DNA from: Limnomonas spitsbergensis
Lineage: Eukaryota > Chlorophyta > Chlorophyceae > Chlamydomonadales
DNA length: 64,000 nt
Assembly (NCBI GenBank): GCA_037349105.1
Contig: JAYJMM010000103.1
Location: forward strand, 1,612,001 to 1,676,000
Direction: 5' to 3'
A program made the position numbers and the translations under genes. Positions 1 to 64,000 of this stretch are shown piece by piece (the stretch's first letter is position 1; each line of letters opens with the position of its first letter). The notes under the pieces are model-generated. The model saw only the letters and a program-made list of their open reading frames with translations. It did no database searches and was not told the origin of the DNA.

Positions 1-206
1 AAACCATGCCCCCGCCCCTTCCCATCCCGCCCAGTCCCGCCCTACCCGCCCTACCCTGCACCGCCTCGTCCCGCCCTGCCCCCCCATGTAGCTCCGCCCC
101 GCCTAGCCCCGACGAACCGCCCCGCCTCACCCTGCCCGCTCCCTGTCCCGCCTCGTCCTGTCGCGCTCTACACAGACCCGCCCCGCCCCGCCCCGCCCTC
201 GCGCAC

Positions 207-2804
207 CTGCAGCAACTGTTCAAAAAAGTCCAGTCCACTCGTCAGCAGCTGCTGGGACAGCACCGATGTGGCCCAGCCCTGCAGCAGCGGCAGGCCCCCG
301 TACCAAGGCAGCTGCTCCCAGCACACCGGCTCTACACTGCCCAGCGTGATGCAGCCCAGCAACGAGGTGCCCCGGCCGCGCACCGGCACCACAAGGATGG
401 ATCGCAAGGCCCGGCTACGGACCAGCGCCTGCAGGTCGGACGGCAGGCACGAGAGGTTCCCTCCGTCGTCGTCGATCGAGAGAACCGTGGGGCGGCTGGC
501 AGACGCCGGCGCGCAGAGCAACGCCTGCAGGCTGGGGGCCTGCTCGGTGGACGTCACGTCACCGCAGCCGATCTGAAAAGGAGGGTGAGCAGGATGTTTG
601 ACACAGGGCAGGTCAGGTCAGGGCAGGTCAGGGCAGGTCAGGGCAGGGCAGGGCAGGCCCCCTACTACGTGGAGGGACACAAGAGTTTAGGGTGCTAGTT
701 TTATAACCCTGCAAATTAAATGTAGGTCCCCGGCGGTAAGTGCGGCCCGCCCAGTTCTGTGAGCGTAGCGTAGCTAATACAGCCGGGTGGGGCGCAAGGG
801 GACTGGGGGTCTAAGGGTCGGGGGGTCTGGAGGACTGTGAGGCTGGGTGTGTGGAGGGCAGGAGGGCATATTGCATTGCATTGCATTGCAGGGCGAGGGC
901 AAGGAGACTGGGGGTCTGGAGGACTGGGGGTCTGGAGGACTGTGAGGCTGGGGGTGAGGAGGGCAGGAGGGTAGGAGGGCAGATAAGGGAAGGGACGGGC
1001 TGTGCATTGCATTGCATTGCAGGGCGAGGGGGCGAGGGGACTGAGGGGGGCTGAGGAGCTGGTGACCTGGAGGACAGGGGGTATGGAGGGCAGGAGGGCA
1101 GATAAGGGAAGGGACGAGCTCTGCATTGCATTGCAGGGCGAAGGGGCGAGGGGACTGAGGGGCGTAGGAGCTGGTGATCTTGAGGACAGGGGGTATGGAG
1201 GGCAGGAGGGCAGATAAGGGAAGGGAAGAGCTCTGCATTGCATTGCAGGGCGAGGGGGCGAGAGGACTGAGGGGGACTGAGGAGCTGGTGATCTGGAGGA
1301 CTGGGAGTCTGGGGGGGTGGAGGTCAGGAGGGCAGATAAGGGAAGGGACGGGCTGTGCATTGCATTGCATTGCATTGCAGGGCGAGGGGCGAGGGGACTG
1401 AGGGGCGTAGGAGCTTGTGATCTGGAGGACTGGGTTGTTGGAGGGCTGGATCGGGCGAGTGGGCTGAAGAGCGGGGGAGCTAGCGGTCTGGAGGGCTGGA
1501 GGGCTGGAGGGCTGGATGAAGTTAGGTCCGGGCAGGGCGAGGGTAGTGGTTGGGGAGGGCGAGGGGTCTAGGGGGGCTGGGGGGCTGGAGGGCTCAAGTG
1601 CAGTGCAGTGTAGGGCAGGGCAAGGGGGCTGAGGGCCTGAGGGGCTGAGGAAGTGAGGGACTGGGGGGATGGAGGGCAGGAGGGCAGGGGGGCTGGAAGA
1701 CTGGGGGACTGGAGGGCAGGGGGGCAGGGCGGGACAGAGGGGCAGAGCATGGCATGGCATGGCATGGCAGGGCTGGGGGGTGTTACCAGTATGATTTTCA
1801 TGTGTGCATGTACCGCCTTAAACGGACCGACAAAACTGAAATCTGAGCCCTCCTCCTCCCTCTCCTGTCACCCCCCTCACCGCTCTCGGGCACTGGATGC
1901 CGTGCGAGGAGCTATGCGAGTCGCCCGAGGCCTCAACTCCCAGCAGCTTGGTGTCCTCCCCAGTCGCGTGCTGCTGCAAGAGTGCCCTGGGGATCTCAGG
2001 CGAGCGGCTGTCGCCGCGCCCAGCACCACCCTCTGGGCAGGAGGCGAAGCTTGGGTGCGCCTTGGGCGTCGGTTTCTCGCGGTCAGGCGCATGCGCCGAG
2101 CCGCAGTGCTGGTGGTGGTGACCGGTGCTGGAGAGGGCGGTCATGCGCGCGCATGTGAGGTTGAGGCGGGAGCAGAGCAGCACCATGGCCTTGGGGATCG
2201 CGAGCTTTCTCTTGTGGCTGCTGCCGCTGCTGCCGCTGGCGGAATCCCCCCCTGTGCACCCACTGGTGAGAGCCATGAGCTCTTGCACAAGGGAGATGAT
2301 GAGTGAGGGGTCCAGCGACATGGCCGGGGGGCGCATGGGAGCAGGGGGCACGGGTGGGGGCGGATATTGGGTCGCATGGGTGAACCCGATGGAGCGGTCG
2401 TCGCCGTCTGAGGCCGTTCCGGGAACGGTTGCCTTCGTGACCGGGACTAGATGAAGCTGCGCCGCGCTCGCTGAGCCGTTTATTGGGAGCCGCTTCTGCT
2501 GGGGTGTCGTGTCGGCAGCGAGTCGCTGGTGTCGCATGGCGGAAGCTAAAGGCCCGAATGCGATTGCACTGTTGGCTGAGCTTCTGTCGCTGCTGGCCCA
2601 CGACGCGGCGCCCTTGTTGGCCGAGGGCGGTACCTGCTGGCTTGAGCCAGAGGAGCGATTCAAAGCCCTGCCGTGCTCAACACTCGACGACGCCAGGTCC
2701 GCCGAGTGCAGGTTCGGGAGACGATGGCCTTTCTCTTCGACGTGTGTGGGGCTGGTGGAGGGGGCAGCGCCTCCAAAGCAACACAACGCTGCTTGGAAAA
2801 CCAT
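207..2804 (-). CDS. GAF-domain protein, 5' part (first two exons; continues beyond left edge)
   Basis: Exon 1 is 2804-1881 (308 codons) and exon 2 is 572-207 (122 codons). The donors are GCG|GTGAGG and CAG|GTGCGC, the acceptor is TTTTCAG, and all junctions are phase 0. The ATG at 2804 is the first Met of a 328-codon open frame. The N-terminus MVFQAALCCFGG puts two adjacent Cys close to Met1, a possible palmitoylation or membrane-anchoring site (inference). The rest of exon 1 is Ser/Gly/Pro-rich low complexity. Exon 2 reads like a GAF domain: a strand with ILVVPV, then LLGCITLGS, a Trp-containing loop (CWEQLPW), and an amphipathic helix ending LDFFEQLLQ. Volvocine algae have many large membrane-associated proteins with a similar GAF module ahead of a kinase or cyclase domain. 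No catalytic domain lies in this window, so the enzyme class is unknown. The GAF call rests on pattern recognition only. Confidence 0.6.
575..1880. repeat. minisatellite in intron 1 of the GAF gene
   Basis: This is a G-rich array of about 115-bp units, clearest from 880 to 1420. Each unit carries TGCATTGCATTGCAG followed by GGCGAGGGGCGAGGGGACTG. A 10-bp GTCAGGGCAG repeat sits at about 605-655 and a GGCAT run at about 1750-1772. Long Pro/Ser/Cys reading frames across it come from the repeat period and are not genes. Confidence 0.85.
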
Positions 2805-4063
2805 GATTCAGCCTCGCTACTGAGGCAAGGTGACGCTGCTGCCTTGGTTTGGTGGATATACGGATACCAGCCTTACAAGGTGTCTAGGTCTGCCCCATCT
2901 CGTGTTACAATACAGGAAACAGGATGAAGGGAAGAGATTCGCCTCACATGAAAATCGCTGTGAATAAGAATGTCAATGCCACACGGCTTGATTTCAACTG
3001 GCTAGGTGAGTGGAGGGCGATGATAAAGCTCAATGCGTTGGCGGATGGGGCGTAAAATGTGCAATCCAAGTTGCCTGGTTCCCTCATTGTGTTCGTAATG
3101 TCAGCGACCTCTCATGCCTCGACTGAATGGATCGGTCTGAACTTCACTGTGATCGTTTGATCCTGCTGTCATCTATTTTAAGGTGACGGGTGCGATTCAA
3201 GCTGTCGGGCCGAAAGTATCAAGAGCGCTCTCGAAATTCGCTATTCTTTCATTAACGACTGAACGTTGTCCCCCTCTCCATTAAGCCAGCAGATACCACC
3301 GGTCGGCTGATTATATCAGTATGAACTTCACTGTCACGTATCTTGGCGATCATGGCGACCAGGGCGATGCGTGGCCACCAGAGATGGCAAATGCAGATGT
3401 TGCATCAGTCTCCATATTCCAGGCACGACAATTTGTCAACCATGGAGCCGAGCGAGAGTGTTACGAGTTCGCGGCCCGAGCTAGCGCCCCTTCCGGTACC
3501 AACTGCCGTAGTATCAGTCGGATATGGCTTTATTCCGAGATTTGGTTTTATTCCGAGTGTTTAGGGATCCCCTTCGGGATCTCCTTGTAAGGGGAGACGG
3601 TAATAAGAGTGTGCCAAGATGAAAAGGGGATCTTCGCACGTTTCCTGGGTTTATTTTGGTGTATTTTCTGTTTCTTTAACCTATTCTGCCAACGGCATGC
3701 GACCTTTTAGACCTTTGCCAGACCAGTGTCCGTCGTTGGCGCTTTGCGATTGGTGACAGACGCCCGCAAGGCATCACTTTAATCACTTTACGGGTGGTTA
3801 CTACCTTGCCTGGTGGCCAGCGAGACATGTCATCGCTGCGCAGTGTGGAAGACCACGTATCAAGCCAGCCCAGTGTCTGACGAGCGTCGTGACTCGTGAG
3901 CGGTCCAAGCCAGCACGGTAGTTAAGGCGCGCGTCCTTTGCTACCGTATTATTTCTTCTTTTTTCTCGTTGTTTTTTCGATGCGCACTTCTTTTACAGTC
4001 TCCTCTAAAAATGATCGCTAAAACATTGGTGAAAAATAAAAAACCCGGGGATGTTGGCACCTA

Positions 4064-4666
4064 CAGCCCGTTTCCGATTGACCCCGGAAAAAAATTTAGC
4101 CAAATCGATCGATGGACCCCGGAAAAATTCCGGGGTGGTCGTTTCCGACTGATGTCATGAGACAGAATCTCGCGATTCCCCTTTTCTGTACGGTGTGTGG
4201 ACAGCTGTGTGGTGCCGTCTTTCTTTTGTGTGTCATATTTTGTGGGCACTGTTCCTGTGTTTCATGACCGAGACGATAGGCAGGGTTCGTGAGGCCGTTC
4301 AAAGAGAACTGCGTCTGTTGAGGCTCCCAAGCATTCTGATACGGTGTGTGGCCAGGATCGTCCCAACGATCGCCGCCTCCACGGCCCAGCATCGCATCAT
4401 CATCCGGATCAGCCATGGCAGTCGGCGCGATACCAATAAGCACTATAGGGCAGTCGGCGCGATATCAGCAGAAGAATTCTAAGGGCCTTGCCAGGTGGAC
4501 AACGGAAACACCCCGGAATTTTTCCGAGGAGGGGGGGGGTCCCCGGAAAAGAAGCCGATGCCGTACGTAAAGGTACGGCATCCAAGCACCCCGGAACTTT
4601 TCCGGGGTGCCCGTTTCACCTCGGAAAGACCCCGGAACTTTTCCGGGGTCAATCGGAAACGGGCTG
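4064..4666. mobile_element. MITE-like element with 28-bp perfect terminal inverted repeats
   Basis: Positions 4064-4091 (starting CAGCCCGTTTCCGATTG) and 4639-4666 (ending CAATCGGAAACGGGCTG) are exact reverse complements over 28 bp. The interior carries further short palindromes of the type CCCCGGAA...TTCCGGGG near 4110, 4510 and 4590. No transposase frame is present. No clear target-site duplication was recognised, so the exact ends could be a few bases further out (ACCTA and ACCTAG extend the match). Confidence 0.6.
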
Positions 4667-4670
4667 CTAG

Positions 4671-5493
4671 GTCGTGTTTCCATTGCTATTCTGTCGGGCA
4701 ACCGACACGGTTTAAGGCCCAATTTCGACACAACTGCCGCAAACCGACACGGTTTAGGCCTTTCTGAAACCACGCATTCGAGAATAGCCTACACCTCGTC
4801 GATGACCTGGGGCGCATTCACATTGGGGGTGATCCAAGCCAAAAGTGGGCGCCGTGCAGAATTCTGAGATGATCCGAACTACATCCACACTAGAGGCGCG
4901 AGTTGGGCGACAGTTAGGCGTTGTACTTTTGTGTACATCTAGGATCATTTCAGAAACGACCTCCCGAGGTAGTGTCCAAGAATGATCCAAATGATCCTGC
5001 CACGCTGGCTAGGTCAGGGTTCACGCAAACCCAAAATTATGTCGATTGAATGCATACGTGTCTCATTCGTTTACGTGCTTGTTATTTTGGAACGGGTGTG
5101 ATTAAGCAAAATGTTGCATCGAGGCGGAAAGGTGCTGTGCAATGGCAAAATTGAGAGTCTCGGTCGGTACATACTCTGGTACAAGCTTGAGATCCCTGCG
5201 CGATTCTCTTCTGTTCACAGCAACAGTGATGCTCGCGCCACGACGATTGTGGTGTGTTGATATCAGAACTTGACTGTGAAATCGTCTGTGGCTGACGGAT
5301 TCCTGCAAGTAGCTGAAACTGGCGAGAGAGTGGGCAAACAAGATCCATACTAAGGTCGTGTTTCCACTGGTATTCTGTCGGGCAACCGACACGGTTTAAG
5401 GCCCAATTTCGACCCAACTGCCGCAAACCGACACGGTTTAGCCTTTCTGAAACCACGCATTCGAGAATAGCCTATACCTCGTCGATGACCAGG
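4671..5493. repeat. 140-bp direct repeat pair flanking about 540 bp
   Basis: Positions 4671-4812 and 5354-5493 are near-identical in direct orientation. Both begin GGTCGTGTTTCCA, carry ACCGACACGGTTTA twice, and end near CTCGTCGATGACC. They differ by a handful of substitutions and a one-base indel. The layout could be a tiny non-coding LTR (TRIM-like) element or a simple duplication. No convincing primer-binding site was seen. Confidence 0.6.
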
Positions 5494-5769
5494 TTTAAGC
5501 TATTCTGTGAGTTGGTTGCCTCTTGGTGTAAGGAACCATCTCAGCGCGAAAGATCGTTCGGCATTAAAGACGCCATTTCTATAGCCAGATCAAAATAAGC
5601 GGCGACACTTGTGGTTCCGAGGTCACGAATCGTCGCAGAACGTCTCGGCGCCCCTAGATCAGACCTCTGGCAGCAGGAAGTTCGCGCTGCGATGCCGCAT
5701 GCTTGGGGTGGCAGCTGTTAGTTGAGTCTTGCAACAGGTCCAAGCATGACAGGCAATGGAAGTGCAATT

Positions 5770-6340
5770 GCAGCAGCTGGCTGCCTTACAGCATCATTAA
5801 CAGGCGGGTGCCTGACCACAACTGCAGCTGGCTGCCGGACAGCAGCAGCGGCAGTAGCAGCAGCTGCAGCTCGCAGGTGCATCACCGCAGCTGCAGCTGG
5901 CTGCCCGGCAGCAGCAGCAACAGGAGTAACAGCAGCCTCGCAACCGCTGCAACTGGGTGCCCGGCAGCAGCATCAACAGCAGCAACAGCAGCAGGCTGTA
6001 GCCTCGCATCAGATGCAGTTGGCTGACTGGCGGCAACAACTGGCTGCATGGCGACAGCAACAGCAGGCAGGAGCCTCGCAACTGCCGCTACTGGCTGACC
6101 AGCAGCAACAGATAGGAGCCTCGCTTCAACAGCAGTTGGCTGCCTGGCAGCAGCAGCAGCAGCAACAATAGGCTGCCTGGCAGCAGCAGCAACAGCAGCA
6201 GACAGGAGTCTCTCCAGTCTCCACAGCAGCGGCTGGCTCCCTGGGAGCAGCAGCAGCAACAGCAGCAGCAACAGGCACGTGCCTCGCAGCAGCCGCAACT
6301 GCCTGGCAAAAACAGGAGCAGCAACAGACCGGAGCATTGC
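5770..6340. repeat. CAG/CTG trinucleotide-rich tract
   Basis: This is a purine-biased tract of interrupted CAG and GCA triplets that would read as Gln/Ala-rich protein on the plus strand. A 149-codon frame (5722-6171) ends in a Gln run, but there are no splice signals or non-repetitive coding sequence to support a gene. It is best described as an imperfect microsatellite. Confidence 0.6.
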
Positions 6341-8330
6341 AACAGCCGCAGATTCCTTGTTTTCACTAGATGAGCAGCTGCCTGGCAACGTAGGAGCCGG
6401 AATTGCGGTGGTGTGGGACAGCCAAGCTCCCAAAGATGCCTAAAGGTGTTCCCTGGCTTTGGGGGCCCCCTCCTCCTCATGACCGCTTTGAGCTCTTCTG
6501 CGACGGCGAGTTAGCAAGGTCCGGAGGCAACAGGAACTGCCCGCACGGCTTCTTCTGCATGCGTGTCTGGGCCCAATTCATGTCTAGGGTGCCTTAAGAT
6601 GTAGTGACACACGGGAAGTTGGTGAGCTGGCGTTCCAAAAGCCTGGTGTGTGCATGCTGTTACTATTGTAGCAAACGCTGACTCCTTGTTTATGTCTTGG
6701 AGCTTATTTCCTGCAATGAAGGATTAATTCCTGCGCCACTCGTCGCTCCCAACCGTAACTTAGTTATACATGATGCTCCGATTGACTGCAATTTCAACAA
6801 ATGCCTGCCGGGGACACCTGGCCATTGCCTTCTGTTACCTCATAGGCACAACCTTCTGTGAACTCCGATTTTTAGGCACTTGTCACATCTATGTAAGTGA
6901 CCTTCCGCTGGACTAAATTTTCTAAAGAATTTTCATAATTTATCTGAAGTCAAAGTTGGGTACATCCTACTGGTTACGTACATCATACCGGTAATTGTAC
7001 CGTGCAATTAATTTTTTACTGTTAAGCTCAACTGGAATGTCCACAATATTGGTCAGGCCCCAGGCCTTGAACCACCAGAGCCACAAACTCGTTGGCCTTG
7101 ACAAAAAGGTGTACAACTGAGCGGAACTTGTCTAACGTAGATTGTGGAACAAGATGATAAAATCTGGCAATTTGAAAAACTAGGCACGCGCACATCACTG
7201 ACCAGATACTTCTTGCAAAGGCTCGGCTGAAATAGGTGCGGGCTTCTGGTGGGCTGCATGAGATGCATGTTTGCAAAACCTTGTATACGGTACGGCCATT
7301 TAAATATCCTCTTGGCATCATGCGTCATGAGCTTGAAGGTGGGGTGTTGACGTGTTTCTTGTCCGGGTGGGGGCTTTTCAAGCAGGCGGCGGGCTGTGCA
7401 TACGTCTGGACTGGAGTTGTGGGCGTGTGTGTGAAGGTAGGGGAGGCATGTAGTCGGAGGACTGTGCATATGGGCTATGCACTTTCCGGGCAGGGGCGGC
7501 GGCTGTTCCCCCCCCCTCCTGTGGATAGGTTTTGCCGCGGTGGAGCACTCTGAGGGCAGGGGGCAGAGCAGACAGTGGGCACGCAAGCAGGGGGGCTGCA
7601 CCTTTTGTGCCCCCCAAATCTTTCAGGTGTGTGCACGTCTTACTACTGGTATTGCTCTTTTTAGTTAGGCGTCCACGCGACCGAGCCTTTTTGAGCAGGT
7701 CCCAGAGGTGTGATAGCATTTGGTACTGCTCATTTCATGGCCCTCGTCAGGAATTCATGGAAAGGAAGGAGGGACTCGGGCGAATGTCTGTCGACACCCC
7801 TCGTACATTGGGCAGAACAAACGTGAATTATCCGAACATTCAGGAAGGCAGCCCCTGGAAAATCTCTCCTTCGAGGGCCCAAAAGGCTTGTTAAAACGCC
7901 TTAGAACCCCAACCTTCTTAGCTTATCTTTCTATTTCGCTTGGCTCAGACTCGTCCTTGATGTGATTCGGATTTTTTCGGTCCATGGGGCAGACAAAGAA
8001 CGGCAAACAGGACTGGTCCCCCCGCTTAGAGCGCCGGGTTCCATGTTCCTGCCCCCTCTTCAAAGAGGATGGCATGGCTGCACCATGGCCCAGGCTGTGC
8101 ATGGTAGCTGGAATTCAGCCTTGTCATTCCCTACCAGCCCCACGTGGCCAAGCGTTCAGCAGGGCCCAGCAGGTATGCACCGTTCTAAACAAGACTGATT
8201 AACAGGTACAGGCAAACCTAATCAGGTCCTGGCAAAACAGAAGAACAGCTAGGCCCTGAAAGACCCCCCCCCCCCCTGATGGTAATACAAGTCAAGCACA
8301 GCGTCAGATTGCACTGCTCCGCTCCCAATC

Positions 8331-10118
8331 CTAGCTGGCCCCTTCTGGGCCCCTGCCAGAGCTGCTTGAGGAGTTTCCGCCGGCCCTGAAGCCGCTGAAG
8401 TTGAGGCTGCCCGCCAGTGTCGCAGCCAACGACGAGCCCAACCCCTGGCCCTGCGGCTGCTGGCGACCCCCTGAGGAGGCAGAGGCCAGCGATGGCGATG
8501 CGGCCGCAGCCGCCCGCGGGGCAGCGGCGCCGTGCGAGCCGCTGCTGCCCGCTGCGCCTTTGCTAGCAATGCGGGCCAGCTCCTGAGGCGTCAGCTTGAG
8601 CAGACGACTGATGACCTGTCAGGAGGATCCAGATTTAGAATAGCGCAGGGTGTATAATAACACACCGGATTCAGACGAGTAGACGATTTGGCCGGGCAGG
8701 GCAGTTGGTTTCCTGGGATGCCGGCTCCGGCGTCCATTCCTAGATTCCTGTCATGTTCTGTTGCCTGGACAAGGCCACAAGGGGGTCTTGACCTCGGCCT
8801 CGATGCAAATTTGCAGCCTACCGCGCTTCTGAACGTCGCGGACCCCATGCTATTTGTGTGTGCTATACTAAGTATGTTAGGAGAATCCAATTTGTAAATA
8901 TAGCGCATAGGTGTGGACTTGTTCCCACCAGTTTCCTGTCATGTTCTGTTGCCTGGGCAAGGCCACAAGGGGCAAGGGGTCTTAACCTTGTTCTTGACGC
9001 AAGTCTTTGCATGTTTTTCCTGTACAAGTACCCCATGCTATTTGCGTACACATATGCCATGCTGTTTAAGTTCACATATCCCCTGCTTTTACTGAATACC
9101 GATCCCATGTTTTAGGGGGTACACATGGGCATGGGGCACACAAGCTTCACATGACACATTTTGAGGTGCATAAGGTGCATGGGGCACATGGGGTGCAGGG
9201 GTGCATGGGGCACATGAGGTGCATGGGGGACATGAGGTGCATGAGGTGCATGGAGCACGTGGGGTGCATGAGGTGCATGGGGCACATGAGGTGCGTGGGG
9301 CACATGGGGTGCATGGGGCTCATGGGGTGCATGCGGTGCATGCGGCACATAAGGTGCATGAGGTGCATGAGGCACATGAGGTGCATGAGGTGTATAGGTC
9401 ACATGAGGTGCATGGGGCACATGGGGTGCATGGGGCACATGGGGTGAATGAGGTCACATGAGGTGCATGGGGCACATGGGGTGCATGGGGCACATGGGGT
9501 GCATGAGGTGCATGGGGCACATGGGGTGCATGAGGTGCATGGGGCACATGGGGTGCATGAAGTGCATGGGGCACATGGGTTGCATGAGTTGCATGGGGCA
9601 CATGAGTTGCATGGGGCACATGTGTTGCATGAGGTGCATGGGGCACATGAGGTGCATGGGGCACATGGGGTGCGTGAGGTGCATGGGGTACATGGGGTTG
9701 CATGAGGTGCATGGGGCACATGAGTTGCATGGGGAACATGTGTTGCAAGAGGTGCAAGGGGCACATGGGGTGCATGGGGCACATGGGGTGCATGAGGTGA
9801 ATGGGGCACATGGGTTGCATGAGGTGCATGGGGCACATGAGTTGCAGGGGCACATGTGTTGCAAGAGGTGCATGGGGCACATGGGGTGCATGAGGTGCAT
9901 GGGGTGCATGGGTTTCAAGAGGTGCATGGGGCACATGGGGTGCATCTGGCGCCGTTCATGCAGGTCACATGCATTGCTTGAGAACCTAAGTCATGGAATC
10001 CCAGCCCTTAACCCACCTGGAAGATGTGACTTGTGCGGGAAATCGTCCCTGTCTCAAACGCGCTGACCAGCACGCCCCGCAGGTACACGAGGTCCGCATC
10101 GCTCAGCTGCGCTAGAGC
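8331..10118 (-). other. golgin exons 31-32: GRIP domain and C-terminus
   Basis: Exon 10118-10017 encodes [20 protein letters not shown] and on to HIFQ. Exon 8615-8331 continues [20 protein letters not shown], then a Ser/Gly/Ala-rich tail and TAG at 8333-8331. The pattern YLR-x-VL...[10 protein letters not shown] matches GRIP domains (golgin-245 has EYLRKVLFEYM...VITTVLKF), including the Tyr known to be essential for Arl1 binding. The intron between them holds the 9.1-9.95 kb minisatellite. Confidence 0.85.
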
Positions 10119-13100
10119 CTGGGAAAATATGCAGAGAGGAGAATTGCAAAAATATGCAGAGGCAAGCAGCAGTGTGAGTGTGTGGGCGGGGGGGGGGGAG
10201 TGGGGCGAAGGGGATGTCGGTCGGAACGACGCCATTGGTGAAGCGTATATTTCCGTTTCAAGGGATTCAGGCAAAGGCTGTTTAGGTCCAGGGTCTCGCC
10301 TGAATCAACCTTCAGCTGGGTTCAGGGTATTGTTGCTCAGGAAGGTACCTCCTCCCTCCCCGCCCCTCCCGCCCCTCTCTCTCACCCGTTGCTTAACCAC
10401 CGCCTCCATGACAGTAGTATCGCTCACATGGCGCATCTCCCCTCTCTCCTATCTCGCCTCCCCCTCGCCCCTCTCCCCTGTTGCTTGGCCACCCTATCCT
10501 TTAGAGCGCTGCTGGTCCCATTCAGCAGCTCCCCTCTCCCCCATCAGTATCCCCCCTTCCCCCCCCCCCCCTCCCCCTCCCTCCCTCCCCCTCCCTCCCT
10601 CCCCCTCCCCTTCCCCCCCTCCCCCCCCTCCCTCCCTCCTTTAAGAATCCCCCCTCCCCCTCCCTCCCTTCCCCTCCCTCCCCCTCCCCCTCCCCCCCTC
10701 CCCCTCCCCCCCCCCCCCCTCCCCCCCTCCCTCCCTCCTTTCAGAATCCCCCCTCCCCCTCCCCCCTCCCCCTCCCCCTCCCCCCTCCCCCCTCCCCCTC
10801 CCCCTCCCCCTCACCCTTTGCTTAGCCACTTCCTCCTTGAGAGCAGCATCGCTCTGGTCGCGCAGCAAGTGAGTCCTCTCACTTTCCTCAAAGGCCTCCC
10901 GGTATTGTGCAACCTGGAGGATAAGGATGCGCGGAGTTGAGGTCGTTGAGAGGATATGTATTTCACGCTGTCCTCCAACGTTGACAGGAGATGTCTTCCT
11001 TTTTGTCCTCCAACATTGACAGGAGATGTCTTCCTTTTTGTCCTCCAACGTTGACAGGAGATGCAAATTTTTATTGTCCTCAAACGCCTACTGGTTCTGC
11101 GCAACCAGGAGGGCGACTGAACTTTGTTGATAGGAGGTGCGTTCTTTCAGAATCCCCAACCACCTCCTGATTTTGCGCCTCCTGGTGGTGTGTGTGTGTG
11201 TGTGTGTGTGTGCTGAGGGGAGTAGGTTCAAGGAGGACAGGAGGGAGGTAGACGTTTTGGGGGGAGGAGATGTGTTGCTCCCCTCCCCTTCCCCCCTCTC
11301 CCCCCCCCCCTTCCCCTTCCCCCCTCCCCCCTCTCCCTCTCCCTTCCCCCCTCCCCCTCTCCCTTCCCCCCTGTCCCTTCCCCCTCCACCACCCCCCTCC
11401 CCCTTCCCCCCTCCCCCCTCTCCTCTCCCCTCCCACTCCCCCCCCCTTCTCCCCTCCCACTCCCCCCCCCTTCCCCTTTCCTCGCCAAGCCTGCCCACCT
11501 GCTTCTGCAGCTCCTGCACCTGCGCTGCCTGTGCGCCCCCTGCCGCATCATACCCGACCAGGTTGCTCTGCGAGGAGGCGCCCGAAGCGGCCCCACCCAC
11601 GCGGCCCATCGAGGAGGTCGGGGAGGGCGGCTGCTGCAGCAGGCGCGGCTGGAGTTGGTAAGCAGAGGAGAGAGAGGAGGCGGAGGCGCGGCCCGCTTGC
11701 TGCTGCTGCTGTCGAGCGATCGCCTGCAGACGCTCCACTTTGGCTTCCGCCTCCTCGAGGAGTACGCGGCTGCGATCCCGCAGCGCTCCCATCTCCTCCT
11801 CAACACGAAGGCACCTGCGCAGAGAGGTGGGGGGGAGGCATGGTGGGAGGGAGGGAGGGAGGGAGGGAGGCATGGTGGGAGGGGGGGAGGGAGGCATGGT
11901 GGGAGGGAGGGAGGGAGGGAGGGAGGGAGAAGGACATGGCTTCAGCCTCCTCGAGGAGCACACGGCAGCGATGCTGCAGCGCTCCCAACTGCTCTTCAAC
12001 GCGAAGGCACCTGCGCAGAGAGAGGGAGAACTGTGAGTTATGTGCGTGTGTGTTGGAGGGGGGGGGGGGCGGAAGTGCCAACTTGTGGTGCTATGCCTTC
12101 CCATGGATGCTTACAAGGGGAATATGGGTATGTGGAGAGGGAGTGGAGCAATCCAGGGTCCCCGCTGATGATGTTCACACTTTTCAGGATTGGTACAACG
12201 TTGGCGGGGACGACAGCATGCAGAGCACCCAATGGCAAGCATGGCAAACCATGACATGCCCAGCGGGGACGAGGGCATGCCATGTACGGCAAGCCACGGC
12301 AACCAATGGTATGCATGGCCGCACCACACCACTCCTCCCATGCCCAGGGGGGATGACAGCATGCATGGCAAGTCTCGGCATGCATGGCCGCACCCCAGGA
12401 CTCCTCCCATGCCCAGGGGGGGACAACAGCATGCATGGCCGCACCACACCACTCCTCCCATGCCCAAGGAGGACAACAGCATGCATGGCCGCACCACACC
12501 ACTCCTTCCATGCCCAGGGGAGGACAACAGCATGCATGGCCGCACCTCACCACTCCTTCCATGCCCAAGGAGGACAACAGCATGCATGGCCGCACCACAC
12601 CACACCTCCCATGCCCAGGGGAGGACAACAGCATGCATGGCCGCACCACACCACACCTCCTATGCCCAAGGAGGACAATAGCATGCATGGCCGCACCACA
12701 CCACACCTCCAATGCCCAAGGAGGACAACAGCATGCATGGCCGCACCACACCACTCCTTCCATGCCCAGGGGAGGACAACAGCATGCATGGCCGCACCTC
12801 ACCACTCCTTCCATGCCCAAGGAGGACAACAGCATGCATGGCCGCACCACACCACACCTCCTATGCCCAGGGGAGGAAAACAGCATGCATGGCCGCACCA
12901 CACCACACCTCCTATGCCCAAGGAGGACAACAGCATGCATGGCCGCACCACACCACACCTCCCATGCCCAGGGGAGGACAACAGCATGCATGGCAAGCCA
13001 TAGCAGGCACAGATACCCATGGCATGCATGGCATGCATGGTGGGAACAAACACATGCACGCATGATTGCATAGCTGCACTGCACCTCTCCTCCCATGCGG

Positions 13101-16100
13101 CGGACTCCCGCGTCGCGCCTTGCAGCTTCTCATCAGCTTCCCTCAGCAGCCTTTCTGTCTCCTCAACCTCCTCACGCTGCGTCCGCTCCCAACTTGTTCG
13201 AGCGGCCGAGAGCGCCTGGCGCAACGAGGACTCGGCGGAAGACCCCGCCTGACGCTCCTCTTCGAGGCGACACTCGAGCTGTGAGGCCTAGGCATGGAGG
13301 GCGGGGCTGGGTTGTAATGAAGTGACTAGTAAATTAATGAGAAGCTGCCGTGTTTGCTTGGGGACCCCGATTTCTGGTTATATTTGTAAAGGGGGCAGGG
13401 GCAGGCTCATGAAAAAAAAAGGCAGAACCGATCCCTGAAGGGAATCTACCCGTACCGGCATGCCATGTGTGTTCATATTCTCGAGACCCTAGGGTCTTTG
13501 AAGTGCCAAAAGGGTGTCTGTAAAATAAACAAAGTACAGATGCGGCCCACCTTGAGGAGCAGCTCTCCGACCAGCCGCTCCGAGTCCCTGCATTGCCCCT
13601 CCAGCCGCTCGATCTCCTCGTTGGCCACGGCCCTCGCAGCATCCGCCTCGAAACGCACCGACACCACCGCCTCCTCAGCAGCAGCGGCCCCGCCATCATC
13701 CGAGCCCGCACCTGAGGCGCGGCCACCGCGGCTGCCGCCGCCGCCGCGGCTGTTGGCGCGGGAGGCGGCGCCCTGCAGCGGCGGTGGCGGCGGCAGCGCC
13801 GCCGCCGCCGCCACTGCCCTCTCCACCTGTTCCACCAGCCTGCGCACTGCTATTGGCCACTGCTCCCGAGGGCCCGTCGGCAAACTGTCAAGGTCGCCCA
13901 GCGCCTGCGGGTCGCCACTGAGGGGTGCTGAGGTTGAGGTGCCCACCCCGGACACCCCGCCCCAGCCCTGGTGCGCCTTGATGCCGGTGCGCGGTGCACC
14001 TGCACCCACACTGCCTCGCCTGCGCAGCTGCTCCAGGGTGCTGCTCAGACTCTCGTTATCGTCCTCGACCTGAGAGGCATCGTACGAAACAGTGTTTACC
14101 TTATCGTGACTCAGCTACAAGTCAGATACACTCCGGGCTTTGGCCGGAGAGGCCCCATTTGTGGCCGGCTATGCTGCTTTGGCCACCAGTCGTAGGCCGT
14201 TCCAGGTTTGGTCCCAATAGAGCAATTCTTGGCCTGCCAAAGGTGGACTTGTGGTTGGAAAAAGTAACGCTGGCACAGACCGAATCAAGGAGGATGATCA
14301 GGACCCCATGTAAAGACATAGAAGTAACTGCCACACCACATCCAACCGCCGATCACAACTTAGCACAACAATCCGTAATGCGTTACTAACAACAACTGCC
14401 GCCGCCACACACATGGAGTTCACCCTGAGGTGTGGATTCAGGGTTTAGCCACCCGTCCGGCCTTAAAACCAGGTAGGCTGCCTTCATCATTAGGTGGGGG
14501 GGGGGCATGAAAGATAAAAAACAATGAGGTTTGGATCCACTCCCTCTTGGTGCTTAACCGGTCAGTCGGCTAGTCAATACCGAGTCATGCTGAAAATTAA
14601 TAAAGGACACAAGCATGCGCTCTCCTCATATCGGTTACAAGTCTCAGGCTGGTAGCGCAAGCAAAAGGGCATCTTCCCCAAGACCTGTCAGCCAAAGGCA
14701 GGGCAGGACCTCCCCCGAAAGACGGAGGGGGGGGAGGTCCCAAAGCAAGCGGCCAAATTTACCTAAATTAATTAGCACAAGTGCACCCCAGCCTTCCACT
14801 CCAAATCCCACCAGATGCAACCGATTACCAAATTCAATAGCATGGTTGCGTTCCGTGTCGCTTCTGCCCCGCACCCCTGAGCCTCCGAATTCACCCTGTC
14901 TCTTCCCCTCCAGTCCTCCACCCCAAACTCTCAACCCCAAATCCCACCTGCTGCAGCCGGGCCTCTAGGTTCGACAGCATAGTCGAGTATCGCGTCGCCT
15001 CAGCCACCGCACCGTCTCGCTGGATCTCCGCAGCTGCCAGCTTCTGCCTGGCTGCCGATACGTCTGCCACCTGGCCCTCCAGCTCCGAGACCCGCGATTT
15101 CAGGGACGGGATCTCCTCTGCGGCTTGCTTCAGGCCGGGGACCTGCATGGTTGGGTTCAGGGTCACGGTTTAAAATGAAGGGGGGGGCGGGGGTCGAAGT
15201 TGAGGGTCCAGGGCGCAAAGCTATTGATTGTAGGCGTCAGCTAACGCAGCGAGCACCTGCCTGCTTGTCCGCACATCGCATCAAATCCTGTCACATCTCA
15301 TCACGTAACATCACATCAGATCTCATATCATCACCTCAGGTCGTGTTACACCAGATCAGATCAGATCACACCAGATCAGATCAGATCAAACCAGATCAGA
15401 TCAGATCAGATTGCATGTGATCACTTCACTCATGCGTTGGTAGCTTAACAGCAAGCATACAACGAAGGGTGGCCGACTCCGCATGCAATCCGTTCACAAG
15501 ATTGACAAGGATAAGCCCCACCCCGTTTTTGAAAGCAAGGAGCACCGCACCACCCCCGCCTTTTGAACCCTTTTTGAAAATCTCAACCTGGAACCCCTTT
15601 TTACTGCGGTGCTGCAGCAGGAACGGCTGATGCCAGCCCTCGCCTCCCCCCATTTGATGCCCCAAAACACCACAGCACTGATTATAAACCCCTTGCATGC
15701 CCGCGTGCATCCTGCTGTGGTCCCTGCATTTTCCGTTGCAAAAATAGTGCACTCTCTTCGATGCAACGGAATGTTCAATGTCGCACCCCATCATGTCATG
15801 TGGTAAGAAAAGGGTTCAGGGTCTTGGGGGTTCAGTGGGTCGTTCAGTAGGTCTTACGTCTGCCTCTTGTGGAGGTTATACAGAAATAAACAAACGATAC
15901 ACCCCGAGGCGTGGATTAAGGAAGCCACCCGTTACGCCGAAGCACTAGGTGAGCTACCAATTGTTACATGGAGGTTCAGCAGGTCTTAGGTCTGTCACAG
16001 GTCACCCAACCCCCACACACCGTGTCTCGAATGCGCTTCAGCTCCAGCTCTGCAACTGCCAGGCCCTCCCGCATGCCTGCCAGCTCCTTGAGCTTAACCT

Positions 16101-19100
16101 CCGCCGTGTCCAGCTTCTTCGTAGCTACTGCCAGCTGGGCGCTGGCGTCCTGCAGGCCTGCCACCTTTGCCTGAGGTGTTGGGTTTAGGGTGAGGGTTTA
16201 GAGTTGAGGATGTAGGGTTGAGGGTGAGGATGTAGGGTTGAGGGTAAGGGTGTAGCTTGAGGGTGCAGGGTTGAGTGTGAGGGATTGGGGTGAGGCTTTA
16301 GGTGAGGGTGTAGGGTAGAGTGTGAGGGTGTAAAGTTGAGGGTGAGGGTGTAGGGTTGAGGGTGAGGATGTAGGGTTGAGGGTGAAGGTGTAGGTTGGGG
16401 GTGCAGGGTGAGTGTGAGGGATTGGGGTGAGGCTTTAGGTGAGGGTGTAGGGTAGAGTGTGAGGGTGTAAAGTTGAGGGTGAGGGTGTAGGGTTGAGGGT
16501 GAGGATGTAGGGTTGAGGGTGAAGGTGTAGGTTGGGGGTGCAGGGTGAGTGTGAGGGATTGGGGTGAGTGTTGAGGGTGGGAGTGTAGGGTTGAGTGTGA
16601 GGATGTAGGGTTGAGGGTGAGGGTGTAGGTTGGGGGTGCAGGGTGAGTGTGAGGGATTGGGGTGAGGCTTTAGGTGAGGGTGTAGGGTAGAGTGTGAGGG
16701 TGTAAAGTTGAGGGTGAGGGTGTAGGGTTGAGGGTGAGGATGTAGGGTTGAGGGTGAAGGTGTAGGTTGGGGGTGCAGGGTGAGTGTGAGGGATTGGGGT
16801 GAGTGTTGAGGGTGGGAGTGTAGGGTTGAGGGTGAGGATGTAGGGTTGAGGGTGAAGGTGTAGGTTGGGGGTGCAGGGTGAGTGTGAGGGATTGGGGTGA
16901 GGCTTTAGGTGAGGGTGTAGGGTAGAGTGTGAGGGTGTAAAGTTGAGGGTGAGGGTGTAGGGTTGAGGGTGAGGATGTAGGGTTGAGGGTGAAGGTGTAG
17001 GTTGGGGTGCAGGGTGAGTGTGAGGGATTGGGGTGAGTGTTGAGGGTGGGAGTGTAGGGTTGAGTGTGAGGATGTAGGGTTGAGGGTGAGGGTTGAGGGT
17101 TGAGGGTGAGGATGTAGGGTTGCGGGTGAGGGTGTAGGGTTGAGGGTGTAGGTTGAGGGTGTATGGTTGGGTGTGAGGGTGTAGGGTTGAGGGTGGGCCT
17201 GTAGGGTTGAGGGTGAGGGTGAAGGGTTGAGGGTGAGGGTGTAGGGTTAAGGGCGAGGGTTTAGGTTAATGGTGTAGGGTTTATGTTGAGGGTGTAGGGT
17301 TGAGGGCCAGGGTGTAAGGTTTAGCGTGCAGATGTATGGTTGAGGGTGTAGGGTATAGGGTTGAGGGTGTAGGGTATAGGGTTGATGGTGTAGGGTATAG
17401 GGTTGAGGGTGTAGGGTATAGGGTTGAGGGTGTAGGGTATAGGGTGAGGACGTAGGGTTGAGGGTGAGGACGTAGGGTGAAGGGTTGTGGGTGTAGGGTT
17501 GAGGGTGAGGGTGCATGGTTGAGGGTGAGGGTGCAGGGTTGAGGGTGAGGGTGCAGGGTTGAGGGTGAGGGTGCATGGTTGAGGGTGATGGTGTAGGGTT
17601 GAGGGTGAGGGTGCAGGGTTGAGGGTGATGGTGTAGGTTTGAGGGTGAGGGTGCATGGTTGAGGGTGAGGGTGCAGGGTTGAGGGTGAGGGTGTAGGTTT
17701 GAGGGTGAAGGTTGAGCTTGTTGGGTTAAAGGCCCAAGGTTTAGTGTTTTGGGAATAGTGCAGAGCGGGCGGAAATGTAAGGGCCTACATGCATGGCTAG
17801 CAAGAAAAACTGTTATTGAATGATGGGCTGGTATGCAGGGTTTAGGGAAGCATGCAGGGCAACGAGAGGACGAATAACAACACAAGTAATCAGACGCGCT
17901 GCTGCGCAGCACGGAAAATGACAGGGGGGTTAAACCAAGCAGAAGGTTTATGCATGGGGGGTTACACAAGGGGGCTACGCAAAACAGGGGGTTTATGCAT
18001 GGGGGGTTACACAAGCGGGCTACACCAAACCGGGGGTTTATGTAGGGGGGGGGGGGGTATACAGGCAAGCCACACCAAACAGGGGGTTTATGCATGGGGG
18101 GGGGGGGGGGGGGGTCACAGGGGGGCTACACCAAACAGGGGGTTAACACGAAATGCATCAACGTAACACGCTTCAGGACCTGCAGGGTGCAGCCCAGACT
18201 ATCGCAACCAATAAGCGTGTCCAAGGCATTTGATGAGATCTGTAGCTCAGGCAGCCTCCGTCAGGATTTCAGATCGAGGGGAAGGGATAATGGCGAGGGA
18301 GTCATGAGGGTGTGCAGCGGGAGTGTGCATTCGGAGGGCGAGTGTTCGATTTTTCTTGTGAAATTTTGTAAGGTTGCGATGGAAGGTGGCATAATGAATG
18401 TCCACCCGTGGTGAGGTGAGGGGTGCCCATACTTGCAGTCACATCTCATGCCCAGTCACACTTATAAACCACACACACACAAGTCACACATCACCTAAGT
18501 CACACTTCCAGCAGACACATCAGATCACTCCCAGTGCCCAGACAACCCACCCATGCCCACCTGTAGTGCCTTGTTGGCATGTTGTAGTGCCTTCTGTTTC
18601 CCAAGCACATGCAGTGCCTTATTGTACAAATCCACCTGAAGTGCTTACTTGTACCCACGCACTGGTAGTGCCTTGTTGGCCTGTTGTAGTGCCTTGTTGG
18701 CCTACTGTACTGCCTTGTTGTGCCCTACCACCTGCAGTGCCTTGTTAGCCTGTTGTACTGCCTTATTGTGCTCACCCACCTGCAGTGCCTTGTTGGCCTG
18801 CTTTACTGCCTTGTTGTGCTCACCCACCTGCGGTGCCTTGTTGGCCTGCTGTACTGCCTTGTTGTGCTCACCCACCCGCAGTGCCTTGTTGGCCTGCTGT
18901 ACTGCCTTGTTGTGCTCACCCACCTGTAGTGCCTTGTTGGCCTGCTTGCTTCCCTTGTCTGACGCCTCGGTGGAAGCCAAGCGCTGCGTGACTGCGGCCA
19001 ACTGGGCAGAAAGGTCGTCCTTCTCCGCTGCCAGGCGCTTGTTTATCTTTTGGAGCCTGAGCAGAACGAAGGTGAGGCAACAGGCTTTGGAACAAAAGGC

Positions 19101-22100
19101 AAAGGTGGGGCAATGGGCAGAGGTGGGGCAGGGGGCAGAGGTGGGGCAGTGGGCAGAGGTGGGGCAATGGGCAGAGGTGGGGCAGGGGGCAGAGGTGGAG
19201 CAGTGGGCAGAGGTGGGCAATGGGCAGAGGTGGGGCAGTGGGCAGAGGTGGGGCAGTGGGCAGAGGTGGGGCAATGGGCAGAGGTGGGGCAGGGGGCAGA
19301 GGTGGGGCAGTGGGCAGAGGTGGGGCAATGGGCAGAGGTGGGGCAGGGGGCAGAGGTGGGGCAGTGGGCAGAGGTGGGGCAATGGGCAGAGGTGGGGCAG
19401 TGGGCAGAGGTGGGGCAGTGGGCAGAGGTGGGGCAATGGAAGAGGTGGGGCAGGGGGCAGAGGTGGGGCAGTGGGCAGAGGTGGGGCAATGGGCAGAGGT
19501 GGGGCAGTGGGCAGAGGTGGGGCAGTGGGCAGAGGTGGGGCAATGGGCAGAGGTGGGGCAGTGGACAGAGGTGGGGCAATGGGCAGAGGTGGGGCAATGG
19601 GCAGAGGTGGGGCAGTGGGCCGAGCTGGGGCAGCATACCAAGGTTGGGCAGGGGGCGGAGGTGGGGTAGTGGGTAGAGGTGGGGCAATGGGCAGAGGTGG
19701 GGCAATGGGCAGAAGTGGGGCAGGGGGCAGAGGTGGGGCAATGGGCAGAGATGGGGCAGGGGGCAAAGGTGGGGCAGGGGGCAGAGGTGGGGCAAAGGGC
19801 AGAGGTGGCGCAATGGGCAGAGGTGGGGCAATGGGCAGAGGTGGGGCAATGGGTAGAGGTGGGGCAATGGGCAGAGGTGGGGCAATGGGCAGAGGTGGGG
19901 CAGTGGACAGAGGTGGGGCAATGGGCAGAGGTGGGGCAATGGGCCGAGGTGGGGCAGTGGGCCGAGGTGGGGCAGCATACCATGGTGGGGCAGTGGGCGG
20001 AGGTGGGGAAGCATACCATGGTGGGGCAGTGGGCGGAGGTGGGGCAGTGGGCAGAGGTGGGGCAGTGGGAGGAGGTGGGGCAGCATACCAAGGTGGGGTA
20101 GTGGGCCGAGGTGGGGCAGTGGGCCGAGGTGGGGCAGCATACCATGGTGGGGCAGTGGGCGGAGGTGGGGAAGCATACCATGGTGGGGCAGTGGGCCGAG
20201 GTGGGGCAGTGGGCAGAGGTGGGGCAGTGGGAGGAGGTGGGGCAGCATACCAAGGTGGGGCAGTGGGCGGAGGTGGGGCAGTGGGCAGAGGTGGGGCAGT
20301 GGGAGGAGGTGGGGCAGCATACCAAGGTGGGGTAGTGGGCAGAGGTGGGGCAGTGGGCAGAGGTGGGGCGGTTGGCATTTGGACAAGAGGCAGAGGTGGG
20401 GACCCCACTCCCCCCACCTGTCTACCCTCCCCCACCTTACCCATCCCTTTACTAGCCCCTCTGCTACCTTGCCCCTTTCCCCCCCTCCTCCTCCCTCCCC
20501 CCCCCTCACCTGTCTACCCTCCCCCTCCTTACCCCTCCCTTAACTTGCCTCTCTGCTAACTTCCCCCCCCCCCCTCCCCTGTCTACTCTCTCCTGCTGAT
20601 CCTACTTAAGCTGTCGGACCATGTCCCGCAGCGAGGAGGCCTCACACGCCTGGCTCCCCCCTCCAAACCCCTCCCATTGTTTGCCCCTTTGCTAGCCCCC
20701 CCCCCCCCTCCTTCTCCTCTCCCTCACCTATCCACCCTCTCTGCCGACTCCTCCTTGAGCTGCCGGACCAGGTCCCTCAGTGAGGAGGCCTCCAGCGCCT
20801 GGCCCTCGCCCCTCTTGATCACGTCGCCTAGAGAGGTTTCAGAAGCCGACAGCTGATTGGACAGCTTCTCAACCTCGGTGCCCAGCTTCTCGATGGCTTC
20901 CGCGTGGGAGCGCGCTAGCCGCGCCTGTAGAATGATTCGCAGGACAGGCAGCAGCATGCGAAGGAAATGTCAGAGCCTGCCTTCGTTTGTGGATGGAAGT
21001 GGGGATTAGGCATGGGGAGTGACCAGATTAAGCGGATCAAAAACAAAGATCTTGCCCCTCCCCCCCCCCCTTGCCCTTTTAAAGCAGGGCAATAACCATA
21101 CCGTAGAGTTGCTTTGCCCTCCCTCATAATTAACGTTGTTTGGGGCTGAGGGATACATGAAATACTGGATTGTCGACGCCAGTTTTCAGTCAGAAATTAA
21201 GAGTTTTGGTCGAAAATTTGCCCTGAGGACAGCATATAAAGAAATCGTTCTGTCATACCCGAGGGAAGGCAAATAAAATCTACCGTACATCTGGTGGGAA
21301 AGTGAGGGGACATGATGCAGATCCCCTGGCAGGTCCAAATGAATGCATCATCATGAGAGTCTCAAGCAGTGCTGCTCCGATTGCGGTCCTTGCGGTGGCT
21401 GAATTGTGTTGCTGAGTTTCAGTCACCGTGATTCCAAGGCAAATTCAGCTACAAATACCAGTATGGGACCGTAATTACTTACACGCTATCTGAACTACGG
21501 CGCAATGGCACAGCACTGGTCTCATGGCATATCGACCTTTGCCACCCTTCAGATAGTTCTACACCCTACACCCTAAACATTCAGATAGTTCTACACCCTA
21601 CACCCTAAGCATTCAGATAGTTCTACACCCTACACCCTAAGCCTTCAGATAGTTCTACACCCTAAGCCTTTCAGATAGTTCTACACCCTACACCCTAAGC
21701 CTTCAGATAGTTCTACACCCTAAGCCTTTCAGATAGTTCAACACCCTACACCCGTCAGATAGTTCTACACCCTACACCCTAAACCCTTCAGATAGTCCTA
21801 CACCACAAGCCTTTCAGATAGTTCTACACCCTACACCCTAAACCCTTCAGATAGTCCTACACCCTAAGCCTTTCAGATAGTTCTACACCCTACACCCTTC
21901 AGATAGTTCAATGACGCCCCAGACTCACATTGTCCTCTTCATGCTCCGCACGCAGCGCCAGCATGCTAGTGGTCTGATCTGCCTCGTAACGCTCAATCTG
22001 ACGCTGGTACCTGTCCAGGGTTAAGGCAGCAGCCAAAGCAGCTGTCGCTTAAATTTCAGCTAAAGCTGCTGTCGCTTGAATTTCAAAATCCTATACATTT

Positions 22101-25100
22101 CGGCCAAAGCAGCTGTCGCTTGAATTTCAGAATCCAATACATTTTGGCCGAAATAGCTTTCACTTGACCTTCAAATTCCTATACCGGTGAAGCTCGTGAA
22201 CATTAAGGATTGTGTTTAAAATGACAGCTACCATGTACTATCACGGTAATGTACTTATAACGGTACCGGATATATTGCAGTGCAGTACATATTGCAGTGC
22301 AGTACATATTGCAGTGCAGTACATATTGCAGTGCAGTACATATTGCAGTGCAGTACATATTGCAGTGCAGTTCAGAACAGGACACAGTACTGTATAGATC
22401 ACGGTACAGTACAGATCACGGTACAGTACAGATCACGGTAAGAGGTACCCCCTGTACGGTTCGCATCACAGCATGTGGTTGATAATATCAGCCCGCTTGA
22501 TGCATAAGTCCCTCAACACGTGCCACCTCAGCCATGCTACATCCAGTCAGCTATGCCACAGTGCAGCCCCAACACCTAAGTGGAACCGGTGCCTTGGTCA
22601 GCACATACCCCGGGCACCTCTGCAGCTATTTTGATACCGTAGGACCGGCCCCACTTGATGCAGCTGAGGGCCAAAGACAGGGCTTATGTATACAGCTACC
22701 GTATATTTGCTTTGCCTTCCCTTATAATTAACCTTGTTTGGGGTCGAGGGGTCCATGGATTTACTTATTATCGATTGTCGACGCCAGTTTTTAGTCGGAA
22801 ATTAAGAGTTCTGGTCGACAGTTTGCCCCGAGGGCAGCATGAAAAGAAATGCCTTTTGATGCCCGAGGGGAGGCAAATGAACTCCACGTAATACAGCATA
22901 AGTGTAATTACATGCCTAAAAAAAAAAAGGCAGCTTGTCTGTACTAGCTGTCTATTTTGGCAGGCTGTCCCCTCCCACCACCCCGTCTGTTCCTCCCAGT
23001 CAATGTTGTCAGGCAATCAGCCCCACAGCGGATTTCTTGCCTGCTGTTTATTTTTGACAGGCTGTCCCCCATTTCCTCCAGCTGGGCCGCCAGAGCCGCC
23101 GCTTCTGCAGTCTGCGGAGAGCAGGCAGTCAACAGATGTCAGACGGTTCCCGTTTTCCAAGGAGGTCAGACAGTTGCCGCTTTCAAAGAGGTCAGACAGT
23201 TGTCGTTTTCCAAGGAGGTCAGACAGTTGCCGTTTCAAAATAGGTCAAACAGTTGCCGCTTCTGCGGTCTGCAGGCAGTCAAAAGAGGTCAGACAGTTGC
23301 CGCTTCTGCGGTCTGCAGGCAGTCAAAAGAGGTCAGACAGTTGCCGTTTCCCAAAGTGAAGGGTTGAGGTTTAAGGGTTTAGGGTTTCGGTAACGCAACC
23401 ATCCGCAGCCTCTTTCGAAAGGGCTAGGCAGAGCAGACTGGAGGAAAATTAGCGACAGGGACAAAAACAGAACCCTAAAACCTGCAATAAGGAGACACGC
23501 AGCGAGCCGGAGGCGCACAAACACAAGGGCGAAATATGAGGTCGGACAGTTGCTGTTCCAGCGTTAACGCTGCCAGATAAAAGCCCGTTCAGAAAAGGCC
23601 ACACGGTGCGCACCAAAGGCACACCATAAAAATATTGAGGGGGAATGAGAAGATGAGCCAAGCCAAAACAAAGAAGGCACAGTCAGCCCAGCCTGGCCCG
23701 GCCCGCCCCAACCCAGGCCAGGCCAGCCCAGGCCTGGCGGCCAGCCAGTCAGTGAGTCAGTTGTTTATATTCCACTGCCCAGTGGTAGGGATCAAGAGGA
23801 GGGTGGCCAGTCAGGATATCAGGCTGATAGAGTGGTCACATTGCCAGCTTGCCAGCCTGTCAGTTTGTCCAAGGGAAAGGCATCAGGCGGCAAAGTGTTC
23901 CGGGTTTCGATATGTATACCGTACGTCCGTTTCTAGGAGCCAGAGGTGTGAAAAGTGTGAACACGGGCACTCGCATTCGGCGAGCCGAATTCTTTTGGCG
24001 AGTGGCTAGGCTGAAATGGCCAATCGAACTTACTTTCGACTCACCCTCCTGGTCGCCAATGGCCACCACTCGCCTAACAAAGAAACATTGAGGCTACGTC
24101 CCATTCAGCTTGCTCAAAAAAATCAATAAAAACAGCAATTTTTTTGTACTGTTCCGCCGTACCCTACACAAATAAGATTTACCTATATACCGCACTGTTC
24201 AACGTCAGATGTACTGCTTGTCGGAGTGCAGTACAGTAGTGTAATGTCATACCTAGCGGTGCGGTACAGTAGTGTAAGGTCATTCCTAGTGGTGCGGTAC
24301 AATAGTGTAATATCATTCCTTGTAGCGGTACGCACCTTGGCCTCCGCTTTCCTGCTCAGCTGCTCCACAAGGTTAGCTTGATCAGCGGCCTGGGAGGAGG
24401 AAAGCAAAAGGGTGTGAGGAACAAACTGGGGAGAGCAGCTACGCTGATTGTATCGGGCGGGCGGGCCATCAGCGGCCTGGGAGGAGGTAAGCAATGGGGT
24501 AGGAGAATACAACTGGGAGAGCAGCAGTGGCGGTGCAATAGGGTCTACCTGCAACTGTCTCAAGCCGCCCTGCTCAACCCAGCCCTTTGCGTGCTCTCTT
24601 TCGAGAGCACAAGGAAGCCCGTTTCTTGTACATTTATTCGATGGTGTGATACACGGGAAAACGACCCATGGAAAACGACCGCAGTAAAGTGTCGAAAGGG
24701 GGTGTTAACCTTAAACCCTCAACCCTGAAAACGACCAGGTTGAAATGGAAAACAAACCGTTTTATTTCTTTCTTTTCTGGAGAACAACCCCGTTTGAAGG
24801 GGAAATCACCCTGCTTGAAGGGAACCTGCCCCCTTCTCACCCTGCCCCTGATCACCCTGCAGGGCTACACGGACCAAGCCTCTGGCGCCTGCCTCGGTTT
24901 CGTTTCCTGGTCTCCTCCCGGTTCGCTCTGCCTGGCCCGTTCGCGAAAGGCTGTGTGTGGGTGCGTCAACTTTGTAACAACAATCAAGCCCCCTTATTCA
25001 CCTGACCTGCTGCCTGCTTGAAGGGAACCTGCCCCCTTCTCACCCTGCCCCTGATCACCCTGCAGGGCTACACAAACCTAGAGCCCCCTTTCCCACCTGA

Positions 25101-28100
25101 CCCGCTGCCTGCTCGCGCAGCCGATCCAGGTCAGCCCGCAACGCAGCCGTCGCCTCCTCCAAGCGCTGCTGAGAGAAAGCCTGCTCCGCCTCCGCCTCCG
25201 CCGCCGTTGCCCCAACTACCTGACCCGCTGCCCCGGCTGCAGTCTCGGCCGCCTCAGACGCGGCAGCCGCCTCCTGAGAAGCAAGATCCGCCTCTGTTCC
25301 CCCCGCAGCCTGGTCCTGGGGATCCAAGCGCCCCGCAAGGGCCGGCGCCGCGGCACCGGGCGCCAGCGCGGCTGCTGCCGCCGCACCACCCACTCCCTGC
25401 AACGCCGACGGCGACAGCGGAACCACATCCCCCCACCCGCCTGCTTCCCCCGACACACCTCCAGCCCAGTCCTCGACATCATCAACGTCCGACCACCCCT
25501 GTGCGTCTCCCCAACCGTCCGCCGCGACCACCCCTGCGTCAACCAGATCCCCTGGCGCCCGCACGGGGAGCTGCGCACGATCTGCATGTCTGCCGACCCC
25601 GCTCGCTGCCCCTGCTCCTGCTTCTGTCTCCGAGGCGCCGCCCGCTTGACGAGACACTGCCGTGGGCTGGATCGGGCTGCCTGTCGCCGGGGTGCTGACC
25701 GCGCCCCCGACCTCCCTGCTCCTGCGGCCGCCATCCGACAGCTCCTGCTGCAGCTGCTGACCGTCCTTGTGAGCCTGATGGAGCTGCTCCTGCGCCTCAC
25801 TCAGCCGAGCCTCGGCAAGCATTAGAGCCTCCTGGAAGCCAGCAGGGTGGTGGCGGGGCGTTAGGGGACAGACATACCAGGATTTAAAGGCAGCAGGAGA
25901 AGAGCGAACACATCTGGATGCCCTGCCCTGCCCTGCCCAGCCCAGCCCTGCCCTGCCCCGCCCCGCCCCGCCCCGCCCTGCCCTACCCTGCTCTGCCCTG
26001 CCCTACAATGCCCTGCCCATTCCGGATATTGCCGTTTTGCCATAACAACACCGCAGCGACAGCAGCCATGGGTACCTGCATCTGTACGCCAGCCGCCTCG
26101 CGCTCATTCCCTGCTGCCTCCTCCGCCAGCTCCTGCTAGAACAGGTACAGGGACGACACCGAGCTCAGATGTCAGCGTGCCAACATGTATAAAACGTGAA
26201 CCATGCCGTGGGTACAGCGGCCTTTGCACACACGCCCCCCCTGGTCACACATCCCACACACGTTGTCACACCCTGCAACTGCCTGGTCACTCCCCCATCA
26301 CCCTACATCGCACCCCGAAACTGTAGGGTCACACCCCCGTCACCCTTTGGCAACACCCTGCAACTACATGGTCACTCCTCCTCCATCATTGGTCACTCAT
26401 TTCCATCTTCACACGTCACACCATCCTGGTGGCCCTGCAGCATATGTCACACTTCCTTGGTGGCACTGCGGCCTTGGCCACTTCTACCAGGTGGTACCGC
26501 AGCCTAGGTCATACTTATGGAGACACTGCCACATTAGCCACACCTTCCTGGCGGTACCACATCACGTGTCACACTTGTTTGGTTGTACTACACTACTGCA
26601 ACCTTGGTCACACCTATCTGGCTGTACCACACTCTTGGTCACACCTACCTGGTGGTACTGCATCATTGGCCACACCTACCTGGCGGTACCACACGCTTGA
26701 TCACACCTTCCTGGTGGTACCGCATCCCTGGTCACATCTACATGGTGGTACCACATCATAAGTCACACCTATCTGGCAGCACCACATCCATGGTCACACC
26801 TATCTGGCGGTACCACACCCTTCGCCACACCTTCCTCGTGGTACCGCAGCCCTGGTCACACCTACCAGGTGGTACCACATCCTTGGTCACACCTATCTGA
26901 CAGCACCACATCCCTGTTCACACCTACATGTTGGTACCGCAGCATTGGTCACGCCTACTCGGTGGTACCGCAGCCCTGGTCACACCTACCCGTTGTTACC
27001 ACATCCTTGGTCACACCTATCTGGCAGCACCACATACCTTAACACCTACATGTTGGTACTACAGCCTTGGTCACACCTACCCGGTGGTACCGCAGCTGTG
27101 TCTCCAGCTACTGCAGGGCCGCCTGGTGTGACAGCTCAGCCAGATGACATGCCGCACCGCAGCCAGTGTCACACTGACCCGGTGGTACTACATCATGGAT
27201 TACACCTACCTGGTGGCACTACGGCCTGGTCACACCTGCCTGGTGGCACGACAGCCCCGGTGACACTTACCTGGTGGTACCGCAGCCCTGGTCACACTTG
27301 CCTGGTGGTACCGCAGCCCTGGTCACACTTGTCTGGTGGTACTGCAGCCCTGGTCACACTTGCCTGGTGGTACCTCAGCCCTGGTCAAACTTGCCTGGTG
27401 GTACCGCAGCTGTGTCTCCAGCTGCTGCAGGGCCGCCTGGTGTGACAGCTCAGCCAATGACATTTCGCGCCGCAGCACCTCACGGGCAGCCTCGGCCGCG
27501 CAGACAGCGTCATGCGCCTGGGGGGGGAGAGCAGGAAGGGAGGGAGGGAGTGACAGATTGAACACACGTACCACTTCAAAGGCTGGGGTCGGTAATCGGT
27601 ATGTGCTTGGCTCTAGGTGGATCAGGGGGTCAGGGATCTGCATGTTCAGCGTTGAGGGGGAGGGGGGCTGAGGTATCGCGAGACAGGTTATATGATAGGG
27701 TAGAACGGAGAGGTGGCAGGGCTTCATGCTGGCTCTCCTCCTGTCTACCTAGGACCAGTCAACCTGGTAGCCTTAAAGGCCCTCCTGCTGTCAGCCATGA
27801 CCCATGCAGGTATAGGTAGCAGGGCTCCATACAGGCTCTCCTCCTGTCTACAAGGTCCAGTCGACCTGGTAGCCTAAGAGGTCCTCCTCCTGTCAGCTAT
27901 GACCCATGCAGGTATAAGTAGCGGGGCTCTATACAGGCTCTCCTCCTGTCTACAAGGACTATTCAAACGAGTAGTCTTAGAGGTCCTCCTACTGTCAGCC
28001 ATGACCCATGCAGGTATAGGTGGCGGGGCTCCATACTGTCTCTCCTCCTGTATACAAGGTCCAGTCAACCTGGTAGCGTTAAAGGTCCTCCTACTGTCAG

Positions 28101-31100
28101 CCATGTCCCATGCATGTATGGGTGGCGGGGCTCCATACCGTCTCTCCTCCTGTATACAAGGACCATTCAACCTGATAGCCTCAAAGGTCCTCCTACTGTC
28201 AGCCATGACCCATGCAGGTATAGGTGGCGGGGCTCCATACTGGCCCTCCTCCTGTATACATAGATCAGTCAACCTGGTAGCCTTAAAGGTCCTCCTACTC
28301 TCAGCCATGACCCATGCAGGTTTAGGTGGCAGGGCTCCATACTGTCTCTCCTCCTGTCTACAAGGACCCCTTGTAAGGACCTTGTAAGAGACTACGCAGC
28401 TACGCTGATTCACAGACATAAGATATGTGTGCTTATCCGTACCATGAGAGCAAACCCTGAAACCCCAGTTCCCCCTACATTTGCCAGCCATGACCACTGG
28501 CCTAAAAGGTTCTCCTACCGTCAGCCATGACCACTGGCCTCAAAGGTTCTCCTACCGTCAGCCATGACCACTGGCCTCAAAGGTTCTCCTACCGTCAGCC
28601 ATGACCACTAGCCTCAAAGGTTCTCCTACCGTCAGCCATGACCACTGGCCTCAAAGGTTCTCCTACCGTCAGCCATGACCAGTGTTCAGAAGCATACAAG
28701 GGCCTGCAGGATGCCCCCCTGTGCAAGCCTAGGGTTTGAGTCCTTCAGGGGGACATATCAGCATTTCGGCCAGGCGTGTGTTCGAAACCCTCCTCCTCAC
28801 GTGCATGGTTCATGGTTCATGCCGAACCCTGTGCTTCCTCGAGATCCTCCTCCAGTCATTTAGGGTTCAGGTGAAGCCTGGAATAAAGAACCAATATACA
28901 TCAGATTTCTTTATACTGCGCATGATCCCTCATCTGGCCGTTAGGGGTGAATGGGATTTTGTGTTTAGGCGCGGCATAAGGATCGGGCTCTCTCGGCCTC
29001 ACACCTGTGAAAGCTCTTCCTCCAGGCGCTGCACCTCCACCGCGTGTTGCAGCGCTTGCTCCCGCAGAGCGTCCTCAGCAGCTGCGTGCTCGAGCTCCTG
29101 CTTCCTGTCAGCTTCCTGCAGCTTCCCAGCAGCTCCATCCAGCTGTTGCTTCAGCTGCTCGCCGGCTTCATGCAGCTTCCTGGCGGCTTCTTCCAGCTGC
29201 TGCTCCAGCTGCAGCCGCTCCAAGTGCAGGCCCTTTGGGCCACGTCATTGGTTTGCGGACAAGGGTTGCAGCGTTGAGGTTTCAATATTATTGTTGAAGG
29301 GAAATGTACAAGATTAATGTTATAATGTTCAAGTTTAATGTTCAAGATTGATTTGCAGGAGTTATGTACTAATGTTCAAGGTTGAGATTCAAGGATTATC
29401 GCAGCCGTGACGGAGAGAGAGAAAGCTTTGGGCATCAAAGGGTTGAGGGATATTAGGGTTTGCGTTCGCGAAGGAGAGAGAAAGCTTTGGGCATCAAAGT
29501 TGAAAGGATTCCAGGATGAAATCCTGATCATCCTATCCTATCCTATCCCAAATCTTATTCCATCTGTGTTCTCCCGGTGGCGTCTGCAGCTTCTCCTGCC
29601 TCAGATTCAGGGTTTCGGATAACTCTAACTTCTCTAGACCGCTCATCTAAAACCCTAAAACCCTAAAACCCTCAGGTACCACTGCTTATTTTAGTGCGCA
29701 CCAGACAAAAGTGTGGGAGGCCACTGGGCGGCCACCACCGGTCCAATGGGGCCAAACTTTGACCAACCTTTGGTCGGAGGCCCAAGCAGCAGGGCTGGCT
29801 GCACCAAGCCTTACCACAGAAGTGGGACGGGGTCTTGCTGAGGTGTAGCTGAGGCACACTAAAATAAACACTGTTCTGTAATTCCTTCCAGGGGGCGGGC
29901 AGGGGGGGGATCCCATTCGGTAGAATCTACATCCTGCGGTAGCAGTGTTTCTTTTTTCGTGACTCAGCTACATGTCAGCTACATGCCGGCCTCTGACCGC
30001 CGGCTCCAATTGTGGCCAGCCATGCTGCCTTGGCCACAAGCCGTAGGCCGGTCCAGGTTTGAGCCCGATCGAGCCTGTGGCAGCCCCTGAGCAGCGCCTG
30101 CCAAAGGAAGGCTCGCAGCCGAAGAGAGAAGCACCGAAAAGTAACAACTGTAAAAAAGAAACACTGCATGGGTGAAAGCAAAATAAAATACTGTATTGGG
30201 GGTTTGGGGTACCGTACCGTATTTTGTTTTTTCAAAAGCAATATTTTACAATAATAATAAAATATATACCTGCAGCTCCTCCTTTGTGGAATGCCACACA
30301 GCTTGAGAGGCTGCCACCCTCTGCTCCTCATCCTCCCGCAGCAGCTCCAGCTGCTCAGTGGATTCCTGCAGCTGCCGGGCAGCTTCCTCCAGCCGGGCCT
30401 GCAGATCGCGCTCAACTGCCGCGGCTTCCGCATCCCGACGCTCCGCGCCTCGCTTGACCTGACATTGGCCAGGTCAGGGTTTCGTCTCAGAGGAAGAGTG
30501 CTTGCGGAAGACATAATGTGTTCATCTCGTACCGGCGAGCAGTGTCCATGGAACTATTCATGCCGCCCGCTGGCCCAATATACAAATTGTATGCAGCCCA
30601 CCTGCCCCAAAAAACTGCAACGTAAGAAGTCTAACGCATTAGAGGCTAGTTAAGCCACATGCCCATGAGCAAGAGGGTTTAGGGTTATGTCCATGTGGGA
30701 AAGGGTGAAGGGTATATGCTAGTTGAGCCAAGTGTCCATGAGCAAGAGGGTTTAGGGTTCTTGCTGGTTGAGCAAAGAGCATAAGCTCCACACACCTCCA
30801 CGCGGAGCGGTCAGGCTTCTGTCAAATGAGTAGCATCTACAAGACACCTGACACGCCCAAAAGGGAGCGTTGGAACGGTACCCCGGTAGCAACCACACAG
30901 AGGGATCTCAAGAAATTTGATGGGGCAGGAAACTCTACCCCACTGACCCTCTCCCTGCACAACCAAGCCAAAGGAGGAATAAGGGCCCCAGCCGAAACCT
31001 AGTACGGCGGTCACACTAATTCGCACCTGGGCAAAAATTTAATATCGGTACCGATATTGGTGAATTGCATAACTGACGGCCCCCCCTCCCCTAAGCAGAC

Positions 31101-34100
31101 AGGGACAGGGAGGTCAGGGGGCAGCGAAAAAATTCGCTACCCACACCCTAACCTGCCAGCTAACCAGTGCTTACTTTTGAACCTGGGCACATCCCTGTCA
31201 CAACATACTCCTAAACCCTACACCCATCGCTCCCAAACCCTGTCAGCCTCACACTTTACCACACCCTACCGCCCTCACACCTCGTCCAGCTGCCGCTGGA
31301 CGGCAGCCAGGCCAACCTCAGTCGCCTCCTCCAGCTGGCCGCGCACGGCAGCCAGCTCCCCGCTCAGCTCCCGCTCCCGCTCTCGCGCCTGCGCCAGCAT
31401 CTGCCGTGCATCCTCCAGCGCCACCCGCTCGTCCCACACCCCTGCGGCCTCGGCTGCCGCCGCTGCCGCCCGGCAGGCCAGAGCCTCTTCGCCGACGTCT
31501 CGCTGCTGCTGCAGCACAGCGGCCAGCTCGGCCCGCGCGGCGAGCGCCTCTGCCTCAGCAGCCCGAAGCGCGCTCGCCAGCCGTTCGCATTCGCCTGCAC
31601 CCAGCACGGCCGCCTCGTTTAGCGCCAGAAGGCTGCCCGTCAGCTCGGTGTTCTCTATATCTAGCGCCTGCAAATCTGCACGCAGCTCCAGGACCAGGCT
31701 TGCATGCTGGCCCAGCGCCGCCTCTTGCAAGCCTGCCTGCTCCTGCAGCTGCGCTTCGGCCCCACGCAACATCCGCACAGCTTCCCCCAGCTGCACTTCC
31801 ACGTCCTGCAGCTTCCTGGTGGCTTCCTCTAGCTGCGCCTTGGATTCCTGTAGCTTCCGGCTGGCTTCCTCAAGCTGCGCATCGGTGCCCTGCAGCTTCC
31901 TGGTAGCTTCCTCGAGCTGTATCTCGGTGACCTGCAGCTTCCGCGTGACTTCATCCAGCTGCGCCGCGGATTCCTGCAACTTACGGGTATAATCCTCCAG
32001 TTGTGCCCCAGAGCCATGCAGCCTCTGGGTAGCTTCCTCCAGCTGTGCCTCAGTGCCATGCAGCCTCTGGGTAGCTTCCTCCAGCTGTGCCTCAGTGCCA
32101 TGCAGCCTCTGGGTAGCTTCCTCCAGCTGTGCCTCAGTGCCATGCAGCCTCTGGATAGCTTCCGCCAGCTGTGCCTCAGCGCTCTGCAGCTTCCTGGAAG
32201 CTTCCTGGACATGTTCGTGGAAACGTGCATCGGAGCCCTCCAGCGTCTGGAGAGCTTCCTCAAGCTGCGCCTGCACATCCTGCAGCTTTCCGGAAGATTC
32301 TGCCAGCTTCTGCTGCAGATCAACCTCAGCTTCTTCCAGCTGCCTCGTACCTTCCTCCACCTGCTGTTGCAGCTCCGACCCGAGCGCCTGCTTTGCCAGC
32401 TCAGCAGACTCCAGCTTGCGTCCAGCTTCCTTCAGCTTCTCGCTGAGACACGCGATGGTCTCGCGGGCGCTCAGCAGCTGCTGGCCAGCTTCCTGCAGCT
32501 TCCCTGCCACCACCACCCTGGCTTCCGTTTCCTCGGCGAGCCGCCTGGTCGCCTGTAGCACCTGCACCTGTGCGGCCGCCGCCTCGGCAGCTGCCGCGTC
32601 GCCACGCTGGCGCAGCTCTGCCTCTAAGGTGCGCTGCTGAATCTCTCGGGTCGGCAGCTGTGCGGTAGCGGCATCCAGGGCGGCCTGTGCCGCGCGCGAC
32701 GCCTCCTCAGCGGCCTCCCGTAGGCGGTCAGCCTTGTATAGGTTCTGCAAGAACAGGTAGCGGTGGCGTTGACAGATAAGAGGTGCACGGTATATTATGT
32801 CGGCTGCGGAATATGAAAATAAATTATTCATTTTAAAAATATCGAAAATAAATATCAAGATTTTGTTTTTTAGAACCGCTTAGGTATGTTCAAAAGATGA
32901 TGTCAGCAACTGCTGAGCGGGTAATGACAGCTGTGAAATGTATCATGCCTGTACCGGTAACTGATGAGCAAGTGCTGTCAGTTGAGGAATAGATATTGCT
33001 AGCAACTGCTGCTCAACTTTGGTAGCAGGCATGAACATCCTCAAACAAATGGCATGTTTGGCGCATGGCGCATGGTGCATGGCATGTTTGGCAGATGTCG
33101 CATGGCAGGGCAGAGGGCAGGCTAGAGAACAGGGCAACTCCTTGGGAGTAAACGCATAGTGCACGGACAATGGATGAACACAGGCCGGGACAAGCACATG
33201 GATACTTGGTGCCAGGGTACACAGTCCATGCTTTAGGGTTGAGCAGACGGGTAATACAAAGCACGGCAAAGTGCATTCCTGCGGGTGGACAACGATCACA
33301 CTCCGTTGACCCAAACCCCGAACCCGAAACCGACCTCGGACAGCTCATTGGCCCGCCGATCCGCAGCATCCCGTTCGCGCCCGACGCGCTCCGCCTTCTC
33401 CCGCAGCGCGTCGCGCTCGCACCCGAGCGCCTCGTGCCGCCTGCTCAGCTCGCCAAGGCGGAACTCTATCGATGCGCGCGCGGCCTCGGTCGCGGCCTGG
33501 GCCTCGCGGGCCTGGTCCAGGTGGTTCTGGAGCAGGTGGGTGTGGTGGTCGGCCTCCTTCCTGAGCTGCTTGTGCGCACGGTCCTGAGGCAGCGGGGCAC
33601 GGATGCACACTTTTTATCCAGGCTATCGCCGCCGGATGGCCGGGGGAGCCTGGCTGCAGCTGCAGCGGCCCGCTGCTGGATGCCCGGGCGTTGGTAGTCA
33701 AGTAGCGTCAGGCTTGACATCAATGCTGTAAATAATATATTGCAAACATTGGGTCTTAGAGCCCAGTGGGGAGTTCATAGCCGAAAAGGGGAAGCCAAGG
33801 GGAGAGGCAGGGAGGTGGGAGGACAAGAGAGGAAATGGAAGAAGGGGAAGAGAAGGAAGATGAGGATAAGGCGGAAGTACCCCCCTCCCTCCCTGGCCCC
33901 CTCTGTACATTTCAATAAGTTCAGATGGAGAGGAAAGGAAAAAGGGCAGGGAAAGAAGACGAGGAGGTTACTCTAAAAGCCCCCTCCCTTCTCGCCCTTG
34001 GCAAAGTTCAGTTTCATAGCCTGGGCGTCCTCTAAAACCCGCACCAGCCACAAACACACACACACACGCACCTGCACCGACAGCTGCCTCCACAGTTGCG

Positions 34101-37018
34101 CCACCTGGGCGTCCTCTGAAACCTGCGGCGGCACCTTCATCACACTCTCCCGCTCCTGACGCTCCACCAGTTGGCGGATCTGTCGCTTCAAGGCTGCCCG
34201 CTCGTCCTCCATCGCCCGCCGCTGCATTACCGCCATATCCTCTAGGCTGGCGCCTCCTGGAAAGCAAGGGCAGGGGCCGGGGACACGATGTGACTTAACA
34301 ATGAACTACCGGTAATGGTAGAAGACATTGATGAAACTGTCCATCGCCCGCCGCTGCTGCTGCAGTACCGCCGTATCCTCTAGGCTGGCGCCGCCTGGAA
34401 AGCAAGGGCAAGGGCCGGGGACATAATCTGAGTCTGATATGAATTAATGATGCAAAACGTTGTGAAACTGTGCAGAAGCAGCAGCTGCAGCAGATGTTGC
34501 TGTAGTACTGCTGCTGTTGCTGTTGCTACTACCGCTGCTGTTGCTGTTGCTACTACCGCTGCTGTTGCTGTTGCTACTACCGCTGCTGTTGCTGTTGCTA
34601 CTACAGCTGCTGTTGCTATTGCTGTAGTAACGCCATGTCCTCTAGGATGGTACCGCCTGAGGACACAAGGGAGTGAGGCATGGTACGTTGCTTATAAAAT
34701 TGTACATTGGGGTGGGGGGGAGGAGGCGTACGTAGTGCTTGCAATGCTGAACAACGTTGTGTACATTACGACACTGCTGCTGCATTATCGTTATGTATTT
34801 AAAGCTGGTACTTAAGCCGCTGAGGGCGCAAGGGATACGGAGGACCGGTGGATTAATTGTGTGTGTGTGTGCGTGTGTATATCTTTCGATGTCCAATGAA
34901 GTTTTGCGCTCTCGCTTTGCCGCTCACGCTGGGTCTAGGCTGTTACAACCTGGGTCTGGGCAATTACAGCCTGGGTCTAGACAGTTACAACCTGGGCCTA
35001 GGCAGTTACAACCTGGGCCTAGGCAGTTACAACCTGGGTCTAGGCAGTTACAACCTGGGTATAGGCAGTTACAACCTGGGTCTAGGCAGTTACAACCTGG
35101 GTCTAGGTAGTTACAACCTGGGTCTCGGCAGTTACAGCCTGGGTCCAGGCAGTTACAGCCTGAGCCTTAGGGGTTCAGGGCTTGGTACTCCATATTGCAC
35201 ACGGGGCAATCAAGGTTTTTTCCTTCCTATAAACGCTAAAACCCAAACCCGTTCAGGGTCTTACAAAAGCTTGAACCCCGAGTCTGCTCCCCCACCCACC
35301 AACGGACGCGCCCCCGCCTGAAACCGTCTTGCGAAGCTCCGACAGCTGTGTCTTCAGCGCCAGGCTCTCCTCCTCTAACGAGCGCAGCTGCTGATCCATG
35401 GCGCCGTCGTACGAGCCGCCGGCCTCGCTGAGCGAGCGCTGCTCCTGTAGCTGCTGCTGCTGCTGCTGCTGCTCCTGCGCCGCGGCCAGCTGCTGCCGAA
35501 GCTTGACAACCAGCTGCTGCTGCTCCTGGGCAGCGGCCAGCTGCTGCTCCGAAGCCGCCAGCTGCTGCTCCGAAGCCGCCAGCTGATGCCTGAACGCGTG
35601 CGCCTGCTCGCCGCACACCCGCAGCTCGTCAAGCGCCGCCTGAAGCTCTCCCCGTAACTGACCAACCAACTGCTGCTGCGCAGGCTCCGGAGCCGACATC
35701 GCGGCGGCTGGCGGCACGATTGCCAGTACAGCAGCTGTGTGCAAGACCTGGTCGATGGGCGAGGCGTCAACGGTCACGAAAGGCTCTTTTCCCGTGGCTG
35801 CGGCGGCGCCCATCTGTTCCAGGCGACGCGTTTGGACCTCCATCATCGCGTTTGCAGCCGCCAGGTCGCAGGTCAGCTGCTGTACCACCAGAGCCAGCTG
35901 CTGCTCCTGCTGCACCTCCAGCTGCTGCTGCCGCTCCTGCTGCTGCTGCCGCTCCTGCTGCTGTTGTTGATGATGAGCCAGCTCAGCCGCTGCCTCCTGT
36001 ACACGCGAAGGGTTTGAAAGATCGGGGATTTGGAAAGGAAGAAAGCAAGCGCTTGGATAGCGGTGCGCCCTCGACCAGTGCAACGGCGCTCCTTCCGGTT
36101 CAGGGTTCAGGGATTAGACCTTCACCCTAATGTGCAACGACACTCTTCTTTTCATTAAATCTTCTGGTATAACTTGCATAACTTCATCAGAGCGCCTCCT
36201 TCTGGTGAAACACCTCAGCAGCCTGCACCAGCTAGGTGACATTGTCAGCCTTCTGGGCAGGGGGGCGCAATTTTCAAAGAGGGTATAGGTTAAAGGCTTT
36301 CAAACCCCAAACCCTGCAGGAGAGGGGGGGCGCACTTTGCAATGAGGGTTTAGGGGAAAGGCTCTCCAAACCCTGAACCCTGCAGGAGGGGGGGGGGCGC
36401 ACTTTGCAATGCTGGTTTAGGGGAATGGCTTTCGATACCCTGAACCCTGCAGGAGAGGAGGGGGGGCGCACTTTGCAATGAGGGTTTAGGGGAAAGGCTT
36501 TCGATACCCTGAACCCTGCAGGAGAGGGGGGCGCACTTTGCAATGAGGGTTTAGGGGAAAGGCTCTCGAAACCCTGAACCCTGCAGGAGAGGGGGGGGGG
36601 GCGCACTTTGCAATGAGGGTTAAGAAGAATGGCCTGGACATTGCAGCAGCAACAGCATACAATAGCATAAGCTTTATATTGTCTAAACCGATCGGCACTG
36701 CCCAAGACTTTTCCATTCGGCGCGCGCAGTGCAACGTAAAGCGAACCTAGGATTAAAAAAGAGGATGCACACACCGGTACTGTGCTATCACGCCGTAATT
36801 ATTTACAAATCGTGAAAGTAATTACAGCCCCATACTGCTAAAATAAGCTGAATCTGCCATCAATTTCCTGTCACTGAAACTCGGCTACGCAATTCAGCCA
36901 CCGCAAATACTGTATAATCGGCACGGTACCAACGCACGCATCATGCGAGGCTCCAACAGCGGTATCCAGAGAGCGCCGTATTACCTCATTTGAAAGCCTG
37001 GGATTAAAAAAAGAGGAT

Positions 37019-37080
<62 letters not shown>

Positions 37081-40000
37081 CATTCGAGGCTCCAAAAGCA
37101 GTATCCAGACAGCGTCTCATCCTACCTCGTTTGCAAGCGTCTGAACCGCAGAGGAGGCCACGTTACAGGAGTCAGTCTGCGAGCCGCAGTTTGACAGTCG
37201 TGCTTGTACCCGCGGCGCTCCCCCCCCCGCGTGCGTCTGACACTCAGCATCTTGCAGAGAGTTGCCTGCTCCCGCATCCGTCCCGACATCGACCGCGGGA
37301 GCGAGGAGGGCGGCATCGGTACCCATATTGACAGCCGGGGTCGCGACTCCCCCCGGCGTCTGACACTCGGCATCTTGAAGAGGGTTACCTGATCCCGCAT
37401 CCGTCCCGACATCGATCGCGGGAGCGAGGAGGGCGGTATCGGTACCCATATGGACAGCCGGGGTCGCGACTCCCCCCGGCGTCTGACACTCGGCATCTTG
37501 CAGAGGGTTGCCTGCTCCCGCATCCGTCCCGACATCGATCGCGAGAGCGAGGAGGGCGGCATCGGTTCCCATATGGACCGCCGAGACTGATCCTCCCCCC
37601 GGCGTCTGACACTCGGCATCTTGCAGAGAGTTACCTCCTCCCGCATCCGTCCCGACATCGAACACGGGAGCGGCGACCGTCGCTTGGCAGGCCGAGTCTT
37701 GCATCGGTACAGATCCCGGCGGTGAGAACGAGGTCATAGACATCCGACGTGGCGAGCCGGCTGAGGCTGCGGCCACGGCGGCGGCCATAGCTGCGGTTCC
37801 GTTGATGCTGCAGGCGGGGCTGAGCGCGCGGATGCGCGTGCGCAGGCTGGTAGCCTCGGCACGGGCCTCCTCAAGGGCCAGGCGGAGTTCGTCAGGTTCG
37901 TCACACGCCCTCAACGGGCCGTCCGCAGACGCTGCGGCAGCGGCCGCACCTGTTGCGGTAGTGGCTGCTGCGCCACCGGTGGCAGGAGAGGGATCAGCCG
38001 CTGTAGCAGCTGCCGCCGCCGCCGCAGCAGCTTCCATTTGTTGCTTCCTCTCAGCGCCCAGCTCCCCCCTGCAAGTCAGGCAGGGGCAGGTATCAGGAGC
38101 AGGTCTCTCGATTACAGAGCAACAAGAATAACCACACACGAAAGCATCCAAGTTGAGTTCAGCTCCACCTAGCCTCGTCTGGCAAGCAAAGTTGAGTTCA
38201 GCTCCACCCAGCCTCGAGTCGCCATGCCCCGCCCAACCCCACCCATTAGCCCCGCCCGACGCCGCCCAATAGCCTCACCCTGAACCGCCGGCTGGTTACG
38301 CCTCGCCCCTCCCCTCCCCTCCTTTCCGCAGCCCTCCCATTGCATCTCCAAGACCTCCCACCTGAGTGCCGAGATGGTCGCCTCCATCTCCATCTTCTTG
38401 GTGGAGAAGGCCTCAAGCCGGCTACTTAGCTGATCATACGCCTCCTGGGCCTGAGCAGCCTATGTATAAAGGTGTGGGGAATACTGGTTGAGTGGTTGTA
38501 GTATCAGCAAGAGTTGCGCAGCTTATCATAAGATTCATAACCCTCCTGGGCATGTACAGCCTGTGTATGGGCAGGTGTGGGTTAATACTGGTTGAGGGGT
38601 TGTCGTATCAGCCAGTTGCATAGCTGATCATATAGCTCCTGGGCATATACAGCCTGAGTGCTTCCTGGGCCTGTGCAGTCTATGTGAGTGGTAAGAACCT
38701 ACGATTGACTACCTCCCTACCTGCCTCACCTACGATTGACTACCTCCCTACCTGCCTCACCTACGATTGACTACCTCCCTACCTGCCTCACCTACGATTG
38801 ACTACCTCCCTACCTGCCTCACCTACGATTGACTACCTCCCTAACTGCCTCACCTAAGATTGACTACCTCCCTAACTGCCTCACCTACGATTGACTACCT
38901 CCCTACCTGCCTCACCTACGATTGACTACCTCCCTACCTGCCTCACCTACGATTGACTACCTCCCTAACTGCCTCACCTACGATTGACTACCTCCCTAAC
39001 TACCTCACCTACGATTGACTACCTCCCTACCTGCCTCACCTACGATTGACTACCTCCCTACCTGCCTCACCTACGATTGGCTCCCTGCCTCAACCCTCAC
39101 CTACGATTGACTACCTCCCTACCTGTCTCACCTACGATTGACTACCTCCCTAACTGCCTCACCTACGATTGACTACCTCCCTAACTGCCTCACCTACGAT
39201 TGACTACCTCCCTACCTGCCTCACCTACGATTGACTACCTCCCTAACTGCCTCACCTACGATTGACTACCTCCCTAACTGCCTCACCTACGATTGACTAC
39301 CTCCCTACCTGCCTCACCTACGATTGACTACCTCCCTACCTGCCTCACCTACGATTGACTACCTCCCTAACTGCCTCACCTACGATTGACTACCTCCCTA
39401 ACTGCCTCACCTACGATTGACTACCTCCCTAACTGCCTCACCTACGATTGACTACCTCCCTAACTGCCTCACCTACGATTGACTACCTCCCTACCTGCCT
39501 CACCTACGATTGACTACCTCCCTTACTGCCTCACCTACGATTGACTACCTCCCTAACTGCCTCACCTACGATTGACTACCTCCCTAACTGCCTCACCTAC
39601 GATTGACTACCTCCCTAACTGCCTCACCTACGATTGGCTCCCTGCCTCAACCCTCACCTGCGAGAGGCTCTCCCCCAGCTCCTCCTCGAGAGCCTCCAGC
39701 CGTCCCTCAGCAGCCACCAGCTTCTGCTCAGCTTCCTCAGCGCGCCTCAACCGCACCTCCAGCTCTGCCTCCAGCTCATCGTACTTCCGCAGTACAGCCT
39801 CCGCCTCATGGTGCTCCTCTGGTATGGGGGTTCAGGGTGTAGGGTTTAGGGCTCAGGGCAGAAGGTTCTGAGTTTGGGATGCAGGGTTGAGTGCGCGAGA
39901 TTGAAGGTTCAGGGTGTAGGGTTAAGGGCTCAGGGCAGAAGGTTTTGAGTTTGGAATGCAGGGTTAAGTGCTCGGGGTTGAAGGTTTGGGGTGCAGGGTT

Positions 40001-43000
40001 TAGGGCTCAGGGCAAAGGGTCTTACGTTTGGGATGCAGGATTGAGTGCTCGGGGCTTAAGGTTTGGGGTGCAGGGTAAAGGGCTCAGTCAGTAGGCTTTG
40101 GGGTGCAGGGTTTAGGGCTCAGGGTAACAGGTTTGGGGTGCAGGATGCAAGATGGAGGGCTCAGGGTGTAAGATTTAGGGTTTAGGGCTCAGGGTACAGG
40201 GCTCAGGGTTGAGGTTTCAGCGAAGATCTAGGTTGTCATACTTCTGCAGTACAGCCTCAGCCTCATGCTGCGACTCTAACATATTAATTTAGAGTGAAGG
40301 GTCAAGGGCGCAGGGTATAAATCTTGGGGTTGAGGTGGATCGGGGATTAGCTCGTCGTACGCCCACGGTAGGACCTCGCCCTCAAACTGCTCTTCTGACA
40401 TCGTGGTTCAGGGTTCAGGGTGGTGGGCTCCGGGTTCAGGGTGGTGGGCTCAGGGTCAAGTGGGGATTGGAGGTGAAGACATGGGAGCCGGGGGGTCAAT
40501 GGCTCAGTCACAAACCCTCTCCTCCAGGGTTGTAGGGTTCTGTGATGTACCCATGCCATGAGTGACTCTGGGCACAGTAATGAAGCCTCAAATTGAGGGT
40601 TCTAGGATTCAGGGTTTAGCACACCTGTCATGAACCCTCCACTTGAAGATTTTAATATGCAGGGTGTAGCACATCTGTCATGAGCCCTAATGTCCAGGAT
40701 TTTAATATTCAGTCCCGGTAAAAGTAATCAAATCATTAACCCCTGCAGGGTTCCGCACCAGTCATGAGAACGATCCTCTCTGTCGCGCCGTTGAGCTTCC
40801 GGGTGGTGACGTTAAGGTCTGCCGCCAGCTCCGCACGCCGCTGCTCCGCCCGGTCGGCCCGATCCGCTTGCTCGGCCACGGCCCGCTCCCGCTCCCGCTT
40901 TGCCGCCTCGAGCGCCCGGGCAGACCGAGCCTCGACCTCCACCAGCTGCGCCTGGACTGCTGCCAGGCTGGCCTCCGCCAGACTGGCACGTACCTCCGCC
41001 AAGCGCCCAGCCTCGCTCAGCTTCTCCACACCTTCCTCCGAGCTCCTCGCGGCGGCCAGCTTCCGGACAGCTTCTTCAGCGACCACCCGCACCTCCGCCA
41101 GCTCCTCTGCAGCCGCTTGGCCGGCGGCCTCGGTCTCGGCCAGCCGGGAGTGAAGCGCGGCAGTTTCCTCGACTGAGGCGTCCAGCAGCTTCTGCAGCGC
41201 ACGCTCCCTTGCCTCTGCTGCACTCGCCCGCTCCTCCAGGGCCGCCGCGTCAGCCTTCCCCGCCTCCGACCCGGACAGCGCCTGCCGCAGCGCCTGCAGC
41301 GAGGCCTCGAGCTCGGCCACCTTGCGCCCCTGGCTCGCCTCCGCCTCCGCCGCGGCGAAGCCATCAGCACCCGGCTCCGGAGCCTCCGTCCGAATAGCTG
41401 CTGGGTCCAGTGAGGGCGCTGGGCAATGCTGTTGCAGCTCCTCACGCAGCCCTCCCACCTCCTCATTCAGTGCCCGCAGCTGCTGAGCCTGCAGAGAGGC
41501 CTGTTCAGCCGCAGTGGCTGACAGGCCATCCAATTGCTCCCTGGGCACCAGGCACGGCGTTCAGGGTTCAGGCCTTCACTCCCTTCAGGGCCTCGGATTT
41601 AGGCATTTTCCCTCGTATTTTCCTCTATTTTTTAAAGGAACTGAAATGCACGCTAAATGTATAAGTTTATTTGGAAGTGCTTCAGCTACCCGTACACTTC
41701 AGCTACGGACAGGCCTACGGCTAGCAGAGCCTGGGATTACAAAGCCTACCAGCGTTTTGGGGGAGGTCCAGGGATGGTATCGATCCCCTGGTATCGATTG
41801 AACCAGTGGTGGCCGCCAGGATGCCCCGTCCAAAATTTTATGGAGCCCACTAAAATAGAACAGTGTTTCGAATTTCGAAATTTAGACTTAACATCTAGGG
41901 GATGCAACAGAGTGGAAAAGTGTGAACGTACCCTCGGCGAGCCAACTTGTTTTGGCAAGTGGCTAGGCTGAAATCGTCAATCCGACTTCACTTTTGACAC
42001 ACCCTCCTGGTTGCCGATGTCCACCACTCGCCACAAAACACGGACATGAACACTAATATATGTGCCTCACCTCTCCCATGCGGACATTAGCTTAAGCGAC
42101 CTAAAATAATTACGGATATATAAACATCATCTCTCCCATGCGGACATTAGCTAAAGCAACCTAAAATAAACACACAAATAAATGTGCATCACCTCTCCCA
42201 TGCAGACAGAAGCTAAATCAACCAAAACAAACACGGATATATACGGTATGTACATCACCTCTCACCTCAGGCGAAGGTTATCCGCACGTAGCTGCTCCAA
42301 GGCAGTGTCACCGCCAGCCTGCCGGTCGCACCCAGCAGGAAGGGAGGGTGAATGGGTGATTGATAAATAAATAAATAAATAAACGATACGCCCGATGAGG
42401 CGTAGATTAAGGAAACCACCCGTTCGGCCGTAGCACTAGGTGAGCTACCAAAAGCACCAGGTGATTAATACCAGGTTCATCATTTACCGTTAATTCATTC
42501 ATTTACCGATAATTCATTCATTTACCGTTAATTCACTAATTTACCGTTAATTCATTCATTTACCGTTAATTCATTCATTTACCGCTAATTCATTCATTTA
42601 CCGTTAATTCATTCATTCATTTACCGTTAATTCATTCATTTTTGTATGAAACACCGGTGTCACCTACTTCATACTAATAAGCATTCGAGTCGAAGACTGG
42701 CGGCTTTTCTCCACCTCTTGCTTAGGTTTGCAGCCGATAGTTACCCCACCCACGCACCCACACTTCAGCCACCAATGGGCATCTGGTTCCTGCATTTCTC
42801 TTCCCTTACCTGCTGCTGCTACTGTTGCAGCTCGTAGTAAGCCCACTTGCTGTCACAGCTGCTGCATCTTGCACTGAACCCACTTGCTGCTGCTGTTGCA
42901 ACCGGTGCAGCTTGTACTAAACCCTCCTGCTGTTGCAGCTCGTACTACACACACATGCTGTTGCACTTTGTACTGAACCCACTAGCTGTTGCAGCTTGTA

Positions 43001-45648
43001 CTTAACCCACTTGCTGTTACTGCTGTTGAACCTATTGAACCTGTTGAACCTATTGAACCTGTTGAACCTATTTGCAGCCCGTATTTGAACCACTTCAAGC
43101 TGCTTCTGTTGCTGCTCATACTACATTACTTGCTGCTGTTGCTCCTGCTGCTGCAATTTTTGCAGTTCATACTACATTCACTTGTTGCTGTTCCTGCTGT
43201 CGCTGCTGTCTTCGCAGCTCACACTGAGCCCACCTGCGGTGTCGCCGGCGCAGCGCCTGCAGCGCGTGAGGCATGCAGCTCCTGTAGCTCCAGCCTCAGA
43301 CGAGACGCCTCCAAGACGGATGACTGGGCATCCTAAGCAGTGAGGGGGGGGGGGGGAGAGGGACACGTGGCGTCAAAATCTGTGATATAATGCCTTGTAC
43401 CTAGCACCTTGCACTTGGGCTAGATCTTAGATCTTCTGATCTGCCTTATGAAGTCATGATACCCTTACAATACCGCATTCCCCCCTGGGATCCTAATCGG
43501 CACAGTTATATGTAACCTCTCATGCATCTACTGGTAACACCAGATTCGAGTATGATGACTTTGACTGTCGAAGCCAGTCTGACTCATTCACTCGCTCATC
43601 AATCCAAAAGTAGTGATATTGATCAAGAGTAGGGAGGGTGGGCGATGATCTAAGCAGGGTGAACAGTTGAGTTTTCAGAGGGTGGGCGACGTGCTGTGCC
43701 AGGTAAACAGTTGTATTTTCAGACTCTGATCATGGGCAATCCGCTGACTCGTCAAGACAAGGGCACAAGTCACAAGCCAGGTTGCGCTGTATCAAACCGG
43801 TGAACGGGCACTGTGTTACATACTCATAGCACGAGGATGTGATGGACAGGGGACACCAGCACCGACAGGTACACGTCAGCAACACTCCGGCCACTGGCCG
43901 GAGGCCCCATTCGTGGCCAGCCTTGCTGCTCTGTTCAGAACTGATCGGCCGGTCCAGGTATGGGCCTGATTGGGCCTTTGGCAGCCGCGGGGCGGCCCGT
44001 CGAAGCTGGACTCGAAGCCGAAAAAAGAAACGCCGGATCCATGCCACCAGATCCGGCTCCAGCATGCTCTGAACAACCCCCCACACACACCCCTTAGACC
44101 CCAACCCTATGCACAATCCCCAGGACAAAAACAGCATCAGGCACACACGTACAAGCAGCTCCGTTCCAACTCACACAGTGGCGGTTTGAGATTTGTGTGC
44201 TCCACCTGGAGGGCCCCCGTGCGCCCTCCTCCTTAGGTCCTCCCTATCCGCATTGCTCTCGGCATAATGTCACAGTGCGCACTCACAAACAGCTTGCTCC
44301 CATTTCTTTCCTCCTTTACCTTCTCCCTTGATTTTTCTAGCTGACCTTTTGTTTGACAAAGGTGTAATGCCATAAACTCACCAACAGCTCCACAAGCAGC
44401 TCTGTCCACTCAAGGCAGCAAAGCGTTCCTGCGCCTACCTTTGGCGTGTCCCCTTTAAACAGTCTGATTCAATGTCAAAGTTAAATAATACTGTTTCTAA
44501 AAGGGTGGTGCTGCCTGGCCCATCTTGAGCGCCAGCCAGTGCCTCCCCCCTACGCCCCCTTCAAACCTCCCTTGCCCCCCCCCTCATCATCATCCCCTGA
44601 CCCCCCTTCCCCCCCCATCCCACCTCCAGGTCCTGCTTGAGAATATTATTCTTGACCTTGAGCTCTACCAGCTGCTTCATCAGCGCATGGGCCTCTTGCT
44701 CGGACATCCCCGATCCGCCTGTGACGCCCCCTTGATGCTGGCAGTGCAGGCAACATGTGTGAGGATGGGAGTGACTGGTATGGAGCCAGGCGGCTAGAGG
44801 CTGGGGCTCTTCCCCATGCATTGACTCTTGCAGGGGCAGGGGGAATGGCGAGTGACCGAGTGTGTGTGAATGGGAATGACTGGTATGGAGCCAGGCGGCT
44901 AGAGGCTGGGGCTATTCCCGATGCATTGAATCTTGCAGGGGAAGGGGGAATGGCGAGTAACCGAGTGTGTGTGAATGGGAATGACTGGTTTGGAGCCAGG
45001 TGGCTAAAAGCTCTAGCCATTTCCCAAGCATTGAGCCGAGCAGGGGCAGGACAGGCAGGAAGTGTGTGAGAGTAAAATAACTTAGTATATGTGCATGTGT
45101 TATAAGGCTCAAGCCCTTCCCCTTCCGCCATGGTCCATGCGTATGTAATACTGTCCCCATGCCCAGTCATCCATGCTGAGCAATGGGGACATGGTGGCTC
45201 AAGGCTCCCCCCTCAATATATATTGAGCACTGGATACCTTATATGGACTATTCGGTAATGATTAAGTGGGTGCTGACTCGTTTGGTGTAGCCTTACCTCA
45301 TTTGGGTCGTCGAGGGATCGCCGGGTGATTTCTTGCGCAGCAGGCTCTGTCACACGGATACAACAAAGGAAGAATGGCAGGCAGCCAATCAGGGACAGGT
45401 AGATTGCTCTCTACAGCTATCATTCGAACGGGCCTGTACCAATGCCAGTGTGATCAGCCATGCGCGCGAGCCACTTTGACCTCACCCGCAGATTTCGGTT
45501 TGGATGCAGCTGCTGCTCCTCCTGCTGCTGCTCCTGCTGCGGTCAAGGGTTTTGGCACGGCGACGCCTCTGGCATTCGCGAAGTCTGCCACCTGGCTTTG
45601 CAAATTCTGGAAATTTGCAGCTAGGTTGGAGCTGAACAGCTTCTTCAT
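8331..45648 (-). CDS. giant GRIP-domain golgin (coiled-coil trans-Golgi tether), complete
   Basis: Exons (high to low): 45648-45486, 45346-45297, 44737-44624, 43332-43234, 42318-42266, 41540-40759, 39818-39658, 38459-38362, 38068-37126, 35996-35300, 34256-34072, 33583-33335, 32744-31281, 30458-30270, 29232-29005, 27517-27395, 26132-26076, 25831-25097, 24389-24336, 23111-23041, 22010-21929, 20924-20728, 19056-18924, 16170-16021, 15142-14948, 14069-13551, 13278-13085, 11814-11499, 10913-10815, 10118-10017, 8615-8331. All phases agree and the total is 8,787 nt (2,928 residues plus stop). The protein is almost entirely Leu/Glu/Ala/Gln-rich coiled coil, typical of golgins. The last two exons form a GRIP domain ([10 protein letters not shown], then [16 protein letters not shown]), which in known golgins binds Arl1-GTP at the trans-Golgi through a conserved Tyr. 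Known GRIP golgins are usually 700-2,300 residues, so this one is very long. Two introns appear to use GC donors (after 27395 and 23041). Confidence 0.85.
9118..9950. repeat. minisatellite in the last golgin intron
   Basis: This array has 12-27-bp units built from GGGGCACATGGGGTGCATGA and variants (GAGGTGCAT, GAGTTGCAT), dozens of copies. Long His/Met/Cys-rich frames on both strands are repeat artefacts. Confidence 0.9.
10385..10815 (-). repeat. decayed copies of the golgin exon-30 donor edge plus polypyrimidine tracts
   Basis: Downstream of the true donor (AAGCAAAGG|GTGAGG at 10814), partial copies of the exon end occur at about 10490-10545 (reads [11 protein letters not shown]) and about 10390-10430 (reads [16 protein letters not shown]). 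The true exon reads [11 protein letters not shown]. The copies are separated by C/T-rich simple sequence. Confidence 0.65.
10970..11212. repeat. 35-bp repeats, exon-30 5' copy and (TG)n
   Basis: Three copies of a roughly 35-bp unit (TTGACAGGAGATGTCTTCC plus TTTTTGTCCTCC) lie at about 10975-11075. A decayed copy of exon 30 (minus strand, reads DSERTHLL against ESERTHLL in the real exon) lies at about 11115-11165. A (TG)n run is at about 11189-11212. Confidence 0.6.
11830..12030 (-). repeat. duplicated 5' part of golgin exon 29 with its acceptor
   Basis: About 11943-12016 repeats the start of exon 29 including the acceptor CTGCGCAG|G ([18 protein letters not shown] here, [18 protein letters not shown] in the exon). 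The copy runs into CTTCTCCCTCCC simple sequence with no usable donor, so the exon at 11814-11499 is taken as the functional one. A GGGA-type array fills 11830-11935. Confidence 0.7.
12300..13040. repeat. about 50-bp minisatellite in golgin intron 28
   Basis: About 12-13 units of roughly 50 bp, each with ACAGCATGCATGGCCGCACC then CCATGCCCAAGGAGG. Overlapping frames in all phases stay open because of the repeat. No coding role is supported. Confidence 0.9.
13551..14069 (-). other. golgin exon 27: Gly/Pro-rich linker then coiled coil
   Basis: 173 codons (residues about 2425-2597). [18 protein letters not shown] leads into a Gly/Ser/Pro-rich linker with poly-Ala and poly-Pro, then back to heptads ([19 protein letters not shown]). 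Acceptor TCTCAG|GTC, donor AAG|GTGGGC. Confidence 0.75.
14085..14290. mobile_element. SINE-like dispersed repeat A, copy 1
   Basis: Contains GTGACTCAGCTACAAGTCAG, GGAGAGGCCCCATTTGTGGC, a GGCCACNAGTCGTAGGCCG block and CCAGGTTTGGTCCCAATAG. The last resembles a pol III B box. Same family at 29945-30165, 43860-44035 and 54870-55165. Confidence 0.55.
15265..15425. repeat. GATCA-type short repeats in intron
   Basis: CAGATCAGATCACACCA and CATCACATCAGATC motifs are iterated over about 160 bp, between golgin exons at 16021 and 15142. Confidence 0.7.
15885..15962. mobile_element. SINE-like dispersed repeat B, copy 1
   Basis: AAATAAACAAACGATAC, then GAGGCGTGGATTAAGGAAGC, CACCCGTTACGCCG and CACTAGGTGAGCTACC. 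Read on the minus strand it begins GGTAGCTCACCTAGTGC (A-box-like) and ends in a TTTA-type tail. Other copies at 42365-42440 and 54385-54475. Confidence 0.55.
16185..17715. repeat. 1.5-kb telomere-like minisatellite in golgin intron
   Basis: A G-rich array built from GGTGTAGGGTTGAGGGTGA variants (TAGGGTTGAGGG core), with a higher-order period of roughly 240 bp between about 16250 and 17050. It resembles degenerate TTTAGGG telomere sequence but lies inside an intron between golgin exons 19056-18924 and 16170-16021. Confidence 0.9.
17930..18145. repeat. about 65-bp repeat with poly-G runs
   Basis: Four units of AACAGGGGGTTTATGCATGG followed by a long G run and TTACACAAG/CACACCAAAC. It lies in the same golgin intron as the telomere-like array. 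Confidence 0.8.
18180..18239 (-). other. possible extra golgin micro-exon (20 codons)
   Basis: CTACAG|ATC...CTGCAG|GTCCTG would add 20 in-frame residues ([14 protein letters not shown]...) between the exons at 19056-18924 and 16170-16021, preserving phase 0. The sequence is not coiled coil and the donor GTCCTG is weak. It was left out of the main model. Confidence 0.3.
18640..18924 (-). repeat. 51-bp in-frame minisatellite carrying the exon-23 donor in each unit
   Basis: Directly downstream of golgin exon 23 (last donor-side residues ANKALQ|GTGGGTGAG at 18923), about five further 51-bp units repeat the exon end and donor: CTGCAG|GTGGGTGAGCAC. The frame stays open and reads [15 protein letters not shown] per unit until a stop near 18700. 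Most units keep GT at the same phase. Confidence 0.8.
19085..20395. repeat. 18-bp minisatellite, 1.3 kb, in golgin intron 22
   Basis: About 70 copies of GGGCAGAGGTGGGGCAAT/GT variants, with interspersed AGCATACCATGGTGGGGC in the distal half. On the minus (gene) strand it is a pyrimidine-rich stretch upstream of the acceptor at 19057. The 400-630-residue frames across it are artefacts. Confidence 0.9.
20600..20660 (-). pseudogene. decayed copy of golgin exon 22 3' half
   Basis: On the minus strand this reads [13 protein letters not shown] followed by a stop, then QERVDR. The true exon 22 has [21 protein letters not shown]. It lies in the intron just downstream of the real exon and is not usable because of the in-frame TAG. 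Confidence 0.65.
21105..21290. mobile_element. MITE-like element, copy 1
   Basis: Starts near ACCGTAGAGTTGCTTTGCCC and ends near GAGGGAAGGCAAATAAAATC. The ends are imperfect inverted repeats (TTTGCCCTCCCT and AGGGAAGGCAAA). The interior GTCGACGCCAGTTTTCAGTC is shared with the second copy at 22695-22890. Non-coding; within a golgin intron. Confidence 0.6.
21540..21910. repeat. TTCAGATAGTTCTACACCC minisatellite
   Basis: About 12 units of 25-32 bp built from CAGATAGTTCTACACCCTA and CACCCTAAGCCTT, adjacent to the donor of golgin exon 21 (21929). Confidence 0.9.
22020..22190. repeat. about 55-bp repeats upstream of exon 21
   Basis: Three to four diverged copies of GCCAAAGCAGCTGTCGCTTG plus AATTTCAAAATCCTATACAT. 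Confidence 0.75.
22265..22440. repeat. 17-bp tandem repeat
   Basis: Six exact copies of ATTGCAGTGCAGTACAT, then three copies of GATCACGGTACAGTACA-type units. Confidence 0.9.
22695..22890. mobile_element. MITE-like element, copy 2
   Basis: Second member of the family at 21105-21290: TACCGTATATTTGCTTTGCC at the left, GAGGGGAGGCAAATGAAC at the right, and the same GTCGACGCCAGTTTTTAGTC interior. Same orientation as copy 1. Confidence 0.6.
23111..23350 (-). repeat. minisatellite containing the golgin exon-20 acceptor edge
   Basis: About six units of 25-43 bp with GGTCAGACAGTTGCCG. Two or three also carry CTTCTGCGGTCTGCAGGCAG, which copies the first bases of exon 20 and its acceptor (minus strand CTGCAGACCGCAGAAGCGG against CCGCAG|ACTGCAGAAGCGG). 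Confidence 0.75.
23935..24090. repeat. dispersed repeat C, copy 1
   Basis: GTGTGAACACGGGCACTCGC through GAGTGGCTAGGCTGAAATGG to CCACCACTCGCC matches 41905-42035 in the same orientation with roughly 20% differences. Confidence 0.6.
24215..24330. repeat. 36-bp repeat
   Basis: Three units of CGGTACAGTAGTGTAATGTC plus ATACCTAGCGGTG, just downstream of golgin exon 19. Confidence 0.85.
24875..24985. repeat. dispersed repeat D, copy 1
   Basis: GGTTTCGTTTCCTGG, CCTCCCGGTTCGCTCTGCCT and AAAGGCTG...AACAACAA are shared with 48085-48195 in the same orientation. Confidence 0.55.
25097..25831 (-). other. golgin exon 18: coiled-coil ends with a Gly/Ala/Asp-rich linker
   Basis: 245 codons (residues about 1886-2130). 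Helical ends ([20 protein letters not shown] and [15 protein letters not shown]) flank a non-helical Gly/Ala/Asp/Pro-rich middle. Acceptor TTCCAG|GAG, donor CAG|GTGGGA. A copy of the exon 3' edge with its donor lies at about 24998-25020 in the following intron. Confidence 0.75.
26205..27395 (-). repeat. 30-bp minisatellite seeded by the golgin exon-16 donor
   Basis: About 35 units of roughly 30 bp. On the gene strand each reads GGTACCACCAG followed by G(T/C)AAGTGTGACCA and variants. The exon itself ends CTGCGGTACCACCAG|GCAAGT (27395). At 27268 a copy has CAG|GTAAGT. At about 27090-27160 a longer copy of the exon end contains an in-frame TAG. Confidence 0.85.
27730..28385. repeat. about 105-bp tandem repeat
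   Basis: Six to seven units containing GTCAGCCATGACCCATGCAG, GGCGGGGCTCCATAC and CTCTCCTCCTGT. They lie in the intron between golgin exons 15 and 16. Confidence 0.9.
28484..28680. repeat. 37-bp tandem repeat
   Basis: Five units of GCCATGACCACTGGCCTCAA plus AGGTTCTCCTACCGTCA, nearly identical, directly after the 105-bp array with which they share GTCAGCCATGACC. Confidence 0.9.
29945..30165. mobile_element. SINE-like dispersed repeat A, copy 2
   Basis: GTGACTCAGCTACATGTCAG, TTGTGGCCAGCCATGCTGCC, CACAAGCCGTAGGCCGGTCC and AGGTTTGAGCCCGATCGAGC match the family at 14085 and 54870. Intronic. Confidence 0.55.
31281..32744 (-). other. golgin exon 13: largest exon, 488-codon coiled coil with 14-residue repeats
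   Basis: The exon has an uninterrupted coiled coil (residues about 1199-1686) between TTGCAG|AAC and GACGAG|GTGTGA. The middle holds repeats of the form [14 protein letters not shown] (42 bp, 14 residues). Four are nearly identical at about 32000-32160, with diverged copies on both sides. 14 residues is two heptads, so expansion keeps the coiled-coil register. Confidence 0.85.
34300..34670 (-). repeat. copies of the golgin exon-11 acceptor edge plus CTG/TTG microsatellite
   Basis: About 34335-34430 repeats the start of exon 11 with its CTTTCCAG acceptor (gene strand GGCGCCAGCCTAGAGGATA in both). A third copy at about 34625-34665 reads GGTACCATCCTAGAGGACA and runs into stops. Between them is a CTGCTGTTGCTGTTGCTACT microsatellite. 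Confidence 0.7.
34925..35170. repeat. 21-bp minisatellite
   Basis: About 11 units of CAGTTACAACCTGGGTCTAG in the intron after golgin exon 10. Frames across it read YNLGLGS-type repeats but lack any gene context. Confidence 0.9.
35300..35996 (-). other. golgin exon 10: Gln-rich coiled coil
   Basis: Residues about 822-1053. It opens [20 protein letters not shown], with [17 protein letters not shown] heptads further on and [18 protein letters not shown] near the end. The donor chosen is GTTG|GTGGGT because it gives phase 1, which the next exon (34256) requires. Gln runs come from CTG-rich codon repeats. Confidence 0.7.
36290..36640. repeat. about 62-bp repeat with G runs
   Basis: Five to six units with GGGGCGCACTTTGCAATGAG, GGTTTAGGGGAAAGGC and CCCTGAACCCTGCAGGAG, in the intron upstream of golgin exon 10. 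Confidence 0.9.
36940..37125 (-). repeat. copy of the golgin exon-9 donor edge and (CA)n
   Basis: Exon 9 ends TTGCAAACGAG|GTAGG. About 36950-36995 carries a second copy TTTCAAATGAG|GTAAT followed by the same downstream TCTGGATACNGCTNTTGGAG. Between the two is a (CA)n run of about 60 bp (37019-37079). Confidence 0.75.
37126..38068 (-). other. golgin exon 9: poly-Ala segment and four 40-residue repeats with QT motifs
   Basis: This exon (residues about 507-821) starts with a short helix and a poly-Ala stretch. Four tandem repeats of about 40 residues (120 bp) follow, each with [15 protein letters not shown] and MGTDAAL. It ends with GSQTDSC and SAVQTLANE. It is not coiled coil. The six ECQT/SQT/VQT sites look like the QT core of dynein light chain LC8 ligands. 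Donor GAG|GTAGG at 37125. Confidence 0.75.
38480..38690 (-). repeat. decayed copies of golgin exon 8 start with acceptor
   Basis: Gene-strand reads: about 38605-38650 gives [12 protein letters not shown] and about 38505-38575 gives [10 protein letters not shown]...YDKL. The real exon begins [11 protein letters not shown]. The copies lie upstream of the real acceptor in the same intron. Confidence 0.65.
38690..39657 (-). repeat. 31-bp minisatellite starting at the golgin exon-7 donor
   Basis: About 30 near-identical direct repeats of 31 bp (CTACGATTGACTACCTCCCT then AACTGCCTCAC), with no spacers. The array begins immediately at the exon-7 donor CTCGCAG|GTGAGG. On the gene strand each unit contains TAGGTGAGGCAG, so a donor-like G|GTGAGG recurs about every 31 bp. 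Confidence 0.9.
39840..40540 (-). repeat. GTTTAGGGCTCAGGG repeats and two decayed copies of golgin exon 7 start
   Basis: A 3' part holds decayed exon-7 copies on the minus strand: about 40228-40280 reads [14 protein letters not shown] and about 40350-40410 reads [17 protein letters not shown]. Exon 7 has [16 protein letters not shown]. The remainder is GGTTTAGGGCTCAGGG- and GGTTTGGGGTGCAGGG-type repeats. Confidence 0.65.
40759..41540 (-). other. golgin exon 6: long coiled coil
   Basis: The exon encodes 260 codons of Ala/Glu/Leu heptads (residues about 160-420), with motifs such as [22 protein letters not shown] and [17 protein letters not shown]. The acceptor CCCAG|G completes an Arg codon from exon 5 (phase 2). 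The donor is ACTG|GTGCGG (phase 1), which fits exon 7. Confidence 0.75.
41905..42035. repeat. dispersed repeat C, copy 2
   Basis: AAAAGTGTGAACGTACCCTC, GCAAGTGGCTAGGCTGAAAT and CACCCTCCTGGTTGCCGATG match 23935-24090. Confidence 0.6.
42365..42440. mobile_element. SINE-like dispersed repeat B, copy 2
   Basis: A (TAAA)n run then CGATACGCCC, GAGGCGTAGATTAAGGAAAC and CACTAGGTGAGCTACC. Same orientation as the copy at 15885. Confidence 0.55.
42480..42650. repeat. ATTCATTTACCGTTA tandem repeat
   Basis: About ten units of 17-18 bp (TTTACCGTTAATTCATTCA), AT-rich, in the intron between golgin exons 4 and 5. Confidence 0.9.
42825..43210. repeat. CTGTTGCAGCTTGTACT and CTGCTG-rich imperfect repeats
   Basis: CTGTTGCAGCTNGTACTNAA, CCCACTTGCTG and TTGAACCTATTGAACCTG units fill the intron just downstream of golgin exon 4. 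Confidence 0.75.
43860..44035. mobile_element. SINE-like dispersed repeat A, copy 3
   Basis: GGCCGGAGGCCCCATTCGTG, GCCAGCCTTGCTGC, CGGCCGGTCCAGG and GGGCCTTTGGCAGCC belong to the same family as 14085-14290. Intronic. Confidence 0.5.
44755..45065. repeat. about 113-bp tandem repeat, three copies
   Basis: Units begin near TGTGAATGGGAATGACTGG and contain GGAGCCAGGCGGCTAGAGGC and TTGCAGGGGCAGGGGGAATG. They are in the intron between golgin exons 2 and 3. Confidence 0.85.
45297..45648 (-). other. golgin exons 1-2: start codon and N-terminal segment
   Basis: The ATG at 45648 opens [20 protein letters not shown], an amphipathic Leu/Asn/Gln-rich start, then an Ala-rich linker. The donor is GCGG|GTGAGG at 45485 (phase 1). 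Exon 2 (45346-45297) restores frame as [16 protein letters not shown] before GAG|GTAAGG. No coiled-coil exon is found upstream, which supports this as the first coding exon. A non-coding 5' exon cannot be excluded. Confidence 0.7.
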
Positions 45649-47396
45649 GCTTTGTATCCTAGCGCGCGATCTACGTGCGCATTTTCCTGAGTGTGAGAAC
45701 TTTTTATGATATCGTGCAGTGGCGCTTTTGAAAGGAATCGGGGTGATTCGTGCGTCATCCTGCTCGCTTTAGATACTCTCGGATCGGATCTTGGACCAAA
45801 AACGCTCCACACATTTTCGAACTTGCGTTGCACTTTCTGATTCCTGCCTGTATGATCAGCTGCGGCTGTGCCAACGCCATCAATGGGCGGATTCCTATCA
45901 GCAAGAGGAGGGGGATGTATAATTTCATCCAGGGACCAGAAGCTCGACGGACGGACAGGTCAGATCGCCCGTCTCTCATCTTCACAACAGCCAGATCTTA
46001 GCGGGGAAAGGGCCAGATCACTGAGCAGCCCAGCTCCGACAGGCAAGCGACGACACCGCCTCCGTAAGCAGCGAATTAATCACGTAAAGTATGCAACAGG
46101 TGTGTCCCATGCGGCCCCCATGACCCAACAGCACCACGGGCACAGAAGCAGCACATCATGCATTCATGGCTTCATGCCCCTATCTACAAGCAGCTGCAGC
46201 GTGAAGGCTGCTGAAACTCATGATTGTAGAGGTTGCCTCACATTTCCATACTGTATGCCAGATGTCATGCCAAAGCTGGTGCATTCCACAGATCCGGCTT
46301 GGCCCCGGTCCCAGGTCCCTCCAGCAATGATACACGCACCCCCGCCATGCCACCACAAGCGGTAGTGCGGTACCGGTGCCCTGTGTGCCTTGCGTGGGGC
46401 CGAGGGTGGATGCACCCGTGGGAGTACGGTATACACATTACATTTGAATGCATCTTCCCCACACCCGTTATCAGATTTGTTTAGTCCTTGTGGCGCCAGC
46501 CGGCCAACTGGACACACATTCACAAGTAGCGTGGGAGTGTTCGCAAGCTAGATATGAACATGTGTCTCGTTGGCACACCAACGTGAGCCCTGCTCCATGA
46601 TTGCTGTCCTGGCTACATGCGCTTATAATGGCACAAAGATCTTAACGACAGCAACCTCCAGTGTTTGCCTTTCGGCTACGAGTCCGCCTTCAGCAGGTCG
46701 CCGCGGAGCCGTTAATGGTCCTTGCCGGCCCAAACCGTGACAGGCCTACAATCGGTGGCCCAAGCGGCCAGCCGCACATGGGGCCTACGGCTGAAGACCA
46801 GGAGGGAGCTGAAATTTAGCTGAATTATGAAACAGGCCATAGAAAAAGACAATCTGGCCACCACGGTGTACTTGGAAGTAAGGCTTCAAAGGGTGAAGCC
46901 TTGACAGGTTCAGGGTTAATGAATCCCGAGTACACCTGCTGCGTCATGTCCGGACGCATCGTTGAGTCGGAGCAGGAAGGTTCTTCTCACAAGGAGGCTC
47001 GGAGAGTGAGCGCCCAACTGATTTCAGATTTATGCGGCGTCCTCTATTATCAGCTGTGCTGACCGCTCGGAGTCACAGCCTTGAGTTAGTGCGCACACAA
47101 GCACACTCCCTCTTGCTGGTGCTGCTCCATGCCTGCACCGTCACAGGCTGAAACCAGGCTGGGTAGGTGGCTGCCAACTAATACTCCATTGCTGGGTGTC
47201 TGGGATCCCCTGGGCCAGTGACCTCCAGCTGCGCCCTGTCGTAGGCTGCGTCCAATAGCGCCAGCACCTCTGTTACGGGAAGAGGCTGCAGAGCAGTCGC
47301 TGTCTTGACTCGGTTTGGGGACGGGTACTCCCTGCTCCAGGTTCTCCAAGGCACTTAGCAATTCCTTACACCTGTACTGCGATGCTCTGTGAGTCA

Positions 47397-47879
47397 TCAA
47401 GCTGCATGTCGGCCGCCATGGCAGCTGCCGTGAGAGTGCTGTCTTGCTGTACTGCTGGTGCTACCGCTTCGTTGTAGAAGTGTAGTATGATGTGCTGCCA
47501 ACAACCTCACTGTAACAGGTGGATCTGCGGCTCCCTCGTGACCCCCCAACTGACAGCGGACGCGGGTAGCCCCACAGCCTGGCGCAGGTGCTGAAGCAAG
47601 CTTAATTGCATCCTGCTCCTGAAACAATGCCGCGGCTTGAGGTGACCAGTGGCCTCTGGGTAGCTTGGGCCGTATGGCTGCTAGTGAGCGAGTTGTATCT
47701 TTGTGGGTGGGGGTGCCTTTGGCATTTCCTTCAGCCCCTTTCCTTCTTAGTGTCCTAGCAGCTCCTTCTCTGGCTTCATGCCAACAACTAAATTCTCGTA
47801 AACCCGGGACATGTGACCTTTGAAGTCCGTCACTCTTCCTCGCCTGACGCTGCCCCTCCGGACCCTGAAACCCTTTCAT
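47397..47879 (-). other. unassigned 160-codon open frame
   Basis: ATG at 47879 to a stop at 47397. The product is Arg/Ala/Gly/His-rich with no recognised domain, and there is no sign of splicing or neighbours that would explain it. It may be transposon-derived or a chance frame in GC-rich sequence. Confidence 0.2.
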
Positions 47880-48084
47880 GCGTTAGACGTCTTACGCTGT
47901 CCCCTTACCCAACTCACACGTAACCTTATAATACTTAGAATCTAACGCTGTCCCCTTACCACAGTCACATGTATTCGGTATTCACTCTTCAAAATGATTC
48001 CTAAGTAAATATTATTCTACAGAGATTCACATGCATGGCAGTTTTTGAATTCCTTAATTCCCTGAACCTTGTAGCTTCTTTTTG

Positions 48085-48195
48085 CTGTCGTTGCGGTTTC
48101 GTTTCGGTTTTTTTGTGCTGGTTTCCTCCCGGTTCGCTCTGCCTGGCCATTTAGAAAAAGGCTGGTTGAGTCACCTTTGTAGCAACAACAACGTT
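48085..48195. repeat. dispersed repeat D, copy 2
   Basis: GGTTTCGTTTCGG, CCTCCCGGTTCGCTCTGCCT and AAAGGCTGGTTGAG match 24875-24985. Confidence 0.55.
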
Positions 48196-48645
48196 CAACA
48201 AGCAGTTTGTCAAGGTTTGTCAGGTTTTTCTCTCCCGCTTTGTTTCCTCCAGGGGTTACCTTATCTCTCCTGGGTCAGGTGCTTCGCTGGACTCTCACAC
48301 ATATTTTGCATCTTGTCTGTGGTTGTGTCTTAGAATGTTGGTTGCTTACCCAGGTGGTCACTGTTTTTTCGCTCACTGTCCCGAGGGGGGGGCAAAAATA
48401 AATGTCAAACACCCCATCATAAAAAAATGTGAAACGACTTCTGGCTACCCCCCCCCCCCCCCCGCCTCCGGAACCTAGTAAAACCTTGATTTCTCAGTCA
48501 AAAAACATAATTGGAGAAAGGGAGCGGGGTCAATTTCAATCAGCTCGTCAGTGCGCTTCTTATGGTGTCGATAAATGTAGCTAGTTCACAAATGTTAAGC
48601 GGTGTAACAAAAGAATACACCATTGCTCTTGCTACCACCTGCCAG

Positions 48646-49516
48646 CTACCAATCTTTGCTAGATACCTCGAGGCTCAAGAAACGAGAGGACTCACGCATG
48701 AGTGGCATCAAACTAACATCTAACTTAAGCGTGCTGATGTGCTGCTTCAGAGGCTTGGTCTTCTGCTTCTTGGGGAGCTCCTTGCCCACCACCCCCTTCA
48801 ACTCCTCAGCACTGATGGCATATCTTGCTACATCTACCTCTATCAGCTCCTGACCAGCGTGGGCTGACTCCATGTGATCTAGGAAGTGATAACTCCACAC
48901 ATAGGGGCGGATGGTACCCGCGATGCTCTTGCAGATGGTGCAAGCCACTGGTCTGCTGGTGCAAAAATTGGTGGCAGAACCCCGCTGGCGCCAAGCTACA
49001 GGCTGCCCCACATTGGCGCAGCAAGATGTGCGCTCCGACGTGCAACCGCATAGCTGATAGCGTGGTTATCGTCCCACAGCCAAGCACCTTGTACACTGTC
49101 GGCGCATCCCCAGCTACTGATGGTCCATATTATTGTTGGACATCCTCCTACTCTCGGGGTTGTCATCGCATAGTGGCCAGGGCTTGGCATCATCGCCTCT
49201 GTACGGGAACTCAGCCGACATGCTCAAGCTGTGGCTAGAAGCTGGTGGAAGCTGACCGAGGACCCCCACCAGCTGGGCTAGAAGGCTCGGCGACAGCCGC
49301 ATGCTCGGCAGCAGCAGCAGCAGCAGGAGCTGAGGGAGTAGCATGAGTAGGAGTGGAGTATAATGATGTGATTGTGCGCTGTCGCTTCGTCGTGTTCTCC
49401 TTGGCCAGCTTCTCAGCTCCTCTCTTGCACTGTTTCCCTTGTTGGTGATTCCCTAGGGCCACTGGGTTGTCTGTGAAGTTTGAGACCTTTAAACAATGCT
49501 CACAGCAGGTTGTCAT
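48646..49516 (-). CDS. zinc-finger-like frames, probable transposon-derived gene (broken or spliced)
   Basis: Two non-repetitive frames lie on the minus strand. The upstream one starts at ATG 49516: MTTCCEHCLKVSNF, with CEHC...LGNHQQGKQC (a CCHC-like metal-binding spacing), then basic KRQRT and an Ala-rich tail, stopping at 49235. The downstream one (about 49056-48646) has TNFCTSRPVACTICKS, then YVWSYHFLDHMESAHAG, again a Cys-x2-Cys plus His pattern, and a Lys-rich tail ending at TAG 48646. A third frame between them (SMSAEFPYRGDDAKPWPLCDD) also looks protein-like. They may be exons of one gene or remnants of a mobile-element protein with frameshifts. I could not join them with confidence and do not assign a function. 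Confidence 0.35.
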
Positions 49517-49989
49517 TGCTTAATTCATAGCAACTACCAATGCAGCTACACCGTGTGAGTCCATAATGAGTGTACGCACAACAGTGCATGTGGTTCCAGA
49601 GCCATGACACCCCCCCATACCCAAATTGCATGCCAAGAGGGGTCTGGTATTCTGTGTGGAATTTTTTATGATGCATATCTGTAGCAAATGGCAGTGAGAA
49701 TGCAACGGTGTAGCTCTCGTCTCAATCTGATGTTTAAAAAAAACGGAAAGTTCAAAAAATGCCGTTTTTCTTCTACCCCCCTCCCTCCCCCCCCCACTTC
49801 GACCTTCCATATATCCCAGCCCCATGGGCCAAAAACAATTTTAAGACCAGATATGGAAAGCTCTCGTCAAGCTCTACTACTTTCAATGATGGGGTTTATT
49901 CAGTTGTTTTTGCCCCCCCCTCGCAGTCCTCGTTTATTTGAGTGCTCATACTGGTTTGCGGGCACATGTAAAGTGAGGTTTATAAAGCG

Positions 49990-50093
49990 GGGCATCACAT
50001 TTGATGCATGGGACTAGTGCCCGTAAACCGGTACAAGCACTAAATACGCTAGGACAGCGAGCGAAAACCAGTCTCATGCATCAAATGTGATGA
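49990..50093. repeat. 23-bp inverted repeat (hairpin)
   Basis: CATCACATTTGATGCATGGG (about 49993) and its reverse complement, starting AGTCTCATGCATCAAATG (about 50070), form arms of about 23 bp with one mismatch around a loop of about 55 bp. It lies just 3' of the Pol X stop codon on the gene strand, so it could be a small MITE or a structure in the 3' flank. Confidence 0.6.
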
Positions 50094-50180
50094 TCGGCTA
50101 GACACAACAAGCACAAATTTCACAAATGGACAGCCTCAAGGGCAGTACAATCGACCATGAAGCCCATGAGCACCAGGAGG

Positions 50181-53100
50181 TCATGGGCATGCCCTATCCT
50201 CAGGGCGTATGAACGGCAGGCCCAAAAGGCTGAACACTTGCTCCTCGCTGTCCACCTCCAGCCACACACCTGCATCTGCACATTTAAGTGAAATGCCAGA
50301 TTGAAACAGCCCATTTCAATGCCAGATTGAAACCAGCCCATTTAAATGCCAGATTAAGATCAGCCCATTTAAATGCCACTTCAAAAACACCCCATTTAAA
50401 TGCCAGATTAAAATCAGTCCATTTGAATGCCAGATCAAAGTTGTCTCCACAAATTGTCTTATATATATACCTGTAGGTTACAGGGAGATAGAGTTACTCG
50501 GAGATTGCTCTACTGAGTTTTGATTACTCCTCCTCATCTTCAATACCCGTGCTTCACTCTTACCGATGGCTCAGCAGCCAGGGCAGACTGCACCCTGCAA
50601 GACATCAGTGTTTATTCAAGTGCTCCTAAGCTACAATTGAGCCACATTACGGCCTACAGCCGTGGGGGCCTGGTGCATGAAGCCCTGCTGCCACCGGCCA
50701 TAGGCAGGCCAAGGTTTGATCCCAATCGTTTGAGTGGTGGCCGTCTGGTGGTCCCTCAAAGATATTGTGGTGCAAAGATGCTGTGGCGTAAAGAAAAAAC
50801 ATTGACAGACATCTTGCTAGACACTATCCCACTGGTAGCTGCGTGAGGCAGGCCCGCCCCTTCGGGTGATACCACAATAGCAAGCTGGAGATTCTAGAGA
50901 TAGTGGGGAATTGAAATTCTGAAAGTTTAGAAATTCTTGAAGAAATTCGGAAGGAGTTTTGAAGGAAATTGTAGAGGGGTTTTTTACTTTTAGAGGAAGG
51001 ACAGCCACTGGAAGGAAAAGCATGGTTGAGGCATGCATCCTGCTGGAGAGAAGGGAGCCTTTGGAGCAGTCGTGCTGTGCAATAGCGCATCGATAACGAC
51101 ACGGATGTGGCTCCGGCCCAGGCTGCGCTGTCTTCTTATCTCTCACGCCTCCCACGGGGCATAGCTTTCTTTCTTTCTTTCTTGCAATTGCGCAGTTATT
51201 CAAGAATCGTGCGAATTAGTATAGTCCCTCTACTGGCAACAGTAGCTAAATCTGCATTAAATTGCAGTGGCTTAAAGTCAGCTACGTAATTCTGCCCTAT
51301 ATTCACTCAGAAAACCCTGAACCGACCCCTTGACCCTACTTGAATAGAGGATGCCTTTCCCCCACCCCCCCAGAATCGACCCCCCACCCCCCTACCTTAA
51401 CTTGAGTCAAACGCTTTGATGTGGAGTGCAGGCCGCGCCTCGTAGCGGAGTCCTTGAGGAAGCCTTCCTTCCAGCCTTACGGTACTTGAGTCAAAGATTC
51501 CTTCCACACTTGCTTGAGTCAAAGATTTCCTCCACCCTCACCCCAGTCAAATATTCCTTCCACACTTACTAAAATCAAAGATGCCCTCTGACGTGAACTT
51601 CAGGCCGCGCCTCGTGGCGGAGTCCTTGAGGAAGCGCAGGAACTGCCGCGACCCCGTCCATCCCACCAGTGCCGTGGGAAGGTACCTGCATGGGACCACC
51701 ACCGCTATAAGCACCATCCCCGGCAGCTATAAGCACACGCCTGCATATTGGTCTTACACCAGTGCCGCGGGAAGGTACCTGCATGGGACCACCAGCATTG
51801 CTACAAGCACTCAAGAAAATACCTCTTCTTAAGAAATTATCCAGACAGCTTCTAGACATTATCCAGACAGCTCCTGGACATTATCCAGACAGCTTCTGGA
51901 CATTATCCAGACAGCTCCTGGACATTATCCAGACAGCTCCTGGACATTATCCAGACAGCTCCTGGACATTATCCAGACAGCTCCTGGACATTATCCAGAC
52001 AGCTCCTAGACATTATCCAGACAGCTCCTGGACATTATCCAGACAGCTTCTGGACATTATCCAGGCAGCTTCTAGACATTATCCAGGCAGCTTCTGGGCA
52101 TTATCCAGACAGCTTCTAGACATTATCCAGGCAGCTTCTAGACATTATCCAGGCAGCTTCTGGACAGTATCCAGACAAACTTATCTGAAGGTTGTCTGGA
52201 GGTTTTCTCACCTCTGAGGGACCAGAATAATATCGAGACGTCGTACTCGCCCGCCCAGGGTGACGTACAAGCCAAAAATGTGGTCGAACCTGGCCAAAGG
52301 GGGAGGGGGCAGGAGGGGCAGGGTTGAGGAGGAACGTTGAGGGGGGCAGGACGAGGGTGGTGGAAGGGACATTGGCAAAGATGTGGTCGAACCTGGCCAA
52401 GGGGAGAATGGGGAGGGGGCAGGAGGGGAAGGGGGGGAGGCATGAGGGGAAGGGGGGGGCATCAGGGAAGTTGGGAGGGTAGGAGGGGATGGGTGGGATG
52501 GGTGTTGAGATGGGTCCGAACTTGGTTAGGGGGGCCGGAGGGGCATGGGGGGCAGCAGGGGGGCAGCAGGGTGGGAGGGGGGCGTTGAGGGAGGGGGGGG
52601 CATGAGGGGAAGGTGGGGCCATAAGTGGAGGGGGGGGGGTAGGAGGGGAGGGGTGTTAAGATGGTGCCGAACTTGGTCAGGGGGGCCGGAGTGGCAGCAG
52701 GGGGGCAGCAGGAAAGGCAGGAAGGGTGAGAGGGGGCCGTTGAGGGGGGTGGGGGGGGCATGAGGGGATGGGTGCTGAGATGGGGCCGGACTTGGTTAGG
52801 GGGGCCGGAGGGGCATGGGGGGCAGCAGGGGGGCAGCGTGGGCAGGAGGGGTGGGAGGGGGCCATTGAGGGGGGTGGGGGGGGGCATGAGGGGATGGGTG
52901 CTGAGATGGGGCCAGACTTGGTTAGGGGGGCCGGAGGGGCATGGGGGGCAGCAGGGGGGCAGCGTGGGCAGGAGGGGTGGGAGGGGGCCAATGAGGGGGG
53001 TGGGGGGGGGCATGAGGGGATGGGTGCTGAGATGGGGCCGGACTTGGTTAGGGGGGCCGGAGGGGCATGGGGGGCAGCAGGGGGGCAGCGTGGGCAGGAG

Positions 53101-56100
53101 GGGTGGGAGGGGGCCATTGAGGGGGGCAGCAGGGGTGGGAGGGATGGGAGGGTGGCAGCAGGGGTGGGAGGGGGCGGTTGAGGGGGGTGGGAGGGAGCAT
53201 GAGGTAGGGGATGGGTGGGAGGGGAGGGTGAAAGGGAAATTGACAAGTGTTCACAATTGGCCATGGGTGGGGGAGGCGGTAGGAAGGGAGGGGACGTTCA
53301 TGGGCAAAACAGCCGACAAGAGGGCGGTGAAACAATACATGGTAAGGTCCGGCCTTGTGCACCTGGTGGGGTGGGAGGAGATTGTGTGGAAGGTGACGTA
53401 TACCCTGTCCTCCCTCTGCACATTCACACACACTCACCTACATATCCACACTTTCTCTGTCTTATATGGTACCCAAAGGGCCTGTCCCACCCCTTTTTCC
53501 ACCTGCAACTACAAATCTACAATATCCGCTTTCTATATGCGGGGTCCGCATCTCCTTTCCCCACACTTTCCCACCCTCACCTACCTGTCCACACTTCGCT
53601 TTTCCTTGCACGGGGCCCGCAGCTGTTTCCCTGCCTGCACCTGCGCCCATCCCCCACTCCTACTGCTCGGCAGCATGCGGCCTGAAGTCAACACAAGCAG
53701 GAAGTCGAGATGAGGAGAAAGAAAGAAAGCTACGCCCCGTGGAGGGCGTGAGAGTAAAGGAAACAGCGAAGCCTAGGCCGAAACTACATCCTCCGGCGTT
53801 ACCGAGATGAGGAGAGCAAAGGGCAGAGAGGGCGGCACTGGCGGCGTCCGGCGGTTTAGGGTCAAGGGTTCAGAGTTGAGAGCCTTGCGGCTGACACCCT
53901 AAACCCTGAACCCGCTTGCCTTGGGCTGCTGCCTTGAATGGCTTCCCCTGTGTCTAGGCTTCTTGTGAGGCTGCGTGGACCGCGGACCAACCGATGCCTG
54001 CCACCGGCACAAAAGATCCTAGATGTAGATCAAAGAGATAGATCGTAGATCTAGATGAAAAAGAGGGAAGCAATGACACACCGGTACCCAGATCGTGTCA
54101 TGGCAGGGAGCCTGGCACTTTGTTAAGTCCAAGCAAAAGAAAAGGGGGAATGGGCAGTGTGTAGGCGTCGTGAGGCTGTCTGGGACCGTGGACCAACAGA
54201 TACCTGCTGTACGTTCACGTTGATGAGGCAAGCTACGCCCTGCAGGGTTTAGGTTTAATGTAACAGTAAGTGGACCCTAAACCCCGCAGGGGCGTGAGGG
54301 TTAAGGAAACAGTGCGGCATGGGCTGAGGCCGCATCAGCGCCGTTGCCATCAGAACATGTACCTGTGGTACGTTCATGTCGCATGGTAGCTCACCTAGTG
54401 CTACGGCCGAACGGGTGGCTTCCTTAATCCACGCCTCAGGGCGTATCGTGTATTTATGTATTATTGATACGTTCATGTTGACGGAGGAAGAAATGAAGCT
54501 ACAACTTACAGGGTGAAGGGTCGAGGTAACAGTAAATAGACCCTAAATCCCGCAGGGGCGTGAGGGTTAAGGAAACAGTGCGGCATGGGCCGAGGCCTGC
54601 CTGCCATCTGCACCGTTACCATTGACTTCGGTGCCGTTGTATGAAGAGGGTCTTAAAAGAGCATCATGCCCAACTCAGAAGAAAACGATCGGTATCCTTC
54701 ATACAAGACTCTGGTATAAGCTCGACACCATAGATCCTAGATCTAGATCAAAAAGGGGGAAGCAATGACACACCAGTATCCAGACCGTGTCATGGCAGGG
54801 AGCCTCGCACTTTGATAAGTCGAAGCACACAAAAAGGGGGAATGGGCAGCGGCAGGCCCCTGTGTTTGATTTTGCGTGACTCAGCTACATGTCAACTACA
54901 CGCTGGCCTTTGGCTTGAGGCCCCATTTGTGGCCAGCTCTGTTGCTTTGGCTTGAGGCCCCATTTGTGGCCAGCTCTGTTGCTTTGGCTTGAGGCCCCAT
55001 TTGTGGCCAGCTCTGTTGCTTTGGCTTGAGGCCCCATTTGTGGCCAGCTCTGTTGCTTTGGCATCCAGTCGTCGGCCGGTCCAGGTTTTGTCCCAATTGG
55101 GCTGTTGGCGGCTCTGGGAGGGCCTGCCATAAGTGGACTTGTAGCCCGGAAAGACCCCGCTGGCAGGCTCGAGTGGCAGCAGGGTGGGGCTTGACAAGCC
55201 CCTTTACAAGAGAGAGGGGGGTGCAGCTGGAAATGCAGCAGCAGCCACATCAGAAGAGACAAAGGTTCGCGCTTTGAAAAATAGCAATACAACGAGCTAT
55301 CAAGTACCGTCCCGCCGACCCTGCCCAGGTGCCCACACTAAACCACACCTGAGTCGACAAGCTCTTTGAACAGGACGCAGACCAGAGGCCCCTCCGAGGC
55401 CCCTTCCTCACAATCAACGCCACAGCCGCCCACACTGCCCAAACCGCCTGCCCCGCTGCCCGCTTCTCCGCCGCTGCTGCTATGGCCACCATTGCCGCTG
55501 CCGCTACGGCCGCCACTGCCGCCGCCGCTACAGCCTCCGCCAAAGGTCAGCGGGAAGGACGGGTGGCTGACCAAGAGGTCCACGTCGTGTCCGGCGGTCC
55601 CGCCGCGCCGGGAACCACCCACCAGATCCAGCCGCCAGCCAGGCACGCCGGAGGACTTCTCCAAGGCAGCCTGGACTTCCTGACGGGAAGGAGAAGCGCA
55701 ATATAATCAAAGAAGCTTGTAGGTAGTGGTGGTTGACGCGTCATTTAACAGCCGCCAGCCAGGCACGCCGGAGGACTTCTCCAAGGCAGCCTGGACCTCC
55801 TGACGGGAAGGAGAAGCGCAATATAATCAAAGAAGCTTGTAGGTAGTGGTGGTTGACGCGTCATTTAACAGCCGCCAGCCAGGCACGCCGGAGGACTTCT
55901 CCAAGGCAGCCTGGACTTCCTGACGGGAAGGAGAAGCGCAATATAATCAAAGAAGCTTGTAGGTAGTGGTGGTTGACGCGTCATTTAACAGCCGCCAGCC
56001 AGGCACGCCGGAGGACTTCTCCAAGGCAGCCTGGACCTCCTGACGGGAAGGAGAAGCGCAATACCGTAGCATCAAATAAGCTTCTTGGTGGCGCTTGTTG

Positions 56101-59100
56101 ACGCGCCATTCAATATCCGCCAGCCAGGCACGTCCGAGAACCTCTGCGACAGGGACACAGGATACGGAATACGATAATAAGTTACGACGCGATACGATAC
56201 GACACGGGACTTTCGCCCGATACGGGATTCAATAACGTGGATTTCCAATCAAAGGGTGGATTTCCAGCCGGTGCACGGTAGTGGACCGTACCGATACAAT
56301 ACAATACAATACGGGATGTTTTGGCCGAAACGGCCCGTATCCTGTCCCTGCCCTCCAAGGTAGCCTGGACCTTGGCGGGAGAGAGAAGGATGTCCTAGTC
56401 ACTGCCACATCTTGGAAAGGATTTAGGGTTTAGAGCCGCCAGCCAGGGACGCCTGAGGACCTCTCCAAGGCAGCCTGGACCTCCGGGTCAATGGGGAGAG
56501 AGACGGTGCAGGAAAGTCATAATGGCGCTCCTGGGCAGGTGGGAGCAGGACGCCAGGGTCACTGCCATATCTTGGAAAGGATTTAGGGTTTAGAGCTGCC
56601 AGCCAGGGACGCCTGAGGACCTCTCCAAGGCAGCATGGACCTCCAGGTGTGAACGGTGCAGATAAGTCATAAAGGCAGGTGGGAGCGGGACTCCATGGTC
56701 GCAGCCACATCTTGGTGGTGGGTAAAAAGGGTTTAGGGTTTAGGGTATATGGTACAGGTTAAGGATTTAGGGTATATGGTCTAGAGCCACCAGCCAAGGA
56801 TGCCCGAGGCCCTGTCTAATGTAGCCTCGACCTCCTGGCGGGAGGAACAGACTCAATTAAGTCAGCGATGCCTCTAAACAGTGGCTGTGGACGCCTGACT
56901 CAAAAGCTGACAGCCAGGGATGCCTGACGCCCGCTCCGCGACGGCCTGATCCTCTTGGTGGATGGGAGTAGGACATCAGATTCAAGGCCACCCACCTATG
57001 CACCCACCTACCCACCCACCTACCCACCCAGAGTGGTGGACGGGAGTAGGACACCAGATTCAAGGCCACCCACCTATGCACCCACCTACCCACCCACCCA
57101 TCCACCCACCCATCCACCCACCCATCCGCCCACCCACCCAGAGTGGTGTGTATGTGGATGGGGAGAGTATAGCCGGATAGGGCAACAGGGTCAGTGCACA
57201 TCATGGGCAGTCCTTGTCCGCGCTCCTATCTTATATGGACCGGTCAAGGCTTGGTCTCGTCAGCCAGAAGTGGACGCCCGGCCACCTCCAAGGGTGTTCT
57301 GATGCACAACTGCCCACTAAACCCTTAACCCTAAACTAGGGTGTTCTGTTGCACAACTGCCCACTAAACCCTTAACCCTAAACTAGGGTGTTCTGTTGCA
57401 CAACTGCCCACTAAACCCTTAACCCTAAACTAGGGTGTTCTGTTGCACAACTGCCCACTAAACCCTTAACCCTAAACTAGGGTGTTCTGTTGCACAACTG
57501 CATACTACACCCGAAACACCAAACTAGGGTGTTCTGGTGCACAGCTGCCCACTAAACACTAAACCCTACACTAGGGTGCTCTGGTGCACAACTGCACACT
57601 AAACCCTACACTAGGGTGCTCTGGTGCACAACTGCACACTTAACCCTAAACTAGGGTGCTCTGGTGCACAGATGCCCACTAACCCCTTAACCCTAAAATT
57701 GGGCGTTCTGGTGCACAACTGCCCACTAAAACAAATACTTATGGCGGGACTTTATGTGAGGACTAAAGCAATGGCCCTACAGCGCAACATCAAACGACAC
57801 AAACAGTCTCATCCCAAGGCAAAATCTTTTAAAATCTTCTCCCCCCCCCAAAAAGCTCTTTAAATACCGTAGCTGTTTTTAAAGCTATTTTAAAAATAAG
57901 CCACCTTGACAAATAAACAATCCCCAACCATCCCAAGCACCCACCCGCTGCATCTCCTCCACCTCTGCAGCCGGGATCTCATCAGCGGTCAGGTCCTCCA
58001 CATGGCTGAGGCATGCCGAGACGCCCGGCAGCAGGCCCAAGCAACCGCTGGCAACCACACGCGCAACGTCAGGCCAGGTGCGGGCACCCTGCTGCCATAG
58101 CCTAGGGCACGGGCAGTATGAAGAACAGTTAGCAAGGTGGTTGTAAAAGTGGTTTGGAGGGTGATTTGAACGGCAGTTTGTAAATCACCATGCAAGGTCG
58201 TTTGAATTGCGCCTTTGGCCCTGTCCACCTGCAGGTTTCATCGAAAAAGGGTTTGCCCCAACTCTTTTTTACATGAGAGGCGGTGAGGCACTTCGGCAAG
58301 ACCCGTACGAGCGCCTCCACCCAGAGATACCCTGTCCCGGCACACGGGCCGCAGGTGAAACCCAAGTGGGGTCAAAACGTGCGGGGAAGATCCAAACAAA
58401 AAAGAACCGTGCAGGGACACCCGTGAGAGAAAGCCACACGAGAGTATATAAGTCTCACCGAACAGCTTCAGCCTCAGCTTGGTAGCTGGTCAGAAGCTGT
58501 TTTGTAAGGCCTACAGAGTAGCCCGAGAACCAGGAGCTGCAGGGAAATGCCCGCCGACGGCATGTGAAAACCCAGCCCACCTGTCCGCGAGGGCAGGCCC
58601 GATGCCCGGAAGCTTCTGGAACACGCGCCGCGTGTTGGCGCCCGCCGTGGCCGCCCGCACGGCACCGCCGCTGCTACACACTGCTCGGTCGGCGGCGAAG
58701 TCCCGCAGGCGGGCGCAGCTGGCTGTTAGCGGCGCCAGCCGACTAGAAGCCGATGGGAAGCTGACTGGAATATGATCGGAAGCTATCTGGGAGCTGCCAT
58801 TCCCTGGACCAGGGGCATGTAGAGAAGTTGTCTGGAAGCTAGATACCGGGGCCGGAAGACGAGCCTGCACAAGGGCTGCATCGCCCCCCCCGCACCTGCC
58901 GCCTCTCCCGTCCCAGCTCCCGTCGGCGCTGCTGCCACCAACACCCTCGCCAGCGTCCCCGGCACTGCCTCCGACGTGCCTTCCGTCGTCTCTGCGCCCG
59001 CAAGCCGCACCCGCATCACCAAAAGGCAGCTCCCCCCTGAGCCTCTTGGCACTCGGCGATGGCTCCAGAGTTAACAGAGGCAGCGAGCGGCGGCGGCCGG

Positions 59101-62100
59101 GATCTGAGGCATGTACTGCTAATGTGTGTACTGTCAGTGGATCAGAAGGTGCCACCCAATGCCCAGCGTTTGCACACCCCTCTGGGACCCCTGGTACTTC
59201 TTGTCCCTGTTGTTGCTCTTGCTGTTGCCTCTGTAGTTGCTCCTGCTGTTGCCTCTGTTGTTGCTCTTGCTGTTGCCGCTGTTGTTGCTCCTGCCGCTGT
59301 CGCTCCTGCACCTGCTGTTGCTCCAGCTTTTTCTGTTCCCGTCGCTGCAGCTGCTGCTGCTGGTGCAGCGAGGCCACCAGCTCTTGGATGACCTTGGCCG
59401 CGCTCGGCCCCACAAAGGGAAGGTGCTGCTCCAGGAAGGCGGCCGAGTGGGAGGGGGTCAGCTCAAAAACGCAGGCCCGTACCGCAGCTGCCGGACGGCT
59501 GTACTGCAGATCCTGCGGAAAGTAAAGGGCATGCCAAATTAAAAAAAGTACCGCAGCTGCCGGCTGGCTGTACTAAGGTAGGAGATTAGGGTTTAAAGGT
59601 TTGCGTTTCAGGTTCTAGATTCTAGTCATATATGGTGTGCCATGGAATAATGAATTTGATTTGACATCCCCCGGTTATGAATTTTCTTTTTCTTTTTATC
59701 GTCATTCAAAAAAAAATGGCACCTATGAACCACCTTTCTCCTGTCACTGGATCCCAGTACCTTCCCCCACCCCTCTCTACCCTCCCCCAGTACCTTCCCC
59801 CACCCCTCTCTACCCTCCCCCAGTACCTTCCCCCACCCCTCTCTACCCTCCCCCAGTACCTTCCCCCACCCCTCTCTACCCTCCCCGAGTACCTTCCCCC
59901 ACCCCTCTCTACCCTCCCCCAGTACCTTCCCCCACCCCTCTCTACCCTCCCCCAGTACCTTCCCCCACCCCTCTCTACCCTCCCCGAGTACCTTCCCCCA
60001 CCCTTCTCCACCCTCCCCCAGTACCTTCCCCCACCCCTCTCTACCCTCCCCCAGGACCTTCCCAGTACCTTCCCAGTACCTTCCCAGTACCTTCCCAGTA
60101 CCTTCCCAGTACCTTCCCAGTACCTTCTCCCCCCCCTCCCCACACCTCCCCCCCCTCACATGATGGTTACTGTCTCCGTCATCACCGTCCTTGCTGCTGA
60201 CGTAAATTGCGCGTTCAAACTTGGCCAGCTCGCCGAGAGCCCTGGCCACTGGCTCGTTGCGTCCCGTAGCTGCGTTGAAGCGGGCCTGCCGAGACAGTGG
60301 GGCAAACGTTTCTGGGGCTCAGGGTCCATCCTTCCGGGTTTATGGTGTACATATATATAAATGTATGTACACTATATATATATATAGAGTGTTCATACAT
60401 ATATACCGGTATATCGTTTATATGTATATTTTTATATATTTCTGCTGGCAGGAACCTGACCGCCTGCACAATTCAAATTATGAATTCCACCCACCGAAAC
60501 CCTGAACCCTCTAACGCAGTCGTTTAATGCACCTCACCATTCTCTTCTTCCTGGTGTGCAAATAAACCTTCACATTTCAAATTCAAAATTCAAAACCGAC
60601 ACTGCCCCCGGGCTAACGCACTTGTAGGATCAGCTCCCCCTGGAGCATGCCGTCGAATTCAGGACGCCACGACCCGAGCCACAAGCCATAACCCCCTCCC
60701 CCTTGTTGCTGCTGCTGTTGTTGCTGCTGCTGCTGCTGCTGCATCCCAGAGTTCGTGTTTCCTGGCCCGCCATGGGTGACAGCACCTGCTGCGGGTTTCG
60801 AAAGTGCGAAGTAACGAATCAGAAGTGCCAGACATCTATATCCATCAGCAGCAACACAGTGATGCCCTGATCAACACAAACAACACCTACACAAGCCTTG
60901 CAACCCGTAAGTCCCCATGCACCTCATCCCCTGCCTTCTCACGTTGTTTGCGCCGGGGAACCCCCTGCTTTGGGAGGGCGCCAAGCAGAGGCCCGCCTGT
61001 GGCCCTCCACCGCCCCTCATCACCATGCACCTCATCACCTGCCTTCCCATGCACCTCATCCCCATGCACCTCATCACCATGCACCTCATCCCCTGCCTTC
61101 CCACGCACCTCATCCCCATGCACCTCATCTCCTGCCTTCCCATGCACCTCATCCCCTGTCTTCTTATGCACCTCATCACCATGCACCTCAGTCCCTGCCT
61201 TCCCATGCACCTCATCACCATGCACCTCTTCCCCTGCCTTCCCATGCACCTCATCACCATGCACCTCATCCCTTGCCTTCCCATGCACCATTATAATCGC
61301 CATGCATCCCCATGCCCATCGTACGTCCCCTTCTTTCCCATGCACCCTTTTATACCCTATGCATCCCCATGCCCATCGTACGCCCACTTCTTTCCTATGC
61401 ATCCTTTTATACCCCATGCATCCCCATGCCCATCGTACGTCCCCTTCTTTCCCATGCACCCTTCTACACCCCATGCATCCCCATGAACCCACAAGTACCC
61501 ATGTGCCTCATGCCCTCTGCTCCCAGGTCTTCACCCCGAACCTAAGCAGGAACCTGCCTGCTCTAGTATCCTCTTGCTTATATGCGCCCCAAAGCTGCAT
61601 GGGGGTGCATGGGGGCATGGGAGCCATGGAAGCCATGTACCCTTTGCACCCAACGTGCCCCTGCACACCCCAGCTGCTCCCCTGCGCCCCTATGTCCTTA
61701 CTCCTACCTTCAAGCCCCTCCCTGACCGCAAAGGGCTGCCTCAGCAGGCACATGCACCGTGCATCCACATCACCATGCACCCCTATGTCCCAACTTTTAC
61801 CTGCAGACACCTCCCTGGACCCAGGACACCTTGTGCTGCGAGAGGGCAGCCCTGGCAGCACATGCACCCACGTCACCATGTCCCCACAGTTATCCGCAGG
61901 CACCTGCTCGTGCACAGAGGGGGCGGTATCAGCAGCACATGCACCTGTGCACCCACTTCACCATGCAACCCCCCCCTTACCTGCAGACACGTCCTTGCTC
62001 CCAGAGGCCGGCATCAGCAGCACATGCACCTGTGCACCCACTTCACCATGCATCCCCCCCCCTTACCTGCAGGCACGTCCTTGCACTCAGAATCAGCATC

Positions 62101-63820
62101 AGCAGCACATGCACCTGTGCACCCACTTCACCATGCACCCCCCCCCTTACCTGCAGACACGTCCTTGCTCCCAGAGGCCGGCATCATCAGCACATGCACC
62201 TGTGCACCCACTTCACCATGCCCTGCCCCCCTTACCTGCAGACACGTCCTTGCTCCCAGAAGCCGGCATCAGCAGCACATGCACCTGTGCACCCACTTCA
62301 CAATGCACCCCTCCCCCCTTACCTGCAGACACGTCCTTGCTCCCAGAGGCCGGCATCAGCAGCACATGCACCTGTGCACCCACTTCACCATGCACCCCTC
62401 CCCCCCTTACCTGCAGGCACATCCTTGCTCCCAGAGGCCGGCATCAGCAGCACATGCACCTGTGCACCCACTTCACCATGCACCCCTCCACCCTTACCTG
62501 CAGGCACATCCTTGCTCCCAGAAGCCGGCATCAGCAGCACATGCACCTTTGCACCCACTTCACCATGCACCCCTCCACCCTTACCTGCAGACATGTCCTT
62601 GCTCCCAGAGGCCGGCATCAGCAGCACATGCACCTGTGCACCCACTTCACCATGCACCCCTCCACCCTTACCTGCAGACACGTCCTTGCTCCCAGAAGCC
62701 GGCATCAGCAGCACATGCACCTGTGCACCCACTTCACCATGCACCCCTCCACCCTTACCTGCAGACACGTCCTTGCTCCCAGAAGCTGGCATCAGCAGCA
62801 CATGCACCTGTGCACCCACTTCACAATGCACCCCTCCCCCCTTACCTGCAGACACGTCCTTCCTCCCAGAGGCCGGCATCAGCAGCACATGCACCTGTGC
62901 ACCCACTTCACCATACCCCGCCCCCCTTACCTGCAGACATGTCCTTGCTCCCAGAGGCCGGCATCAGCAGCACATGCACCTGTGCACCCACTTCACCATG
63001 CCCCGCCCCCCTTACCTGCAGACACGTCCTTGCTCCCAGAGGCCGGCATCAGCAGCACATGCACCTGTGCACCCACTTCACAATGCACCCCCCCCCCCCC
63101 TTACCTGCAGACACGTCCTTGCTCCCAGAGGCCGGCATCAGCAGCACATGCACCTGTGTACCCACTTCACCATGCACCCCTCCCCCCCTTACCTGCAGGC
63201 ACATCCTTGCTCCCAGAGGCCGGCATCAGCAGCACATGCACCTGTGCACCCACTTCGCCATGTACCCCTCCCCCCCTTACCTGCAGGCACGTCCTTGCTC
63301 CCAGAGGCCGGCATCAGCAGCACATGCACCTGTGTACCCACTTCACCATGCACCCCTCCCCACCTTACCTGCAGGCACATCCTTGCTCCCAGAGGCCGGC
63401 ATCAGCAGCACATGCACCTGTGCACCCACTTCGCCATGTACCCCTCCCCCCCTTACCTGCAGGCACGTCCTTGCTCCCAGAAGCCGGCATCAGCAACACA
63501 TGCTGATCCACCGGCGCCAAGGCCTTGCCGTCACAGCAAGCTACCATCCACGACTCTGTGACCACACACACCACCCCTGCAGGAGCGGGACATGCGGCCA
63601 CGGCTGCCACCGCCGCGGCCATGGCGGTTGCGGCGCCGGTCCTAGCGATATTCCCTCTTGAACGCGCTTGCTGCCGCTGCTGCTGCTGCTGTTGCCGTGC
63701 CTGCTGCTGTTGCACCAGCTGAGCCAAGCCGAGGTCGGCAGCCAGACGTTTCTGGAGAGCCGCATCGCAGCCGTACTTGTCGCCGACGATAATAAAACGC
63801 AGGCTGCTGTCACTTAGTGC
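50181..63820 (-). CDS. family X DNA polymerase, Pol mu/TdT type (5' end beyond window)
   Basis: Exons (high to low): 63820-63457, 60788-60622, 60285-60160, 59512-58581, 58101-57945, 55679-55349, 53681-53585, 52289-52212, 51685-51570, 50269-50181. All phases match, giving 818 residues plus TGA from the first visible exon. Order: BRCT (VTESWMVACCDG), 8-kDa domain (LPFVGPSAAKVIQELV), a Gln-rich insert, second HhH (LPGIGPALADRLWQQGARTW), palm (LVGGSRRGGTAGHDVDLLV with two Asp; RRLDIILVP with the third), thumb (ALVGWTGSRQFLRFLKD) and C-terminus (FSLLGLPFIRPEDR). In this family GHDVD with His before the first Asp and GW in GWTGS mark Pol mu/TdT. Pol beta/lambda have GD(M/V)D and YFTGS. The usual 5'-dRP-lyase Lys position holds Val, as expected for a lyase-deficient Pol mu-like enzyme. 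The likely role is end processing and gap filling in non-homologous end joining. A further 5' exon with the start codon lies outside. Confidence 0.85.
50285..50450. repeat. CATTTAAATGCCAGATTAAA repeat
   Basis: Six diverged units of about 26 bp (CCCATTTAAATGCCAGATTA), just upstream of the last Pol X exon in its intron. Confidence 0.85.
51070..51185 (-). repeat. dispersed repeat E, inverted copy
   Basis: Read on the minus strand: GAAAGCTATGCCCCGTGG, GGCGTGAGAG and CAGCCTGGGCCGGAGCC. It matches 53712-53815 (plus) and diverged copies at 54285-54355 and 54548-54630. Confidence 0.55.
51405..51569 (-). repeat. copies of the Pol X thumb-exon donor edge
   Basis: Downstream of TTTTA|GTAAGTGTGGAAGG, further copies read ATCTTTGACTCAAGCAAGTG and TGTGGAAGGAATCTTTGACT. 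A larger copy at about 51415-51465 reads FLKDSATRRGLHSTS, matching FLKDSATRRGLKFTS of the exon. Confidence 0.75.
51840..52185. repeat. 21-bp minisatellite
   Basis: About 16 units of ATTATCCAGACAGCTCCTGG (A/G and T/C variants), in the Pol X intron between 52212 and 51685. Confidence 0.95.
52212..53681 (-). other. Pol X exons 53681-53585 and 52289-52212: loop region and third catalytic Asp
   Basis: Exon 53681-53585 (TTCAG|GC to GACAG|GTAGGT) reads RMLPSSRSGGW... to EKRSVD and was chosen because it alone satisfies phase 1 in and phase 2 out. Exon 52289-52212 continues RFDHIFGLYVTLGG and RVRRLDIILVPQ. The pair parallels the TdT stretch VDALDHFQKCFLIFKL followed by a (V/I)RVDL block. Confidence 0.75.
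52290..53215 (-). repeat. G-rich minisatellite seeded by the acceptor edge of Pol X exon 52289
   Basis: Upstream of the real acceptor TTTGGCCAG|GTTCGACCACA, the array repeats its relatives: GGCCAGGTTCGACCACATCT at about 52380-52400, then TAACCAAGTTCGGACCCATC and TAACCAAGTCCGGCCCCATC in at least six larger G-rich units (about 112-120 bp each at 52740-53120). Divergence from the exon edge increases with distance. Confidence 0.75.
53712..54630. repeat. block of duplicated segments (repeat E and others)
   Basis: Repeat E copies lie at 53712-53815, 54285-54355 and 54548-54630 (GGCGTGAGGGTTAAGGAAAC, AGTGCGGCATGGGC). A separate pair is at about 54015-54150 and about 54725-54850 (GGAAGCAATGACACACC and GTGTCATGGCAGGGAGCCT). 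No coding potential was recognised. Confidence 0.6.
54385..54475. mobile_element. SINE-like dispersed repeat B, copy 3 (opposite orientation)
   Basis: GGTAGCTCACCTAGTGCTAC, GGCCGAACGGGTGGCTTCC, TTAATCCACGCCTCAGGGCG and a TATTTATGTATTATT tail. It is the reverse complement of the copies at 15885 and 42365. Confidence 0.6.
54870..55165. mobile_element. SINE-like dispersed repeat A, copy 4, with internal fourfold duplication
   Basis: GTGACTCAGCTACATGTCAA at the left, CCAGGTTTTGTCCCAATTGG near the right. The 42-bp block GGCTTGAGGCCCCATTTGTG plus GCCAGCTCTGTTGCTTT is repeated four times, whereas other family members have it once. Confidence 0.65.
55349..55679 (-). other. Pol X exon: palm with two catalytic Asp
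   Basis: CCGTCAG|GAAGTCCAGG starts EVQAALEKSSGVPGWRLDLV, then GGSRRGGTAGHDVDLLVSHP. A Gly/Ser-rich insert of about 55 residues follows, and VCVLFKELVDSG ends it before CAG|GTGTGG (phase 1). The first bases of the exon and its acceptor are tandemly amplified upstream. Confidence 0.85.
55684..56960 (-). repeat. tandem copies of the acceptor edge of the Pol X palm exon
   Basis: Three further 120-bp units (to about 56100) are almost identical to the unit that includes the real exon start. Each has CCCGTCAG|GAGGTCCAGG and the codons for EVQAALEKSSGVPGWRL, then a non-coding part instead of the rest of the exon. Older copies lie at about 56432-56490, 56590-56650, 56780-56840 and 56900-56960, the last reading EDQAVAERASGIPGCQL. 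No copy has a usable donor. Confidence 0.85.
56980..57145. repeat. ACCCACCTACCCACCC repeats
   Basis: Short CCACCCACCTAC units inside a two-copy duplication of about 87 bp (GGACATCAGATTCAAGGCCA / GGACACCAGATTCAAGGCCA). Confidence 0.85.
57298..57725. repeat. about 50-bp repeat with telomere-like CCCTAAACTAGGG
   Basis: About nine units of GGTGTTCTGTTGCACAACTG plus CCCACTAAACCCTTAACCC. The first four are nearly identical, later ones drift. In the Pol X intron between 57945 and 55679. Confidence 0.95.
57945..58101 (-). other. Pol X exon: fingers subdomain
   Basis: CTAG|G completes Arg, then LWQQGARTWPDVARVV... and HVEDLTADEIPAAEVEEMQR. This parallels the LxxxGIRTLEDL...YFEDFxxRIPREEV pattern of Pol X. 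52 codons, donor CGG|GTGGGT. Confidence 0.8.
58581..59512 (-). other. Pol X exon: 8-kDa HhH, about 200-residue Gln/Ser/Gly insert, start of second HhH
   Basis: YSRPAAAVRACVFEL and LPFVGPSAAKVIQELV complete the 8-kDa domain. An Arg/Gln-rich run (QERQRQEQQQRQQQEQQQ type) and a Ser/Gly/Asp-rich stretch of roughly 200 residues follow, then VFQKLPGIGPALAD. In animal Pol X enzymes the two HhH motifs are only a few tens of residues apart. Donor GACAG|GTGGGC (phase 2). Confidence 0.75.
59750..60130. repeat. 33-bp and 11-bp minisatellites at the donor of Pol X exon 60285-60160
   Basis: About ten units of CCCAGTACCTTCCCCCACCC plus CTCTCTACCCTC, then six or seven units of CAGTACCTTCC. They begin within 30 bp of the donor CAT|GTGAGG. 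Confidence 0.95.
60160..60788 (-). other. Pol X exons 60788-60622 and 60285-60160: Gln-rich linker and start of the 8-kDa domain
   Basis: The first exon has a run of about 13 Gln, then GYGLWLGSWRPEFDG and GELILQ. The second reads NEPVARALGELAKFERAIYV, which fits the first helix of the 8-kDa domain. The junctions are phase 1 in, then phase 0 and phase 0. Donors CAA|GTGCGT and CAT|GTGAGG. Confidence 0.65.
60350..60445. repeat. AT dinucleotide-rich tract
   Basis: ATATATATA and TATATTTTTATAT runs in otherwise GC-rich DNA, within a Pol X intron. Confidence 0.85.
61020..61500. repeat. CACCATGCACCTCATC and about 57-bp repeats
   Basis: About 61020-61290 has 16-40-bp units of CCCATGCACCTCATCACCAT. 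About 61310-61480 has three units with CATGCCCATCGTACGTCCCC and TTCTTTCCCATGCACCC. Confidence 0.9.
61900..63456 (-). repeat. 84-88-bp minisatellite: 17 extra copies of the BRCT-exon 3' edge with its donor
   Basis: On the gene strand each unit has GTGCTGCTGATGCCGGCCTC, GGGAGCAAGGACGTG and CTGCAG|GTAAGG, identical or nearly so to the exon end at 63457. I count 18 donor-bearing units including the real one, at roughly 84-88-bp spacing. All 18 retain GCAGGTAAGG. Long plus-strand frames (up to 900 codons) across it are artefacts. Confidence 0.9.
63457..63820 (-). other. Pol X exon with BRCT domain and poly-Gln insert
   Basis: Residues 1-121 of the visible protein. SLRFIIVGDKYGCDAALQKR opens the BRCT fold. 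A Gln/Arg run (QQQQARQQQQQQRQQ) and poly-Ala interrupt it. GVVCVVTESWMVACCDGKAL gives the conserved BRCT Trp helix. Acceptor CCTCAG|GCA, donor CCTGCAG|GTAAGG (phase 1). Confidence 0.75.
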
Positions 63821-64000
63821 CTGAGGTGAGGGGGGTTCAAGGTGTAGGGTTGATGTTCAGGGTTTCTGGAGTGCTGCGCTGCAGCTTTATTTGCCCCTAA
63901 CAAGTATGAACCGCAGGCTGCCGTCACCTAGTGCCTGAGGTGAGGGGGGTTCAAGGTGTAGGGTTGATGTTCAGGGTTTCTGGAGTGCTGCGCTGCAGCT
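63821..64000 (-). repeat. copy of the BRCT-exon acceptor edge upstream
   Basis: About 63897-63945 repeats CCTCAG|GCACTAGGTGACGGC and reads ALGDGSLRFILV against ALSDSSLRFIIV in the exon. The flanking GGGGTTCAAGGTGTAGGGTT is also duplicated, and the array may continue past the right edge. Confidence 0.75.

What the first reader, a model, noticed from the sequence alone, without database searches (positions are those of the whole stretch)
8331..63960. Minisatellites built from exon edges and their splice sites across two genes
Many intron arrays here are not random satellites. They are tandem copies of the last or first bases of the adjoining exon plus its donor or acceptor. Seen at donors after 63457, 51570, 39658, 37126, 27395, 25097, 18924 and 10815, and at acceptors before 63820, 55679, 52289, 39818, 38459, 34256, 24389, 23111 and 11814. 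Copies range from exact to decayed with stops, and tend to diverge with distance from the exon. This suggests introns grow by repeated local duplication anchored on splice sites. Inference: it could be a continuing form of the AGGT tandem-duplication route proposed for intron gain.
Basis: partly seen in the sequence, partly recalled or inferred. Interest (0 to 1): 0.88.

Follow-up and report, generated by a model that had tools for sequence, protein, structure and literature searches.

The report
Tandemly copied splice junctions lengthen introns
In this green-alga genome, about a quarter of the splice junctions examined have been tandemly copied into the neighbouring intron, apparently because ordinary short duplications that happen to cross a junction do no harm, so introns grow and keep fossil copies of exon edges.

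Summary
It is not confined to the window: in dynein heavy chain genes at 11 loci on 9 contigs, with exons placed by protein homology, 23 of 94 junctions have such copies (both controls 0 of 94). Similarity fades to background about 75 nt into the exon. The units are mostly head-to-tail duplications, median 107 nt, with the splice site anywhere inside.

Junctions are copied no more often than random intron points (21/94 against 442/1560), so nothing shows anchoring on splice sites. The signature of AGGT-type intron birth appears in 0 and 1 of 93 introns, and introns at positions shared by paralogs carry copies too (21 of 34). So old introns grow.

The anatomy is that of amphioxus 'mirages' (PMC3087553). 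New are the host, a chlamydomonadalean green alga, and the frequency.

The parts
50181..63820 (-). Gene A, DNA polymerase X of the mu/TdT type (incomplete model: at least one exon between 55349 and 52289 not found, exon start before 60622 not fixed)
   Evidence: PDB best match human Pol mu E 3.3e-25
10815..44737 (-). Gene B, long coiled-coil protein, about 25 exons
63748..64000 (-). Acceptor array at 63820: 114-bp unit (73 exonic + 41 intronic nt), at least 13 copies, continues at least 1.3 kb beyond the window
61704..63502 (-). Donor array at 63457: 88-bp unit (46 exonic nt + donor GTAAGG + intron start), 17 well preserved (90-97%) and 3 decayed copies
59479..59574 (-). Acceptor 59512: one copy of 27 exonic nt, 35 nt upstream (missed by reader; exon-side evidence only)
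55629..56843 (-). Acceptor array at 55679: 120-bp unit with 51 nt of the palm exon; three near-perfect and five decayed copies
52273..52404 (-). Acceptor 52289 duplicated once (103-bp unit, 17 exonic nt)
51664..51790 (-). Acceptor 51685 duplicated once (93-bp unit, 22 exonic nt; missed by reader)
51413..51634 (-). Donor 51570 with two copies
39773..40397 (-). Acceptor 39818: two decayed copies, 417 and 530 nt upstream
38697..39663 (-). 31-bp array x31 abutting donor 39658, reaches only 5 nt into the exon (fails the criterion)
38416..38685 (-). Acceptor 38459 with three decayed copies
36925..37137 (-). Donor 37126: decayed junction-spanning copy beyond a GT microsatellite (left limit approximate)
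34208..34660 (-). Acceptor 34256 with two copies (unit 132)
26445..27462 (-). Donor array at 27395 (GC donor), 31-bp unit with 15 exonic nt; one longer copy of 68 exonic nt
24990..25112 (-). Donor 25097 duplicated once
24381..24487 (-). Acceptor 24389 duplicated once (9 exonic + 50 intronic nt)
23098..23316 (-). Acceptor 23111 with two copies
20406..20802 (-). Donor 20728 with three copies (missed by reader; reverse-complement control also reaches 31 here)
18554..18957 (-). Donor array at 18924: 48-bp (16-codon) unit, reading frame open through several units
14798..15012 (-). Donor 14948: decayed copy (missed by reader)
11745..12022 (-). Acceptor 11814: decayed copy of at least 70 exonic nt
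10885..11112 (-). Acceptor 10913: decayed copy (missed by reader; exon-side evidence only)
10374..10853 (-). Donor 10815 with two decayed copies (intron end not fixed; reverse-complement control also reaches 37 here)

Best explanation
Short tandem duplications (mostly about 30-200 bp, median 107) arise all along genes of this alga. When one happens to cross a splice junction the extra copy is harmless, because splicing still uses the site next to the intact exon (the first donor, the last acceptor) and everything beyond it is intron. Such duplications therefore survive like those inside introns, while duplications inside exons are mostly removed by selection. Some later expand into minisatellites by unequal exchange or slippage and may be homogenised; most of those in dynein genes stay at one to four extra copies and decay. 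The result is growth of existing introns and fossil copies of exon edges. Shown here: presence, tandem layout, frequency in the sample, lack of excess at junctions, occurrence in introns at shared positions. Inferred: which splice sites are used, the role of selection, and the mutational origin (fill-in and end joining of staggered breaks is a plausible source, by analogy only).
For: Junction-spanning copies at 20/59 window and 23/94 dynein junctions against 2/59 and 0/94 (reverse complement) and 0/59 and 0/94 (other introns) (p 2e-5 and 5e-8 against reverse complement). The gradient into the exon ends by 75 nt in dyneins: 21/94, 16/94, 9/94, 4/89, 2/85, 0/79, 0/73, 0/62; a similar trend in gene-finder models elsewhere, 6/42 falling to 0/30. 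The intronic part between junction and first copy is itself recopied behind it in 26 of 36 cases. Junction rate at or below random intron points; 4 junction-spanning arrays of 42 versus 3.6 expected. Copies in 21 of 34 introns at positions shared by paralogs. Dynein introns with copies are longer: 528 versus 334 nt, p 0.005. The exon as source: the copied edges at 55679, 51685 and 51570 lie in sequence that aligns with Pol mu, and the dynein edges in conserved AAA1 sequence. At 63820 the array is homogenised up to the junction: the last unit's 41 intronic nt are 97.6% like the copies, its 73 exonic nt only 74.8%, while the copies' exonic parts are 97.9% alike. Break-repair source: small tandem duplications form by fill-in of 3' overhangs and end joining in mammalian cells (PMC8355091, abstract and passages).
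Against: No RNA data: which copies are spliced is unknown. 10 of 36 testable cases lack a detectable recopied intron part. At the shared intron of nine dynein paralogs the copy matches its own exon best in 6 of 9 comparisons; in 3 another paralog's exon scores higher, so some duplications are old or sequence was exchanged. A looser criterion (12 exonic nt) gives 30/94 but also 2/94 in the reverse complement and 17/442 in introns of other genes. The gene-finder sample is small and not significant alone (6/42 versus 1/42, p 0.11), and its finder was trained on the window exons. The shared-versus-unique difference (21/34, 4/13) has p 0.10. In the window, exon-interior points also match further along their own exon in 37/200; I put this down to repetitive coiled-coil and Q-rich coding sequence, so exons there are not free of internal repeats.
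Confidence: 0.77

Rival explanations
1. Duplication is directed to splice sites (for example by transcription, R-loops or the splice motif itself), so junctions are hot spots.
For: Copies do cluster at exon edges when compared with exon interiors.
Against: Random intron points show copies as often or more often; arrays span junctions about as often as uniform placement predicts; the junction lies at varying places in the unit.
Confidence: 0.08
2. Continuing intron birth by tandem duplication of AGGT-bearing exon segments (Rogers model).
For: Copies of exon edges with GT or AG lie in introns; one 96-nt intron in a Q-rich gene on contig C100 fits at its 5' end.
Against: The upstream exon's end recurs at the intron's 3' end in 0 of 93 introns and the downstream exon's start at its 5' end in 1 of 93, while in dyneins copies lie within 160 nt of their own junction at 24 of 94; introns at shared positions carry copies (21/34).
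Confidence: 0.04
3. The copies are functional: tandem splice sites give protein variants or control splicing.
For: At 18924 the 48-bp unit keeps the frame open and several donors score about equally; AG is kept in 18 of 20 acceptor copies and GT in 9 of 16 donor copies whose dinucleotide could be mapped in dyneins.
Against: 27 of 39 units are not multiples of three, as expected by chance (units, counted); in dyneins the copies are partial, diverged exon edges (75-97% identity).
Confidence: 0.07
4. Exon edges were copied through an RNA or cDNA intermediate into introns.
For: Some copies show only exonic sequence.
Against: The junction-spanning copies carry intron sequence and 26 of 36 tested are tandem, which spliced RNA cannot give.
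Confidence: 0.02
5. Chance, low complexity, or wrong gene models.
For: Gene B is repetitive; splice sites were predicted; some gene B junctions pass only weakly (43234 score 34, 14948 score 40, 25097 score 44). In the L038 model the first intron leaves an in-frame stop and is probably misplaced.
Against: Controls near zero; the dynein sample uses conserved exons, and the spliced L042 protein matches Volvox over 317 residues without a gap at 93% identity.
Confidence: 0.02

Closest known systems
'Mirages' of amphioxus (Adh3, TnC, globins BflGb6 and BflGb9, PGBD5)
   Same: Tandem repeats spanning exon-intron boundaries, at donor and at acceptor, many but not all copies keeping GT/AG; homogenised copies with the boundary unit left out (PMC3087553 passages; PMC3902484 passage).
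   Different: Described there for single genes of a chordate; here in a green alga, at about a quarter of the sampled junctions, with tests of anchoring and of intron position.
[quoted passage not shown] ATP2A1; fission yeasts; potato RdRp)
   Same: Local tandem duplication involving exon sequence and splice motifs (PMC4974935 passages). The potato case duplicated the 3' side of an intron with the start of the next exon, as acceptor units do here.
   Different: There a new intron arises; here existing introns lengthen.
Long introns of core-Reinhardtinia algae
   Same: Same order of algae; introns conspicuously long, with the driving mechanism left open (PMC8226300 passages).
   Different: The passages seen do not describe junction duplications; whether this alga belongs to that clade was not tested.
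Small tandem duplications from fill-in and end joining at staggered breaks
   Same: Short head-to-tail duplications (PMC8355091, abstract and passages; the rice study of Vaughn and Bennetzen was seen only in its reference list).
   Different: Shown in mammalian cells; not tested here.

Membership tests
Mirage (amphioxus) | Tandem repeat whose unit spans an exon-intron boundary | tested here: met
   20/59 and 23/94 junctions; tandem layout in 26 of 36 testable
Mirage (amphioxus) | Occurs at both 5' and 3' boundaries | tested here: met
   donors and acceptors
Mirage (amphioxus) | Many but not all copies keep AG/GT | tested here: met
   dynein copies: AG in 18 of 20 acceptor copies, GT in 9 of 16 donor copies; 10 further copies could not be mapped
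Mirage (amphioxus) | Homogenised copies with the boundary copy excluded | tested here: inconclusive
   met at 63820 (exonic part 97.9% among copies, 74.8% to exon), not at 63457 (93.8% and 93.1%); other arrays not measured
Mirage (amphioxus) | Splicing undisturbed; copy-number polymorphism | not testable with these tools
   no transcripts, no second haplotype
AGGT tandem-duplication intron gain | Intron ends are copies of the opposite exon edges | tested here: not met
   0/93 and 1/93
AGGT tandem-duplication intron gain | Intron is new, absent in relatives | tested here: inconclusive
   only by paralogs: copies in 21/34 introns at shared positions, 4/13 at unique ones (p 0.10); no other species' DNA available
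Introners | Same element in many unrelated introns | tested here: not met
   for the junction units only, against one other intron each: 0/59 and 0/94

The most novel reading that the evidence does not exclude
Unanchored tandem duplication, including duplications that cross splice junctions, is the main engine of intron growth in Chlamydomonadales and explains their unusually long introns; copied exon edges, whose source sequence is known, can serve as dated fossils to measure intron growth per junction.
Probability: 0.35. Interest if true: 0.78.

Novelty: new member of a known kind. Interest (0 to 1): 0.6.

Why it matters
What drives the long introns of these algae is left open in the comparative study seen (PMC8226300). 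Exon-edge copies are duplications with a known source, so they show directly that introns grow by tandem duplication and how often. They also pose a clean test for splicing: the cell must pick the right one of several near-identical splice sites. A feature reported for a few amphioxus genes becomes common and countable.

Tried and rejected
A first exon-only 40-nt test missed 37126 and 24389; replaced by junction-spanning tests. A pattern search for tandem donor motifs gave arrays but no gain over the backward control (37+3 matches against 7+26) and was dropped; one of its loci, L008, held by luck another exon with copies on both sides (by eye only). C120:1,000,001-1,100,000 is 85% tandem repeat with one coding seed at the first threshold and gave no gene model. 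Homologs of the polymerase in the protein collection were distant (4 hits, best 28% identity, only the 7998 candidates sharing most words scored) and did not name the organism. A RuBisCO search to name it did not complete. Literature: nine searches found the amphioxus cases; two searches returned nothing. Three of them named algae (68, 71, 75) and listed no report of such junction repeats in algae; the library lacks most subscription papers.
Full report
WHAT WAS CLAIMED AND HOW IT WAS CHECKED. Both genes lie on the minus strand. Gene A (50181-63820) encodes a DNA polymerase X of the mu/TdT type: 59512-58581 joins 58101-57945 in frame, 52289-52212 joins 51685-51570 and 50269-50181, and these with 55679-55349 match human Pol mu and other X-family polymerases. 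Gene B (about 44737-10815) is a long coiled-coil protein. From frame, consensus and homology I fixed 30 donors and 29 acceptors; doubtful ones (acceptors 41540 and 29208, a missing exon of gene A, the donors of the exons at 23111 and 13287) were left out.

RESULT IN THE WINDOW. With a probe of 45 exonic plus 14-90 intronic nt and a required span of 8 nt on each side, 20 of 59 junctions have a copy in their own intron at score 30 or more; the reverse complement gives 2 of 59 and another intron 0 of 59. 30-nt exon windows match the adjoining intron in 14/54 at the edge and in 2/46 or fewer from 75 nt inward. The largest arrays are a 114-bp unit at acceptor 63820 that runs on for at least 1.3 kb outside the window, an 88-bp unit at donor 63457 (20 copies) and a 120-bp unit at acceptor 55679 (8 copies). 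At 55679, 51685 and 51570 the copied exon edge lies in sequence that aligns with Pol mu, so there the exon is the source; for the other gene A edges this was not shown.

BEYOND THE WINDOW. Dynein AAA1 domains (PF12774) matched 89 places, which I group by eye into 16 loci. I fetched 11 of the 16, on 9 contigs (C86, C75 twice, C109, C39, C123 twice, C22, C92, C34, C122), choosing strong and compact ones, and placed exons by a spliced protein-to-DNA alignment written for the purpose. The product of L042 matches Volvox carteri dynein at 93% over 317 residues with no gap; the first intron of L038 is probably misplaced, since its model keeps a stop. In 47 introns, 21 of 94 exon edges match their own intron (reverse complement 1/94, other intron 1/94), falling to 0/79 at 75 nt; the spanning test gives 23/94 against 0/94 and 0/94. 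Gene-finder models on C100 and beside the window (21 introns) gave 6/42 against 1/42 and 0/42; alone this is not significant (p 0.11), pooled with the other two samples the edge count is 41/190 against 3/190 (p 2e-10). By eye, an exon of about 47 nt on C89 has decayed copies of both edges (L008).

LAYOUT. Of 39 junctions with a nearest copy, the intronic stretch before the copy is repeated behind it in 26 of the 36 that could be tested; unit length median 107, range 30-457; exonic share of the unit 0.09-0.71 (the probe was capped at 75 exonic nt, so the upper end is limited). Where the layout is clear these are head-to-tail duplications whose ends are not at the splice site.

ANCHORING. A 30-nt piece next to a random intron point recurs further along the same intron in 317/1000 cases in the window, against 10/50 junctions; 508/1640 against 16/92 for 46 introns; 442/1560 against 21/94 in dyneins (p 0.24). 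Forty-two TRF arrays in 25 bounded window introns include 4 that span a junction, 3.6 being expected under uniform placement in a simple model. I see no sign that junctions are hot spots; they share in a high background of local duplication. These 25 introns are 41% tandem repeat.

INTRON GAIN OR GROWTH. In the AGGT model the intron's 3' end copies the upstream exon and its 5' end the downstream exon. This was seen in 0 of 93 and 1 of 93 introns. Introns at positions shared by two or more dynein paralogs carry exon-edge copies (12 exonic nt or more) in 21 of 34 cases, unique ones in 4 of 13 (p 0.10). The intron at one shared position is hit in six of nine paralogs, with the copy closest to its own exon in 6 of 9 comparisons. 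Dynein introns with copies are longer (528 versus 334 nt). I read this as growth of old introns.

HOMOGENISATION. At 63820, twelve copies are 97.5% alike over the whole unit. The last unit's 41 intronic nt are 97.6% like the copies, but its 73 exonic nt only 74.8%: likeness to the array stops at the splice junction. At 63457 the exon is as close to the copies (93.1%) as they are to each other (93.8%). I read the first as array turnover that selection keeps out of the coding sequence (inference).

ORGANISM. The L042 dynein matches Volvox, Astrephomene, Chlamydomonas sp. UWO 241 and Haematococcus (the last over 60% of the query) at 92-94%, all in or near Chlamydomonadales (and general knowledge), so the host is taken to be a chlamydomonadalean green alga. 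Two animal entries head that list by score, at 67% and 75% identity.

RELATION TO THE LITERATURE. Amphioxus 'mirages' are minisatellite-like tandem repeats of exon-intron boundaries, with units of 10-160 bp, at both boundaries, with AG/GT in many copies, and with splicing reported as undisturbed (PMC3087553, passages; PMC3902484, passage). The arrays here meet the anatomical parts of that description; homogenisation is uneven, and splicing and polymorphism could not be tested. The globin authors proposed mirages as a source of new introns; the data here point to growth of old ones. Core-Reinhardtinia algae have conspicuously long introns whose driving mechanism is left open (PMC8226300, passages); this mechanism is a candidate, untested in those species.

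LIMITS. No transcripts, no second strain, no annotated genome; under 0.4 Mb of 260 Mb was read; splice sites are predicted; no other genome's introns could be run through the same test, so how unusual the rate is stays unknown.

Noticed in passing
window 18554-18957 (-): The 48-bp donor array keeps the reading frame open over several units, each with a similar donor; alternative donors would add 16-residue coiled-coil repeats.
   Followed up: partly
window 50181-63820 (-): A polymerase X whose four hits in the protein collection are vertebrate Pol mu/TdT and one fungal protein, none from an alga (best 28%; the exon at 63820 looks like a BRCT domain by eye, but Pfam gave no hit for it).
   Followed up: partly
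L010 and window 63748-64000: Likeness to the 114-bp array stops at the splice junction: the intronic part of the last unit matches the array, the exonic part does not.
   Followed up: yes
L008 (C89:815745-818774), minus strand: An exon of about 47 nt with decayed copies of both its acceptor and donor edges in the flanking introns (by eye).
   Followed up: no
L013-L022 (C120:1,000,001-1,100,000): A 100-kb block that is 85% tandem repeat, perhaps a centromeric or satellite region.
   Followed up: no
window 16181-17712 and 21547-21911: Long arrays rich in telomere-like motifs (GGGTTTAG- and CCCTAAAC-like).
   Followed up: no
window 27395 (-): Apparent GC-AG intron; the GC donor is repeated in the array.
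   Followed up: no
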